NCBI GenBank assembly: GCA_947632195.1 | Contig: CANROE010000013.1 | Span: 1 to 51,549, forward strand | Direction of reading: 5' to 3' | DNA: 51,549 nucleotides | DNA from: an uncultured Clostridia bacterium | GTDB taxonomy: Bacteria; Bacillota; Clostridia; Christensenellales; Borkfalkiaceae | Part shown: piece by piece, positions 1 to 51,549 of the stretch | How positions within the stretch are numbered: the first letter of the stretch is position 1 | Layout of the letters: every line of letters starts with the position of its first letter | The notes under the pieces: generated by a model | Seen by the model: the letters and a program-made list of their open reading frames with translations, nothing else | Told to the model about the DNA's origin: nothing | Database searches by the model: none | Made by a program: the position numbers and the translations under genes

Positions 1-337
1 AATAATAAAGAGTTATTAAGGGGAAATTGAAGCGTTTTCTTCACTTTGAAGACGGCGTAAGACACTCATTGTCCAGTAATGAATATGTCGCCTAGAAAAG
101 CATAAAAATGCATATATTCAAGTTAGGAACTTTATGCGGACTTAGGCTCTTAATACCGAATCATAAGATCTGATTGGTGCTGAAAATCTGCGGCAAACTT
201 TTTTGAATGCAAAAAAAACAGGTCAACAAAGCTAATTTTTTCAATTTATAGAAAGAAAAATCTTACTTGAAGAAGCAAAAACAAGCGAAATTTTATTAAA
301 AATGGCGATTTTTGTAGCAAAATAGTGTGACTTTTGC
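1..337. other. AT-rich stretch of unknown nature, abruptly joined to spoVAD
   Basis: I see no coding region here. The stretch is clearly richer in A and T than the rest of the window, with many A and T tracts, and it changes abruptly to GC-rich spoVAD sequence near position 342. There is a small hairpin (AAAAAT/ATTTTT arms) at about 299-314. In the frame of spoVAD there is a stop codon (TAG) at 323-325, so the SpoVAD reading frame does not continue leftwards. It may be the end of an inserted element, or a misjoined contig end. Nothing in it identifies a specific element. Confidence 0.5.
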
Positions 338-733
338 TTGACAATGGCTCCCGCGGCGGCAGACACCATTCTTACCCACTTCCGCGAAACAGGCGAGGAG
401 CCCGAGGACTATGACCTCATCGTCACGGGCGACTTGGGCGCGCTCGGAAGCCGTATTCTCAAAGATTTAACGTGGGAAAAGGGGCTCGACATCGGCAAAA
501 ACCACGTCGATTGCGGCGAAATCATCTACAACGTTATCGAGGACGAGTTCCAGGGCGGGAGCGGCGCAGGGTGCTCGGCCGTGGTGCTCAACTCCTATCT
601 TTACACAAAAATGATGACGGGCGGCTTTAAGCGCATTCTGTTTGCGGCGACGGGTGCGCTTCTCTCTACCGTCTCCTCGGGACAGGGGGAGAGCATTCCC
701 TGCATCACGCACGCTGTCGTTTTGGAGAGGTGA
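338..733 (+). CDS. spoVAD: Stage V sporulation protein AD (SpoVAD), C-terminal part only
   Basis: The protein starts with MTMAPAAADT and continues with YDLIVTGDLGALGS and GCSAVVLNSYL. I recognise these as the C-terminal portion of SpoVAD, the thiolase-fold component of the SpoVA channel that moves dipicolinic acid in sporulation and germination. The family is usually about 330-340 residues; only about 130 are present. The nominal start is a TTG at 338, but MAPAAADT is normally internal to the family, so this is not a natural start. A stop codon lies upstream in the same frame at 323. The reading frame therefore breaks just before the ATG of MAPAAADT, where the base composition changes. Downstream, its stop overlaps the ribosome binding site of spoVAE, as expected for a spoVA operon. 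Whether the gene is dead, split by an excisable element, or cut by an assembly join cannot be decided here. Confidence 0.88.
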   Translation: MTMAPAAADTILTHFRETGEEPEDYDLIVTGDLGALGSRILKDLTWEKGLDIGKNHVDCGEIIYNVIEDEFQGGSGAGCSAVVLNSYLYTKMMTGGFKRILFAATGALLSTVSSGQGESIPCITHAVVLER

Positions 734-737
734 AAAA

Positions 738-1115
738 GTGGAATATTTGCAAATTTTATTGATGTTTATAAAGGCCTTTGCGGTGGGAGGGCTCATCTGT
801 GCGATCGCACAATTCATCATAAACTTCACCGACCTTACCGCAGGGAAAATTCTCGTCATCTTTATGCTTGCGGGGGTCGCACTGACGGCGCTCGGGTTGT
901 ATCAACCCCTCGTGGAATTTGCGGGAGCGGGGGCGACCGTGCCCATTTCGGGCTTTGGCTATCTGCTTGCAAACGGTGCGATGAAGGGGGCAGAAAAGGG
1001 GCTGTTTGCCGCGCTTACGGGCCCGCTCGTTGCGGCAAGTGCGGGCGTCTCCGCCGCAGTCGTCTTTTCCTTCATCATGGCGCTCATCTTTAAGTCGCAT
1101 ACAAAAAAGAATTGA
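738..1115 (+). CDS. spoVAE: Stage V sporulation protein AE (SpoVAE)
   Basis: This 125-residue hydrophobic protein matches SpoVAE, a membrane component of the SpoVA complex that carries dipicolinic acid into the forespore and releases it in germination. Typical features are the N-terminal membrane segment with FAVGGLICAIAQ, the segment GLYQPLVEFAGAGATVPISG, and the C-terminal ALTGPLVAASAGVSAAVVF segment ending in a short basic tail. Length is normal for the family (about 115-130). I chose the GTG at 738 because a GGAGAGG sequence at 724-730 lies 7 bases upstream and the family N-terminus matches from there; a longer reading from 642 only overlaps spoVAD. It follows spoVAD by four bases and is probably co-transcribed with it. 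Confidence 0.93.
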   Translation: MEYLQILLMFIKAFAVGGLICAIAQFIINFTDLTAGKILVIFMLAGVALTALGLYQPLVEFAGAGATVPISGFGYLLANGAMKGAEKGLFAALTGPLVAASAGVSAAVVFSFIMALIFKSHTKKN

Positions 1116-1159
1116 GGAGGGAGAAGGTTTTGCCCACCCCCTTAATCCCCCGAAGATGG

Positions 1160-1165
1160 TATAAT
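1160..1165 (+). promoter_or_regulatory. Possible -10 element upstream of the small unknown gene
   Basis: A TATAAT lies about 75 bases before the start of the small gene. I see no convincing -35 at 16-18 bp; a TTGCCC at 1130-1135 is too far away (24 bp). It is only a weak promoter candidate. Confidence 0.3.
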
Positions 1166-1241
1166 AGCACCATAAATATGCGGACGGCGCGGCGCTTCAA
1201 CACAAAAAACCGCTTGGTCCGCGGGCACAAAGGAGGAGATG

Positions 1242-1547
1242 ATGCCGAAAGCGGGGGCGGGAAAGAGAGCAGGTGCAAATATGAAAATGCCGCCCATGCG
1301 GAAGAACGCGCCGCCCCTTCTTTCGGAGCGGACGGTCAAAAGAGGGGAGCGCGAGTATGTCCGCCGCGACTATGAGGGCGGCACGGTCGATCTTGTCGCG
1401 TTCGACGAAACGCGAGGGCTTTGGGTCTATGAAATTTACGAATTTTCGGACGTTCCCGAAATGAACTATCCCTTCGAGGAGTGCCTCTTATCTCCCGTCT
1501 TTTACGCGCGGTATCTTTCGCGCATTTACGTCCTTCCCGCCGATTAA
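1242..1547 (+). CDS. Small protein of unknown function
   Basis: I do not recognise this roughly 100-residue protein. It has a strong ribosome binding site (AGGAGG at 1231-1236) followed by two adjacent ATG codons at 1239 and 1242; spacing favours 1242. The N-terminal 30 residues are basic and rich in Met, Pro and Ala; the rest (from about residue 32) looks globular, with many charged and aromatic residues such as YVRRDYEGG and VYEIYEFSD. There is no signal peptide, membrane segment or cysteine motif. It sits between spoVAE and the polysaccharide operon, on the same strand. The good ribosome binding site and an uninterrupted frame support it as a real gene. Confidence 0.6.
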   Translation: MPKAGAGKRAGANMKMPPMRKNAPPLLSERTVKRGEREYVRRDYEGGTVDLVAFDETRGLWVYEIYEFSDVPEMNYPFEECLLSPVFYARYLSRIYVLPAD

Positions 1548-1654
1548 ATTTTTTAGAAAATTGAGAGAAAATTTCGCGCCGAAAGAACGTTCCGAACAAG
1601 AGGTTTTGGGGCAAACGAACATCCCCCGCCGTTTGGAAATTTTATGTAAATTCC

Positions 1655-1683
1655 TTGCTTTTCCCTTTTGGGTGTAGTATAAT
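1655..1683 (+). promoter_or_regulatory. Sigma-A-type promoter of the polysaccharide operon
   Basis: TTGCTT at 1655-1660 and TATAAT at 1678-1683 are separated by 17 bp, preceding the first polysaccharide gene by about 35 bases. The spacer has no homopolymer tract, unlike the two promoters further right. It should drive the 12-gene operon that ends at the terminator at 13527. Confidence 0.75.
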
Positions 1684-1716
1684 GTCGAAGTTAGGATATA
1701 ATTCGGAAGAAGAACT

Positions 1717-2964
1717 ATGTTTGAAAAAAGCGCACAATTTAAGCCCTTTGAAAAAAAGGTATGGCTGTCCTCTCCCACAATGCACGGAGAAGAATTGCAA
1801 TGGATGTCCGACGCCTTTCACAAGAATTGGATGTCTACCGTGGGAGAAAACATCAACGAAGTAGAGCGTCTCGTCGCCGAAAAAATCGGCTGCAAATATG
1901 CCGTGGCGCTTGCAACGGGAACCGCTTCTCTGCACCTTGCGGTAAAACTGGCGGGAGTCAAGCGGGGAGATAAGGTGTTTTGCTCGGATATGACCTTTTC
2001 CGCAACGCTCAATCCCGTTGTCTATGAGGGGGGGATCCCCGTCTTTATCGATACCGAGCGCGAGACGTGGAACATGGACCCCGTTGCGCTCGAAAAGGCG
2101 TTTGAACTTTATCCCGAGGTCAAGCACATCGTCATCGCAAATCTGTATGGCACGCCCGGGAAAATGGACGAGATCCGCAAGATCGCGGACAAGCACGGCG
2201 CGGTGATCGTGGAGGACGCGGCGGAGAGCTTCGGGGCGACCTACAAAGGGAAACAGACTGGGACGTTCGGAGATGTCGGCATCATCAGCTTCAACGGCAA
2301 TAAGATCGTCACCGGTTCCGCGGGCGGTATGCTTCTGACCGATTGCTTGGAAGAGGCAAACAAGGCGCGGAAATGGTCCACGCAAAGCCGTGAAAACGCT
2401 CCGTGGTATCAACACGAGGAACTTGGCTATAATTATCGCATGAGCAATGTGATCGCAGGCGTCATCCGCGGCCAGCTTCCCCACCTGGAGGAACACATCG
2501 CGCAGAAAAAGGCAATTTATCATCGCTATCAAGAGGGCTTTCGGGGGTTTCCCGTCTCGATGAATCCCTATGATGAGGAGAATTCGGAACCAAATTTCTG
2601 GCTCTCCTGCCTTTTGATCGACGAAAACGCCATGTGCAGGCAGGTACGGGGGGAGCGCGAGGCGCTCTATCTTCCCGAGCACGGGAAGTCCTGCCCGACC
2701 GAAATTTTGGAGACGCTTGCGCGCTTCAATGCCGAGGGCAGACCAATCTGGAAACCCATGCACATACAACCCATTTTCCGCATGAACCCGTTTGTGACGC
2801 GGGAAGGGGACGGAAGAGGCAGAACGAACGCCTATATTGCGGGAGAGGGTGCAGACGTGGGAATGGATATCTTTGCGCGCGGGCTATGCCTTCCCTCGGA
2901 CAATAAGATGACGCCCGAAGAGCAGGATCGCGTTATAGAAATCGTAAGGGCGTGTTTCGACTGA
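1717..2964 (+). CDS. DegT/DnrJ/EryC1/StrS-family PLP-dependent sugar aminotransferase
   Basis: This 415-residue protein is a fold-type I aminotransferase of the DegT/DnrJ/EryC1 family, which transfers an amino group from glutamate to a nucleotide-linked keto-sugar. Visible signatures are GTASLHLA (about residues 68-75, phosphate binding), VEDAAESFGA (about 165-174; Asp167 would contact the pyridine nitrogen), and SFNGNKIVTGSAGG (about 191-204; Lys196 is the expected Schiff-base lysine). Length is typical (about 370-420). The closest described roles are PglE/bacillosamine-type aminotransferases, which suits its position directly before a PglC-like initiating transferase. A GAAGAAGA sequence ends four bases before the ATG. 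It is the first gene of the operon. A G7 run at 2028-2034 encodes two glycines in frame. Confidence 0.9.
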   Translation: MFEKSAQFKPFEKKVWLSSPTMHGEELQWMSDAFHKNWMSTVGENINEVERLVAEKIGCKYAVALATGTASLHLAVKLAGVKRGDKVFCSDMTFSATLNPVVYEGGIPVFIDTERETWNMDPVALEKAFELYPEVKHIVIANLYGTPGKMDEIRKIADKHGAVIVEDAAESFGATYKGKQTGTFGDVGIISFNGNKIVTGSAGGMLLTDCLEEANKARKWSTQSRENAPWYQHEELGYNYRMSNVIAGVIRGQLPHLEEHIAQKKAIYHRYQEGFRGFPVSMNPYDEENSEPNFWLSCLLIDENAMCRQVRGEREALYLPEHGKSCPTEILETLARFNAEGRPIWKPMHIQPIFRMNPFVTREGDGRGRTNAYIAGEGADVGMDIFARGLCLPSDNKMTPEEQDRVIEIVRACFD

Positions 2965-3797
2965 TGAAAGAATTCTTTGCCGATCTTATTTCAACTTGGT
3001 GGGGGATCCTGATCGTCTGTCTTGTCTGTCTTGCGGTTTGGCTTGTGCTTTCTGTGGCACTGTACAGACAGTTTTTCAAGCGGTTTTACGACGTTCTTTT
3101 GAGCGGGCTTGCGATCCTCGTATTTTCGCCCATTCTCTTGCTCTTGACCGTACTCGGAGCGATAAAGATGAAGGGAAATCCCTTTTTCACGCAACTGCGC
3201 CCGGGAAGGAGAAAAAAACTTTCCAAGCGCGTTTGCAAACAAAAAGGAGTTCCCTATGGGACGTATGGCGAGGAAAAGATCTTCAAGCTCGTAAAATTCC
3301 GCACGATGACTTGCGAAAAGGACGAAAACGGCGAACTTTTGCCCGACGAAAAGAGACTGACGAAATACGGCAAGTTCTTACGCAGTACGTCGCTTGACGA
3401 ACTCCCCGAGCTTTTCAACATCTTCGCAGGACAGATGTCCATCATCGGCCCGCGACCCCTTCTTGTGCGCGATATGGTCTTTATGACAGCAGAGCAAAGA
3501 AACCGTCATAACGTTCGGCAAGGGCTTACGGGGCTTGCGCAAGTGAACGGTAGGAACACTATTTCATGGGAACAAAAACTCGAATATGACCTTGAGTATG
3601 TGCACAAAGTTACTTTTGGGAAAGATGCGGTGATCTTTTTCAAGACGATAGGAAAAGTATTGAGCCGAAGCGATATCAACCGTGAAGGTACGGCAAGCGA
3701 CATCGACTTGGGCGATTGGCTGTTGCAAGAAGGAAAAATTGCGGAAGAAGAATACCGCATAAAACAGAACGAAGCGAAAAAGTTGTTGGTCCCATAA
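2964..3797 (+). CDS. Initiating sugar-1-phosphate transferase (bacterial sugar transferase family)
   Basis: This 277-residue protein belongs to the WcaJ/PglC/EpsL family of polyprenyl-phosphate sugar-1-phosphate transferases, which load the first sugar onto undecaprenyl phosphate at the inner face of the membrane. A membrane helix spans about residues 13-34 and the characteristic membrane-inserted helix about 42-68. Family motifs follow: KFRTM (111-115), SLDELPELFN (143-152, with the catalytic Asp-Glu pair 145-146), MSIIGPRPLL (158-167) and GLTGLAQVNGRN. I chose the ATG at 2964, which overlaps the stop codon of the aminotransferase (TGATG), over an upstream GTG at 2952. With the preceding aminotransferase it suggests an amino-sugar as first residue of the repeat unit, which is inference. 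Confidence 0.92.
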   Translation: MKEFFADLISTWWGILIVCLVCLAVWLVLSVALYRQFFKRFYDVLLSGLAILVFSPILLLLTVLGAIKMKGNPFFTQLRPGRRKKLSKRVCKQKGVPYGTYGEEKIFKLVKFRTMTCEKDENGELLPDEKRLTKYGKFLRSTSLDELPELFNIFAGQMSIIGPRPLLVRDMVFMTAEQRNRHNVRQGLTGLAQVNGRNTISWEQKLEYDLEYVHKVTFGKDAVIFFKTIGKVLSRSDINREGTASDIDLGDWLLQEGKIAEEEYRIKQNEAKKLLVP

Positions 3798-3810
3798 ACG
3801 GAGCAATATT

Positions 3811-4670
3811 ATGAGACTTGATGAATGGAATTTGTACAACCACGGTTGGCTTCCGCGTTGTGCACCGCATGAGACCCCCGATCTTACCTCTTTTGACCCG
3901 TCAAAATTGTTTGCGAGTAGGAGGGGGGGGTGCTTATTCGCTATACGACAGACTATGACCAATGCAAAACGCAGAATTGGTGGTATGTCGTAAAGGACGA
4001 TCCCTACGATATCTCAAAATTGAAAGCCAAACACAGATGGGTGGTAAAGCAAGGCGAAAAAAATTTCGAAGTAAAGAGGATCGATCCGAAATGCTTTTGC
4101 GAAGATATATTTCGTGTCGCCGTTGCCGCCTTTTCAGCTTACCCTGCAAAATACAGACCGAATTTGCAAAAGGAACAATTTTATAAAGACATTGAAGCTT
4201 GGAACGATTGCATGGTTTACGGCGCATATTTTCGTGAAACGGGAACGCTTGCAGGATATTGCATATTAAAAGACGAGGGGAGTTATATTTCGTTTCCTGT
4301 ACAAAAAACCGATCCCGAATATGAAAAGTACCAAGTCAATGCGGCGCTGGTATACTATGTTCTGCGTAAACTCGAACCTGCTTTAGCGCAGGGCAAATAT
4401 ATTTGTGACGGCGAGAGAAATATTTTACATGAGACTTCTTTTTCCGAATATCTGATCAAATATTTCGGATTCAGAAAGGCTTTTTGTACACTGCATTTGA
4501 TCCTTTCGCCAAAGATCAAATTTATCGTTGGGAGCTTGTTTCCCTTACGCAAAATGTTTTATAAGTTGGACGGGAACAAGTATATCCATTTGATGAATGG
4601 GATATTTCACATGAAAGAGATCATTCAAAGGCAAAATCGTGAAAAAACGAGAGGAACTCAATCGCTATAA
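3811..4670 (+). CDS. FemAB/GNAT-like polysaccharide-cluster protein, out of frame at a G8 tract
   Basis: Two frames meet at a run of eight G at 3923-3930. The first starts at ATG 3811 and gives about 40 residues ending FASRRGG; left alone it runs to a stop at 3993. The second, read from 3930, gives LIRYTTDYD, NWWYVVKDDPYDISKLKAK, VAVAAFSAYPAKYRP and KYICDGERN, and ends at 4670. The joined protein would be about 286 residues. I recall this architecture from polysaccharide-cluster proteins with a FemAB- or GNAT-like acyltransferase fold; substrate is unknown. One added G (G9), or two removed (G6), restores a single frame through GGVLIRYTT. The gene looks phase-OFF as written. A sequencing error is possible. 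A caveat is that AGGAGG at 3919-3924 sits five bases before a GTG at 3930, so a shorter 246-residue form could be made in any phase. Confidence 0.7.
3923..3930 (+). repeat. G8 homopolymer tract inside a coding region
   Basis: Eight consecutive G, followed by TGCTT. It lies exactly where the reading frame of the FemAB-like gene changes. Such intragenic tracts are classic slipped-strand contingency loci. The same G-run plus TGCT arrangement occurs in two promoters of this window. Confidence 0.8.
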
Positions 4671-4703
4671 CAAAAGGAATTTATGTACTATTGCCGAGGG
4701 ACA

Positions 4704-5549
4704 ATGGAAAAGTTTAGTGTTTTGATGTCGGTGTACATCAAAGAAGATCCCGAATTTTTCGATCAGGCGCTTGAAAGCATTCATCGTCAAACAGTACAAG
4801 CTGACGAGTGGGTCGTCGTGAAAGACGGACCCATTTCCGATGAATTGCAGGCGGTCATCGACAAGTACAAGGAGATGCAGGACGTCTGCATCAAGGAGGT
4901 GCCGCTTCCCGAAAACCGCGGGTTGGGTTTGGCGCTTGCGGCGGGCGTGCCCGAATGCAGTTATGAACTCATCGCCCGCATGGACACGGACGATATTGCA
5001 GTCCCCGAGCGGTTTGAACTTCAACTTTCGGAGTTTGAAAAGAATCCTGCGCTCGACCTCTGCGGAGGACAGATCGAGGAATTCGAAACGACTCCACAGG
5101 AGATCATAGGGGAGAGGCGCGTTCCGCTTACGCAGGAAGAGATCGCCCAGTATCAAAAGTTACGCTGTGCGTTCAATCACATGACGGTGATGTTCAAAAA
5201 GAGCAAGGTGCTCGAGGCGGGGAATTATAAGCATTGCCCGCTTATGGAGGACGACATGCTCTGGGTGGATATGCTTCTCCGCGGCGCCGTGTGCATGAAT
5301 TTGGACAAAACGCTTGTCTATGCGCGCACCAACCGCGATATGATCGCCCGCCGCGGGGGAATAAAGTATTATAAAAAATACAAAAACGCCCGCAAGATGA
5401 TCTTGGAGACGGGATTTATCACCAAGCGGGAATACAGAAAGACCAACCGCATTCAGCTCATCGTCTGCCTCATGCCCGGCTGGCTGCGGAAATTTGTGTT
5501 TTTCAAGCTGTTGCATAGGAAACGAGATAAAAAAACAGAGCAGCAATAA
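4704..5549 (+). CDS. Family 2 glycosyltransferase
   Basis: This 281-residue GT-A fold glycosyltransferase starts with FSVLMSVYIKEDPEFFDQAL, the nucleotide-binding strand of family 2. The metal-binding motif is MDTDD (Asp94 to Asp97), and MEDDMLWVDMLLRG near residue 190 resembles the acceptor-side ED motif. The C-terminus is basic and may lie on the membrane. It should add one sugar of the repeat unit from a nucleotide-sugar donor on the cytoplasmic face; the sugar cannot be read from sequence. I chose ATG 4704, which has a GAGGGA just upstream and matches the family N-terminus; an ATG at 4683 would add seven residues. Confidence 0.88.
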   Translation: MEKFSVLMSVYIKEDPEFFDQALESIHRQTVQADEWVVVKDGPISDELQAVIDKYKEMQDVCIKEVPLPENRGLGLALAAGVPECSYELIARMDTDDIAVPERFELQLSEFEKNPALDLCGGQIEEFETTPQEIIGERRVPLTQEEIAQYQKLRCAFNHMTVMFKKSKVLEAGNYKHCPLMEDDMLWVDMLLRGAVCMNLDKTLVYARTNRDMIARRGGIKYYKKYKNARKMILETGFITKREYRKTNRIQLIVCLMPGWLRKFVFFKLLHRKRDKKTEQQ

Positions 5550-5572
5550 CGAAGAAGGGGTGACTAAGGAAT

Positions 5573-6409
5573 ATGCTCACCGAAGTTCAAAAAAAATTAT
5601 TGGATATGCTGAAATGGTTCCATGCCTTTTGCGCTGAAAACCAAATCACATATTATGTTCTCGGCGGAACGTTGCTCGGCGCCGTACGGCACAAAGGCTT
5701 TATTCCGTGGGACGACGATATCGACATAGGCTTGCCCCGTGAAGATTACGAACGCTTGAAGCAAGGCGCATCGGGGCTTTCCGTGGATCGCCGTTATGTG
5801 TTGGAATCTCCTTCGGAAAATAAGGATTTTGATTACCTATTCTGCAAGTTGTATGATACGCAAACTACGCTCGTCGAACATACGCGGGTGCGCACCAAAC
5901 GCGGGCTCTTTCTCGATATTTTTCCGCTGGACGGGATTGGGAATACATACGAGGAAAGCCTTAAAAATTACAAAGGGATACTGACTGCGATCAATTTTTA
6001 CAATACAAGGGTTTGTGCATTGCGCAAGGGCAGAAAACTGTATAAAAATCTTGCGATCCTTGTGAGCCGTTGTATCCCGGGCATTTTTTATAACAAAAAG
6101 AAGAGAGCGGCCAAAATCGATCGCATGTGCGCTTCCCGTCCATACAATGAAAGTGTTTATGTCGGAAACCTGCTCGGGAATTGGGGAAAGCGCGAGATCG
6201 TGGAGAGGGCATGGATGGGGGTACCGACGCTCTATCCGTTTGAGGACATGCAAGTTTACGGGCCCTGCGACGCGGACAAGTATCTCACGGCAATTTACGG
6301 CGATTATATGCAGCTTCCGCCCGAGGAAAAGCGGGTGAGCAATCACGATTATCTCTACATGGATCTGAATACTCCTTACGCGGAATATCACGGGAGGAAA
6401 AAGAAATGA
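5573..6409 (+). CDS. LicD-family phosphotransferase
   Basis: The 278-residue protein carries the LicD signature near the N-terminus: YYVLGGTLLGAVRHKGF (about 27-43) followed by IPWDDDIDIG (44-53), the acidic nucleotidyltransferase-fold motif. LicD proteins transfer phosphocholine or related phosphate-linked groups (including ribitol phosphate in related enzymes) from CDP-donors to glycans. The length is usual for the family. A ribosome binding sequence AAGGA lies close to the ATG. The following gene overlaps by four bases and encodes an IspD/TarI-like cytidylyltransferase, which could make the CDP-donor for LicD; that link is inferred from the order of genes. Confidence 0.9.
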   Translation: MLTEVQKKLLDMLKWFHAFCAENQITYYVLGGTLLGAVRHKGFIPWDDDIDIGLPREDYERLKQGASGLSVDRRYVLESPSENKDFDYLFCKLYDTQTTLVEHTRVRTKRGLFLDIFPLDGIGNTYEESLKNYKGILTAINFYNTRVCALRKGRKLYKNLAILVSRCIPGIFYNKKKRAAKIDRMCASRPYNESVYVGNLLGNWGKREIVERAWMGVPTLYPFEDMQVYGPCDADKYLTAIYGDYMQLPPEEKRVSNHDYLYMDLNTPYAEYHGRKKK

Positions 6410-7122
6410 ACATTGCGCTCATCATAGCGGGCGGCTCGGGGACGAGAATGGGGCAGGATATCCCCAAGCAGTTCCTTTGCGTACACGAAAAGCCCGTTAT
6501 CATTTACACCTTGGAAAACTTCCAAAATCATCCCAAAATAGATGCGATCTATGTCGTTTGCATCGACGGTTGGCAGTGTGCGCTTGACGCCTATGCGAAA
6601 CAGTATAATATCACGAAATTGAAGGAGATCGTCACGGGCGGCTCCTCGGGACAGCATTCCATTTTTAACGGCGTGAAGGCGATCCATGCAAGGGAGACGG
6701 AAGATTCGTGTATCATCATCCACGATGGGATCCGTCCGCTCGTGGATGCGACGGTGATCGACAATGTGATCGAGACCTATCAAATATATGGGAATGCGGT
6801 CTCTTCCCTTCCTTATAACGAGCAAATTTTTGTCTTGAAGGACGAAAAAAGTACGCAAAGTTACGTTCCGCGGGAAACATTGCGGCGGGTCATGACGCCG
6901 CAGGCTTATCCGCTCGGCAAGCTCTACCATGCATATTGCACGGCGTCCGAGCGCGGCGTCGGGTTTACGGGTTCTTCGTATACAAACACCATGATGGTGG
7001 ACCTCGGAGAGACACTCTATTTCGCGCAGGGCTCGGAGAGAAATATCAAATTGACGACGAAAGACGACTTCGAACTTTTCAAGGCATATCTGCTTCGCCA
7101 AAAGGAAGGAGACCTCAAATGA
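6406..7122 (+). CDS. IspD/TarI-like cytidylyltransferase
   Basis: This 238-residue protein has the nucleotidyltransferase signature IIAGGSGTRMGQDIPKQF (about 6-23) and IIIHDGIRPLVD near residue 105, as in IspD (2-C-methyl-D-erythritol 4-phosphate cytidylyltransferase) and TarI (ribitol-5-phosphate cytidylyltransferase). Both use CTP and a polyol phosphate. Position between licD and an SDR epimerase, inside a polysaccharide operon, argues for a surface-glycan role (a CDP-polyol or similar donor) and not isoprenoid synthesis, but a housekeeping ispD cannot be ruled out from this window. It starts with an ATGA overlap with licD and ends in a TGA overlapping the next gene. Confidence 0.85.
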   Translation: MNIALIIAGGSGTRMGQDIPKQFLCVHEKPVIIYTLENFQNHPKIDAIYVVCIDGWQCALDAYAKQYNITKLKEIVTGGSSGQHSIFNGVKAIHARETEDSCIIIHDGIRPLVDATVIDNVIETYQIYGNAVSSLPYNEQIFVLKDEKSTQSYVPRETLRRVMTPQAYPLGKLYHAYCTASERGVGFTGSSYTNTMMVDLGETLYFAQGSERNIKLTTKDDFELFKAYLLRQKEGDLK

Positions 7123-8120
7123 CGCTTACTCCCTTGGAACGGGAAGATGTTTCGCTCGTTGCGGAAACTCCCTATCGCTGGCAAGCCCTTGCGGGGAAGC
7201 GCGTGCTCTTAAGCGGCGGAACGGGCTTTTTGGGCAGTTTTCTGTTGGAGGTTTTCCGCTACAGGAACAGCAAATACGGCGACAAGATCAAAGTAATATG
7301 CTTGACGCGCCGCGCACGGGAAAGCGATGAGACGGTGGAATATATTGAGCAGGATGTGACCGAACCCATCCGTTTTACAGGCGATGCGGATTATGTCATT
7401 CACCTTGCTTCCAACACGCACCCCGCGCAGTATGCCGAGACGCCCGTGCAGACCATCACCGCAAATGTCTTTGGCTGTTATAACTTGTTGGAGTATGCAA
7501 GAAAATGCGGCGCAAAGCGATTTCTTCTTGCTTCGAGCGTCGAAATTTACGGAAACGGAAGCGGAACTCCTATGAACGAAAATTTTTTGGGAGCGATCGA
7601 TTGCAATTCCGCGCGCGCAGGATACAACGAGGGGAAGCGGGTGAGCGAATCGCTGTGCCAATCGTTCCGTGCCCAATACGGCATAGACGCCGTGATCGCA
7701 CGCTTTGCACGCTGTTTCGGTGCGGACAAAAAGAAGGACAGTAAGGCAATCGCACAATTCTTCGACCGCGCCGTAAAGGGCGAGGACATCATTCTGAAGA
7801 GCGCGGGAGGGCAGCGGTTCTCCTATTGTTACGTTGCGGATGCGGTGGGCGGACTCATTAAAATTTCGCTTGACGGCAGGGACGGAGAGGCATATAATAT
7901 ATCCGAGAACGACGAGGGGAAAACGCTCGGGGATTACGCCGCCGAGATCGCGGCGCTCGCGGGCAGAAAGGTAGTTATGGATGTGCAAGAGGTGAAGGGC
8001 GCCTCCAAAGCCGATTATGCCGTCCTCGACTGCACGAAGTTAAAATCGCTGGGCTGGCAACCGATTTTTACCGTGACGGAAGGAATGAAACGAACGTATA
8101 GCATCTACAAGGGAGAATAA
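7119..8120 (+). CDS. NAD-dependent epimerase/dehydratase (extended SDR)
   Basis: The 333-residue protein has a Rossmann-fold dinucleotide-binding motif GGTGFLG (33-39), and the catalytic YxxxK as YNEGK (Tyr169, Lys173) with the Ser-rich LLASSVEIYG strand before it. These identify an extended short-chain dehydrogenase of the nucleotide-sugar epimerase/dehydratase type. The start at ATG 7119 overlaps the TGA of the cytidylyltransferase and is preceded by AAGGAAGGA. Because it is translationally coupled to an IspD/TarI-like enzyme and LicD, it may act on a CDP-linked or polyol-phosphate intermediate, but the substrate is not visible. Confidence 0.87.
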   Translation: MTLTPLEREDVSLVAETPYRWQALAGKRVLLSGGTGFLGSFLLEVFRYRNSKYGDKIKVICLTRRARESDETVEYIEQDVTEPIRFTGDADYVIHLASNTHPAQYAETPVQTITANVFGCYNLLEYARKCGAKRFLLASSVEIYGNGSGTPMNENFLGAIDCNSARAGYNEGKRVSESLCQSFRAQYGIDAVIARFARCFGADKKKDSKAIAQFFDRAVKGEDIILKSAGGQRFSYCYVADAVGGLIKISLDGRDGEAYNISENDEGKTLGDYAAEIAALAGRKVVMDVQEVKGASKADYAVLDCTKLKSLGWQPIFTVTEGMKRTYSIYKGE

Positions 8121-8130
8121 AACCGCAAAG

Positions 8131-9120
8131 ATGAAAATAAGCATTGTGATTCCCGTTTATAATGTGGAAATATTTTTGCCGAAATGTCTTGACAGCGTAT
8201 GCGCGCAGGGTGAAATCGTTGCGGAAATTTTGTTGGTCAACGATGGCAGTACCGATAACAGTTTGCAAATTTGTAAAAAATACGCAGAGAAAGATGCCCG
8301 CATTAAAATCATCGATCAAGAAAACCATGGGTTATCGAATGCGGTTCGTGTCGGCGTGCGCGCCGCTTCCTGCGAATATATCGGGTTTGTGGACAGCGAC
8401 GACTATATCGAGAAAAACATGTATGAAAAAATGGCAAATGCTGTGTCAGAGAGCGGTGCAGGTCTTGCTATTTGCGACTATGATTACGTAGATGAGACAG
8501 GAAATCGTTTGTCCATTGTCGATCTCGGCATTCCCGATTCATGTGTAATTACAAAGGAAAACGGGGCGTTTCCTTATCCCGTTTTTCCGTCCCTCAAAAA
8601 AGGAACTCCCGGCACATATATTTCAGCCTCCCGATGCAATAAACTAATAAAACGCGACATGCTTGTGAATAGTTTTTCGTTCGAGGATAAGGGCGTATCT
8701 ATGGGTGAGGACGCAGCCTTGATCGTTCCGATCATGATGCAATGCGATAAAATGGTTTATGTAAGTGAAGTATTGTATCATTATGTGCAAAGAAACAGTT
8801 CTATTGTGCATAGATACAAAAGTTCATATCTTGAAGATTGGAGAAAGATCGTAGAAAATATAAAACAAGCTACCTCCTGTTACAAAATAGAGGATTTTTC
8901 CATCTGTGCTCTCGGATGGCTATTTAGCAATTGTTTGTTTAAGATACGTTCGTGCGAAAGCATGAGCAAAAAACAAAAAAAGGCCGAAATAAAGAAAATC
9001 GCACAAGATGAGGAAGTCATTTCCTATCTCAAATCGATAAAAGTAAAACTAAAATTCAAATATGCCGTCTATCTGTTGCTGCTTCGTTGGCGTTTTTGCG
9101 GCATATTGTCTTTATTGTGA
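8131..9120 (+). CDS. Family 2 glycosyltransferase
   Basis: A 329-residue family 2 glycosyltransferase. The N-terminus is ISIVIPVYNVEIFLPKCLDS, with LLVNDGSTDNS (34-44) and the DxD-type motif FVDSDDY (Asp88 to Asp91). The C-terminal third is basic and ends in a hydrophobic stretch that could bind the membrane. It should extend the lipid-linked repeat unit. Codon use is more AT-rich than in the epimerase gene before it, as often seen in exchanged polysaccharide genes. The next start lies one base after the stop. Confidence 0.9.
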   Translation: MKISIVIPVYNVEIFLPKCLDSVCAQGEIVAEILLVNDGSTDNSLQICKKYAEKDARIKIIDQENHGLSNAVRVGVRAASCEYIGFVDSDDYIEKNMYEKMANAVSESGAGLAICDYDYVDETGNRLSIVDLGIPDSCVITKENGAFPYPVFPSLKKGTPGTYISASRCNKLIKRDMLVNSFSFEDKGVSMGEDAALIVPIMMQCDKMVYVSEVLYHYVQRNSSIVHRYKSSYLEDWRKIVENIKQATSCYKIEDFSICALGWLFSNCLFKIRSCESMSKKQKKAEIKKIAQDEEVISYLKSIKVKLKFKYAVYLLLLRWRFCGILSLL

Positions 9121-9121
9121 A

Positions 9122-9895
9122 ATGGTTAAAATTCTGCACTATTGCTGGTTTGGGGGGAACCCGCTTCCCGAGAGCGCAAAACGTTATATGGAGACATGGA
9201 AAAAGTTCTGCCCCGACTATGAGATCAAGCGTTGGGACGAGAGCAATTTCGACGTGAACTCCGTTCCGTTTGTTGCGGAGGCGTATGCCGCGAAAAAATG
9301 GGCGTTTGTCTCCGATTATGTCCGTACTTATGCGCTCTATCATGAAGGCGGGCTCTATGTCGATACCGACGTGGAATTTGTAAAGGGCATCGACGATCTG
9401 ACGGGGACTTCTTTTATGGGGTTTGAACTGCCCGATATCGTAAACCCGGGGCTCATTCTCTATGCCGTCACTCCGCGCGAGGCGTTCTACGAAGAAATTC
9501 TCAAACGGTACGAAAGCCTGCATTTTTCCGCCGAAGAAATGCGCGACCTTACGAGCCCGAAGATTTTCACAAAATTGCTTACGGAACGGGGACTTCGCCT
9601 TGATGGTACGCTGCAACACGTCGGGGATGTGACCGTCTATCCCATGGAATATTTTCAGCCGATGGGCGTGAAATGGAAAGAAGTATCCGCTACTCCGAAC
9701 ACGCGTTCGATCCATCATTACAACGCAAGTTGGATCGATGCGAGAGAGAGAGAATATTTGTTTTACAGAAAACATCATGGCGAAAAATGGGGAAGAGTCT
9801 TATATAGTTTTCGGCATCCCATTTTAGCATGGGAGCGTTTTGTGGCTTCCCGCCGCAGACGCAAGGAGCAAAAAAGAGAGCATGGAACTGATTAA
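9122..9895 (+). CDS. GT32-like (OCH1/capsule-type, DXD) glycosyltransferase
   Basis: This 257-residue protein begins MVKILHYCWFGGNPLPESAK, typical of bacterial capsular glycosyltransferases related to yeast OCH1 (glycosyltransferase family 32, sugar-binding DXD region). The DXD motif is in GGLYVDTDVEF (Asp81 and Asp83), preceded by FVSDYVRTYALYHEGG. HHYNASW near the C-terminal half is the usual terminal motif. I chose ATG 9122, just after the TGA of the previous gene, because the family N-terminus begins there; an upstream ATG at 9062 lies inside the previous gene. No good ribosome binding site is visible, so translational coupling is likely. Confidence 0.88.
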   Translation: MVKILHYCWFGGNPLPESAKRYMETWKKFCPDYEIKRWDESNFDVNSVPFVAEAYAAKKWAFVSDYVRTYALYHEGGLYVDTDVEFVKGIDDLTGTSFMGFELPDIVNPGLILYAVTPREAFYEEILKRYESLHFSAEEMRDLTSPKIFTKLLTERGLRLDGTLQHVGDVTVYPMEYFQPMGVKWKEVSATPNTRSIHHYNASWIDAREREYLFYRKHHGEKWGRVLYSFRHPILAWERFVASRRRRKEQKREHGTD

Positions 9896-11087
9896 AGCAG
9901 GCAACTATCCGATATCGGCGACGAAGCGGGAAGGGCATTCCTGCTCTTTTTGCCTTGCCATTGTTTTGATCATAAGCATGTTGCTGCAATTTTATTTGCC
10001 TGTTTTTTTTGAGACAGAAGGAACGTTTTTCGGCGGATACATTTTTACCTTGATCCCTGGTTTCATTTTTATCTTTGAAATTTTATTTTTGTTTCTGCGG
10101 AATACGCGTATCTCTTACCGCGTGCTTGGCATGTGGTTTGCCGTTATGTGCGCGTTGGCGCTATCGCTTTTGAATACAAGGTCCGGCATTGAAAAGGCTT
10201 TTGGGCTAATTTCCATTATTGTGGGACTATTCATTTTATACAAAGAACCGTTACGTAGAAAAGAAAGAAGAACGATCTTCTGGGCTTTTGTAATTGCCGT
10301 TGCCCTGATCCTGTTAAACGGAGTGCGGGGAGACGCGGAATTAGAGATGGCAAAAGGAAAATTCAACCCGAATACTTGTGCATTTTTGTTGACTTTGCTG
10401 TTTTGCGTGTGTTTTACGCGACTCTGCATTGCTCGCTCTTGGAAGAATATCTTACTCGCGGCGGTTTGCTTTTTTCTCCAGTTCATTTATATTTCGCGTA
10501 CAGCGCTCCTTGGAGAAATTCTTTTTGTGTTGATTTCGCTCATTTGCCGTGCATGGAAAAAGAATAGTTATTCGTCTCGCACCGTATTTTGGGTGATGCT
10601 TTTGTTCTCGCTTTTTGGGATCGTACTTGCTTGGGTTTATGCGGAAGTTCTGTTTCCTGCAGTCGGACAGGGAGAGATTTTCATTTTCGGAAAAGACATT
10701 TTCACGGGGAGACAGACGATCTGGAACTTTGCGTTTGAATCCATTCGGGAGCACTTTATGTTTGGCGTCGGAAGCCATTTGAACGAAGCGCAGTTTGAAG
10801 CCGGCTATTACCGATTGATCATGAATGCGCACAATCAAGCCGTGGGGATGCTTGCTACGTTCGGGATCATTGCGTTTATTCTCTTTTATATCGCCTTTTC
10901 TTTTTTTGCGGCGCAACCCTATTCGGACAGAAAAAGCGGCAAGATGCGTCGTTTTCCCGCGATCTTTTTGCTTACGGTCACGATCATGAGTTATTTTGAC
11001 ATCTATTTCTTTTCGGAATATAACTGGATCGCCATTTTGTTAGTTTATGGCTTGATCTTATCACTTTCGGTTGAGGAGAAAGCATGA
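9882..11087 (+). CDS. O-antigen ligase/polymerase-like membrane protein (Wzy type)
   Basis: A 401-residue very hydrophobic protein with about ten predicted membrane segments. The segment ISRTALLGE, the large loop with GRQTIWNFAFESIREHFMFG, and MNAHNQAVGMLATFG are the pattern of Wzy/WaaL-type polymerases. It would polymerise the repeat unit on the outer face of the membrane after flipping. It overlaps the end of the GT32-like gene by 14 bases, and the start at 9882 is preceded by AGAGAG. The assignment rests on topology and these loop motifs, since this family has little sequence conservation. Confidence 0.8.
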   Translation: MELIKAGNYPISATKREGHSCSFCLAIVLIISMLLQFYLPVFFETEGTFFGGYIFTLIPGFIFIFEILFLFLRNTRISYRVLGMWFAVMCALALSLLNTRSGIEKAFGLISIIVGLFILYKEPLRRKERRTIFWAFVIAVALILLNGVRGDAELEMAKGKFNPNTCAFLLTLLFCVCFTRLCIARSWKNILLAAVCFFLQFIYISRTALLGEILFVLISLICRAWKKNSYSSRTVFWVMLLFSLFGIVLAWVYAEVLFPAVGQGEIFIFGKDIFTGRQTIWNFAFESIREHFMFGVGSHLNEAQFEAGYYRLIMNAHNQAVGMLATFGIIAFILFYIAFSFFAAQPYSDRKSGKMRRFPAIFLLTVTIMSYFDIYFFSEYNWIAILLVYGLILSLSVEEKA

Positions 11088-11950
11088 TCACTGTTTTTAC
11101 GCCCGCTTACAACCGCGCTTATATTTTACCTGCGCTCTATACTTCTTTGAGGCGTCAAACGGTGAAGGAGTTTGAGTGGGTCGTTGTGGACGACGGCTCG
11201 ACGGACAATACCTCCACGCTCTTTGAAGCATGGCAAAAGGAAGAGAGCGCTTTTTCCATCGTCTATGTGCGGCAGGAAAACGGCGGGAAACATCGGGCGA
11301 TCAACCGTGGCGTTCAACTTGCCCATGGCGAGCTTTTCCTTATTGTTGACTCCGATGACCATCTCGTCGACAACGCGATCGAGACAGTTTTGAAGTGGAC
11401 GAAAACGCTCCCGCAAGAGGGAAAATGGGGCGGCGTTGCAGGGCTGAGAATACGCGCGGATGGTACGCCGATTGGGAACTCTTTCAAGGGTGATTTTGCG
11501 GATGCAACTTCTCTTGAACGAGAAAAACTTCACATTGAGGGAGACAAGGCTGAAGTCTTTTACACAGATGTTCTTCGCCGTTTTCCTTTCCCCGCATTCG
11601 AAGGAGAAAAGTTTATTACAGAAAGTGCTGTTTGGTATGCGATTGCGGCGGAAGGGTATCAGCTCCGTTGGTTCAACGAGCCTGTGATCGTGTGCGAATA
11701 TCTTGAGGACGGTCTCACGCGGAACGCCGAGGAAGTTAAAAAACGCAACCCGCTCGGCTATCTGTATTATTATGATCTCTGCCATAGAGTGCAGAAGGGA
11801 GCGAAGAGAAAACTTGCGGCGATCTGTCATTATTATGAAATCGCCTCTACGCACGGCAGAGACAAGAAACAAATTTGCAGAGAATTGAAAATATCTCGCT
11901 TTACATTATGCGTAGCGCAAATCGCTAAAAAAATATTCGGCAAAAGCTAA
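11084..11950 (+). CDS. Family 2 glycosyltransferase
   Basis: A 288-residue family 2 glycosyltransferase starting ITVFTPAYNRAYILPALYTS, with VVVDDGSTDNT (33-43), the ENGGKHRAINRG segment (65-76) and LIVDSDDHL (DSDD at 89-92). This subtype, with GKHxAxNxG, is common in exopolysaccharide operons. It should add one residue of the repeat. Its ATG overlaps the stop of the polymerase gene (ATGA), and the flippase gene follows three bases after its stop. Confidence 0.9.
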   Translation: MITVFTPAYNRAYILPALYTSLRRQTVKEFEWVVVDDGSTDNTSTLFEAWQKEESAFSIVYVRQENGGKHRAINRGVQLAHGELFLIVDSDDHLVDNAIETVLKWTKTLPQEGKWGGVAGLRIRADGTPIGNSFKGDFADATSLEREKLHIEGDKAEVFYTDVLRRFPFPAFEGEKFITESAVWYAIAAEGYQLRWFNEPVIVCEYLEDGLTRNAEEVKKRNPLGYLYYYDLCHRVQKGAKRKLAAICHYYEIASTHGRDKKQICRELKISRFTLCVAQIAKKIFGKS

Positions 11951-11953
11951 AAA

Positions 11954-13513
11954 ATGGTAAACACACAGTCGAGAGTGCGCAATTCAGTGCGAAATACTTT
12001 TTTCGGGGCAGTCGCTTTTCTTTTGAAAATGTTGCTCCAATTTGTCGTGCGCGCGCTCTTCATCCGTTTTTTGGCGATCGAATACCTCGGCGTAAACGGG
12101 CTTTTTACCAATGTTTTGAATATTCTTTCGTTGGCGGAACTCGGGATCGGGAATGCGATCGTCTACTCCATGTACAAGCCGATCGCAGACGGAGATACCG
12201 AAAAGATCAAATCGCTTCTTGCGCTTTATAAAAAATTTTATCTCATTATCGGCGCGGTGATCACCGTGTTGGGGCTTGCGCTGATCCCGGCGCTTCCTTA
12301 TTTGGTGACGGACGTCCCCGACCTTGATATCAATTTAACGGTCGTCTATGTCCTCTTTCTTGCACAGACCGTAATTGGGTATTTCTTCGCATACCGCCGC
12401 TCACTGATCTTCGCCCATCAACGCAACGATGTCGAAAGCAAGGTCAGTTTGATTTCCCAAATTATTTTGGCGGTAGCGCAAATTCTGATCGTCGTTCTGT
12501 GGAAGAATTTCTATGCCTATGTGGGCGCGATGGTCGTATCGACCACATTGGACTCGGTTTTGATTTTCTTGATCTCATTTAAGCTGTTTCCTCAGATCCG
12601 CGGGAAGGCGCAAAAACTTTCCCAAGAGGACAGGCAAGAGATCTCAAAGAATACGCGGGCGCTCTTTTTTCACAAAATCGGCGGCGCAGTCGTATTCTCT
12701 ACCGATTCCATCATCATTTCCGCCTTTATCAGCACGAGAATTTTAGGCCTTTATTCCAATTACACGCTCGTCACTTCCGCATTTGCGTCTGTGGTGACGC
12801 TGTTGTGCACGGCGCTCCGCGGCAGCATCGGAAATTATATTGCTACCTCTGACAAAGAACATTCTTTGCGCATTTTCAACACGCTTTCCCTTGTGCTTCT
12901 TTGGTTTGTCGGATTTCTCTTTGTCGGTATGTTCTGTTGCTTCCAGGACTTTATCGCGCTCTTTGCGGACGGAAGGGAGTCCTGTCTCGATTTCTTCTCC
13001 GTTGCGCTCATCTGCGTGAGTTTTTATTTTACTTACACAAAGGGCATCGTCGGAGCGTTTAAGGAATGCACGGGGCTGTTTTGGAACGACAGATTTAAGC
13101 CATTGGTGGAAGCGGCTGTCAATTTAGGGCTTGACTTTGCATTTGTCTTTTGGATCGGGCTTCCAGGGGTTATTTTGGCGACGATCATCAGCACCGTATT
13201 CATCCCGCTTTGGATTGAGCCATACGTGCTGTACAAGAATTACTTCAAATGCAGTGTAAAGCGGTATTTTCTCCGATATCTTGTTTACACCGCTGTGACT
13301 GCGCTCGTGTGTGCGATAACATTTTACGCAACTTATTTTTTGCCTTCGGGATCGATCCCGTTGTTCCTTGCAAAATTTGCGATTTGCGTGGTTTTGCCCA
13401 ATCTGCTCTACTTTTTGATCTATTTTCGTACACCCGAATTTAAGTTTTTGAAAAAGGTCGCCAAGAGCCTTTTTCAAAGTAAAGCAACTCAAAAAGGAAC
13501 AGAAGAATCATAA
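11954..13513 (+). CDS. Polysaccharide flippase (Wzx, MATE/MOP superfamily)
   Basis: A 519-residue membrane protein with about 12-14 membrane segments, starting NSVRNTFFGAVAFLLKMLLQ and continuing with RALFIRFLAIEYLGVNGLF, a pattern typical of Wzx flippases in Firmicutes. It would move the undecaprenyl-linked repeat unit across the membrane for polymerisation. Length fits the family (about 450-520). It closes the operon: a strong hairpin terminator follows 13 bases after the stop. No Wzd/Wze/Wzb-like chain-length regulators are present in this operon. Confidence 0.92.
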   Translation: MVNTQSRVRNSVRNTFFGAVAFLLKMLLQFVVRALFIRFLAIEYLGVNGLFTNVLNILSLAELGIGNAIVYSMYKPIADGDTEKIKSLLALYKKFYLIIGAVITVLGLALIPALPYLVTDVPDLDINLTVVYVLFLAQTVIGYFFAYRRSLIFAHQRNDVESKVSLISQIILAVAQILIVVLWKNFYAYVGAMVVSTTLDSVLIFLISFKLFPQIRGKAQKLSQEDRQEISKNTRALFFHKIGGAVVFSTDSIIISAFISTRILGLYSNYTLVTSAFASVVTLLCTALRGSIGNYIATSDKEHSLRIFNTLSLVLLWFVGFLFVGMFCCFQDFIALFADGRESCLDFFSVALICVSFYFTYTKGIVGAFKECTGLFWNDRFKPLVEAAVNLGLDFAFVFWIGLPGVILATIISTVFIPLWIEPYVLYKNYFKCSVKRYFLRYLVYTAVTALVCAITFYATYFLPSGSIPLFLAKFAICVVLPNLLYFLIYFRTPEFKFLKKVAKSLFQSKATQKGTEES

Positions 13514-13526
13514 TTGATTGAAAATT

Positions 13527-13564
13527 CTTAAAAAGCGAGGCAAGTGGTTTGCCTCGCTTTTAAG
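13527..13564 (+). terminator. Rho-independent terminator of the polysaccharide operon
   Basis: Near-perfect hairpin with arms CTTAAAAAGCGAGGCAA and TTGCCTCGCTTTTAAG and a loop of about five bases. The right arm contains a short T run. The stem is flanked by A and T tracts, so it could work on both strands. Confidence 0.85.
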
Positions 13565-13655
13565 ATTGTCCGCTTGGGAATTCTTTTATCGGTTATCAAA
13601 AAGGCGCGAGTTCAAAAGCAGTATAAAAAATAGCCCAAAAGGGAAAACAAAGGGC

Positions 13656-13862
13656 GTGGAAGAGAGGGAGTTGGTCGATATTAAAGACATCGCAGTCGAT
13701 ACGAGGGGGAGCGTGACGGCAAGGATGAGAAGCTATCTTGCGGCGGTGGGGAATCCCTACCGTTTCCGCGTAGGCAAGACGCGCGTCAGCGTGGTGTTCA
13801 ATGGGAGAGAGGGGGGCTCTCTCGAATCGGAATTGGAAAAAATTTGCATGAGGAAAGGATGA
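13656..13862 (+). CDS. Small DUF6870-like protein
   Basis: A protein of about 68 residues reading ELVDIKDIAVDT, RMRSYLAAVGNPYRFRVGKT and a C-terminal LESELEKIC. From memory this matches the DUF6870 pattern (VDIRDV.ID ... NPY.Y..GK..V.V.F ... L...L), small proteins common in Clostridia near recombinases. The open frame extends left to 13518, but that part overlaps the terminator and has no family-like sequence, so I chose the GTG at 13656. No good ribosome binding site is visible. It lies 83 bases before the recombinase gene on the same strand; the pair may be one mobile unit. Function unknown. Confidence 0.55.
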   Translation: MEERELVDIKDIAVDTRGSVTARMRSYLAAVGNPYRFRVGKTRVSVVFNGREGGSLESELEKICMRKG

Positions 13863-13871
13863 CGGCGGGGC

Positions 13872-13900
13872 TTGCAATCTGTCAAAAAATCTGCTATACT
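13872..13900 (+). promoter_or_regulatory. Sigma-A-type promoter of the recombinase gene
   Basis: TTGCAA at 13872-13877 and TATACT at 13895-13900 with a 17-bp spacer, about 45 bases before the recombinase start. It gives the recombinase its own transcription, separate from the polysaccharide operon. Confidence 0.65.
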
Positions 13901-13945
13901 GTGCTTGTGTTGAAGCGCCGTGATTTGTTCCGGAAGGAGTGAAGA

Positions 13946-15664
13946 ATGGCAAGAAAAAGTAAATATCAAACTTCCGATACAGCCTCTGGACGCTCCGCGC
14001 GCCCTTTTTCCGCAGGGCTGTATATTCGTCTGTCCCGCGAGGACGGCGACAAGCCCGAGAGCGAGAGCGTCTCCTCCCAGCGGGCGATTTTAGATCGGTT
14101 CGTCTCCGAGCATCCCGACATTCTGCCCTATGACAGCTACATCGACGACGGTTGGAGCGGAACGGATTTCGACCGCCCCGATTTCCGCCGTATGCTCGAG
14201 GACATCCGCGCCAAAAAGGTCAACTGCGTCATCGTCAAAGACCTCTCCCGTTTCGGCAGAAATTACGTCGAGGCGGGGAAGTATCTCGAGATCGTCTTTC
14301 CGCTCTTCGGCATCCGCTTTATTTCGGTGAACGACAACATCGACAGCTTGGAAAACCCTTCCTCGATGAACACCGTCATGGTGCCCTTTAAGAATATCAT
14401 GAACGACGAATATTGCCGCGACATCTCGATGAAGGTGCGCTCCTCCCTCGACGTCAGGCGCAAGCAGGGCATGTTCATCGGCTCGTTTGCAGCTTACGGC
14501 TATCAAAAGGACCCCGCCGACCGCCACAAACTTCTTGTTGACGAGGAAGCCGCGGAGACGGTGCGCCTCATCTTTGAAAAGTTTCTCGAAGGGTACAGTA
14601 TGCTCGGCATTGCCCGCATGTTGAACGGGAGGGGGGTGCCCAACCCCTCAGCATATAAGCGGAGCAAGGGGCTCAATTACCGCCACCCGCAGACGGACGA
14701 AAAGGCGCTTTGGGTCGATTCCTCTGTGCGGCGCATCCTTACCAATGAAGTGTACATCGGCAACCTCGTGCAGAAGAAGAACGAGATCATCAGCTACAAA
14801 GTCCACACGGCGAAGGCGGTCGCGCGGAGCGGCTGGATCGTTGCGGAGGGCACGCACGAGCCCATTGTCTCTATTGAGGACTTCCGACGCGTGCAGGAAC
14901 TCTTAAAGCGAGACACGCGCACCTCGCCGAAAAGCCACAAACTTTCCGTGTTCGCGGGCTTTGTGAAGTGCGCCGACTGCGGTAGAGCGATGCAACGGCG
15001 TAAGGTGGTGCAGCCCTATAAAACTTACGAGTATTACGCCTGCGCGACCTACCGCAAGATGCACGCGGGGTGCACGAAGCACATGATCCGCGCCGACGTG
15101 CTCGAGGAGGCGGTGCTCGTCTTTCTGAATAAATATATCTCCCTTGCGGCGGACTTCGACAGGCTCATTTCTCTGCTCGGCCAAAAGAAGGGGACGGACG
15201 GGTCGCGGCGGATAGAGGCGAGTATTACCGCAAAGAAACGGGAGCGGCAGGAGGCGGAGAATATGCTTGTCGAGCTCTACCCCGACCTCAAAAAGGGGTT
15301 GCTCGGGCAGGAGCAGTATCTCGCCCTCAAGGAGCGGTACGAGAGGCAGATCGAGCGGGCGGACACGGCGATCGCGCGGCTCGAGGAGGAGAGAGAGAAC
15401 TTTGAAAAGCCGATGGGGGAGAACGAGTTTGTCGTCGCCTTCCGCAAATACCGTGCGCCCGAGACGCTCACGCGGGAAATGCTGACCGAGCTCGTGGAGG
15501 ACATTCTCATTCACGAGGGTGGGGAGGTCGAGATCCGCATGAAGTGCCGCGACGAATTTTTCTCGGCGATGGAGTACCTCAAGCACAACGAGGGACTTTT
15601 TAGCGAGGGGCTCTTAAAAGAAACTCTCGCCGCAGACGGCAAACCGACTTCGGAATCTGCTTAG
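13946..15664 (+). CDS. Large serine recombinase
   Basis: A 572-residue site-specific DNA recombinase. The N-terminal resolvase domain shows YIRLSRED with the catalytic Ser30, YIDDGWSGTDFDRPDF and VIVKDLSRFGRNY. A recombinase domain follows, then a zinc ribbon (CADCG, then CATYRKMHAGC, about residues 337-373), a coiled coil rich in Glu/Arg (about 415-490) and a C-terminal part (TREMLTELVEDILIHEGG) resembling DUF4368. Such enzymes integrate and excise elements such as Tn4451-type transposons, and the SpoIVCA recombinase of the B. subtilis skin element is a relative. The start at 13946 has GGAAGGAG upstream. No cargo genes lie beside it, apart from the small DUF6870-like gene. It is GC-richer than the polysaccharide genes. 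Confidence 0.93.
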   Translation: MARKSKYQTSDTASGRSARPFSAGLYIRLSREDGDKPESESVSSQRAILDRFVSEHPDILPYDSYIDDGWSGTDFDRPDFRRMLEDIRAKKVNCVIVKDLSRFGRNYVEAGKYLEIVFPLFGIRFISVNDNIDSLENPSSMNTVMVPFKNIMNDEYCRDISMKVRSSLDVRRKQGMFIGSFAAYGYQKDPADRHKLLVDEEAAETVRLIFEKFLEGYSMLGIARMLNGRGVPNPSAYKRSKGLNYRHPQTDEKALWVDSSVRRILTNEVYIGNLVQKKNEIISYKVHTAKAVARSGWIVAEGTHEPIVSIEDFRRVQELLKRDTRTSPKSHKLSVFAGFVKCADCGRAMQRRKVVQPYKTYEYYACATYRKMHAGCTKHMIRADVLEEAVLVFLNKYISLAADFDRLISLLGQKKGTDGSRRIEASITAKKRERQEAENMLVELYPDLKKGLLGQEQYLALKERYERQIERADTAIARLEEERENFEKPMGENEFVVAFRKYRAPETLTREMLTELVEDILIHEGGEVEIRMKCRDEFFSAMEYLKHNEGLFSEGLLKETLAADGKPTSESA

Positions 15665-15683
15665 AAAATATAAAGATGTTATC

Positions 15684-15726
15684 GCGTGCGTGCGGGCGAC
15701 CTTGCCCCGCACGCACGCATTTTTTT
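15684..15726 (+). terminator. Rho-independent terminator of the recombinase gene
   Basis: Hairpin with arms GCGTGCGTGCGGG (15684-15696) and CCCGCACGCACGC (15706-15718), followed by seven T. It isolates the recombinase from the ABC operon downstream. Confidence 0.9.
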
Positions 15727-15835
15727 GCTGTCACCCCATAATATGACAAACGAAAAAAGTGTGGAAAACCTTGACGAAAAATTTGGAAAAAATGTGAAAA
15801 AAAGAAGTTCGAGGCGAAAAAATTGAATGCAATCC

Positions 15836-15865
15836 TTGACAGGGGGGGGGTGCTTGTAGTAAAAT
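15836..15865 (+). promoter_or_regulatory. Promoter of the ABC/Big_2 operon with a G9 tract in the spacer
   Basis: TTGACA at 15836-15841 and TAAAAT at 15860-15865 are 18 bp apart, and half of the spacer is nine consecutive G. The 110 bases between the recombinase terminator and this promoter hold no gene and contain A tracts that could act as an UP element. Changing the G run by one would set the spacer to 17 or 19 bp and so change promoter strength. Confidence 0.78.
15842..15850 (+). repeat. G9 homopolymer tract between -35 and -10
   Basis: Nine G followed by TGCTT. The run begins directly after the -35 hexamer. The layout is the same as at 26305-26317. Confidence 0.85.
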
Positions 15866-15887
15866 AGTCTTAACGGTGGAAATGTCT

Positions 15888-15923
15888 CCGCTCCCGCGGG
15901 GAGCGGCGCCCCAAAATTTGGGG
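15888..15923 (+). promoter_or_regulatory. Two adjacent hairpins in the leader of the ABC operon
   Basis: CCGCTCC/GGAGCGG with a five-base loop (15888-15906) and CCCCAAA/TTTGGGG (15909-15923). They lie in the untranslated leader between the G9 promoter and the ATPase start. There is only a three-T run after the second hairpin, so a terminator role is doubtful; RNA stability or attenuation is possible. Confidence 0.4.
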
Positions 15924-15968
15924 TTTCGAAAAAATCCATAGAAACACCACAGAGGAGGAAATCTAAAA

Positions 15969-16793
15969 TTGGAGAATATGAAAGGTGAGGCAGAGATGAA
16001 AGAACAAACTCAGAACGAAAAGGAAGAGACGGTTGCGGCGGCTCCCGAAGACAGTGCGAAAAAGGCGTATATGCTGGAAGTGACCGACTTTTCCAAAAAA
16101 TACCGCAACAACAAAAATTACGCCGTGCAACACTTTAGCTTTACCGTCTCCGCGGGAGAGGTCGTCGGGCTCGTGGGAAGCAACGGCGCAGGCAAGTCCA
16201 CGATCATCAAGAGCGTCATCGGCGTGCTTCCCTTCGAAGAGGGGACGATCAAGGTCGGCGGCTTTGACGTTGCAAAGCAGTCGGAGAGCGCAAAAAAACT
16301 CGTGGGGTACGTTCCCGACGATCACTCCGTCTATGAAAAACTGACGGGCAGAGAATATATCAACTATATCGGCAGTCTGTACGGGGCGACCAAAGAGCAG
16401 AAGAAGTACGTGACGGACGAACTTGCAAAGAAGTTCGAACTTTCGCACGCGCTCGACGTGCAGATCGCGGGCTACTCCCACGGAATGCGGCAGAAGATCT
16501 GTATTTTGGGCGCGCTCGTGCATCAGCCAAAACTTTGGATCCTCGATGAGCCCATGGTGGGCCTTGACCACCAGACGATGACGCTTCTGTGCAAGTTCAT
16601 CGGCGACTATGCGGACGGCGAACACTCCGTGCTCTTCTCTTCGCACAATCTCGAGGTCGTCAGAAAGACGTGCGATAAGGTCGTCTTTATCCGCGAAGGG
16701 CAACTTGCGAATATCGTGGACCTTACAGAGGACAGGGATTTCGATCTCGACAAATATTATATGGAGTTGAACGAGGTCGAACAAGATGCGTGA
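15969..16793 (+). CDS. ABC transporter ATP-binding protein
   Basis: A 274-residue ABC ATPase. Walker A is GSNGAGKS (70-77), the signature is YSHGMRQ (about 169-175), Walker B is LWILDEP (189-195), and the H-loop is SSHNLE with His226. The first 33 residues are an acidic, low-complexity extension. I give the TTG at 15969, ten bases after AGAGGAGG; ATG codons at 15978 and 15996 are alternatives and would shorten only this extension. It overlaps the permease gene by eight bases. The pair looks like an ABC-2-type exporter. The substrate is unknown; the third gene in the operon is a giant extracytoplasmic protein. Confidence 0.93.
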   Translation: MENMKGEAEMKEQTQNEKEETVAAAPEDSAKKAYMLEVTDFSKKYRNNKNYAVQHFSFTVSAGEVVGLVGSNGAGKSTIIKSVIGVLPFEEGTIKVGGFDVAKQSESAKKLVGYVPDDHSVYEKLTGREYINYIGSLYGATKEQKKYVTDELAKKFELSHALDVQIAGYSHGMRQKICILGALVHQPKLWILDEPMVGLDHQTMTLLCKFIGDYADGEHSVLFSSHNLEVVRKTCDKVVFIREGQLANIVDLTEDRDFDLDKYYMELNEVEQDA

Positions 16794-18390
16794 GTTTATC
16801 CGTTTACAGCTCAAATTGAGATGGGGCTACAACCGAAACAATAACAAGGCGAGTGCGGTCATGACCGCGGTCGCCACTCTGCTTGCCGTCGCCATCGCTC
16901 TGGCGCTCGTGTGGGCGCTCTCCTATGTATTACAGGCGAGTATCGGGGCCACCGCCAAACAGCTTGCACAACTCTATCTTACGGTCATCATGATCGGGCT
17001 GACGATCGCGGCGACGGGAATGCAGGTAAAGCGGCTCTATCGCCCTGCCGACCTTCTCATCACGGCGCGCTTCCCGATGAGCCCGTTCAAGCTGTTTTTG
17101 AGCTATCTCGTCTTGAATTACATCGACCTGAGCATTTATTCGGCGATCCTGCTCTTCCCCGTGATGATCGTGTTCGGGATCGCAATGAAGTGCTTTACGT
17201 TCGTCTACTTTTTGGGGATCGTGCTCGGCGTGCTCCTCATGCCGATCGTTCCCTTTGTGCTGTCCATCTTCATCGCCATTCCCACGGTGTATGTGACGAC
17301 CCTTCTCGAACGTCACGGGATCGCGCGGCTCATTGTGTTCGTCGTTGTCCTTGTCGGCGCGTTCGTGCTTTACTACTACATTCTGGAAAATTTGGCGGAG
17401 TTCTTCATCCATCGGAATTGGGAAGAGGGGACGCTCGAAATTTGGGAAAATTTGCTCAAGGGGCTCGACGGCTACTATAATCCCGCCTACTATCTCGGGA
17501 ACGTCGTCTTTTTCGATGGGTTCTGGATCGGGTTCGGCGCGCTCTTGGGCGCGGGCGCAGTCTTGGGTGCGGGCGGCGTTGCGCTGGCGCGCGCGGTGTG
17601 CACGAGTTTCCGCAAGAAGGCGCTCGAAACGGGGTCGGGCTTCTATATGCGGCGCTCCGAAGTGGACAGCTTCGGAAGTGCGCGCGCGATCTTCCGTTAC
17701 AGTCTGAGGGAGATCCTCCGCACAAAGACGTATGCTTATTTCTATCTCGGCGTGGCGATCTCCACGCCCGTCATGGTATTCTTCTGCAATCGGCTCGTGA
17801 CGATGGTCGGCGAGGCGCAGGTCGGCTCGGGGATCAACTTCGGCGCGTCCATGCTGGTAATCGCCGTCTTTATGGCGATGATCAGTTCGTTCGCGGCGAC
17901 CATTTTGAGCGTCGAGGGCAAGAAGTTTTACATCACCAAACTCGTTCCCGTTCCTTACCGCAAACAGCTTCTCATCAAGGGGATCTTGAACGTGGGAGTG
18001 AGCGCGGTCGCCCTTATCATTAGCGCGATCGTGCTTGCGGCCTTAAAGTTCATCGGCGCAGTGGAGATGACGGTGCTCATCATCACCCAACTTCTCCTCG
18101 CCGCGGGGCTCGTGTTCAACGGGATCAACCTCAACCTCGTCAACCCCAATTTAAAGCCCAAGGCGAACGGCGAGGCGGAGGAGATCAACATTACCTACAT
18201 GCTCCTCATCGGTTTGGTCATTGCCGCGATCGTCGGGGCGTGTTGCATCATCTTCCCGCGGTCGATCGAGACGGTGGGCGCAACTGCCGCATATCTCACG
18301 GCTGTCGGGATCGCGCTCGTCTATGCGGCCGTCAACTTTATCGTGTTCTGGTTCACGGTAGATAAGAAATACAAAAAAATCGAGGCTTAA
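16786..18390 (+). CDS. ABC transporter permease
   Basis: A 534-residue integral membrane protein with roughly 12 hydrophobic segments in two halves, separated by a cytoplasmic part around residues 285-300 (FYMRRSEVDSFGSARAIFRY). The layout and the overlap with the ATPase gene identify it as the membrane subunit of an exporter-type ABC transporter. The N-terminal residues MREFIRLQLKLRWG are a cytoplasmic amphipathic start typical of such permeases. No substrate-binding protein gene is present, which fits export better than import. The 2480-residue protein gene starts 14 bases after its stop. Confidence 0.88.
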   Translation: MREFIRLQLKLRWGYNRNNNKASAVMTAVATLLAVAIALALVWALSYVLQASIGATAKQLAQLYLTVIMIGLTIAATGMQVKRLYRPADLLITARFPMSPFKLFLSYLVLNYIDLSIYSAILLFPVMIVFGIAMKCFTFVYFLGIVLGVLLMPIVPFVLSIFIAIPTVYVTTLLERHGIARLIVFVVVLVGAFVLYYYILENLAEFFIHRNWEEGTLEIWENLLKGLDGYYNPAYYLGNVVFFDGFWIGFGALLGAGAVLGAGGVALARAVCTSFRKKALETGSGFYMRRSEVDSFGSARAIFRYSLREILRTKTYAYFYLGVAISTPVMVFFCNRLVTMVGEAQVGSGINFGASMLVIAVFMAMISSFAATILSVEGKKFYITKLVPVPYRKQLLIKGILNVGVSAVALIISAIVLAALKFIGAVEMTVLIITQLLLAAGLVFNGINLNLVNPNLKPKANGEAEEINITYMLLIGLVIAAIVGACCIIFPRSIETVGATAAYLTAVGIALVYAAVNFIVFWFTVDKKYKKIEA

Positions 18391-18404
18391 GGGGGAATTG
18401 CGTT

Positions 18405-21400
18405 ATGAAAAAACTGATGACGTCAACCATCATTCTGTTGCCGCTTCTGATCCTTGCGATCATGCTCGTAAGCGGCGCGATTATGAGTTTGATCACGCAT
18501 ATCTATGTGGAAAAGGTGGAGTTCGTCGAAAACGGCGCGCTTGTGCTCGTCATGGACGACGAATCCGCCCCGCCGACCAATTTGCTGGAGGTCAACGTTC
18601 TGCCCTTAGAGGCGGAAAACCGCGACCTTGTCTACACGGTGGAGGACGAATCGATCGCCACCGTCGATGAGAACGGCGTTGTGACCGCGCAGTACTACGG
18701 CGAAACATACATCACGGTGACGAGCGTCGAGAACAAGGCGGCCGTGGATAAGCGCCGCGTGCTCGTGACCGATACCTCCGTGCACAGAGTTGAGCTGAAC
18801 GGGGGATACAAGAGCGACCTTTATGAGGGCGGCCTCGAAGAGCGCACGCAGACTCTCTCCGTCACCGTCTATCCCAAGGAGGCGGAGAACAAGGCGATCG
18901 AGTGGAAGAGCTCGAACGAGGACATCCTTCACGTCAGCGCGAACGGAACGGTGACGCTGAGGGGAGCGGGCAAGGCGACCGTCACGGCGACCTCCGTCGA
19001 CAATCCCGACGCTTTTGCTTCGGTTGAGATCACCTGCCATAAGAGGATCGAGAGCATCGAGATCACGCGCAGGCGGGTATTTACCGCGCTTGCCGAGGCG
19101 CAGTTCCCCGAAGTGACGAAGAACCCCGCCGACGCGGACGTGACCATCGCCTACACGTCGAGCGACTCCTCCGTCGCCAAAGTGGATAAGACGGGCAAGA
19201 TCACCTTCTTAAAACCGGGGCAGGTAACCATTACGGCGACCGCGACCGATTTCGGCGGAAAGACCGCGGAGGTTTCGAACGATTACGTCTCCACCCTCGG
19301 CTATTACCGCGCGCCGCTTTTCGATACCAAGCAATTCACCGTCGATTACGACGAATACAAAAACGCGGACAAAGCGCTTCCCATTCCCTTTGCGGCCAAC
19401 CTTGCGGATACTTATCGGGAAGTGAAGGAAGTGACCTACAGCACGAACGGCGTTTTGACATTCGACAAGGACAAAGAGGAGTTCCGCTTTATCGGCGAAA
19501 TGCCCGCGGGCGTGAAAACGGTTACGGCAACCGTCACGGCGACGGGGTACGACACGACGACGAACGAACTCGTCAGTCTCGTCGACGCATTCACCCTTAC
19601 CGTCCTGCGCCACGCACAGAGCGTCACCGTCGCCTATAAGGGAACGGGCGACGCAAATTCCATCATTCTCTCGGGGAATTCGCTCGCTTTCGGCACCGAA
19701 AACGCCGCGGCGGCAGTCACAGTGTCTCCCGCAAACCACACCGACACGGTGACGTACACCCTTGAGGATACGGAGAACATCGCAACGCTCTTCGGCAGTA
19801 CGATCATCTTCCAGAAGGCGGGTACGGTCACGATGAAGATCGCCTGCCTCGATGAAAAGAAGGTCGAAACGGTGAGCAAGACCATTACGGTGCGATATGC
19901 GCCCGTTGCCAAGGAAGAACACGAAAAGGGAGTTGAGATCACCGAACCTCAGCCCGGGAAAGAGCCCGAAAAGCAACAAGTCAGCCTCTCGATGGACGAG
20001 AAGCACAAAGAGGAGGCGGTGATCTACTTCACCGAACCCGCGGGAACGACCGTTACCTATGAAGTGACCGAAGGCAAAAACGAAGTCATCGAACTCGAAG
20101 AAGAGAACGGCGTCCGGCACATCGTGCCCAAGCAGGGCGGCTTTGCAACGGTGGAGATCACAGTCACCAAGACGGCCGCGCCCGCAGGAATTGCGTTCTT
20201 TGCGGCGCGCGCAGGCGAAGAGACGACCGTCTACACCATCGAAGTCTATGTCGATAAACCCGTTACGGCGGACAGCTTTACGGTGGAATTCGGCGACAAA
20301 CTCTGCACGAATGTCTTTGACACCACGCTTGAAACGGTTCCTTTCACCGTGAAGGCGGAAGGCCCCAACGGCGAACTCGAGGGCAAACTGCTTTATGTCT
20401 CCTCCGACACGACGAGCGACGTAGCAAAAGACGATGGGTTGCTTCAATTCTCGGGGAGCGTCGCGTTCGGCAAGAACCTTTCCTCGCTTACCGTCACCTT
20501 CGGCGTAAAATACAGCGACAGGGCGCTTTCCCTCGGCGCGTCGGGCGGGCTTGCCTTTGTCACACGCACCCTCAAGCGCAACGCGGACAGCATCGTGGTT
20601 TCCTATAACGGAACGACGGTCAGCACGGCCGCTTCGGGCACCTTCAACACAACGAGCCAAACGCTTACCTTCACAACGGACGCAGAGCCCGCGGCAAGCA
20701 GGGTGAATGTCAAGATCGAGCCCGCAACTTACACCGAGCGCATTCACTACTCTCTGGGCGACGGCGATGACGGCAACGCAACGCTTACGGGTGGCGTGCT
20801 TACCTTCAAGAAGAATGAGGCGTGCAGCGTCACGGTAAAGATCGAACTGAGAGGTTCGGACGGTTCCGCCACGCTTTCCACTCAGATCACCATTCACTAC
20901 ACCCCGCGCACAAGCGAGGAGAAGGTCGTCAAACTTCCCACGGACAGCGGCGCCCACATTGTCCTTCTTCTGCGCGACGGCTTAACGGACAAGGCGAAGA
21001 TCGAATTCAACGCGCCCGCGAACACCAAAGTCACTTACGATATTTCGGACGACGAAGTGCTTCAACTCGTTGAGGACAACAACGAGCAGACGATCGTGCC
21101 GAAGAAGGGCGGTTTTGCGACGGTGACAGTCAACGTCACACCCGAAAAAGATTCGGACGAGGAAGAGGCAACCTACACCATCAACGTCTATGTGGACCGT
21201 GCGGTGACGACGGACGACTTCGAAATCACCCTCAACAACGAACCCTCCGCCCCGAACACCGTTTTTGGCACCACGCTCGGCGAAGTTCCTTTCACGGTCA
21301 CCTTAAATTGTGATGACGGCGCGATGGAGGGCAAGCGGCTCTATGTAAAATACGGCGCGGCGACCGCAACTGCCGAAAAGGGCGCAACAACTTTCGAGGG

Positions 21401-24400
21401 CAAGATCGCATTTGCAGAGACGCTCTCCGATCTCAACGTCACTTTCGGCGTGGAATACACCGACGACACCGAGGACTATAAACCTGCCGAAGGGCTTGCG
21501 GAGGTCATCCGTCGGCTCGAGCGCAACGCAAGCAGCATTACCGTCCAATACAAGGGTGTTGAAGCCGACAAGATCGTGTTCGGAAGCAACTCCAACGCCT
21601 CGCGCGGCAATTCTATCACCTTGGGAGAGGGGAACGCCGACATCGTTGTCACGGTTTCTCCCGCGGCGCACACCGACGTGCTCTCTTACTCTCTCGAGGG
21701 CAACACGGGCAACATCGCAACGCTTGGCACAAACGGCACGCTTACTTTCACCAAGGCGGGCACGGTTACGGTCGTCTTGCAGGTCAAGCGGGAGGATGAG
21801 GTCACGCTCCAAAAGAAATTCACGGTCACTTACGAGCCTGTTGGTTCGAACGTGGCGGTGACGCTCGGCGAAGGCGTGCAAAACGAACAATATATCGCGC
21901 TCGACTTCAAGGGTACGGGCAACAAACCTCAAGAGGCCGTGCTCTACTTCACCGCGCCCGCGGGAAAGACAGTAGATTATAAGGTAAAGAACAACGCCGA
22001 ATCCATCGTCAGCCTCCAAGAAAACAACGGCGTATATCACATCGTTCCCAAGAAGGGCGGTTTTGCGGTGGTGGAGGTCGCCTTAGACGGCCAAACGGCT
22101 TACACCGTCAACGTCTATGTCGACAAGCCCGTCAAGGCCGAAGATTTCACCTTCAAATTCAACGGCAATGTATATGGACTCAACCAAATCTTCACCACGA
22201 GCCTTACGACCGTACCTTGGTCCGTTGCGGTCGAAGATAAAGATGGCTCCATGGCAGGCAAGCAACTCGTCATCAAGATCACGGGCAACGACACGGTGAC
22301 GGTGCCCGCAGATAAACACGAAACAGACAACCAAACGGCGACCTTCACGCAAGATACTCTTACCTTCACCATTGGCGCGCAGTACGCGACCGCGGCGCAC
22401 CAATACGGCAAGACGAATGACGGTACCGTTTTGCTCGGTCAAACCACCCGCAAGGCACAAACAACAAGAGGCGATCTCAGCACGGCTCCCACAGTAAAAT
22501 ATAACGACGGCACAGAGAAAACCCTCGCCGCAAATCAAGAAAACAGCCTTTTGTTCGACGACATCGGTAAAGAGATCGTGTTTACGGTGGATAAAAACTT
22601 TGACCCGTCCGATTTTGTGTTGACAAAGAAACTCGTTTTGCTCGAAGGTCATGGCTATGTACAAGTTACAATTTCGGACGACGGCGCAACGATCGCGCTC
22701 AAGGCGTCAAAGTGCGTTGAGGAACATGAACTTAAGCTCTCGATCAAAAATATCACCTACACGCTCAAAGTAACGATTGAGGCCAAGGCGCAGACGCTCA
22801 CGGTGAAGTATGGCGAAGAAGTCCTTCAAAGTGGGCAAACTTACAAAACCCTGCTCGATTCGCTTACCTTCTCCGTCACGCTCGGTCGCAGTGACGGGCA
22901 AGACATTACCAACAAAAATTTGGAGTGGAGTTTTGACGAAAACACTTGGCACGATGTGAACAACGACAGCACCACAACCGATGTCGAGGTGGACGGCATT
23001 CCAAGCGATGTGGGTCGCATCATCTTCCGCTCCAAAGACGGAGGCGCAGAATTTGTCCTCAATCTGAAACATGCCGCTCTCCAAGATTACGCGTTGGAGT
23101 TCACGGTCAACAATAACAATGATACGAGTAAACTCGCCATGGTAGAATCGGCCAAGGATGCGCAAGAGACGATAAAATGCGTTCTTCCGTCGGGCGTAAG
23201 CGTGGTGACGGTCCAGGTCACGATCGCCGAAGTGGCAACATATCTCGGCGGCCTCGGCACCAATGAGCAGTTTGCAGCGCTCCTTCCCGTTAGCCTCAAT
23301 GGCCTCAATGGTTGGGAAGCCGAACACAATGCGCTTTTGCACCAAATCGTTGTCACTTTGCCCTCGACGGATAATATCAACCGAGATATCCGAATCGGCA
23401 AGGGAGGCGAAGGGGCGGCTCCTCAAATTACCGTCAACTTCTCCCGTATCCAGCTTGCTTTCCTCGAATTCACGGGCTTTGACAGCACAAACGCCGTCGA
23501 TGTGTACAAGGGCTATCAACAGGTGCGCGTGTTCGCCAAAAAGAGTTATTATAAGGAGGCGGATGGAGACGTCGACTACTTCCTCATGCCCGTTGAGGCG
23601 TACAAAACGGTGAATAAAGAAACGCGCGTTAGCCTTTCCGACCTCTCTTGGACGCTTACAAAGCATGACGGCAAAACGGGCAAAACGAACGTCGTCACGA
23701 CCCAGGTCGGCAACACGGTGTATTATAACAATGCAACTTATACCATCACCGCGGCCAACGGCGGTTATGAACTGCGCGATTCGCAAGGGCAAACCATTGT
23801 CGGTACCGACGGCAAGTATACGGCAGGAGTTACCCACGTCACTTGGGTCGATACCTTCTCCGAATCGGAAAGCGGTTACGCCCGCATCTACTTCGGCGGT
23901 TTTACGGGGCTTTCGGAGACCGATGTCCAAAACGACTATTTCGGCAACTTCGGCGACGAAGAGAGTTGGAACAAATCTACCGAAGCCGCATACAGCGTCG
24001 AGGGTAAAAAGGTTGAACCTTCCGAGGGCGCGTTCTCCTTCCTCAGTGTCGAAGGCGGCGATCCCGCAGTCGGCGGCTTAAAACACCACTTTAATTTCAA
24101 CGTGCTTGCCGATGAAAGCCTTGTCAACGTTTTCAATGCAACGGGATATTACGCGAAGAACAAAATCGTATTGCACAACGATTTGTATGGCGGCAAGAAC
24201 ACGGCGGTCACAGTGGCGAAGGGTACGAGAGCCGACCCGGATGCCGATTGCAATAAGGATGAACTGAACGGTGAATTATATAAGGCCGCCAAAGCCAAAG
24301 ATTTGGTTTTGGATAAAGCCTTGAACAACAACAATACAAATGATACATCCTATGCATGTAAAAATACCATTTACGGCAACGGGTATCAAATCAACCTCAA

Positions 24401-25847
24401 TGCGCTGAACACCATGATCATCAATAGCGATAGTATCATGAACAACAACGGCGTGGCGGAAAATTCGGGGCATCATTCGCAGTTCATCAACATCTACAAC
24501 GTGAATTTGAAAGGGCGCAACGATACGAATAAAGTGATCGCTACGAGTATGGGCGTTTACTTCGGCATTCACAACGCCTACTACTCCACAATTCAAAATT
24601 ACGGCAAGTTGTTCGATGGAAGTCTCCATGCCAAAAATACCGTGTTCCGGAATGCGGCCATGGCGGGCATTGAGTTGTGGAATGATAGAAATAAGACGTT
24701 AGCGGAAAGCCCCGCATGTGTCGACTATCTTGAAAATGTCACGATCGTCAACGCAAAGAGAGCCATCATTTTGGAAAATCATGGCGGCCATACCTTGAAT
24801 ATCAGAGGCTATCTCGATGCGTTGAATTACAACTCGTTCAATGAGCTTAAAGGTTTAGCCACGGGAGATCTGATAAATGATGCCATGGTACTCCAAATTC
24901 TTTTCGGCTCCATGGCATTCAATCAACAAAGTATCGATAAGTACATGGAATGGTTTGGAAGTAGTTACTCCGTCTCTCTAAGTAAGGGCAACATGGATGG
25001 AGCAAGCAATTTCTTTGTGAACCCGATGATCATTGATACCTCCCAAGATGAAGGAAAAACGAAAATTGTTAGTGAAGTAGGAAAGTCCAAGTGGGGTGCG
25101 AAAGGTGCCGGTTGGTTTTATGTTGGTCAAGATGGAAATATCGTTAAAACACAAAAGGCCGGGGAGTCAATACCAAATTCAGAAAACGTATGGCAATGGA
25201 AAGAATCCCCTGTAAATGTAGGAGGTGTAGGCGGTGTCATCAAGATTTGGGATGAAAGCCAGCATCAGTATCTCGATAGAAAGACCGATCCGGGAAAATC
25301 GAATTTCGCAACTCCGTTGTCCGGTTTGGATCATGTAGACCCGCGATTCAATGATGACGCTACCTTGACAAAATATCAAAGCCAAGTTGGGTCAGCCGGA
25401 TTTGGTAATACTTTGATAACAGGCTACACCTTTAACACGCCCAATACCGTCGACGGTGGGCAATGCACGGTTAGTAGCTTTAACGCTTTCGGATTCAACG
25501 CAGAGGTCACCCGTCCCGACTTGGGGAAACTCTTGTATGCCAAACGCGATATCCGACTTCTCTGCGAATATCTCGATATCGAAGCGGACGGAACGCCTAT
25601 TCTGAATACCGACCATATTCTTTGGCATATGCAAAAAGCCTACCGCGACCTTTCTTTGGTGAATAGAGAACCCGACCATGAGAAGGCGCTCAGAGAATCG
25701 TTGAAGGCGGCAGCACAAAGGAACGATTGGGACGGCGCTTGGCCCGACGGCACGACGCTCGACCAAGCGATTGCGGCCAGCCCCGAAGCCGCCGCTCTCA
25801 GCGAAATGCTCTCCGAAACCGTCCTTCCCGACAAATACGCCTACTAA
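18405..25847 (+). CDS. 2480-residue membrane-anchored Big_2/repeat surface protein
   Basis: The N-terminus (residues 8-32) is an uncleaved-looking membrane segment (LLPLLILAIMLVSGAIMSL), after which the protein should be outside. Residues 33-300 carry about three bacterial Ig-like Big_2 domains (for example IATVDENGVVTAQYYGETYITVTS and VTLRGAGKATVTATSVDN). Three repeats of about 310 residues follow, starting near 402, 724 and 1038; each has an SVTVAYKG-like strand, a VSPANHTDTVTYTLED-like segment, IVPKQGGFATVEI and YVDKPVTADSFT. The C-terminal third includes a segment with spaced strands (IYGNGYQINLN, FRNAAMAGIELWND, VTIVNAKRAIILENH; about 1985-2160), likely a beta-helix. There is no LPXTG motif or C-terminal anchor. 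It is in one operon with an ABC exporter, so a role linked to that transporter is likely, though the role itself is unknown. Confidence 0.85.
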   Translation: MKKLMTSTIILLPLLILAIMLVSGAIMSLITHIYVEKVEFVENGALVLVMDDESAPPTNLLEVNVLPLEAENRDLVYTVEDESIATVDENGVVTAQYYGETYITVTSVENKAAVDKRRVLVTDTSVHRVELNGGYKSDLYEGGLEERTQTLSVTVYPKEAENKAIEWKSSNEDILHVSANGTVTLRGAGKATVTATSVDNPDAFASVEITCHKRIESIEITRRRVFTALAEAQFPEVTKNPADADVTIAYTSSDSSVAKVDKTGKITFLKPGQVTITATATDFGGKTAEVSNDYVSTLGYYRAPLFDTKQFTVDYDEYKNADKALPIPFAANLADTYREVKEVTYSTNGVLTFDKDKEEFRFIGEMPAGVKTVTATVTATGYDTTTNELVSLVDAFTLTVLRHAQSVTVAYKGTGDANSIILSGNSLAFGTENAAAAVTVSPANHTDTVTYTLEDTENIATLFGSTIIFQKAGTVTMKIACLDEKKVETVSKTITVRYAPVAKEEHEKGVEITEPQPGKEPEKQQVSLSMDEKHKEEAVIYFTEPAGTTVTYEVTEGKNEVIELEEENGVRHIVPKQGGFATVEITVTKTAAPAGIAFFAARAGEETTVYTIEVYVDKPVTADSFTVEFGDKLCTNVFDTTLETVPFTVKAEGPNGELEGKLLYVSSDTTSDVAKDDGLLQFSGSVAFGKNLSSLTVTFGVKYSDRALSLGASGGLAFVTRTLKRNADSIVVSYNGTTVSTAASGTFNTTSQTLTFTTDAEPAASRVNVKIEPATYTERIHYSLGDGDDGNATLTGGVLTFKKNEACSVTVKIELRGSDGSATLSTQITIHYTPRTSEEKVVKLPTDSGAHIVLLLRDGLTDKAKIEFNAPANTKVTYDISDDEVLQLVEDNNEQTIVPKKGGFATVTVNVTPEKDSDEEEATYTINVYVDRAVTTDDFEITLNNEPSAPNTVFGTTLGEVPFTVTLNCDDGAMEGKRLYVKYGAATATAEKGATTFEGKIAFAETLSDLNVTFGVEYTDDTEDYKPAEGLAEVIRRLERNASSITVQYKGVEADKIVFGSNSNASRGNSITLGEGNADIVVTVSPAAHTDVLSYSLEGNTGNIATLGTNGTLTFTKAGTVTVVLQVKREDEVTLQKKFTVTYEPVGSNVAVTLGEGVQNEQYIALDFKGTGNKPQEAVLYFTAPAGKTVDYKVKNNAESIVSLQENNGVYHIVPKKGGFAVVEVALDGQTAYTVNVYVDKPVKAEDFTFKFNGNVYGLNQIFTTSLTTVPWSVAVEDKDGSMAGKQLVIKITGNDTVTVPADKHETDNQTATFTQDTLTFTIGAQYATAAHQYGKTNDGTVLLGQTTRKAQTTRGDLSTAPTVKYNDGTEKTLAANQENSLLFDDIGKEIVFTVDKNFDPSDFVLTKKLVLLEGHGYVQVTISDDGATIALKASKCVEEHELKLSIKNITYTLKVTIEAKAQTLTVKYGEEVLQSGQTYKTLLDSLTFSVTLGRSDGQDITNKNLEWSFDENTWHDVNNDSTTTDVEVDGIPSDVGRIIFRSKDGGAEFVLNLKHAALQDYALEFTVNNNNDTSKLAMVESAKDAQETIKCVLPSGVSVVTVQVTIAEVATYLGGLGTNEQFAALLPVSLNGLNGWEAEHNALLHQIVVTLPSTDNINRDIRIGKGGEGAAPQITVNFSRIQLAFLEFTGFDSTNAVDVYKGYQQVRVFAKKSYYKEADGDVDYFLMPVEAYKTVNKETRVSLSDLSWTLTKHDGKTGKTNVVTTQVGNTVYYNNATYTITAANGGYELRDSQGQTIVGTDGKYTAGVTHVTWVDTFSESESGYARIYFGGFTGLSETDVQNDYFGNFGDEESWNKSTEAAYSVEGKKVEPSEGAFSFLSVEGGDPAVGGLKHHFNFNVLADESLVNVFNATGYYAKNKIVLHNDLYGGKNTAVTVAKGTRADPDADCNKDELNGELYKAAKAKDLVLDKALNNNNTNDTSYACKNTIYGNGYQINLNALNTMIINSDSIMNNNGVAENSGHHSQFINIYNVNLKGRNDTNKVIATSMGVYFGIHNAYYSTIQNYGKLFDGSLHAKNTVFRNAAMAGIELWNDRNKTLAESPACVDYLENVTIVNAKRAIILENHGGHTLNIRGYLDALNYNSFNELKGLATGDLINDAMVLQILFGSMAFNQQSIDKYMEWFGSSYSVSLSKGNMDGASNFFVNPMIIDTSQDEGKTKIVSEVGKSKWGAKGAGWFYVGQDGNIVKTQKAGESIPNSENVWQWKESPVNVGGVGGVIKIWDESQHQYLDRKTDPGKSNFATPLSGLDHVDPRFNDDATLTKYQSQVGSAGFGNTLITGYTFNTPNTVDGGQCTVSSFNAFGFNAEVTRPDLGKLLYAKRDIRLLCEYLDIEADGTPILNTDHILWHMQKAYRDLSLVNREPDHEKALRESLKAAAQRNDWDGAWPDGTTLDQAIAASPEAAALSEMLSETVLPDKYAY

Positions 25848-25863
25848 CCCATCAAAAAGACCT

Positions 25864-25882
25864 GCCCCCTTTCTAAGGGGGC
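25864..25882 (+). terminator. Hairpin after the 2480-residue protein gene, possible terminator
   Basis: GCCCCCTT and AAGGGGGC arms with a three-base loop, 17 bases after the stop codon. It lacks a T run, so termination is uncertain. It is also part of the dispersed repeat that follows. Confidence 0.4.
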
Positions 25883-25911
25883 GGGTGGCGCCGCAGGCGT
25901 CAGGTGGGGGT
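25874..25911 (+). repeat. Dispersed GC-rich repeat, left copy
   Basis: The sequence TAAGGGGGCGGGTGGCG, a variable palindromic centre, then AGGTGGGGGT. The reverse complement of the same arrangement is found at 48346-48381, beyond the giant-gene pair. It is surrounded by other palindromes (CCCCCTCCTCAGGAGGGGG at 25921-25939). Confidence 0.75.
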
Positions 25912-25920
25912 TGACCCTTG

Positions 25921-25939
25921 CCCCCTCCTCAGGAGGGGG
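25921..25939. repeat. 19-base palindrome, copy 1
   Basis: CCCCCTCC-TCA-GGAGGGGG. A near-identical palindrome lies at 26154-26172 and a related one at 48205-48223. No coding function is visible. Confidence 0.7.
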
Positions 25940-26000
25940 ACTAAGGGGGTGGTGGTGTCCTTTGTTCTAAATAATGTCATTTCGCCCCGCCATTCTTTTT

Positions 26001-26092
26001 GTCATTTCGACCAAGCCGCTATGCGGCGCGTGGAGAAATCTCACAATATTAAAATAAGGTAGAGATTTCTCGACTTCGCTCGACATGACATT
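26001..26092. repeat. Imperfect long inverted repeat (MITE- or REP-like)
   Basis: TGTCATTTCGACC...GGAGAAATCTC is followed by GAGATTTCTCGAC...CGACATGACA, giving a hairpin with arms of about 35-40 bases and an AT-rich loop. I recall similar intergenic elements in many unrelated bacterial genomes. It carries no gene. Confidence 0.7.
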
Positions 26093-26116
26093 TTTAGAAA
26101 TATCGTTCTAAATTAC

Positions 26117-26136
26117 GTCACCCTGAGCTTGTCGAA
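26117..26136 (+). repeat. Short dispersed intergenic repeat
   Basis: GTCACCCTGAGCTTGTCGAA is a sequence I recall from repetitive intergenic elements in several phyla. It lies next to the long inverted repeat and may be a fragment of a second element. Confidence 0.5.
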
Positions 26137-26153
26137 ACATGTCCTTATTCTTG

Positions 26154-26172
26154 CCCCCTCCTTAGGAGGGGG
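26154..26172 (+). repeat. 19-base palindrome, copy 2
   Basis: CCCCCTCCTTAGGAGGGGG followed by TTTCG. It differs from the copy at 25921 only in the central base. The stem followed by three T could also act as a weak terminator, protecting the next promoter from read-through. Confidence 0.65.
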
Positions 26173-26294
26173 TTTCGTTTGCCCGCCCCATTGAAAAATG
26201 CCCGTAAAAAAGGGCGGAAATGTTGAAAATTTTGTACAGAAAAACATGAAAATGTTAGGTTTTGTTAAGGTTTGGATGAAACTCAAAAAAGTAC

Positions 26295-26326
26295 TTGACA
26301 GACAGGGGGGGGGGGGGTGCTATAAT
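26295..26326 (+). promoter_or_regulatory. Promoter of the giant MBG gene with a G13 tract in the spacer
   Basis: Perfect TTGACA at 26295-26300 and perfect TATAAT at 26321-26326 with a 20-bp spacer, 13 bp of which are G. A/T-rich sequence precedes the -35. With both hexamers at consensus but a spacer 3 bp longer than optimal, this allele should be weak. Loss of three G would restore 17 bp. Confidence 0.85.
26305..26317 (+). repeat. G13 homopolymer tract between -35 and -10
   Basis: Thirteen consecutive G followed by TGCTATAAT. It is by far the longest G run in the window. Exact length is likely to be polymorphic and hard to assemble. Confidence 0.88.
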
Positions 26327-26332
26327 TGCCCA

Positions 26333-26509
26333 AAACAGAATGTGTGATTCTATCCATTGGAGTGAATAAAACGAACAAAGCATTGTTCACACGCATTCAA
26401 ACAAAGTTCGCGGGCGGTTTTCCGCGCGCATAAAGAGCGCAAAAACAGCGCGCACAAAGCGCGACAAAATGCTCAAAAACAGCACGAAAAAAATGGGGGT
26501 TCCAAAGAG
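26333..26509 (+). other. Long untranslated leader of the giant gene
   Basis: About 177 bases lie between the expected transcription start and the ATG. The second half contains spaced GCGC/GCGCGC blocks separated by A-rich linkers (about 26420-26475), which could pair with each other in several ways. No open frame with a ribosome binding site is visible. The gene's own ribosome binding site is weak: GGGGG at 26495-26499 or AAAGAG at 26504-26509, the latter directly before the ATG. Confidence 0.5.
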
Positions 26510-29500
26510 ATGTTAAAGGGCAAAAAATTTATCGTCGGATTGTTTACGCTTGCGATGGCTGCGTCGGTTGCGGTAGGCGTTGGGGTCGGCACGAGCGCGC
26601 TTCTTGGCGCCGAAAAATTGACGGGGGGTTCAACGGCGTCTTCCCAAGTTACGCCTCCTTCCGCGTCCGATAACATCGTGCCGTTGACATCGGCCGATCA
26701 TAATAATCACAGCGGGTGGACGTCTCTGACTTCAACTCAAGAAACAACAACCGGCTCGAAGGTGCAGTATCGCTTCGATTTGTCTGGATTGTTGGGTTCT
26801 TATTATGTGACTTCCGCTGAGGCCAGCAAAACTTCTCATGTCACAAGCGGCTCCATACAAAAAGAAGTTATCCTCTGCCTGAACGGGCAGACCCTTACTT
26901 TTTCCGGGTCTCTTACCGTAGAAGCAGGCGGCTCTTTAACAATATGTGACTGCCAAGGTGCAGGCAAGTTAGATGGCACCGTGGTGGTTCAGAATGGCGC
27001 TAAGCTTACGTTAGAAAGTGGCGTTAATGTGAGTACTGTGAAACTAAGCGACAGTACCTCTACTCTCAATATAAAGGGAAATTCAAGCCAAACCAATGTA
27101 GAGCTCTCGGGAAGCGCTGAACTCACATTAGCAAATGGCGTCAATGTGAAACAAGTGACGATGATCGGCGCCAGCTCCCAGCTCACTTTAAGCGATAGTG
27201 CAACGCTGGACACCTTAGATCTCCGAAATGGAGCTTCGTTTACGTTAGCAAATGGCAAAGTGAGCAACGTGAATATGAACAAATCCAATCTCACCATAGC
27301 CAAAGAGATCACTCTCGAATCACTCTCTTCGCCGGATAGCGACAAGGACAGCACGGTCACTGTGGAGAAAAATGTCACAATAAAGGCAGGCAATAGCAAT
27401 AATATCGGCACTGTAGAGGTTCTTTCGAATAATTCTACGCTTTCGTTAGGAGCAAGCGTCAAGGGAGGTACCGTGAAGCTGCTTGGAAAAGAAGCCAAGC
27501 TCAGCCTAAATAATGGAACGGTAACCACCTTAGAGCTCCACAAAGACGCTTCCTATACGGTAAACGAAAGCACCAAAGTGGGGACGGTGGATATGTACGA
27601 CGACGCCGTGCTCACCATAGGCGACCCCAACAATCGCACTCCAAGCTATGAAGGCGAAAAAATCACGCTGAATGTCTCTCTGAAGTATTCGAAAGACGGC
27701 GAAAGCAAAATCATCTGCGGAAAATTAAAAGAGGGAACCAAAATCGATCTTCAGCCCACCAACGGTCTGAGGCCGTGGTTTAATATCGACGAGGACAGCT
27801 TTACAACGAACAACGCGGGTTATGATTATTGGGATTTCTTCACGGTAGACGGCATGCCGATGACTGCTCCCACCGCCGCCGATCACAACAATCATGTGGG
27901 CTGGGGGGATGTTCTTGAGGGTCTCAATGCCAGCGGAGACGTGATGCCGTCGGATTCATTTAGTGGAGAATGCTGCTTTAAGCAAGATGAGGTAGATGGG
28001 AATTTTCATGATGGTATTGAGGTCCTGTCTCCAGCGGAAGATGATTCTATAACGGGTGACGCAGAATTCTGTTTGAACGGAAAAACGTTCACCTTAACTT
28101 CGGATTTGTACATCGGGGGCTCCTTGGTGATTTCCGATTGCCAAGGGAGAGGCACAATAACATCAGATTCTGGTTGTTCCATTATTGTCGATGGTGGGTC
28201 GCTCGAAATCGCCGGCGGCACGATCGAGGTGCCTATAGTAGTAGAAGACGGTACGCTCGTCATCAGCGGGAATCCTACAATTAATGAAAGCATCCAGTTG
28301 AATACCGACGGCACGGCTAATTCTGAATGCATGATCCGATGCGGCGTGATTGATCCGAACATTAAAATTGATGTTGATTCAAGCGCCGGCTCTTGGCCGT
28401 ATGTGGACGAAGCGTACCTTTACGCGAATAATCCCGACTTAGGTGTAGAGGAATTTTGGGAGATTTTCTCGCTGGGCGGCGACTTCATGCCCGCGCAGGC
28501 CGAGGTGACTTGGCCCGACAAATGGGAGGGCACCTATAACGGATACGATCAAAGCGATGAAATAAACATCAAGGTTCAAAATTTGAAGGGCGAAGAAATC
28601 AGCGATTCCACTGTAACTTTTACGCCGCTGGAGAGTGCGAGCAGCAGTGAGTTTAAGGATGCGGGCACCTACACTGTGACTGCAGAAGTTTCGGATAGTC
28701 GCTATAGGGTCGCAGAAGAAGCGGAGGGAGAGGAGCGCACATACACCATCAAACCCGTAGAACTGAAAGAAAATGTATTCTTCCCCTATTTGCATGAGGA
28801 TGAGGAGGGTAATCATTGGTATACCGATACCTATGACGGAAGTGACCGATTAAGCGAAATCGCAGAAGGAATTACACTTACGCTAAAAAATGAAGATGAC
28901 GAATTCCCTACACTAAACACGGACTATACCGTAGCGGTGGACGGCGTGTCCAATGGCGAACTCAAAAATACAGGTACCTATACCGTAAGCGTTGTAATCG
29001 AAGAAAACAGTAACGGTACCTATAACTATATCTTCGGCACCTTTAAGAACTTTGAGGATCTGGACGGGCAAATAACGTCAAATACTCAAGAGTATATCAT
29101 CGAGAAAGCGTCGGTTATGATCAACGACGATGACGTTAAAGCCTCCGATAAAGTATATGACGGAACGCTGGACGCTACCTCGTGTGTGGGCGATATAGAT
29201 TTTTCGAGCCAGCTCTTCACCGGGGATGGCGTTTCCGTTTCGTGTAAAGCGACAGTATCGGGCGATGCAAATGTCGGCGACAATAAAAACGTGACAATCG
29301 TATACACGATCGTGGGAGACGACGAATATAACAATTATCAATTTGTTGTAGACAGTGTCGTAAGCAATCATACAGCGACGTTCACAAAGCAAATAAGCAT
29401 CACCCCCGCGCCGGTCAAAGTAGACTGGGGCACGACATCGCTTACACTTGCGAACGACCTCTTTGCTACGATAAAGAAAGGAATTAAGGTTACGCCCACA

Positions 29501-32500
29501 ACAACTGTGAGCGGGAAAACAACACTGACGGCAGACACAGATTATACCGTCACTGCGGCCAAGGGCAGCGAAAGTAATACCACGCAGATCGTCAGCGTGG
29601 GCACCTATACCTTTACGGTCACGCTCACAAATACCAACTTCAAACTCGATAACTCTGTCACAGGCAGAAAATCGGACACGGAAGCAAAGCAAGATTTTGA
29701 AGTCACCCGGAAAACGCTCTCGGGCTCGGTAGCCATAACGTGGACGGGAACAGGTAATAAAACTTACAACGGCAGCGTGCAAACATTCCCCAAGGCGACG
29801 ATCAAGGACGTTTTCGGGAAAGATCTTACGCTCGACGTTAAGGTAACAAAGTACAACGGGACGGAGGAAGAACGCGACTTTAAAAACGCGGGCACCTATA
29901 CCTTCACCGCGAAATTGAGCGTAGCGGACGAAGCGAACTACAGTTTAGGTGACGACACCGGTCCGAAAACGCACGAAGTCACCATAGACCCCGCACCCGT
30001 GACGGTGACCGTTACGATAGACGCTAAAGAGTACGACGGAACAGCCGATGTTTCCAAAGAGCTTGTTCATGTTGAGACCGATGGGATCATTGTAGCGGAT
30101 CAATCGGCAGTTCATGTCGAAGTCGCAAACGGGACATTGACGTGTGACGGAAAAGACGTCGGTTCGCACAACGTAAATGGCATCAAACTTCAAATCGTGG
30201 GGGACGAGCACGGGAATTATGTTATTAAAGATGCCGACACTGACGGCACAAAGACGGTTTCGTCAACCATAAACATCACCCAGGCTTCTCTCACGCTCAA
30301 CTGGGATAGCGATGACTACACCTACACGGGAGAAACTCTCCCGCACCCCACTGCCTCCGCCGATGGCAGGACCCAAAACAGCGAAAGTTTGACGGTTGAG
30401 GTTGCCATCGAGCCCGGTAAGACATTCATGGATGTGGGTGAATATACCTTCACCGCCACTGTCAGCGGGGTCACGAGCGGTAACTATGACGTTAAGAATC
30501 CGAGTATGGTGTATCACATCAAGCAAGCCACGCTGAAAGTGACGTTCGACCCGTTGGATAGCACCGAATACGACGGTGAAGATTGGATAAAGCGAATTAA
30601 AGATGCGGTCCGTGTTGAGTCGCCAACCGTAAAACCCGTGCCTGCAAGCGACTATAAGATCACCATTACCAAGGATGGCACGGATGTGTCCAACACCACA
30701 AGCAAGAACGCGAGGACTTATCATGTTACCGTTACATTGGCCGATGAAGTCAATTATGTAGCTTGGACGGAACCCGAGACGCATGACTACACCATCACGA
30801 GCACGAGCCTGTCTGTTCCCTCTCTCGCTCAATCCAAAACATATAACGGCGGGGGACAGGCAGCCGATTTGCCCACCATCACCGGCGTCAACGGCGAAAC
30901 GTTAACTTTCGGGACAGATTATACCTTATCTTATGAAGTCAAAGACGCAGGAAAGTTGAATACGGACGGCAAGCCTAAGGACGTGGGGACGTATAACGTG
31001 CTCATTGCGCTTACAGGCGACGCGGCGAATAACTATACCGTGTCCCAGAACATCGGCACCTTCACCATCACGCAGGCGACGGTCACGGTGAGTGATATTA
31101 CCGTGAGAAAAGTATACGACGGAACGACCGACATCGACGCCTCGACAGTGATTTTTAACACGAGCGGAATTATTGCTGAAGATCAATCGGCAGTTAAAGT
31201 GGAAGCCAAGAGCGCGACAACGGATCAAGTAAATGTCGGCGAAAACCTCGAAGTGTCCGTTACCTTTGAGATCATAGGGGACGATGCGGGGAATTATAAA
31301 TTTGCAGAACCCCACCTGGATGACGATCATAAAACGACGATTACTACGTCAACCTTGTTGATCCAAAGCGTTTCTGTGGAGCCTGTTTGGTGGGCAAATT
31401 GGAATGATGCGTCAAAGCATTACTACACGAATGGCAAAGATTTTCTTTCGGGACTCAAAAAGCAAATCAAGGTCACAAAGGAAAGCGGTGGTGATCTCGA
31501 CGCAGGGGACTATGAGATCACCGTTACAAAAGGCAGCGAATCGGTCAGCGAGATCGTAGACGCGGGGACATACCGCTTCACAATTACGCTGAAGACCAAC
31601 AATTATCGCTTCGGCTCTACGGCAGAGAGCGTTTCACAAGATTTTGTTTTGGAAGACGCTGTGGCGCGGGTGACTGTGGGCGAAGAGGTCACGGGCTATG
31701 GCTCCATCGAGGACGCATGGGCGGCAGCGACGGTGGAATCGGAAGCCACCGTCACTTTGATGCAGACTACTTTGATGAAGATGGAGCCGCTCACGGTAGG
31801 AACGGGCGACAACATCACGTTCGATTTGAACGGCAAAACGCTGACGGGCAGCATCACCGTTTCGGCGGGTTCTCTCACCCTGCAAGGCACGGGCACGCTG
31901 GAGGGCGGCGTTACGGTAAAAGGCGGCTCCTTCACTATGTCGGGCGGCACCATTACCAACACCGCGGGCTCGGGCGTAAGAGTTGAGAGCGGCACGTTTA
32001 CCATGAAGAGTGGTCTCATTACGGGTTGCAAGGCTACGAGTGCTTCGAAAGATGATGAAGCAGGTCGTGGCGGCGGTGTGTATATCACAGGTAGCGGCAA
32101 TTTCACCATGGAAGGCGGCGAGATCTCGGGCAATGAAGCAACCCGCGGCGGCGGCGTGTATAAAGCGGGTAGCGGCACCTTCACCATGAGCAGCGGTACG
32201 ATCAAGGATAACACCGCGACGGCTGTTTTTGACGGCGGTGGCACAGGCGGCGGCGTGGAAGTCGGCAAGGGCACGTTCGAGATGACGGGCGGCGAGATCT
32301 CCGGCAACAACAAAGCCGATGAGGGTGCAGGCGTATATGTGGAGAACGACGGCGTGTTCACCATGAGCAGCGGTACAATCACGGGCAACACTGCGTCCGG
32401 CAGCGGCAACGGCGTGTATGTAACCGAAAAGGGAGAGTTCACCATGTCGGGCGGCTCCATTAAGGACAACAAGGCGGTCAGCCCCGATGTGTACATAAAT

Positions 32501-35500
32501 GGAAGAGTAGAGGGTGACGGCTACTTCAAATGGAGCGGCGGCGACATCGGTGTCGTTCATCTCGGCTCGGGCGCATATATCGACGTGCTGTCTCCCGCAT
32601 CGAAGCCCACATATCCGATCGCCATCGAGGTGGAAAGCATCACCGACGACGGCGTAAAGGTCCTTGCTTGGACGGAGGGCGATGCTGCTGCAACCATACA
32701 CTCCTACTTCAAGAGCAAGGACGACAAGGCTTGTTATTATATCAAAGCAGCGGAAAATGCGGCCTACATCGGCAAGCACAGCCTTGTGAAGAACGGCGAT
32801 CCCGTGTGGGTTGGGTACACGAGCGTGACGTTTAATGTTAAATGCGAACATGAGGGCTGCAATGAGAATGCGTCTGCAACGCTCAGCGGAACTCGGATCG
32901 AAAAAGGCGACACGGTAGCTGCAACCTGTACGCAGGCGGGTTCGCAGAAGTATACGGCCACGGTAACGCTTAAAGATTTCGAGGAATTCTCTGCCGATTA
33001 CGCGACGCTGAGTGGCGGCTCCATCACGTCGACTTCGCCGAACACAGAGACCCTTGATCCCCAGGGGCACGATTGGGAATATAGCGCGGACGGCGCGACC
33101 ATCACGGCGACGTGCAAAAATGACGCGCACGATGTTGAAAAGGACGGCTGCGAGAAGAAGTACTCCGTCACCCTGAACGCTCCCAAGAGCGCAGACGGCG
33201 GGAATGCGGTCTATAACGCCAAAGAACAGCCCGCCACGGTGGGAGGGGCGACGATTGAAACGTTCCCCGGCGGCTATTCTATTACTTATAAATATAATAA
33301 GGATAGCGCTGATAACTATGTAGACATGGGCGACGCACCCAAAAATGCGGGCTACTATAAGGCTACTTTGACGGCGAATGATCACCCCGAAACGTCGGTG
33401 AGCGTGGAATTCCAGATCGAGAAGGCAAGCCTGACGGTGACGGCGAATGCGCACAGCATTACCTACGGTCAACCGGAGGCAGAGTGGGAAAACAGCGGCG
33501 TGACGTTTGGGGCGTTCTGCACGCCAGATACCCAAGCTGTTGTCCATGGCGAGCCGGAATTTGAATACTCCTACAATTTGTACGACGACGTGAGCGGCGC
33601 CTACACCATTACGCCGAAGGGGGGCTCGCTCTATGCCGATAACTACAAGTTTGACTTCCGGCCCGGGACGCTCACCGTAAATCAGGCGGAACTTGTAATC
33701 AAATGGAGCGAGCCGGGCGCGTTGGTTTTCGGCGAATTGGAAGGGAAAGCATATTCCGTGACGCTCGAAGTCATTTATAACCATGATGAGGTGAACGCTG
33801 TTCTGACGTACACCGGGAATTCGTACGACGGAATGTTCAAGTCTGGCACAAGCATGCCCACGCAGGCGGGCGAAAACTATACCGTCACGGTGAGCATCGC
33901 AGGGGGCAAGAGCGGTAACTACAAACTGACGGGAGAGATCGCAAAGACCTTCAACATCGCAAAGAAAAACGTTGAAACGCCCACGTTTGCACATGCGAAG
34001 TACGACGGGACGGTGAAGACGGTTGACCTCGGCAGCGGCGCGTTGTATCGGTTGTCTGACGGCGGCACGGGCACAAACGCCGGTGAATATAACGTCGTTC
34101 TCGAACTTACTGACGCCAATAACTACAAGTGGGCAGACGTAGCGGCAGTTCCCGGGGGAGAGAGCACCATAACCTTGGAAAACGCGTTTGTCATCGACAA
34201 GGCGACGCTTACGGTGACTTTCATCGAATTGGACAGCACCACCTACGACGGAAACGATTGGGTGGCGCGGATCAAGGGTGTGACGGTTGTGTCCGACACG
34301 GCGGCGAAGCCCGCGGAAGGCGACGGCGGCGATTATATCATTACAATTCAAAAAGACGGGGTCGGAAATCTCTATCCTTCGGGCGTGAGCAAGGACGCGG
34401 GGACGTATACCGTGACCGTTGCGCTCACCCTCGAAGGACAGAAAAATTTTGAATTTGTCGGTAGCAATAAGACGACCGTGGAGCACACCTACACCATCAG
34501 CAAGGCGACGAATGGCTGGAGGGGTGGAGAAGGCCACGAGGTCACCCTTGCGGATTGGACATACGACGGCGGCACAAAAGAACATAAGCCCACGGCAGAT
34601 TCGCTGTTCGGCCAGGCGGAATTTACCTATTCCACGACGAACGAAAAAGAGGGGGAGTATGTTGCCAAGCAGCCCGTGGACGCGGGCACCTATTGGGTGA
34701 AGGCGACCGTAACGGGCACCACGAATTATGACGGCCTCGAGGCTGTGTATGCGCAGTTCACCATCAGCAAGGCGAAGGCGAATTTGACTATAACTCCGCC
34801 CGATGCCACTTACGACGGCGAAAAGCACGAAGCGGAGATCACAATAACCGTGGACGGCGCTCCGGGGCTTGTAATCATCGAGGACTACACCGTAACCTAT
34901 CAGAAAGACGGGGAAGACGCCGAACCCATTGACGCAGGCGACTACACCGTGACCGTTGCGCTCACCGAAAAAGCGGCGAAGAATTATGACCTTGTGGGCG
35001 TCGCTTCGGTATCGTTCACCATTGAAGCGGCGGTGGTGACCGTGAAGTGGTGGGATGACCATCCGCGCTACACCACATTGCGCGGAAACTTCCTGCCGGA
35101 ACTGAGAGAGCAAATCATCGTCACAAAGGACGGCACGCCGCTTGAAGAAGACCTCGACTATACGATTACCGTCACAAAAGACGGCGATGAGGTAGGTGAG
35201 ATCGGAAAAGCGGGCGATTATCTCTTCACCGTTACGCTGGGTAGCAACTATCAATTTGCCGGCGGCGAAACGACTGCCGAGAAGACATTTACTTTGTACG
35301 AGGCTGTGGCGTGGGTGACGCCTTGGCACTACACGGAATCCGGCCCGACCGACGACACGACCACGGGGTATGGCTCATTCGAGGACGCGTGGGAGGAAGC
35401 ACAGAGGGCACGTAGGGCGACCGTGACGTTGATAGCGAAAAATGTGGAATGCAATCATGCCACAGTGGAGGCGGGCGAAGAAATTTCACTCAATTTGAAC

Positions 35501-38500
35501 AGCAACACTCTGAAAGGCGACATTCTCGTTAATGGCGGCGAGTTCACCTTGGAGCCCTGGAAGAGCTGGGCCAATGACGGCGGCCACATGTACGGCTCTA
35601 TCAATGTTGCGGGCGGCACGTTTAACATGAAAGGCGGCGATATTGAGGGCAGCGTCACTGTAAATGAAGGCACGTTCAACATGGAAGACGGCGGCATCAC
35701 TGAAGGCGGAGTAATCGTAAATGGCGGCACGTTCAAAATGCCGGACGGCACGATCTATGACAACGTCACCGTAAACAACGGCTCCTTTCAGTGGGGCGGC
35801 GGAACTATTAGAGGGAAAGTCATTCTCTCCCGTAGCACGTATATCGAAGTGCTGGATATGCCCAAGAGGCCAGCTTACACTCCAATCGAGATTGCAGTGA
35901 CCCTCGACGATGAGCCGCAGAAGGTGCTTCAATGGTATCATGCTGAGGGGGACCTCTTCGAGGACAGGTGGTTCACGAGTGCTGACGAAAACGCGTGCTG
36001 TTATTTTGGCGATGGCATAGGTGAATGGATCGTCTACATCGGCAAGCATAGCCTCCGCTCTTACGGTGATCCTGAGTGGGCGGCAGACTTCACGAGTGTT
36101 ACATTTGACAATATTCAATGCGAACACTGCGAAAGGACCGCGACGGCGACGCTCACCGGGGAGAGGATCGTGAAGGGCGCTGCGACGGCGGCGACCTGTA
36201 CGCAGTACGGTACGCAGGCGTATACCGCCACGGTGCAGGTTTCCGATTTGACGGATCCCGGTTCGTGGATCACGTTCGACGAAGAACATGACAAGATAGT
36301 GGAAGACATTTCGGCGACGACGACCGACGAAAACGCGTATGCCCCCACGGGGCACGTGTGGGAATACACAGCGGAAGGCGCTACCCTCACGGCGACGTGC
36401 AACGGCCATCATGACCCCAACGTGGACGGCGACAAGGAATTCGCCATTATTTTGGAAGCCTCTACAACGACCTATAATGGAGAAGAACATCTCGCCACGG
36501 TGGGAGGGGACACCAAAAAAGAGCCGTTCGACGGGGAATATACCCTTTCCTATAAATGTAATAAAGAAAGTGCTGATAACTATGCGCCTATGGACGGAAC
36601 CGCACCCAAGAATGCGGGCTACTATAAGGCTATTTTGACGGCGAATGGGCACCCCGAAGCCCAAGCGACGTTGGATTTCGAGATCAAGAAGGCGCCGATC
36701 ACCTTGCAGACGCCCGCCTCGGTGCCGTTTAACGGCGGAAAGCAAACTGCAAAAGAATTGGCAACGCTTACGGGCGTGAACGGCGAGAGGTTGACGCTCG
36801 ACACGGACTATACCGTAAGTTATAAGAAAGGCGGGGCGGAAACCGAACCCATCAACGCAGGCGAATACACCGTGACCGTTACGCTCAATTCGACGGCTTT
36901 GGCGGGCAACTACACGCTTGTAAATAATTCCGTGACCTATACCATAAGCAAAATCGCGGTCACCGCAACGTGGAAGGAGGGCGCGAATGTTTTAACCGAA
37001 GAAACCGACCTCACCTACGACGGCGAAACGCACACCGTGACCTTAACGCTCACGGCGGACGGCGGCTATTCGACACCCCTGCCCCTCACGGGCGAAAGTG
37101 CATACAAAGACGCCAAGACATATACCTTCAAGGCGGAGGATAAGAGCGGGAACTACACGGAAAGCGAATGGACGCTCATGATAACCGTCAAGCAGGCGAC
37201 GCTCACCGTGACGGGTGCAACGGCTGCGCCAAAAACCTATAACGGGGAAGTTGACGACCCCGTAATTGATTTTACGCTTACGGGCTACAAGGGTCCGGAT
37301 GCGACCACGGTGAAAGTGGCGAGCTGGGCGGCGAAATATGCGCGGCCCGATGTGGGCGACAATATCACAATAACCGTGAGTGATGTCACCCTCACGGGCG
37401 AGGCGTCGGAGAACTACACCGTGAGCCTCGGAACATTCGCCGAAATTGGGGGCAAAATCAACACGGCGAAGCTTAAGGTGACGCTTACGCCGGCTGGAAA
37501 GAAGTATGACGGCACGGATGCCGCCACCGTGACTGGCACGTTCGACGCGGATTCGGGCTTGATCGAAGGCGACGTGGTAAGCGCAAAGGTGACCGCGTAC
37601 TTTGAGAACTTCAACGCGGGCGAAAATAGGGCCATCACCATTGACTCCGTCGTCTTGGAGGGCGCAAAGGCGGGCAATTATGAGGCCGTCTATGAGGGCT
37701 CCGACCTTTCGGCGAAGATCGAGCAGCGGGAGATCCATATTACATGGGAGAACGTGGAGAGCCTCGTTTATAACGGGGAAGATCAGACCCCTACCCCCAA
37801 ACTTCCCGATGAGCTTCCCGAAATCGACAAAAATTCTGAGGCGCTGAATGTTTCGGCAGAAGTGAAGGGCGAACACGCGAATGCGGGCACGCAGTACACC
37901 GCAACCGCAGTGCTCGGCGGGACTTCCAAAGAGAACTACACTATCATCGATACGTGCAAAGAGCAAGAATACACCATAAAACAGGCGAAAATTACGATCG
38001 GCGGCACGTACAGCGACACGATATCTTACAACGGCAGCGTGTACCGCAAGATAATTACGGTTCCCACGGAGGGTTTGACCCAAAAGTCTTCCGCCGACAT
38101 CTCAACAGACGCCCAAGTGACCATCACAACGAGCGGCAAGGACCACGGCGTATATAAAAATGACGACGGTTCGCTCAAAGTATCGATCTCGGTGAGCCTT
38201 ACGGATAGCACGAACTTTGCCTACGCGTTCGAGGCCTCCGTTACCATAACGATCGAACAAAAGGAAATTGAATTGCCGACGCCCGCGGCGGTAACGTACA
38301 GCGGCGTGGTGCAGCATGCAAAAGAGTTGGCAACACTTACTACAGGCGTGAGCGGCGAGACTTTGACGCTCAACAGGGACTACACCGTAAGTTATGTGGG
38401 CAACGTTAAGACAAACACAACGCCCCAAAATGCCGATACATACACCGTGACCGTTACGCTCAATGATACTTCATTGGCGAATAACTATCGGCTCAAGAGT

Positions 38501-41500
38501 GGCACTGTGACCTATATCATCAACAAGGCGGAAATCGTCTTTGATACGTCCAAGGTGAGCCTGACCACGAGCAAAGTATACGACGGGAATTCTTCCGTGA
38601 CGGGAGTGGAAACCGCGGGCAATTCAATCACCATTGACACGGGCGTCAATTCCGAAACCGTAAAAGGGTCGTATACCGCGGTTTATCGTGATAAAAACGT
38701 TGACGCCGAGAAAGACATAACAATTGTTTTAACGCTGCAAGGCGCCGACAACTATGTGTTCGGCACAGGCACGTACACCGTAAACGAGAACGGCTCCATT
38801 ACATGGACGGTATCGGGAGCCATAACCGCAAAAGAACTGAAGTTAAATCCCGAAGCCGTTACCGTGAAGAAAGTGTATGACGGCAAAGGCACGGTCGCGG
38901 ACGGGCAAATCAACTGCCCCGACGAGGCGTTGGTGGAGGTCGTGAAAGACGACGATGTTACCATTTCCGCCAAGTCCGCAGTGTTTACGGGCGCCGATTT
39001 CAGCGTTGGCAAGAACAAGAACGTACAAATTACCGTAAACCTCGACGGCACCGACGCGGGGAATTACACGATTTCCGTGCAAACCCTCGGCGTTGGCGAA
39101 ATCACCAAGGCGCAACTTTCCATCAAAAACCTCAACAACTATCGCTATAACGGCAAAGACCACTTTGAAAAGGCAAAGGAGGACATAAAGAGCAAAGTCA
39201 CCAATTCTTCGGGCACCACTGTTTTGCCTACTTTGGACGACTTGACCATAACGGTTGAAGACGAAACGGAAGTTAGGGACGCTAAAACGTATTCCATAAC
39301 CGTTGAGCTTTCCGAGGACGACTACAAGAACTTTGCGTTTGACAAAGACAGTCAAACTGCCAAAGTATCGGTAACGGTCGAGAAGGGCAACGTTACGAAG
39401 ATAACGTGGGCCGTAAGCGAACCCGCGGAGGGTGCGCTCGCAGACGATCATTATAATGCGGTTTACGACGGCAAAGTGCACACGGTGACCGCGACCCTCA
39501 CGCTGGACGGCTCGGAAACGATCGAGGCGGTCCTCACGAAAAACACCTTCAAAGATGCGAAATCCTCCTATACGATAACGATAAACGACACGGAAAATTA
39601 CACCGTGTCTGCCTCCAATGCGATCTTTACCGCCACCATAAGCCAAAAGACGATCACTTTGACTACGCCCGAGGCGGTAACGTACAGCAGCGAAGTGCAG
39701 AATGCAAAAGAGTTGGCAACGCTTACGGGCGTGAACGGCGAGACTCTGACGCTCGGCAGAGATTACACTGTAAGTTATAAGAAAGGCGAGGAAACCGACC
39801 CCATCAACGCCGGCGAATACACCGTGACCGTTAGGCTCAATGAGACTTCATTGGCGAACAACTACACGCTTGCAAGCAGCACCGTGACCTATATCATCAA
39901 CAGGGCGGATTTGACCATTACTTGGAATGGGCCAGATAACGTTACGTACGGCGAGGCAAAGTGGCCGGAGCCCTCGGCGAACTTCCAGGGAGAGGACGGG
40001 AAGACGACGAAGATCGTTGTCACCGAAAAGGCCGGTAAGACTTTCAAGAACGCAGACAGTTATACCTTCCAAGCGGAACTTAAAGACGGGGCGGCGGACA
40101 ACTACAACATCACGGAGGAAAGCCGTGAGCACGCTTACACCATTACGCCAGCAAGCCTTAAGGCGAGCCTTTCCGCGGAAGTCGTCTATGGAGACGAATT
40201 CACAAAAGACTGCGTGCGCGTCTCGGTGAACGCCGATGATCTGATGTACGAGGACAGCAAAGAAGCGATCGAGGCCCGCATTTTGGATTTCATCAAGGCT
40301 GCCATCGGGGGGAGCGGTTCGGGCTTCACCACCACCTATACAACTGAAATGCACGTCGGCGATCCCGCGACGGTCTCCTATTCCGGCTCTTGGGAAAGCG
40401 GAAACTACACGGTTACCTTTGCGGAAGGCGCTGTGAAAGTGCTGAAGCGGAATATTAAGCTCACGCTCGACGCGGGGAACTCCAACACCTACGGAGACGC
40501 GTCGCACCATGCAACCGTAAGCGCGGCCCGTAGCGGCGGCGAGGGACATTGGTTCGGCCATGTGGAGGACGAGGAGAAATTGCTCGAGAACCTCGTGTTT
40601 ACCTTCACGAAAGAAGACAGCAGGGGCCAAGAATACTACCCGAGGATGCAGGTGGGCGTGTACACCGTTTCCGCCGATTGGAAGGAAGGCAGCGACCTTG
40701 CAAATGACTACAAAATCGTCAGAACCGTCACTGCAACGTACACCGTCAATCGGGCGGCGCTCACCGTTACGCTGTCGGCGACCGTCGAATACGGCGAAGA
40801 GACGCCGGAAGTTACAGTGCGCCATGTGAGCGGGCTTGTGAGCGGGGACGGGCAGTCTGTTCTCGATGAGGCGAAGGAGAAGGCCGCGTTCGACTTCGAC
40901 GGCTATGATGTGGGCACGGAGGTCGGCAATTACAAAATGACCGCCGAGCAGACGGAGATCACCAATTACACCGTCACATTTGAAAGCGTGGAGGGGAATT
41001 TCACCGTTACCCCGCGCAAGATCAAGGTGACGCTGACGTTTGAGGAAAGGACGTACGGACAGGACCCCTCAGGCTGGGTGAATGCAGTTGCATCGCGCAA
41101 GGGCGGCGGGACCTGGTATGTCGGCAGCAGCGACGACATTTCCATTCTCGAACTTGCCTATACGTTGGAGGAAACGGGCGAGATGCCGACGAACAAGACG
41201 GACGCGAACACCTATACCGTCATCCCGCAGTGCAATAATGCGAATTATGATGTGGAATTTGCAGACGCAAGCGGCGGCAAGACGTTCAGGTATACCGTCA
41301 ATAAGGCGACGATCGAGGCGGCGATCACGTGGAACGACGCGGACGATCACGAATATGACGGCAAGGAACATCACCCTTCCGCGACGGTGGAAGGCGCAAA
41401 CGGCCCGCTTGCGCTCGAAATCGAGCAGAAGTATGAGGGTGCGGGCGACGGGAGCAAGTTCAAAGACGTGGGCAATTACACTTTCACCGCCTCTTTGGAC

Positions 41501-44500
41501 ACGAAAGACACGAAGAACTACGTGTGGAAGATGGGCGCCGATTTGGAGAAGCACGCCGAGATCACGAAGCACACCGTCAAGGCAAGCGACGTGATGTGGG
41601 AAGATGAAGAAAATGAGCGTTTCACCTATGCGGGGAGCACGCTTTCCGACCCCACGGCGGAGTTTGAGGGCTGTGGCAACGACGGCATCATTTCACTTGT
41701 CGTTTCGCCGAACGACGGCAAAGAGGCCTTCAAAAATGCGGGCAAGTACGCGTTCAAGGCGGAACTTAACGAAACAACCGCCATAAACTACGCTCTTGAG
41801 ACCGCGACGAAGAATTACACCATCAGACAGGCGGAGATGAAGGATACGTTCGGCGTTGGGGACCATATGCCGAAGGACAATACCCATGTCTACAATTCGG
41901 AGATGGAGAATGTTCCGCTTTGCCTGCCAGAACCGACGGCGAAGGATTTCCCCGTCGAAGGAAAGGATGAAGCATGGGAAGAGGGGAGCCTCACCATCTT
42001 CTACATCATCACCACGCACCCCGAGGGCAAACACGATGAGGCCGAGATCAAGAAGAATTTGGATATCTTGGAAACAGGTGGGTTGTTCGATGAGGGTAAG
42101 CCGTGGAAGGCGTATGACCCCGACGACCCCGAGATGAACGTCACGGCGCCGATGGGCTACTGCGTGTACTTCAAGATCGTGGAAAAGGACGGCAACGGCA
42201 ACCACAAGACCCATTACGGCTATTTCAGCGTGCACATCGCGCACGAGGAACTCACCATCACGCTCAAAGACAACAGCGAAGGCTTGCTGCCGGAGACGCT
42301 GGAGTACGGCGACGTCGTCCTCACGGAAACAACGCTCGAAAAGGGCTTGGAGACGGCGATCGAGTCGGTCATGTCGCTTGAGAACGGGAAGGAAGTAGAC
42401 AGGACGAAGGATTTTGAGGGCAACTTTGCACACTTCACCTTCTATCTCCGCACGAAGGACAAAATCAATGAGGGGATCCGCTATACCATCTTTGAGGATG
42501 GCGTCTACCGCGGCACGGAAAAGGATACGGACAATTTTGTCCAACATCTGCCCGTGGGGACGTACTATCTCTTTGTCTCCTACCGTGCGGAGGGCGATAC
42601 GCGGTATATTGTCTTTAAGTGGGCAGGCGACAACAGGCCGCAATTCACGGTCACCGCACGCAAAATTTCCGTCGATGTGACTTTCACGAATACCACCTAC
42701 GGCAATGATCCCACAGGCTGGGTGACGTACGGAACGCCCACCCGCGACAGCAAACCGGACGACACGTGGTATGCGAAAGGCGAAGCCGAGAGCGACACCG
42801 ACCTTCATACCCTTCTCCTCCGCGAAACGGTGGGCGGGAGCGCGTTTGTGCCCAAGAAAAAGACGGCGGCGAACACCTACACCGTCACGGCGGAATGCCA
42901 GAACAACAACTATGCAGTGACGTTCAAGTACAACGGCGGCAATTCTTACACCATCGAAAAAGCCACCATATCCGTAGAATGGACGGACACGGAGGGCGGC
43001 GTTTTCGGCTCGGCCGTCAAACAGCCCAAGGCGTCGGCAACGGGCGTTGAGGGCGACGTGCTTACCTTCCAGGCGGAAATCGACGAAACGTCGCCGACGA
43101 AAGCCCCGTTTAAGAACGCGGGTACGTATATCTTCAGGGCGACGATCGTGGGCGGCCTTGCGGGCAACTACAAATTGATGAATGACACGGTGACGGTTAT
43201 TATCACCAAGAAACCCGTCAAAGCGCCGACCATCCAATCCAAGGAATATAACGGGGGCCCCCAGACGGCAGATGTTGACGTTGCGGGCAAGGATTTCAAG
43301 GTCAAGAAGAACGCGGGCGGCACAGACTTCGGAAGTTACGAGGTCGTGCTCGGACTCAACGATTCCGAAAACTTCATGTGGGAGAGCACCAATAAATCGG
43401 ACGATCTGACGCTGGAATTCCACATCACCACAACGAAAAATTATTTGGAAGAGGCGCTCACCCTCAGCGGTTGGGAGTACGACGGCACGGCGCACGGAGC
43501 CGCCGCAAAGGCGAGGTTCGGCGAAGTTACGTTCATCTATTCCAGAACGAAAGACGGCAACGAACTCGGCAATACTGCGCCAAAGGACGTGGGAACGTAC
43601 TATGTGAAGGCGTATGTTGAAGCGGACGATAAGAACAACTATAATGCGTTTACGTCCGCCCCCGTCGAATTTAAGATCTCGCCGAAACCGATCGACGTCA
43701 CGTGGACGGTGGGAACGTATGAATATTCGGGTGTGGAGCAGACAAGACCCACGGCAAAGGCGTCGACGGGGCTTAAGGCCGATTCCGCGGACTTCACCCT
43801 GTCTGTCATTATGACCGCGCACCCCGATTGGGGCGAGGACGATGCGTTTATCGTCGCGGGCGGCTATACCTTTAGGGCGGATTTCAGGCCCGGAGACAGA
43901 ACGCGCGCAGAGAACTTCACGCTGACAAAGGAGACGATCGAGCAATTTGCCGAAATCGCGCAGAAGGGGCTCACGATCACGGCGAATGCGCACAGCATCC
44001 CCTACGGCGATCCGTTGTCGGACAACGGCGTGACGTGCGAGGGGTTCGTAAGCAGCGAGGGCGTCGGCAATTTGGAGAACGCGCTGACGTTCCGCTCCGA
44101 CAATTATGTGCAGTATGAGAGCGGCGTGGGCGATCATTACACCATTACGCCCCAAGGATACACCTCGCACAACTACGACATCACGTTCAAGAGCGGCCAA
44201 CTCACCGTGACGCCGCGGGAGATCGCGGTCGACTGGACGACAAAAGCGTCGTATACCTACCAAGGGAAAGATCTTGCCATGCCCGAGGCCTCGGCGACGG
44301 GGGTGAACGGCGACAAATTCACGCTCGATGTGGAAATCGACAAGGAGTCGCCCATGCAGGGCGCGTTCCGGAACGCAGGCGACTATCTCTTCGCGGCAAA
44401 GTTCAAGAGCGGGGCCGCAAATGCCGAAAACTACACTCTGACGGGCGCGAAGAAGGATATTCACGTCGAACGGGCGGCTGCCACGGCGAAATGGGGCACG

Positions 44501-47500
44501 GAGATCTTTATTTACCGCGGCTCGATGTTCGACGAAAGCGAATATCCCACGGCGACGTTTGACGGCATCGGCGAGGACGGCAAAGAGATCGAATTGCGCG
44601 TTTTCATCTCCGAATATCCCGCCACGGCGGACGGCACCTTCCGGAACGCAGGCAAATACACGTTTACGGCGGAGTTCCAAAATAATTTCGACAAGAACTA
44701 CGAATTCGACGGCGTGCAGTCGCACGATTATACCGTCGAACAGGCGGAGATGGTCGAAAAATTCGGGGAAGAGGGCAGAATGTCGAAGATGAAGGACGAC
44801 GTTTTCTTCCGCATCGAGATGGAAGCCGTTCCCCTCAAACTGCCCGAGCCGACCGACGGCAAATTCCCCATCACCGGTGTCGGGGAGGACACCTCGTGGG
44901 CGGGTGCGGACCTTAAGATCTATTATATCGTCACCGTACACGATGAAAACAGACACGACCCTGCCGCCATCCGTGCGCTCCTCGACAAACTGAAACAGGA
45001 GAAGTTGGAGCCCGGCATGGTATGGTTGGAATATTCCGCCGCGGAGGAGAGGTTAAACGTAAGAGACGCGAAAGGATATTGCGTGTACTTCAAGATCGTG
45101 GAAAGCGACGGCAAGGGCAACTATAAGACCTATTACGACTATTTCAGCGTGCATATCGCGCAGGAACAACTTAAGATCAGACTCACCGACGAGGCGCGGG
45201 AAGGCTTTATGGAGCCCGTGGAGTACGGCGACGTCGCCCATACGCAGTCTGCCTTGCAGAGCAGCATTGCGGGCGGGATCGCCAAGATTACCGATAACGT
45301 CGGCGCGGACAGGACGGCGGAATTCAAGAGCGAACTTGAAAAGTTCATCTTCTATTTCCGCAAGGACACCGAGGACGGACAGTATTTCTACGTTGACGAC
45401 GAGGGCATCAAAGATAACAACGACAAGACCGTCGCCAACCTGCCGCTCGGCACGTATTACCTCTTTATCATTTACAACCGCGATGCGGGCGGCGCGCCGG
45501 AGCGCATCATCTTTGATTGGGAGAGAGGCAGACCGCACTTCGAGGTCGTCACGAGAAAGGTCAAGATCACCCTTTCGTTTGCGGAGCACACCTACGGCGA
45601 AGCGCCCGACCCTTGGTGGGAGGAGACCGCCCGCACCCGCAACGGCAAAGCGGGCAACTGGTACGCACCGGGCGAGGAGGACGTCGAACTTGAATATTCG
45701 GTCGTATTGCAGGGCGCGAATGGCACATTTACCCCCTCGGCAGCGACGAATGCGGGCACGTACAGGGTCGTCACGGACGACAGGAGCAACGCAAACTACG
45801 AGGTGACGTTCATCAATGCGGCGGGCGGGGAACTCGCCTATACCGTGGAAAAGGCTTCCGTCGGAAAACCTGCAGAGGACGGCACGGTGTTCACTTATAC
45901 GGGTTTTGAACAGACCTACACGGTAGAGGAGAACCCCGACTTCTATACGGTGAGCGGTACCCATCGGACGAATGCCAACGAGGCGGGCCACGATGTGATA
46001 ATCGCGCTCAAAGACCCCGTCAACTACAAGTGGGAGGGCGGCGACAGCGAGGATCTTATCTACAAATTCATCATCAGAAAGGCGACCCTCACCGTGACGG
46101 CGAAGGACAAGACCGTAACCTACGGCGACGGACCCTCCAATGACGGCGTAACGTGCAGCGGGCTTGTAAACGGCGAGACGTGGGAAGATGTCGTCCGCGG
46201 CACATTGGCATTCGCTTACGGCGGATATGAGCCGTTTATGGACGTCGGCGAATACGCGATCATGCCCAGCGGACTTTCCGCAGAGAACTACAACTTCTCC
46301 TACGTTGCGGGAAGACTCACCGTTGTTCCCAAGGAGATCTCGGTAGAGTGGGAAGAAAAGAGCTACACCTACACGGGTTCTGTTTTCACCGATCCCACCG
46401 CAACGGCAGAGGGCGTCGGCGAGGACGGCACGTTCACATTAAAAGTTTCTCCCGCTTTTACGGGTGAATTCAAGAACGCGGGAGACTATGTCTTCAAGGC
46501 GGAGCTCGATAGCTTGAATGCGAAATCGAAGAATTACACCCTCAAGGAAAGCACCACGACGCGCACTTACACCGTGGAAAAGCGGGAAGTGACCGCGCCG
46601 ACGATCCCGAGTAAGGTGTACAGCGGCACCAGACAGACGGCGGACGTTGAGGCTTCTACGCTTTACACTGTCACCGAAAATAATGGCGGAACGAACGTGG
46701 GAAGCTATAATGTTGAACTCACACTTACGGACAGTGCAAACTACAAGTGGGCGGATAGTGAAGATGCGGAGCTCACCCTCACGTTCACGATCACGAAGGC
46801 CGATTACGACATGTCGGGCGTGACGTTTGAGGACGTCACCGTGACCTACGACGCGAAGGAGCACAGTATCACCGTTACGGGAACGTTGCCGAACGGCGTC
46901 ACCGTGACCTACGAGGGCAACGGGCAGAAGGCGGTCGGCGAGTACACCGTGAAGGCAAACTTCAAGGGCGACGAGCAAAATTATAATCCCATTCCTTCCA
47001 TGATCGCAACGTTGAAGATCGTGACTGTCAGCCATGATCTGGGCAACGTCCGCTTTGAGGATGTGACCGTGAAGTACGACGGCAATGCGCACAGTATCAC
47101 CGTAACGGGTACCCTGCCGACAGGCGTCACCGTGACCTACGAGGGGAACGGGCAGACCGACCCTGATATCTACACCGTGACCGCGGTCTTCAGCGACCCC
47201 GACGGCGTAATATTTGACAGAATGACGGCGACCCTCACCATCTTGCGAACGCACGTGCAGAAAGAACTCGATGACGGAAGCGGCGTGGAAGTTGCCCTCG
47301 ACAGCGAGAAAGGCTTCGACCCCACTTTGGAGCTTGTGGTCGAAAAGGCGGAGAGTGTTGAGCGCAGTTATCTGATATGGATCAAGGACAAAGTTTCCGA
47401 AAAGTACGATGTAAAGATGTGCAAGGACGGCGTGGAGGCTCCCATTGATGGAAAAGTGACGGTGCGGCTCCTCATCCCCGAAGAATTCCGAGACAGAGAC

Positions 47501-47719
47501 TTTGAATTGAGAACGGGATCGGAGGGCATCTCCTTCACGCGGGACGGAAACTATGTCGTCTTTGAAGCGGACGGACTTTCGTCTTATGTGTTCACAAGCG
47601 TCTATGTGCCGTATATCCCCGTCATCATCATTTTGGTGGTAGTGCTGTTTGTGGATGTACTTGGCATGGTCGCCTTGGTGGTCGTCTATAAGAAACGTAA
47701 AAACTCAACGGAGGAATAA
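26510..47719 (+). CDS. Giant (7069-residue) MBG-domain surface protein with C-terminal membrane anchor
   Basis: A 21.2-kb uninterrupted gene. Residues 1-35 form a signal peptide (KGKKFIVGLFTLAMAASVAV). Residues about 60-665 hold two beta-helix-like segments, each opening with ADHNNHxGW and containing a CLNGxTxT...DCQGxG motif. Then come several dozen MBG-type domains (about 80 residues; signatures YDGT/YNG, DAGTYTVT, NY.L..., YTI.KA.L). They are interrupted by beta-helix/ATCTQxG modules at about 1713-2303 and 2937-3393, and by two related non-MBG modules at about 5107-5383 and 6077-6347. Two tandem near-identical domains lie at about 6765-6910. The end has a globular part (about 6915-7025) and a membrane helix (IPVIIILVVVLFVDVLGM) with a basic tail. 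No LPXTG motif is seen. It is most likely a very long adhesin-like stalk; ligand unknown. Its promoter holds the G13 tract. Confidence 0.9.
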   Translation: MLKGKKFIVGLFTLAMAASVAVGVGVGTSALLGAEKLTGGSTASSQVTPPSASDNIVPLTSADHNNHSGWTSLTSTQETTTGSKVQYRFDLSGLLGSYYVTSAEASKTSHVTSGSIQKEVILCLNGQTLTFSGSLTVEAGGSLTICDCQGAGKLDGTVVVQNGAKLTLESGVNVSTVKLSDSTSTLNIKGNSSQTNVELSGSAELTLANGVNVKQVTMIGASSQLTLSDSATLDTLDLRNGASFTLANGKVSNVNMNKSNLTIAKEITLESLSSPDSDKDSTVTVEKNVTIKAGNSNNIGTVEVLSNNSTLSLGASVKGGTVKLLGKEAKLSLNNGTVTTLELHKDASYTVNESTKVGTVDMYDDAVLTIGDPNNRTPSYEGEKITLNVSLKYSKDGESKIICGKLKEGTKIDLQPTNGLRPWFNIDEDSFTTNNAGYDYWDFFTVDGMPMTAPTAADHNNHVGWGDVLEGLNASGDVMPSDSFSGECCFKQDEVDGNFHDGIEVLSPAEDDSITGDAEFCLNGKTFTLTSDLYIGGSLVISDCQGRGTITSDSGCSIIVDGGSLEIAGGTIEVPIVVEDGTLVISGNPTINESIQLNTDGTANSECMIRCGVIDPNIKIDVDSSAGSWPYVDEAYLYANNPDLGVEEFWEIFSLGGDFMPAQAEVTWPDKWEGTYNGYDQSDEINIKVQNLKGEEISDSTVTFTPLESASSSEFKDAGTYTVTAEVSDSRYRVAEEAEGEERTYTIKPVELKENVFFPYLHEDEEGNHWYTDTYDGSDRLSEIAEGITLTLKNEDDEFPTLNTDYTVAVDGVSNGELKNTGTYTVSVVIEENSNGTYNYIFGTFKNFEDLDGQITSNTQEYIIEKASVMINDDDVKASDKVYDGTLDATSCVGDIDFSSQLFTGDGVSVSCKATVSGDANVGDNKNVTIVYTIVGDDEYNNYQFVVDSVVSNHTATFTKQISITPAPVKVDWGTTSLTLANDLFATIKKGIKVTPTTTVSGKTTLTADTDYTVTAAKGSESNTTQIVSVGTYTFTVTLTNTNFKLDNSVTGRKSDTEAKQDFEVTRKTLSGSVAITWTGTGNKTYNGSVQTFPKATIKDVFGKDLTLDVKVTKYNGTEEERDFKNAGTYTFTAKLSVADEANYSLGDDTGPKTHEVTIDPAPVTVTVTIDAKEYDGTADVSKELVHVETDGIIVADQSAVHVEVANGTLTCDGKDVGSHNVNGIKLQIVGDEHGNYVIKDADTDGTKTVSSTINITQASLTLNWDSDDYTYTGETLPHPTASADGRTQNSESLTVEVAIEPGKTFMDVGEYTFTATVSGVTSGNYDVKNPSMVYHIKQATLKVTFDPLDSTEYDGEDWIKRIKDAVRVESPTVKPVPASDYKITITKDGTDVSNTTSKNARTYHVTVTLADEVNYVAWTEPETHDYTITSTSLSVPSLAQSKTYNGGGQAADLPTITGVNGETLTFGTDYTLSYEVKDAGKLNTDGKPKDVGTYNVLIALTGDAANNYTVSQNIGTFTITQATVTVSDITVRKVYDGTTDIDASTVIFNTSGIIAEDQSAVKVEAKSATTDQVNVGENLEVSVTFEIIGDDAGNYKFAEPHLDDDHKTTITTSTLLIQSVSVEPVWWANWNDASKHYYTNGKDFLSGLKKQIKVTKESGGDLDAGDYEITVTKGSESVSEIVDAGTYRFTITLKTNNYRFGSTAESVSQDFVLEDAVARVTVGEEVTGYGSIEDAWAAATVESEATVTLMQTTLMKMEPLTVGTGDNITFDLNGKTLTGSITVSAGSLTLQGTGTLEGGVTVKGGSFTMSGGTITNTAGSGVRVESGTFTMKSGLITGCKATSASKDDEAGRGGGVYITGSGNFTMEGGEISGNEATRGGGVYKAGSGTFTMSSGTIKDNTATAVFDGGGTGGGVEVGKGTFEMTGGEISGNNKADEGAGVYVENDGVFTMSSGTITGNTASGSGNGVYVTEKGEFTMSGGSIKDNKAVSPDVYINGRVEGDGYFKWSGGDIGVVHLGSGAYIDVLSPASKPTYPIAIEVESITDDGVKVLAWTEGDAAATIHSYFKSKDDKACYYIKAAENAAYIGKHSLVKNGDPVWVGYTSVTFNVKCEHEGCNENASATLSGTRIEKGDTVAATCTQAGSQKYTATVTLKDFEEFSADYATLSGGSITSTSPNTETLDPQGHDWEYSADGATITATCKNDAHDVEKDGCEKKYSVTLNAPKSADGGNAVYNAKEQPATVGGATIETFPGGYSITYKYNKDSADNYVDMGDAPKNAGYYKATLTANDHPETSVSVEFQIEKASLTVTANAHSITYGQPEAEWENSGVTFGAFCTPDTQAVVHGEPEFEYSYNLYDDVSGAYTITPKGGSLYADNYKFDFRPGTLTVNQAELVIKWSEPGALVFGELEGKAYSVTLEVIYNHDEVNAVLTYTGNSYDGMFKSGTSMPTQAGENYTVTVSIAGGKSGNYKLTGEIAKTFNIAKKNVETPTFAHAKYDGTVKTVDLGSGALYRLSDGGTGTNAGEYNVVLELTDANNYKWADVAAVPGGESTITLENAFVIDKATLTVTFIELDSTTYDGNDWVARIKGVTVVSDTAAKPAEGDGGDYIITIQKDGVGNLYPSGVSKDAGTYTVTVALTLEGQKNFEFVGSNKTTVEHTYTISKATNGWRGGEGHEVTLADWTYDGGTKEHKPTADSLFGQAEFTYSTTNEKEGEYVAKQPVDAGTYWVKATVTGTTNYDGLEAVYAQFTISKAKANLTITPPDATYDGEKHEAEITITVDGAPGLVIIEDYTVTYQKDGEDAEPIDAGDYTVTVALTEKAAKNYDLVGVASVSFTIEAAVVTVKWWDDHPRYTTLRGNFLPELREQIIVTKDGTPLEEDLDYTITVTKDGDEVGEIGKAGDYLFTVTLGSNYQFAGGETTAEKTFTLYEAVAWVTPWHYTESGPTDDTTTGYGSFEDAWEEAQRARRATVTLIAKNVECNHATVEAGEEISLNLNSNTLKGDILVNGGEFTLEPWKSWANDGGHMYGSINVAGGTFNMKGGDIEGSVTVNEGTFNMEDGGITEGGVIVNGGTFKMPDGTIYDNVTVNNGSFQWGGGTIRGKVILSRSTYIEVLDMPKRPAYTPIEIAVTLDDEPQKVLQWYHAEGDLFEDRWFTSADENACCYFGDGIGEWIVYIGKHSLRSYGDPEWAADFTSVTFDNIQCEHCERTATATLTGERIVKGAATAATCTQYGTQAYTATVQVSDLTDPGSWITFDEEHDKIVEDISATTTDENAYAPTGHVWEYTAEGATLTATCNGHHDPNVDGDKEFAIILEASTTTYNGEEHLATVGGDTKKEPFDGEYTLSYKCNKESADNYAPMDGTAPKNAGYYKAILTANGHPEAQATLDFEIKKAPITLQTPASVPFNGGKQTAKELATLTGVNGERLTLDTDYTVSYKKGGAETEPINAGEYTVTVTLNSTALAGNYTLVNNSVTYTISKIAVTATWKEGANVLTEETDLTYDGETHTVTLTLTADGGYSTPLPLTGESAYKDAKTYTFKAEDKSGNYTESEWTLMITVKQATLTVTGATAAPKTYNGEVDDPVIDFTLTGYKGPDATTVKVASWAAKYARPDVGDNITITVSDVTLTGEASENYTVSLGTFAEIGGKINTAKLKVTLTPAGKKYDGTDAATVTGTFDADSGLIEGDVVSAKVTAYFENFNAGENRAITIDSVVLEGAKAGNYEAVYEGSDLSAKIEQREIHITWENVESLVYNGEDQTPTPKLPDELPEIDKNSEALNVSAEVKGEHANAGTQYTATAVLGGTSKENYTIIDTCKEQEYTIKQAKITIGGTYSDTISYNGSVYRKIITVPTEGLTQKSSADISTDAQVTITTSGKDHGVYKNDDGSLKVSISVSLTDSTNFAYAFEASVTITIEQKEIELPTPAAVTYSGVVQHAKELATLTTGVSGETLTLNRDYTVSYVGNVKTNTTPQNADTYTVTVTLNDTSLANNYRLKSGTVTYIINKAEIVFDTSKVSLTTSKVYDGNSSVTGVETAGNSITIDTGVNSETVKGSYTAVYRDKNVDAEKDITIVLTLQGADNYVFGTGTYTVNENGSITWTVSGAITAKELKLNPEAVTVKKVYDGKGTVADGQINCPDEALVEVVKDDDVTISAKSAVFTGADFSVGKNKNVQITVNLDGTDAGNYTISVQTLGVGEITKAQLSIKNLNNYRYNGKDHFEKAKEDIKSKVTNSSGTTVLPTLDDLTITVEDETEVRDAKTYSITVELSEDDYKNFAFDKDSQTAKVSVTVEKGNVTKITWAVSEPAEGALADDHYNAVYDGKVHTVTATLTLDGSETIEAVLTKNTFKDAKSSYTITINDTENYTVSASNAIFTATISQKTITLTTPEAVTYSSEVQNAKELATLTGVNGETLTLGRDYTVSYKKGEETDPINAGEYTVTVRLNETSLANNYTLASSTVTYIINRADLTITWNGPDNVTYGEAKWPEPSANFQGEDGKTTKIVVTEKAGKTFKNADSYTFQAELKDGAADNYNITEESREHAYTITPASLKASLSAEVVYGDEFTKDCVRVSVNADDLMYEDSKEAIEARILDFIKAAIGGSGSGFTTTYTTEMHVGDPATVSYSGSWESGNYTVTFAEGAVKVLKRNIKLTLDAGNSNTYGDASHHATVSAARSGGEGHWFGHVEDEEKLLENLVFTFTKEDSRGQEYYPRMQVGVYTVSADWKEGSDLANDYKIVRTVTATYTVNRAALTVTLSATVEYGEETPEVTVRHVSGLVSGDGQSVLDEAKEKAAFDFDGYDVGTEVGNYKMTAEQTEITNYTVTFESVEGNFTVTPRKIKVTLTFEERTYGQDPSGWVNAVASRKGGGTWYVGSSDDISILELAYTLEETGEMPTNKTDANTYTVIPQCNNANYDVEFADASGGKTFRYTVNKATIEAAITWNDADDHEYDGKEHHPSATVEGANGPLALEIEQKYEGAGDGSKFKDVGNYTFTASLDTKDTKNYVWKMGADLEKHAEITKHTVKASDVMWEDEENERFTYAGSTLSDPTAEFEGCGNDGIISLVVSPNDGKEAFKNAGKYAFKAELNETTAINYALETATKNYTIRQAEMKDTFGVGDHMPKDNTHVYNSEMENVPLCLPEPTAKDFPVEGKDEAWEEGSLTIFYIITTHPEGKHDEAEIKKNLDILETGGLFDEGKPWKAYDPDDPEMNVTAPMGYCVYFKIVEKDGNGNHKTHYGYFSVHIAHEELTITLKDNSEGLLPETLEYGDVVLTETTLEKGLETAIESVMSLENGKEVDRTKDFEGNFAHFTFYLRTKDKINEGIRYTIFEDGVYRGTEKDTDNFVQHLPVGTYYLFVSYRAEGDTRYIVFKWAGDNRPQFTVTARKISVDVTFTNTTYGNDPTGWVTYGTPTRDSKPDDTWYAKGEAESDTDLHTLLLRETVGGSAFVPKKKTAANTYTVTAECQNNNYAVTFKYNGGNSYTIEKATISVEWTDTEGGVFGSAVKQPKASATGVEGDVLTFQAEIDETSPTKAPFKNAGTYIFRATIVGGLAGNYKLMNDTVTVIITKKPVKAPTIQSKEYNGGPQTADVDVAGKDFKVKKNAGGTDFGSYEVVLGLNDSENFMWESTNKSDDLTLEFHITTTKNYLEEALTLSGWEYDGTAHGAAAKARFGEVTFIYSRTKDGNELGNTAPKDVGTYYVKAYVEADDKNNYNAFTSAPVEFKISPKPIDVTWTVGTYEYSGVEQTRPTAKASTGLKADSADFTLSVIMTAHPDWGEDDAFIVAGGYTFRADFRPGDRTRAENFTLTKETIEQFAEIAQKGLTITANAHSIPYGDPLSDNGVTCEGFVSSEGVGNLENALTFRSDNYVQYESGVGDHYTITPQGYTSHNYDITFKSGQLTVTPREIAVDWTTKASYTYQGKDLAMPEASATGVNGDKFTLDVEIDKESPMQGAFRNAGDYLFAAKFKSGAANAENYTLTGAKKDIHVERAAATAKWGTEIFIYRGSMFDESEYPTATFDGIGEDGKEIELRVFISEYPATADGTFRNAGKYTFTAEFQNNFDKNYEFDGVQSHDYTVEQAEMVEKFGEEGRMSKMKDDVFFRIEMEAVPLKLPEPTDGKFPITGVGEDTSWAGADLKIYYIVTVHDENRHDPAAIRALLDKLKQEKLEPGMVWLEYSAAEERLNVRDAKGYCVYFKIVESDGKGNYKTYYDYFSVHIAQEQLKIRLTDEAREGFMEPVEYGDVAHTQSALQSSIAGGIAKITDNVGADRTAEFKSELEKFIFYFRKDTEDGQYFYVDDEGIKDNNDKTVANLPLGTYYLFIIYNRDAGGAPERIIFDWERGRPHFEVVTRKVKITLSFAEHTYGEAPDPWWEETARTRNGKAGNWYAPGEEDVELEYSVVLQGANGTFTPSAATNAGTYRVVTDDRSNANYEVTFINAAGGELAYTVEKASVGKPAEDGTVFTYTGFEQTYTVEENPDFYTVSGTHRTNANEAGHDVIIALKDPVNYKWEGGDSEDLIYKFIIRKATLTVTAKDKTVTYGDGPSNDGVTCSGLVNGETWEDVVRGTLAFAYGGYEPFMDVGEYAIMPSGLSAENYNFSYVAGRLTVVPKEISVEWEEKSYTYTGSVFTDPTATAEGVGEDGTFTLKVSPAFTGEFKNAGDYVFKAELDSLNAKSKNYTLKESTTTRTYTVEKREVTAPTIPSKVYSGTRQTADVEASTLYTVTENNGGTNVGSYNVELTLTDSANYKWADSEDAELTLTFTITKADYDMSGVTFEDVTVTYDAKEHSITVTGTLPNGVTVTYEGNGQKAVGEYTVKANFKGDEQNYNPIPSMIATLKIVTVSHDLGNVRFEDVTVKYDGNAHSITVTGTLPTGVTVTYEGNGQTDPDIYTVTAVFSDPDGVIFDRMTATLTILRTHVQKELDDGSGVEVALDSEKGFDPTLELVVEKAESVERSYLIWIKDKVSEKYDVKMCKDGVEAPIDGKVTVRLLIPEEFRDRDFELRTGSEGISFTRDGNYVVFEADGLSSYVFTSVYVPYIPVIIILVVVLFVDVLGMVALVVVYKKRKNSTEE

Positions 47720-47723
47720 GGGT

Positions 47724-48020
47724 ATGTTAGCGAAATTGGGAGACGCATTCTTCATGAGCGAGGGAGAGCAAAGTGTTCTCATCGCCCTGCTCGTCATTGC
47801 GATCGTTTGCACGGTCGCCGTGATCGCGCTGTGGATCACCGCCGTCTTATTGCTCAAAAAGCGCAAAGCGGCGTCCTGCAGTCCCGAACCCGAAACGCAG
47901 ACGCTTGAGGAGGAGCAGATCGCTTCGCAGGAAGAGCCTGCGCAGACGGAGGAGAGCGGCGAGACGCACGATACTAACTCCGTTTCCGAGCCCACTCAAG
48001 AGCCCGAGGAAAAGGAATAG
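47724..48020 (+). CDS. 98-residue single-span membrane protein with acidic tail
   Basis: I do not recognise a family. Residues about 17-46 are a membrane segment (SVLIALLVIAIVCTVAVIAL...VLLLKKRK), followed by a basic stop-transfer and a 50-residue tail rich in Glu, Gln, Ser and Thr, likely cytoplasmic. The start ATG at 47724 has GGAGGAA upstream (47710-47716), and lies four bases after the stop of the giant gene. The two are surely co-transcribed, and both have a single membrane helix followed by KKRK, so this protein may help anchor or place the giant protein. That is inference. Confidence 0.75.
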   Translation: MLAKLGDAFFMSEGEQSVLIALLVIAIVCTVAVIALWITAVLLLKKRKAASCSPEPETQTLEEEQIASQEEPAQTEESGETHDTNSVSEPTQEPEEKE

Positions 48021-48060
48021 AGCAGTGCATATTTGACTTTGCTCAAAAATCAAAAAAACG

Positions 48061-48092
48061 AGAATGGCGAGAGTTTTTGCTCCCGCCATTCT
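48061..48092. terminator. Bidirectional hairpin terminator between convergent genes
   Basis: AGAATGGCGAGAG and CTCCCGCCATTCT arms around a short TTTTTG loop, with one mismatch. On the minus strand the hairpin is followed by CGTTTTTTTG, a good U run, so it can end transcripts coming from the HIT gene; on the plus strand the U run is short. Confidence 0.65.
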
Positions 48093-48159
48093 TTGCGCTC
48101 AAAGCTCAAATTTAACAGCAGATGGAGGGGGATATTTTTCTGAGCGCAAGCAGTTCGCG

Positions 48160-48188
48160 ACCATAAAATTTCTCCAAAATTTTATGGT
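48160..48188. repeat. AT-rich perfect hairpin
   Basis: ACCATAAAATTT and AAATTTTATGGT, 12 bp perfect stem with a five-base loop. It lies in the 400-base gap between the small membrane protein gene and the HIT gene. No T run follows. Confidence 0.6.
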
Positions 48189-48204
48189 GTAATATTGACA
48201 TCTA

Positions 48205-48400
48205 CCCCCTCCGTGGGAGGGGGACACTACTTGGCGCCCCTGTAGGGGAGCTGTCACGAAGTGACTGAGGGGTTTTTCGAGCGCCTATCGAGAGCCCTTT
48301 CCCCCTCGCGTTGCTCGGGTACTTTCCCTAAAAGGGACAGCAAGTACCCCCACCTGGCGCTTCACGCCACCCGCCCCCTTATAAAAGGGAAGGTCGGTCA
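48205..48400. repeat. Cluster of dispersed palindromic repeats, right side
   Basis: CCCCCTCCGTGGGAGGGGG at 48205-48223 is related to the palindromes at 25921 and 26154. AGCTGTCACGAAGTGACTGAGG follows at about 48249-48270 and contains a GTCAC/GTGAC hairpin. At 48346-48381 lies the reverse complement of the repeat at 25874-25911. No gene is visible between 48021 and 48422. Confidence 0.7.
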
Positions 48401-48422
48401 CTGCTCTTCTCCAAGTAAAGGG

Positions 48423-48824
48423 TTAAAACATCTTAATTTTCTTCCAAACTTCGTCGATCGGCAATTTTGCGCCTTCGAATTGCGGCCACGCGTTGATGCC
48501 GTCGCCCGTTTTCCGCGGAATGATGTGAATGTGGAAGTGGGGAACGGACTGCCCCGCGCTCTCGTCGCTTGCGTTCAAAAGGTTCACGCCGTCGTACCCG
48601 CAGTGTCCCACAAGATGATTTGAAACTTCCTTCACCGCAAGCATGAGGTCGCGGAGGGAGGTTTCGTCGCAGTCGAGAATGTTTTTGAAATGCTCTTTCG
48701 GCACGGCGAGCAGATGCCCGTCCACATCCCCCGCAACGTCCATAAAGACGAGCGTGTGCGCGGTTTCATAGACTTTTCTGCTCGGCACTTCACCGCTTAC
48801 GATCTTACAAAAAATGCAATCCAT
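48423..48824 (-). CDS. HIT-family protein (histidine triad nucleotide-binding, HinT-like)
   Basis: A 133-residue protein beginning MDCIFCKIVSGEVPSRKVYE, with the histidine triad HFHIHII (His96, His98, His100). HIT proteins of this branch hydrolyse purine nucleoside phosphoramidates. CIFC at the start is usual for the family. I chose the ATG at 48824 (minus strand), which has GGAG six bases upstream and matches the family start; the frame is open further but adds atypical sequence. It has its own promoter just upstream, so its expression can be independent from the EFR1-type gene. Confidence 0.95.
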   Translation of the reverse strand: MDCIFCKIVSGEVPSRKVYETAHTLVFMDVAGDVDGHLLAVPKEHFKNILDCDETSLRDLMLAVKEVSNHLVGHCGYDGVNLLNASDESAGQSVPHFHIHIIPRKTGDGINAWPQFEGAKLPIDEVWKKIKMF

Positions 48825-48869
48825 GGTGGTCTCCATATCAGCCTTTATCATCGCTGTTCTCTTGCAACA

Positions 48870-48899
48870 ATTATAGCATAGACAGGCGCGGAAAGGCAA
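48870..48899 (-). promoter_or_regulatory. Sigma-A-type promoter of the HIT gene
   Basis: On the minus strand, TTGCCT (48894-48899) and TATAAT (48870-48875) with an 18-bp spacer. It sits between the HIT gene and the stop codon of the EFR1-type gene. Confidence 0.65.
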
Positions 48900-48908
48900 G
48901 CGGGGGAA

Positions 48909-49703
48909 TCAGGAATTCTTGATATTGGGACCTTTGTACTGCTTTTCGGGCGGGGCGGAGCCGACGAGCGTGATCGCCTTTTTCGGGCATAAATTCACGC
49001 AACGGTAGCAGAGGACGCATTTTCCGAGCGGCTTTGCCTTCTTATTTTGCAGGAGCAGGTTTTCGGCGGGGCAACTCTTGGCGCACAGCCCGCACCCAAC
49101 GCAACGCGTTTCGTCCACTTTGAGCGCCCGCCGCTTCTCCTTTTCTCCCTTGCGGAAGAACTTGCGCTGGGTAAAGTAGCCCACGCCGTGCGAGAGGGGA
49201 GAAAAGCCTCGCTTGTGCGCTCTTCCGCGCCGACAAATTTGCGCCGCAAATTTGTCGGCGCGTATTTTCGCCTTTTCGAGAATGGGGGCGATCTCCTCGC
49301 CGTTTTTAATGGGGAACATCTTGCAGTCGGCAAGGTTGTTCGGCATGTTGAACATCTCCGCGCCGATGATGTCGCCGCCGTACTTTTTCACCGTGCGCCC
49401 GAGGCTGGCCGCGCCGTCGCCCGAGTAGAAATACTGCGTCTCGGCAATGAGAAACTGTTTGCCCGCAAAGAGTCCGCCGTACTTGTGCACGAAATTGCGC
49501 ATGGGAATGGGCGGCGCGGAGCCGTAGATGGGGAAGGCAAGCAGAATAAGATCGGCGGCCTTTATCTTTTCCTCCGCATTTTGCACCTTGCAGATGTCGC
49601 AAAGTTCGCTCCGATACTTGCAGGAAAGTTTTTCGGCGAGATATTCTGCGATGTAGCGGGTGTTGCCCGTGCCCGAAAAATAAAAAACGGTCAAATTTTT
49701 CAT
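48909..49703 (-). CDS. EFR1-type flavodoxin-ferredoxin fusion
   Basis: A 264-residue protein. The N-terminal half is flavodoxin-like (VFYFSGTGNTRYIAEYLAEK, with the FMN phosphate loop SGTGNT at about 10-15). The C-terminal part has two 4Fe-4S motifs, CVGCGLCAKSCP and CVLCYRCVNLCP. This matches the EFR1 family (flavodoxin-like plus ferredoxin), frequent in anaerobic Firmicutes and presumed to shuttle electrons; partner proteins are unknown. The middle segment is basic (KRGFSPLSHGVGYFTQRKFFRKG), usual for the family. The ATG at 49703 lacks a strong ribosome binding site. It lies 113 bases downstream of sigF and may have its own promoter. Confidence 0.92.
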   Translation of the reverse strand: MKNLTVFYFSGTGNTRYIAEYLAEKLSCKYRSELCDICKVQNAEEKIKAADLILLAFPIYGSAPPIPMRNFVHKYGGLFAGKQFLIAETQYFYSGDGAASLGRTVKKYGGDIIGAEMFNMPNNLADCKMFPIKNGEEIAPILEKAKIRADKFAAQICRRGRAHKRGFSPLSHGVGYFTQRKFFRKGEKEKRRALKVDETRCVGCGLCAKSCPAENLLLQNKKAKPLGKCVLCYRCVNLCPKKAITLVGSAPPEKQYKGPNIKNS

Positions 49704-49726
49704 TGTAACATCTTATGACGGAGGGG

Positions 49727-49765
49727 TGGGGGAAGTTCCCAAAAAAGAGGGTGGGGGAAGTTCCC
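49727..49765. repeat. Pair of 14-base direct repeats
   Basis: TGGGGGAAGTTCCC occurs at 49727-49740 and again at 49752-49765. Each copy is nearly palindromic (GGGAAGTTCCC). They lie in the 113-base gap between sigF and the EFR1-type gene and could be operator-like sites or remnants of a repeat element. Confidence 0.6.
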
Positions 49766-49816
49766 TCGAAAAGAAGGTAGAATCCATAAAAGAAGAAACA
49801 GCGCAAAAGTGCGCCG

Positions 49817-50545
49817 TTATCCTTCCAAAGCCTTTTTGAATTGTTCGATGAGCCTGCTCTCGATGCGGGAGACCTGCACCTGCGAAACGCCGATCTCGCG
49901 GGCGACTTCGCTCTGCGTCATGTCGCGGAAGTAGCGCAGAAAGACGATTTTCTTCTCCCGCTCGGGCAGGCCGTCGATCGCGTTCTTTAAGAGCATTCTG
50001 TCGATCATGTCCTCCTGCGTGTCCTTGGCGGGGAGCCTGTCCACAAGGGCGACCGACTTTTCGTCTTTATAGTCGGAGCGTTCGTAAATGGAGAGGGGCA
50101 TCCGCGAGGAGCCGAGTGTCATCACCACCTCGCCCTCGTCGAGGGAGAATGCGGCGGAAAGTTCCTTCACCGAGGGCGCCTCGCCGTTTTTCGAGGTGTA
50201 CTCCTCGATGTAGCGGTTCATCTCCCGTGCGGTGCGCTTCATGGCGCGGGAGACTTTGATACTTCCGTCGTCGCGCAAAAACCGTTTGATCTCGCCCGCG
50301 ATCATCGGGACGGCATAGGTCGAAAAGCGGACGCCGAACCGCTCGTCAAAGCCCGAGATCGCCTTGAGAAAGCCCATGCAGGCGAGTTCGAACAGATCGT
50401 CGTATTCAACGCCCTTGCCCAAATACCGCCTGATAATGCTCTTTAAGAGGGAGACGTTTTCCGAGAGTAGCTTTTCCTTTGCGGCGTTGTCGCCCTCTTT
50501 GGCGAGGCGGAGATAGAAGAGAGTGTCCTTTTCATCGAGCATCAC
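49817..50545 (-). CDS. sigF: Forespore RNA polymerase sigma factor SigF
   Basis: A 242-residue sigma-70 family factor with regions 2 (YDDLFELACMGFLKAISGFDERFGVRFSTYA), 3 and 4; the C-terminal helix-turn-helix is TQSEVAREIGVSQVQVSRIE. SigF and SigG are similar, but the order spoIIAA-spoIIAB-sigF identifies SigF, the first forespore-specific sigma factor. It is held inactive by SpoIIAB until SpoIIAA is dephosphorylated. Its start overlaps the end of spoIIAB by 14 bases. The tandem ATGATG makes the exact start uncertain by one codon. Confidence 0.96.
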   Translation of the reverse strand: MMLDEKDTLFYLRLAKEGDNAAKEKLLSENVSLLKSIIRRYLGKGVEYDDLFELACMGFLKAISGFDERFGVRFSTYAVPMIAGEIKRFLRDDGSIKVSRAMKRTAREMNRYIEEYTSKNGEAPSVKELSAAFSLDEGEVVMTLGSSRMPLSIYERSDYKDEKSVALVDRLPAKDTQEDMIDRMLLKNAIDGLPEREKKIVFLRYFRDMTQSEVAREIGVSQVQVSRIESRLIEQFKKALEG

Positions 50546-50969
50546 GGTCCGCCTTTGCGCCGAACGTCTTGCTCATTTTCACCGTCGTGCCCTTGTTCGG
50601 CGTTGAACGCACCGAAAAGGCGGTCATGAAAGTTTGCATAATGGTAAATCCCATTCCCGAGCGCTCCTCACCGGGCAGAGAAGTGTAGAAGGGGGTGAGC
50701 GCCTGTTCGAGGTCCTCGATCCCCTTGCCGCTGTCCGATACGGTGATATGTAGGGTGGTCTCGTCCGTTTCGCAGTCGAGGGTGATCCAGCCCTCTTTGT
50801 CGGGATAGGCGTGCACGATGCAGTTGGTCACGGCCTCGGAGACGGCGGTCTTGACATCCGAAAGTTCCGAAAGGGTAGGGTTGAGGGTAAGCGCAAAGGC
50901 CGCAACGGTGTTGCGTGCAAAATTTTCGTTTTCGGAGCGGGATAAAATTTTAAGTTGCATCTTGTTCAT
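50532..50969 (-). CDS. spoIIAB: Anti-sigma F factor SpoIIAB
   Basis: A 145-residue GHKL-fold serine kinase. The N box is in VSEAVTNCIVHAYPD, the G1 box is VSDSGKGIEDL, and ERSGMGFTIMQTFM is the G2-like region. SpoIIAB binds and inhibits SigF and phosphorylates SpoIIAA. Length matches the family (about 140-150). Translation starts with MNKMQLKILSRSENENFARNT, as expected. It follows spoIIAA by six bases and overlaps sigF, so the three genes are an operon. Confidence 0.96.
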   Translation of the reverse strand: MNKMQLKILSRSENENFARNTVAAFALTLNPTLSELSDVKTAVSEAVTNCIVHAYPDKEGWITLDCETDETTLHITVSDSGKGIEDLEQALTPFYTSLPGEERSGMGFTIMQTFMTAFSVRSTPNKGTTVKMSKTFGAKADRDAR

Positions 50970-50975
50970 AGTCAG

Positions 50976-51284
50976 TCAAATTTTGGGGATAAGGCTGTAA
51001 ACGCCGCTTACGGTGAGCACTTTGTCGGCGTTGCGGTCGGGGGCTTCGAGGAGCATCGTCATGCCGTAACGTTGAAGTTTTTTATACCGTCCGATGAGAA
51101 AGCCGATGCCCGTGGAATCCATAAATTTTACGCCCGCCAAGTTGAACACGGCGCGGGACAGTCCCGCATGTTCGTCGATGAGGCGATCGGCGCGGGCGCG
51201 CATCTCCTTCACCGAGCACTCGTCGAGTTCTCCCGAGAGATAGATGTAAAGATCTTGCCCGCGGGAACAGCTTTGCAGTTTCAT
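50976..51284 (-). CDS. spoIIAA: Anti-anti-sigma factor SpoIIAA
   Basis: A 102-residue STAS-domain protein. The phosphorylation site is in VKFMDSTGIGFLIGRYK, with Ser57 corresponding to the serine phosphorylated by SpoIIAB in B. subtilis. In its unphosphorylated form SpoIIAA removes SpoIIAB from SigF. I chose the ATG at 51284 (minus strand), with GGAGG a few bases upstream; the frame is open to 51407 but the added residues are not family-like. It is the first gene of the operon. A TACAAT-like -10 at 51312-51317 (minus) is visible but I could not assign the sigma-H promoter expected in Bacilli. Confidence 0.94.
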   Translation of the reverse strand: MKLQSCSRGQDLYIYLSGELDECSVKEMRARADRLIDEHAGLSRAVFNLAGVKFMDSTGIGFLIGRYKKLQRYGMTMLLEAPDRNADKVLTVSGVYSLIPKI

Positions 51285-51417
51285 AGCCTCCCTCCGAAGT
51301 GAAGTATCCATATTGTAGCAGGAATGCGCGCGCCGAAAAAAAGGCAAAAGAGAGAAAGGGGAGAGATCGTGTCGAAAAAAAGTTTTTCGGAATTTGCAAA
51401 AATACACGAAAAAATAC

Positions 51418-51446
51418 TTGACTTTTGCCGCAGATTATAATATGAT
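51418..51446 (+). promoter_or_regulatory. Promoter of the tRNA gene
   Basis: TTGACT at 51418-51423 and TATGAT at 51441-51446, spacer 17 bp, about 30 bases before the tRNA. It is divergent from the spoIIA operon. A/T-rich sequence precedes the -35, as in strong stable-RNA promoters. Confidence 0.7.
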
Positions 51447-51477
51447 AATCAAGCATTACAGATGCGGTAGCGACATC

Positions 51478-51549
51478 GGGCCTTTAGCTCAGTTGGTTAG
51501 AGCGGTCGGCTCATAACCGATTGGTCCGCGGTTCGAGTCCGTGAAGGCC
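51478..51549 (+). tRNA. tRNA with anticodon CAT (elongator Met or Ile2), 3' end beyond the window
   Basis: Cloverleaf: acceptor GGGCCTT pairs with AAGGCC(C), the D-arm is GCTCAGTTGGTTAGAGC, the anticodon loop is CTCATAA with CAT at 51512-51514, and the T-arm is CGCGGTTCGAGTCCGTG (one mismatch). It is not an initiator tRNA, since the acceptor starts with a paired G and the anticodon stem lacks GGG/CCC. Sequence alone does not separate elongator tRNA-Met from tRNA-Ile2, which carries lysidine at C34; the loop CTCATAA fits both. The last acceptor base and any CCA lie outside. Confidence 0.9.

Follow-up and report, generated by a model that had tools for sequence, protein, structure and literature searches.

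Phase variation through slippage at repeats has mostly been described in host-adapted pathogens, and the contig analysed here raised the question of whether three long G runs in an uncultured Clostridia bacterium are switches of the same kind and whether they belong to one system. The window (the whole stretch of DNA analysed, 51,549 nucleotides) is the complete contig C13 of a source genome of 1.78 Mb in 48 contigs. Exactly three runs of eight or more Gs were found on its plus strand, namely G8 (3923-3930), G9 (15842-15850) and G13 (26305-26317), each directly followed by TGCT, which confirmed the preliminary description; a C run of seven or more was not found in the window. Over the whole genome, 22 runs of eight or more Gs were counted on both strands, of which three are in promoter spacers (G9, G13 and one at C5:101268), one is coding (G8) and 18 are in other contexts, nine of these 18 coming, as judged by eye, after a C run in a hairpin-like intergenic repeat. 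Given 22 runs in 1.78 Mb, three on the window contig are only mildly unusual (Poisson P 0.027). Two runs of eight or more Gs within exact TTGACA/TATAAT spacers, compared with about 0.016 expected, are non-random (P 1.3e-4).

The G9 tract directly follows a -35 box TTGACA (15836-15841, plus strand) and is succeeded by a -10 box TAAAAT (15860-15865), so that the layout is TTGACA-G9-TGCTTGTAG-TAAAAT with a spacer of 18 bp. Three plus-strand genes follow, encoding an ABC transporter ATPase (15969-16793), a permease-like membrane protein (16786-18390) with a weak ABC_tran_2 match under the Pfam cut-off, and a 2480-aa protein with bacterial Ig-like (Big_2) domains (18405-25847), respectively. In the nearest relative (L271) the promoter of this operon has G11 instead of G9 and a spacer of 20 bp, with 34 of 40 upstream bases identical. 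Five more orthologues of the ABC operon with a recognisable promoter carry G7, G8, G9, G9 and G9 with spacers from 17 to 19 bp, and 47 of the 66 ABC-gene loci, some of them truncated by contig ends, are without a G or C run of seven or more near the gene start. At one related locus (L265, near position 6-76), G runs of up to 34 were assembled together with a G7C7G16 pattern, and the G34 stretch is probably an assembly artefact.

The surroundings of the G9 promoter were also inspected. A large serine recombinase is encoded just 5' of it (13946-15664), the nearest NCBIfam models being CcrB and XisF, all under the cut-off. The single inverted repeat of 11 or more bases that was detected (15684-15718) is a hairpin in the interval that separates the recombinase gene from the G9 promoter. 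No inverted repeat of this size flanks the G9 or the G13 promoter, by which an invertible promoter was ruled out for both. In the leader after the G9 promoter (15868-15968) two G+C-rich hairpins were predicted (z -2.0); no Rfam family matched this leader, and at the gathering threshold a tRNA at the contig end was the sole Rfam match in the window.

The G13 tract is likewise located in a promoter spacer on the plus strand, between TTGACA (26295-26300) and TATAAT (26321-26326), with the layout TTGACA-GACA-G13-TGC-TATAAT and a spacer of 20 bp. The gene behind it (26510-47719, plus strand) encodes a protein of 7069 aa that has a signal-peptide-like start and contains YDG and MBG repeats; its C-terminal part, as read by eye, has a hydrophobic stretch followed by a basic tail. 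No close orthologue of this giant protein was found in the genus, and the weak matches in only six of the 102 other genomes ruled it out as a conserved switched gene. On the minus strand of the same contig (49817-51407), spoIIAA-spoIIAB-sigF-like genes were observed, of which spoIIAB scored above its cut-off; they would fit a spore-forming bacterium or a descendant of one.

The G8 tract is of another kind, being placed at a frame junction within a gene on the plus strand. The 5' frame (3811-3993) crosses the tract and ends at a stop codon (3991-3993), and the homologous protein continues in the other frame, that of 246 aa at 3930-4670; the gene is out of frame in this assembly. The only orthologues found when the remaining 102 genomes of the genus were searched, those in G087 and G092, both have nine Gs and an open frame, so that the tract near the 5' end disrupts the frame in the window and leaves it intact in the relatives. 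The identical out-of-frame protein was found on at least four contigs, and among the matches listed there was no in-frame form from the same species. A 68% homologue (P0005) has an N-terminus which, up to the GG of the tract, resembles by eye the other frame of the usual start; to judge from this likeness, P0005 is perhaps an out-of-frame form from another species. Homologues of the 246-aa frame are mostly 236-296 aa long, and 4 of 23 show a weak acetyltransferase (GNAT) signal; no Pfam family was found for the 246-aa frame or for P0004, and no credible solved structural relative was found for the gene product. The surrounding cluster encodes an aminotransferase, a sugar transferase, glycosyltransferases, a LicD protein and a cytidylyltransferase, together with O-antigen-ligase-like and Polysacc_synt proteins. 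The genes behind all three tracts are, as the preliminary description had proposed, surface or polysaccharide genes, and the tracts are placed where slippage would alter expression, in two promoter spacers and one coding frame.

To follow the promoter type beyond the window, genomes were searched with the pattern TTGACA-N(0-10)-G7-N(1-13)-TATAAT (seven or more Gs), and the reversed pattern was used as the control. Perfect TTGACA and TATAAT are demanded by this pattern, so that all counts are lower bounds, and the G9 promoter of the window itself is not matched. The pattern was found at 208 sites in 73 of the 103 genomes of the genus (30 genomes were without a match); in the family, 134 of the 398 genomes had it, representing 11 of its 18 genera. 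When the order was sampled evenly, 50 of 297 genomes matched, made up of 11 of 23 from the family of the window (with the source genome counted), 32 of 63 from three other families and 7 of 211 from the rest. Genomes drawn evenly from across the phylum, 397 others in all, gave eight matches with one site apiece, and one of these eight sites has a signal-peptide-like first gene. The reversed pattern gave no match in any genome of the genus, family, order and phylum searches. A homopolymer between the -35 and -10 boxes is accordingly present at G9, at G13 and at the 208 sites of the genus, and the promoter type occurs throughout the genus and in several families of the order. A random distribution of the G runs with respect to promoters, which would have spoken against the preliminary description by its own criterion, was not found, with 3 of the 22 runs of the source genome in promoter spacers and 73 of 103 genomes of the genus matched, most of the 22 nevertheless lying off promoters.

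Tracts of seven or more Cs occur as well (14 sites in 11 of the 103 genomes of the genus, for example L117 and L118, with none for the reversed control), yet G on the coding strand is clearly preferred (208 vs 14 sites). The most frequent tract has nine Gs (102 of 182). Behind the tracts the recurrent feature is a T (149 of 182); TGCT follows only 12 of the 182 promoter tracts, which disposed of the earlier suggestion that it is a motif of common origin or one promoting slippage. The third promoter tract of the source genome, at G000:C5:101268-101276 (L034:7269-7277), reads TTGACA..G6AG9..TATAAT and precedes two very short signal-peptide-like frames close to the contig end, perhaps decayed surface genes. 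An extreme case is G060, where 19 poly-G promoters (L399-L417) with conserved upstream DNA were found, 18 with G8 and one with G7; 16 of them have a readable gene, all large and lipoprotein-like, and 15 of the products begin with MNTKKWL. By sequence, this set has the form of an amplified paralogue family with one poly-G promoter per member. Among named relatives, the nearest are MAGs of 'uncultured Clostridia bacterium' that carry the label Lapin, which suggests the rabbit gut.

The first genes behind the promoters were compared with those behind control promoters. For the genus, 112 sites were used and a frame was called at 110; of the 67 controls, 39 came from G004 and G005 and 28 were the sites listed first for other genomes, at least nine of them from other families of the order. 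Signal peptides and start codons were called with our own crude script, applied identically to tract and control sites. The first gene was signal-peptide-like at 87 of 110 sites in the genus, 18 of 28 across the remaining genera of the family and 26 of 38 across the other families sampled from the order, compared with 6 of 67 controls, and it was lipobox-like at 68 of 110, 14 of 28, 15 of 38 and 2 of 67, respectively, a bias over the controls that points to surface structures as the controlled genes. ABC transporters and pilin-like proteins, named by eye, recur among the first genes. The class is located mainly before predicted lipoproteins, other secreted proteins and ABC transporters.

The spacing of the two boxes was then compared. 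Ordinary promoters were taken from two genomes of the genus, G004 (100 of 106 sites typed) and G005 (22 of 82), five with G6 or more were set aside and 117 without G5 or more remained, and the poly-G set of the genus consisted of 121 of the 208 sites, corresponding to 112 distinct strings. A 17-bp spacer was found in 102 of the 117 ordinary promoters and in 9 of the 112 poly-G strings, whose spacers range from 13 to 27 bp. In a second comparison, including 30 family and 40 order sites that are part of those counted, it was found in 59 of 67 control loci and in 16 of 182 poly-G promoters from the genus, other genera and other families. Within 15-19 bp, 16 of 149 sites have 17 bp (P 0.002 against a flat distribution, the sites being partly non-independent); this count is under those for 15, 16, 18 and 19 bp, and in all three taxon sets it is lower than its neighbours at 16 and 18 bp. 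An extended -10 (TGn) was rejected as a hallmark of the class, as no enrichment was found (35 of 112 compared with 30 of 117 controls). Good hexamers at poor spacing would be expected if spacing changes faster than hexamers decay, as by slippage, and the dip at 17 bp hints at default-off states.

Tract lengths were then compared between relatives, all of them being assembly consensus values from one genome per species. Nine pairs of promoters share at least 90% identity on each flank; tract length differs in four of them and is equal in five. Two of the four differing pairs share L051, and in one of the five equal pairs an extra base adjoins the tract. Differences in tract length were also seen in two pairs of paralogous promoters of one genome each (L175/L176 and L389/L390). 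The length variation put forward in the preliminary description was thus found between relatives for G9 (G11 in L271) and for G8 (nine Gs in G087 and G092), and promoters otherwise alike differ in 4 of 9 pairs, while G13 is left with no relative for comparison because the giant protein lacks a close orthologue in the genus. The tracts are not wildly variable, 18 of the 19 promoters of G060 having G8 and five of the nine flank-conserved pairs being equal. In Helicobacter and Mycoplasma, repeat slippage goes together with lost mismatch repair. A MutS family match was obtained in the source genome (E 3.2e-291) and in 285 of the 297 genomes sampled from the order (above the cut-off in 267); because MutS is present, the poly-G tracts are not simply due to lost mismatch repair, and MutS loss was discarded as the cause of slippage.

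Slippage-driven phase variation of surface genes, by promoters of the PorA/Opc type at G9 and G13 and by a coding switch at G8, is regarded as the likely explanation of these sequences. G9 and G13 would be slippage-prone poly-G tracts in promoter spacers, at which replication slips would add or remove Gs, shift the distance from -35 to -10 and thereby shift promoter strength, affecting the ABC/Ig operon and the giant surface protein, respectively; slippage at G8 would put the gene of the polysaccharide cluster in or out of frame, the latter being its state in the present assembly. The observed position of the tracts, their enrichment in the lineage, the spacing off 17 bp, the gene bias and some length differences between orthologues or paralogues are joined by this explanation to the further expectation that tract length varies within the population, reversibly, and alters transcription. 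The predominance of G9, the constancy of G8 in G060 and the preference for G on the coding strand could instead indicate a fixed element, such as a regulator binding site or a structural spacer, whose length does not switch. This is unlikely, though worth keeping in mind, since the position of the tract is not constant (it starts 0 to 10 bases downstream of the -35 box and ends 0 to 12 bases short of the -10 box, within bounds set by the search pattern), a bound regulator leaves near-perfect hexamers at non-17-bp spacing unexplained, and flank-conserved orthologues differ in length, as does the coding tract.

Two further explanations are far less probable. The runs might be accidental, left over from repeats or wrongly assembled, no more than by-products of G-rich repeats between genes, as would suit the nine of 18 other runs behind a C run in hairpin-like repeats and the implausible G34 stretch in at least one related locus; given the absence of the reversed pattern from 103 and 398 genomes, the strong bias of the downstream genes, the conserved flanks and the coding tract kept in frame by relatives, this is quite improbable. 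The least probable is the proposal with which the analysis began, that the three linked tracts with their common TGCT form one dedicated switching network of the locus. G8, G9 and G13 are indeed on one contig and on the same strand, with TGCT after each, but two kinds of switch are involved (promoter spacer and coding frame), TGCT is rare behind the promoter tracts of the class, the third promoter tract is on a different contig, the class is spread across the genus, and no coupling of the three was found, so that the linked network was given up.

Beyond the phase variation of single surface genes, a more specific model of default-off promoters may be put forward tentatively, at slightly less than even chance. 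Several families of uncultured gut Clostridia possessing MutS would keep a poly-G repertoire that is off by default, from which rare slips activate single surface lipoproteins; with near-perfect -35 and -10 boxes kept apart by 15-16 or 18-19 bp, most cells would express little. In G060, where most of the 19 promoters have a readable paralogous lipoprotein gene behind them, the set would then serve antigenic or phage-receptor variation. A switching repertoire shared by the whole lineage would mean that a genome sequence of such a gut Clostridia member captures a single surface state out of many, which would matter for recognition by phages and antibodies and for the tracking of strains.

A literature search (titles and abstract openings, with few subscription papers, and hence weak evidence of absence) gave no description of poly-G promoter spacers in Clostridia and no paper on phase variation in Christensenellales. 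In the accessible portion of a 2025 review of phase variation, Clostridia are represented by Clostridioides difficile only, the tenor is that repeat-slippage phase variation occurs mostly in host-adapted pathogens, and multi-locus repertoires are linked with pathogens, perhaps through database bias (PMC11868660). The invertible promoters of C. difficile resemble the present case in being promoter-level phase variation in Clostridia, and differ in that they act by DNA inversion (PMC11868660), the G9 and G13 promoters having no flanking inverted repeat of 11 or more bases. In Streptococcus pyogenes Spy1336/R28, also of the Firmicutes, a variable homopolymer is in the control region of a surface protein, but it is one T tract, thought to act on the spacing between regulator sites (PMC7098570). 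The vlhA genes of Mycoplasma gallisepticum are, like those of G060, many paralogous lipoprotein genes with a promoter repeat each; their repeat is GAA and is upstream of the promoter, whereas the poly-G tract is inside the spacer (PMC6258824). For G8, the pilus switch of Bifidobacterium breve is comparable, a coding G tract there splitting a surface gene of a gut commensal, although B. breve belongs to the Actinobacteria, the genes encode sortase pili and slippage was detected by deep sequencing, while here a gene of a polysaccharide cluster is concerned and assemblies were compared (PMC9187656).

The closest likeness is to porA, opc and fetA of Neisseria, surface protein genes in which a homopolymer separates -35 from -10 and is believed, through its length, to affect how the sigma factor binds (PMC2791445). 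Length-dependent expression was demonstrated in Neisseria, as that source reports from other work, and is proposed here on the sequence. Neisseria is a Gram-negative pathogen with few such promoters, whereas here they are many, are spread through entire families of gut Clostridia, frequently with several in one genome, and precede mostly lipoproteins. The principle of the switch is therefore known, from porA, opc and fetA and, for G8, from the bifidobacterial pilus; what appears to be new is the lineage and the scale.
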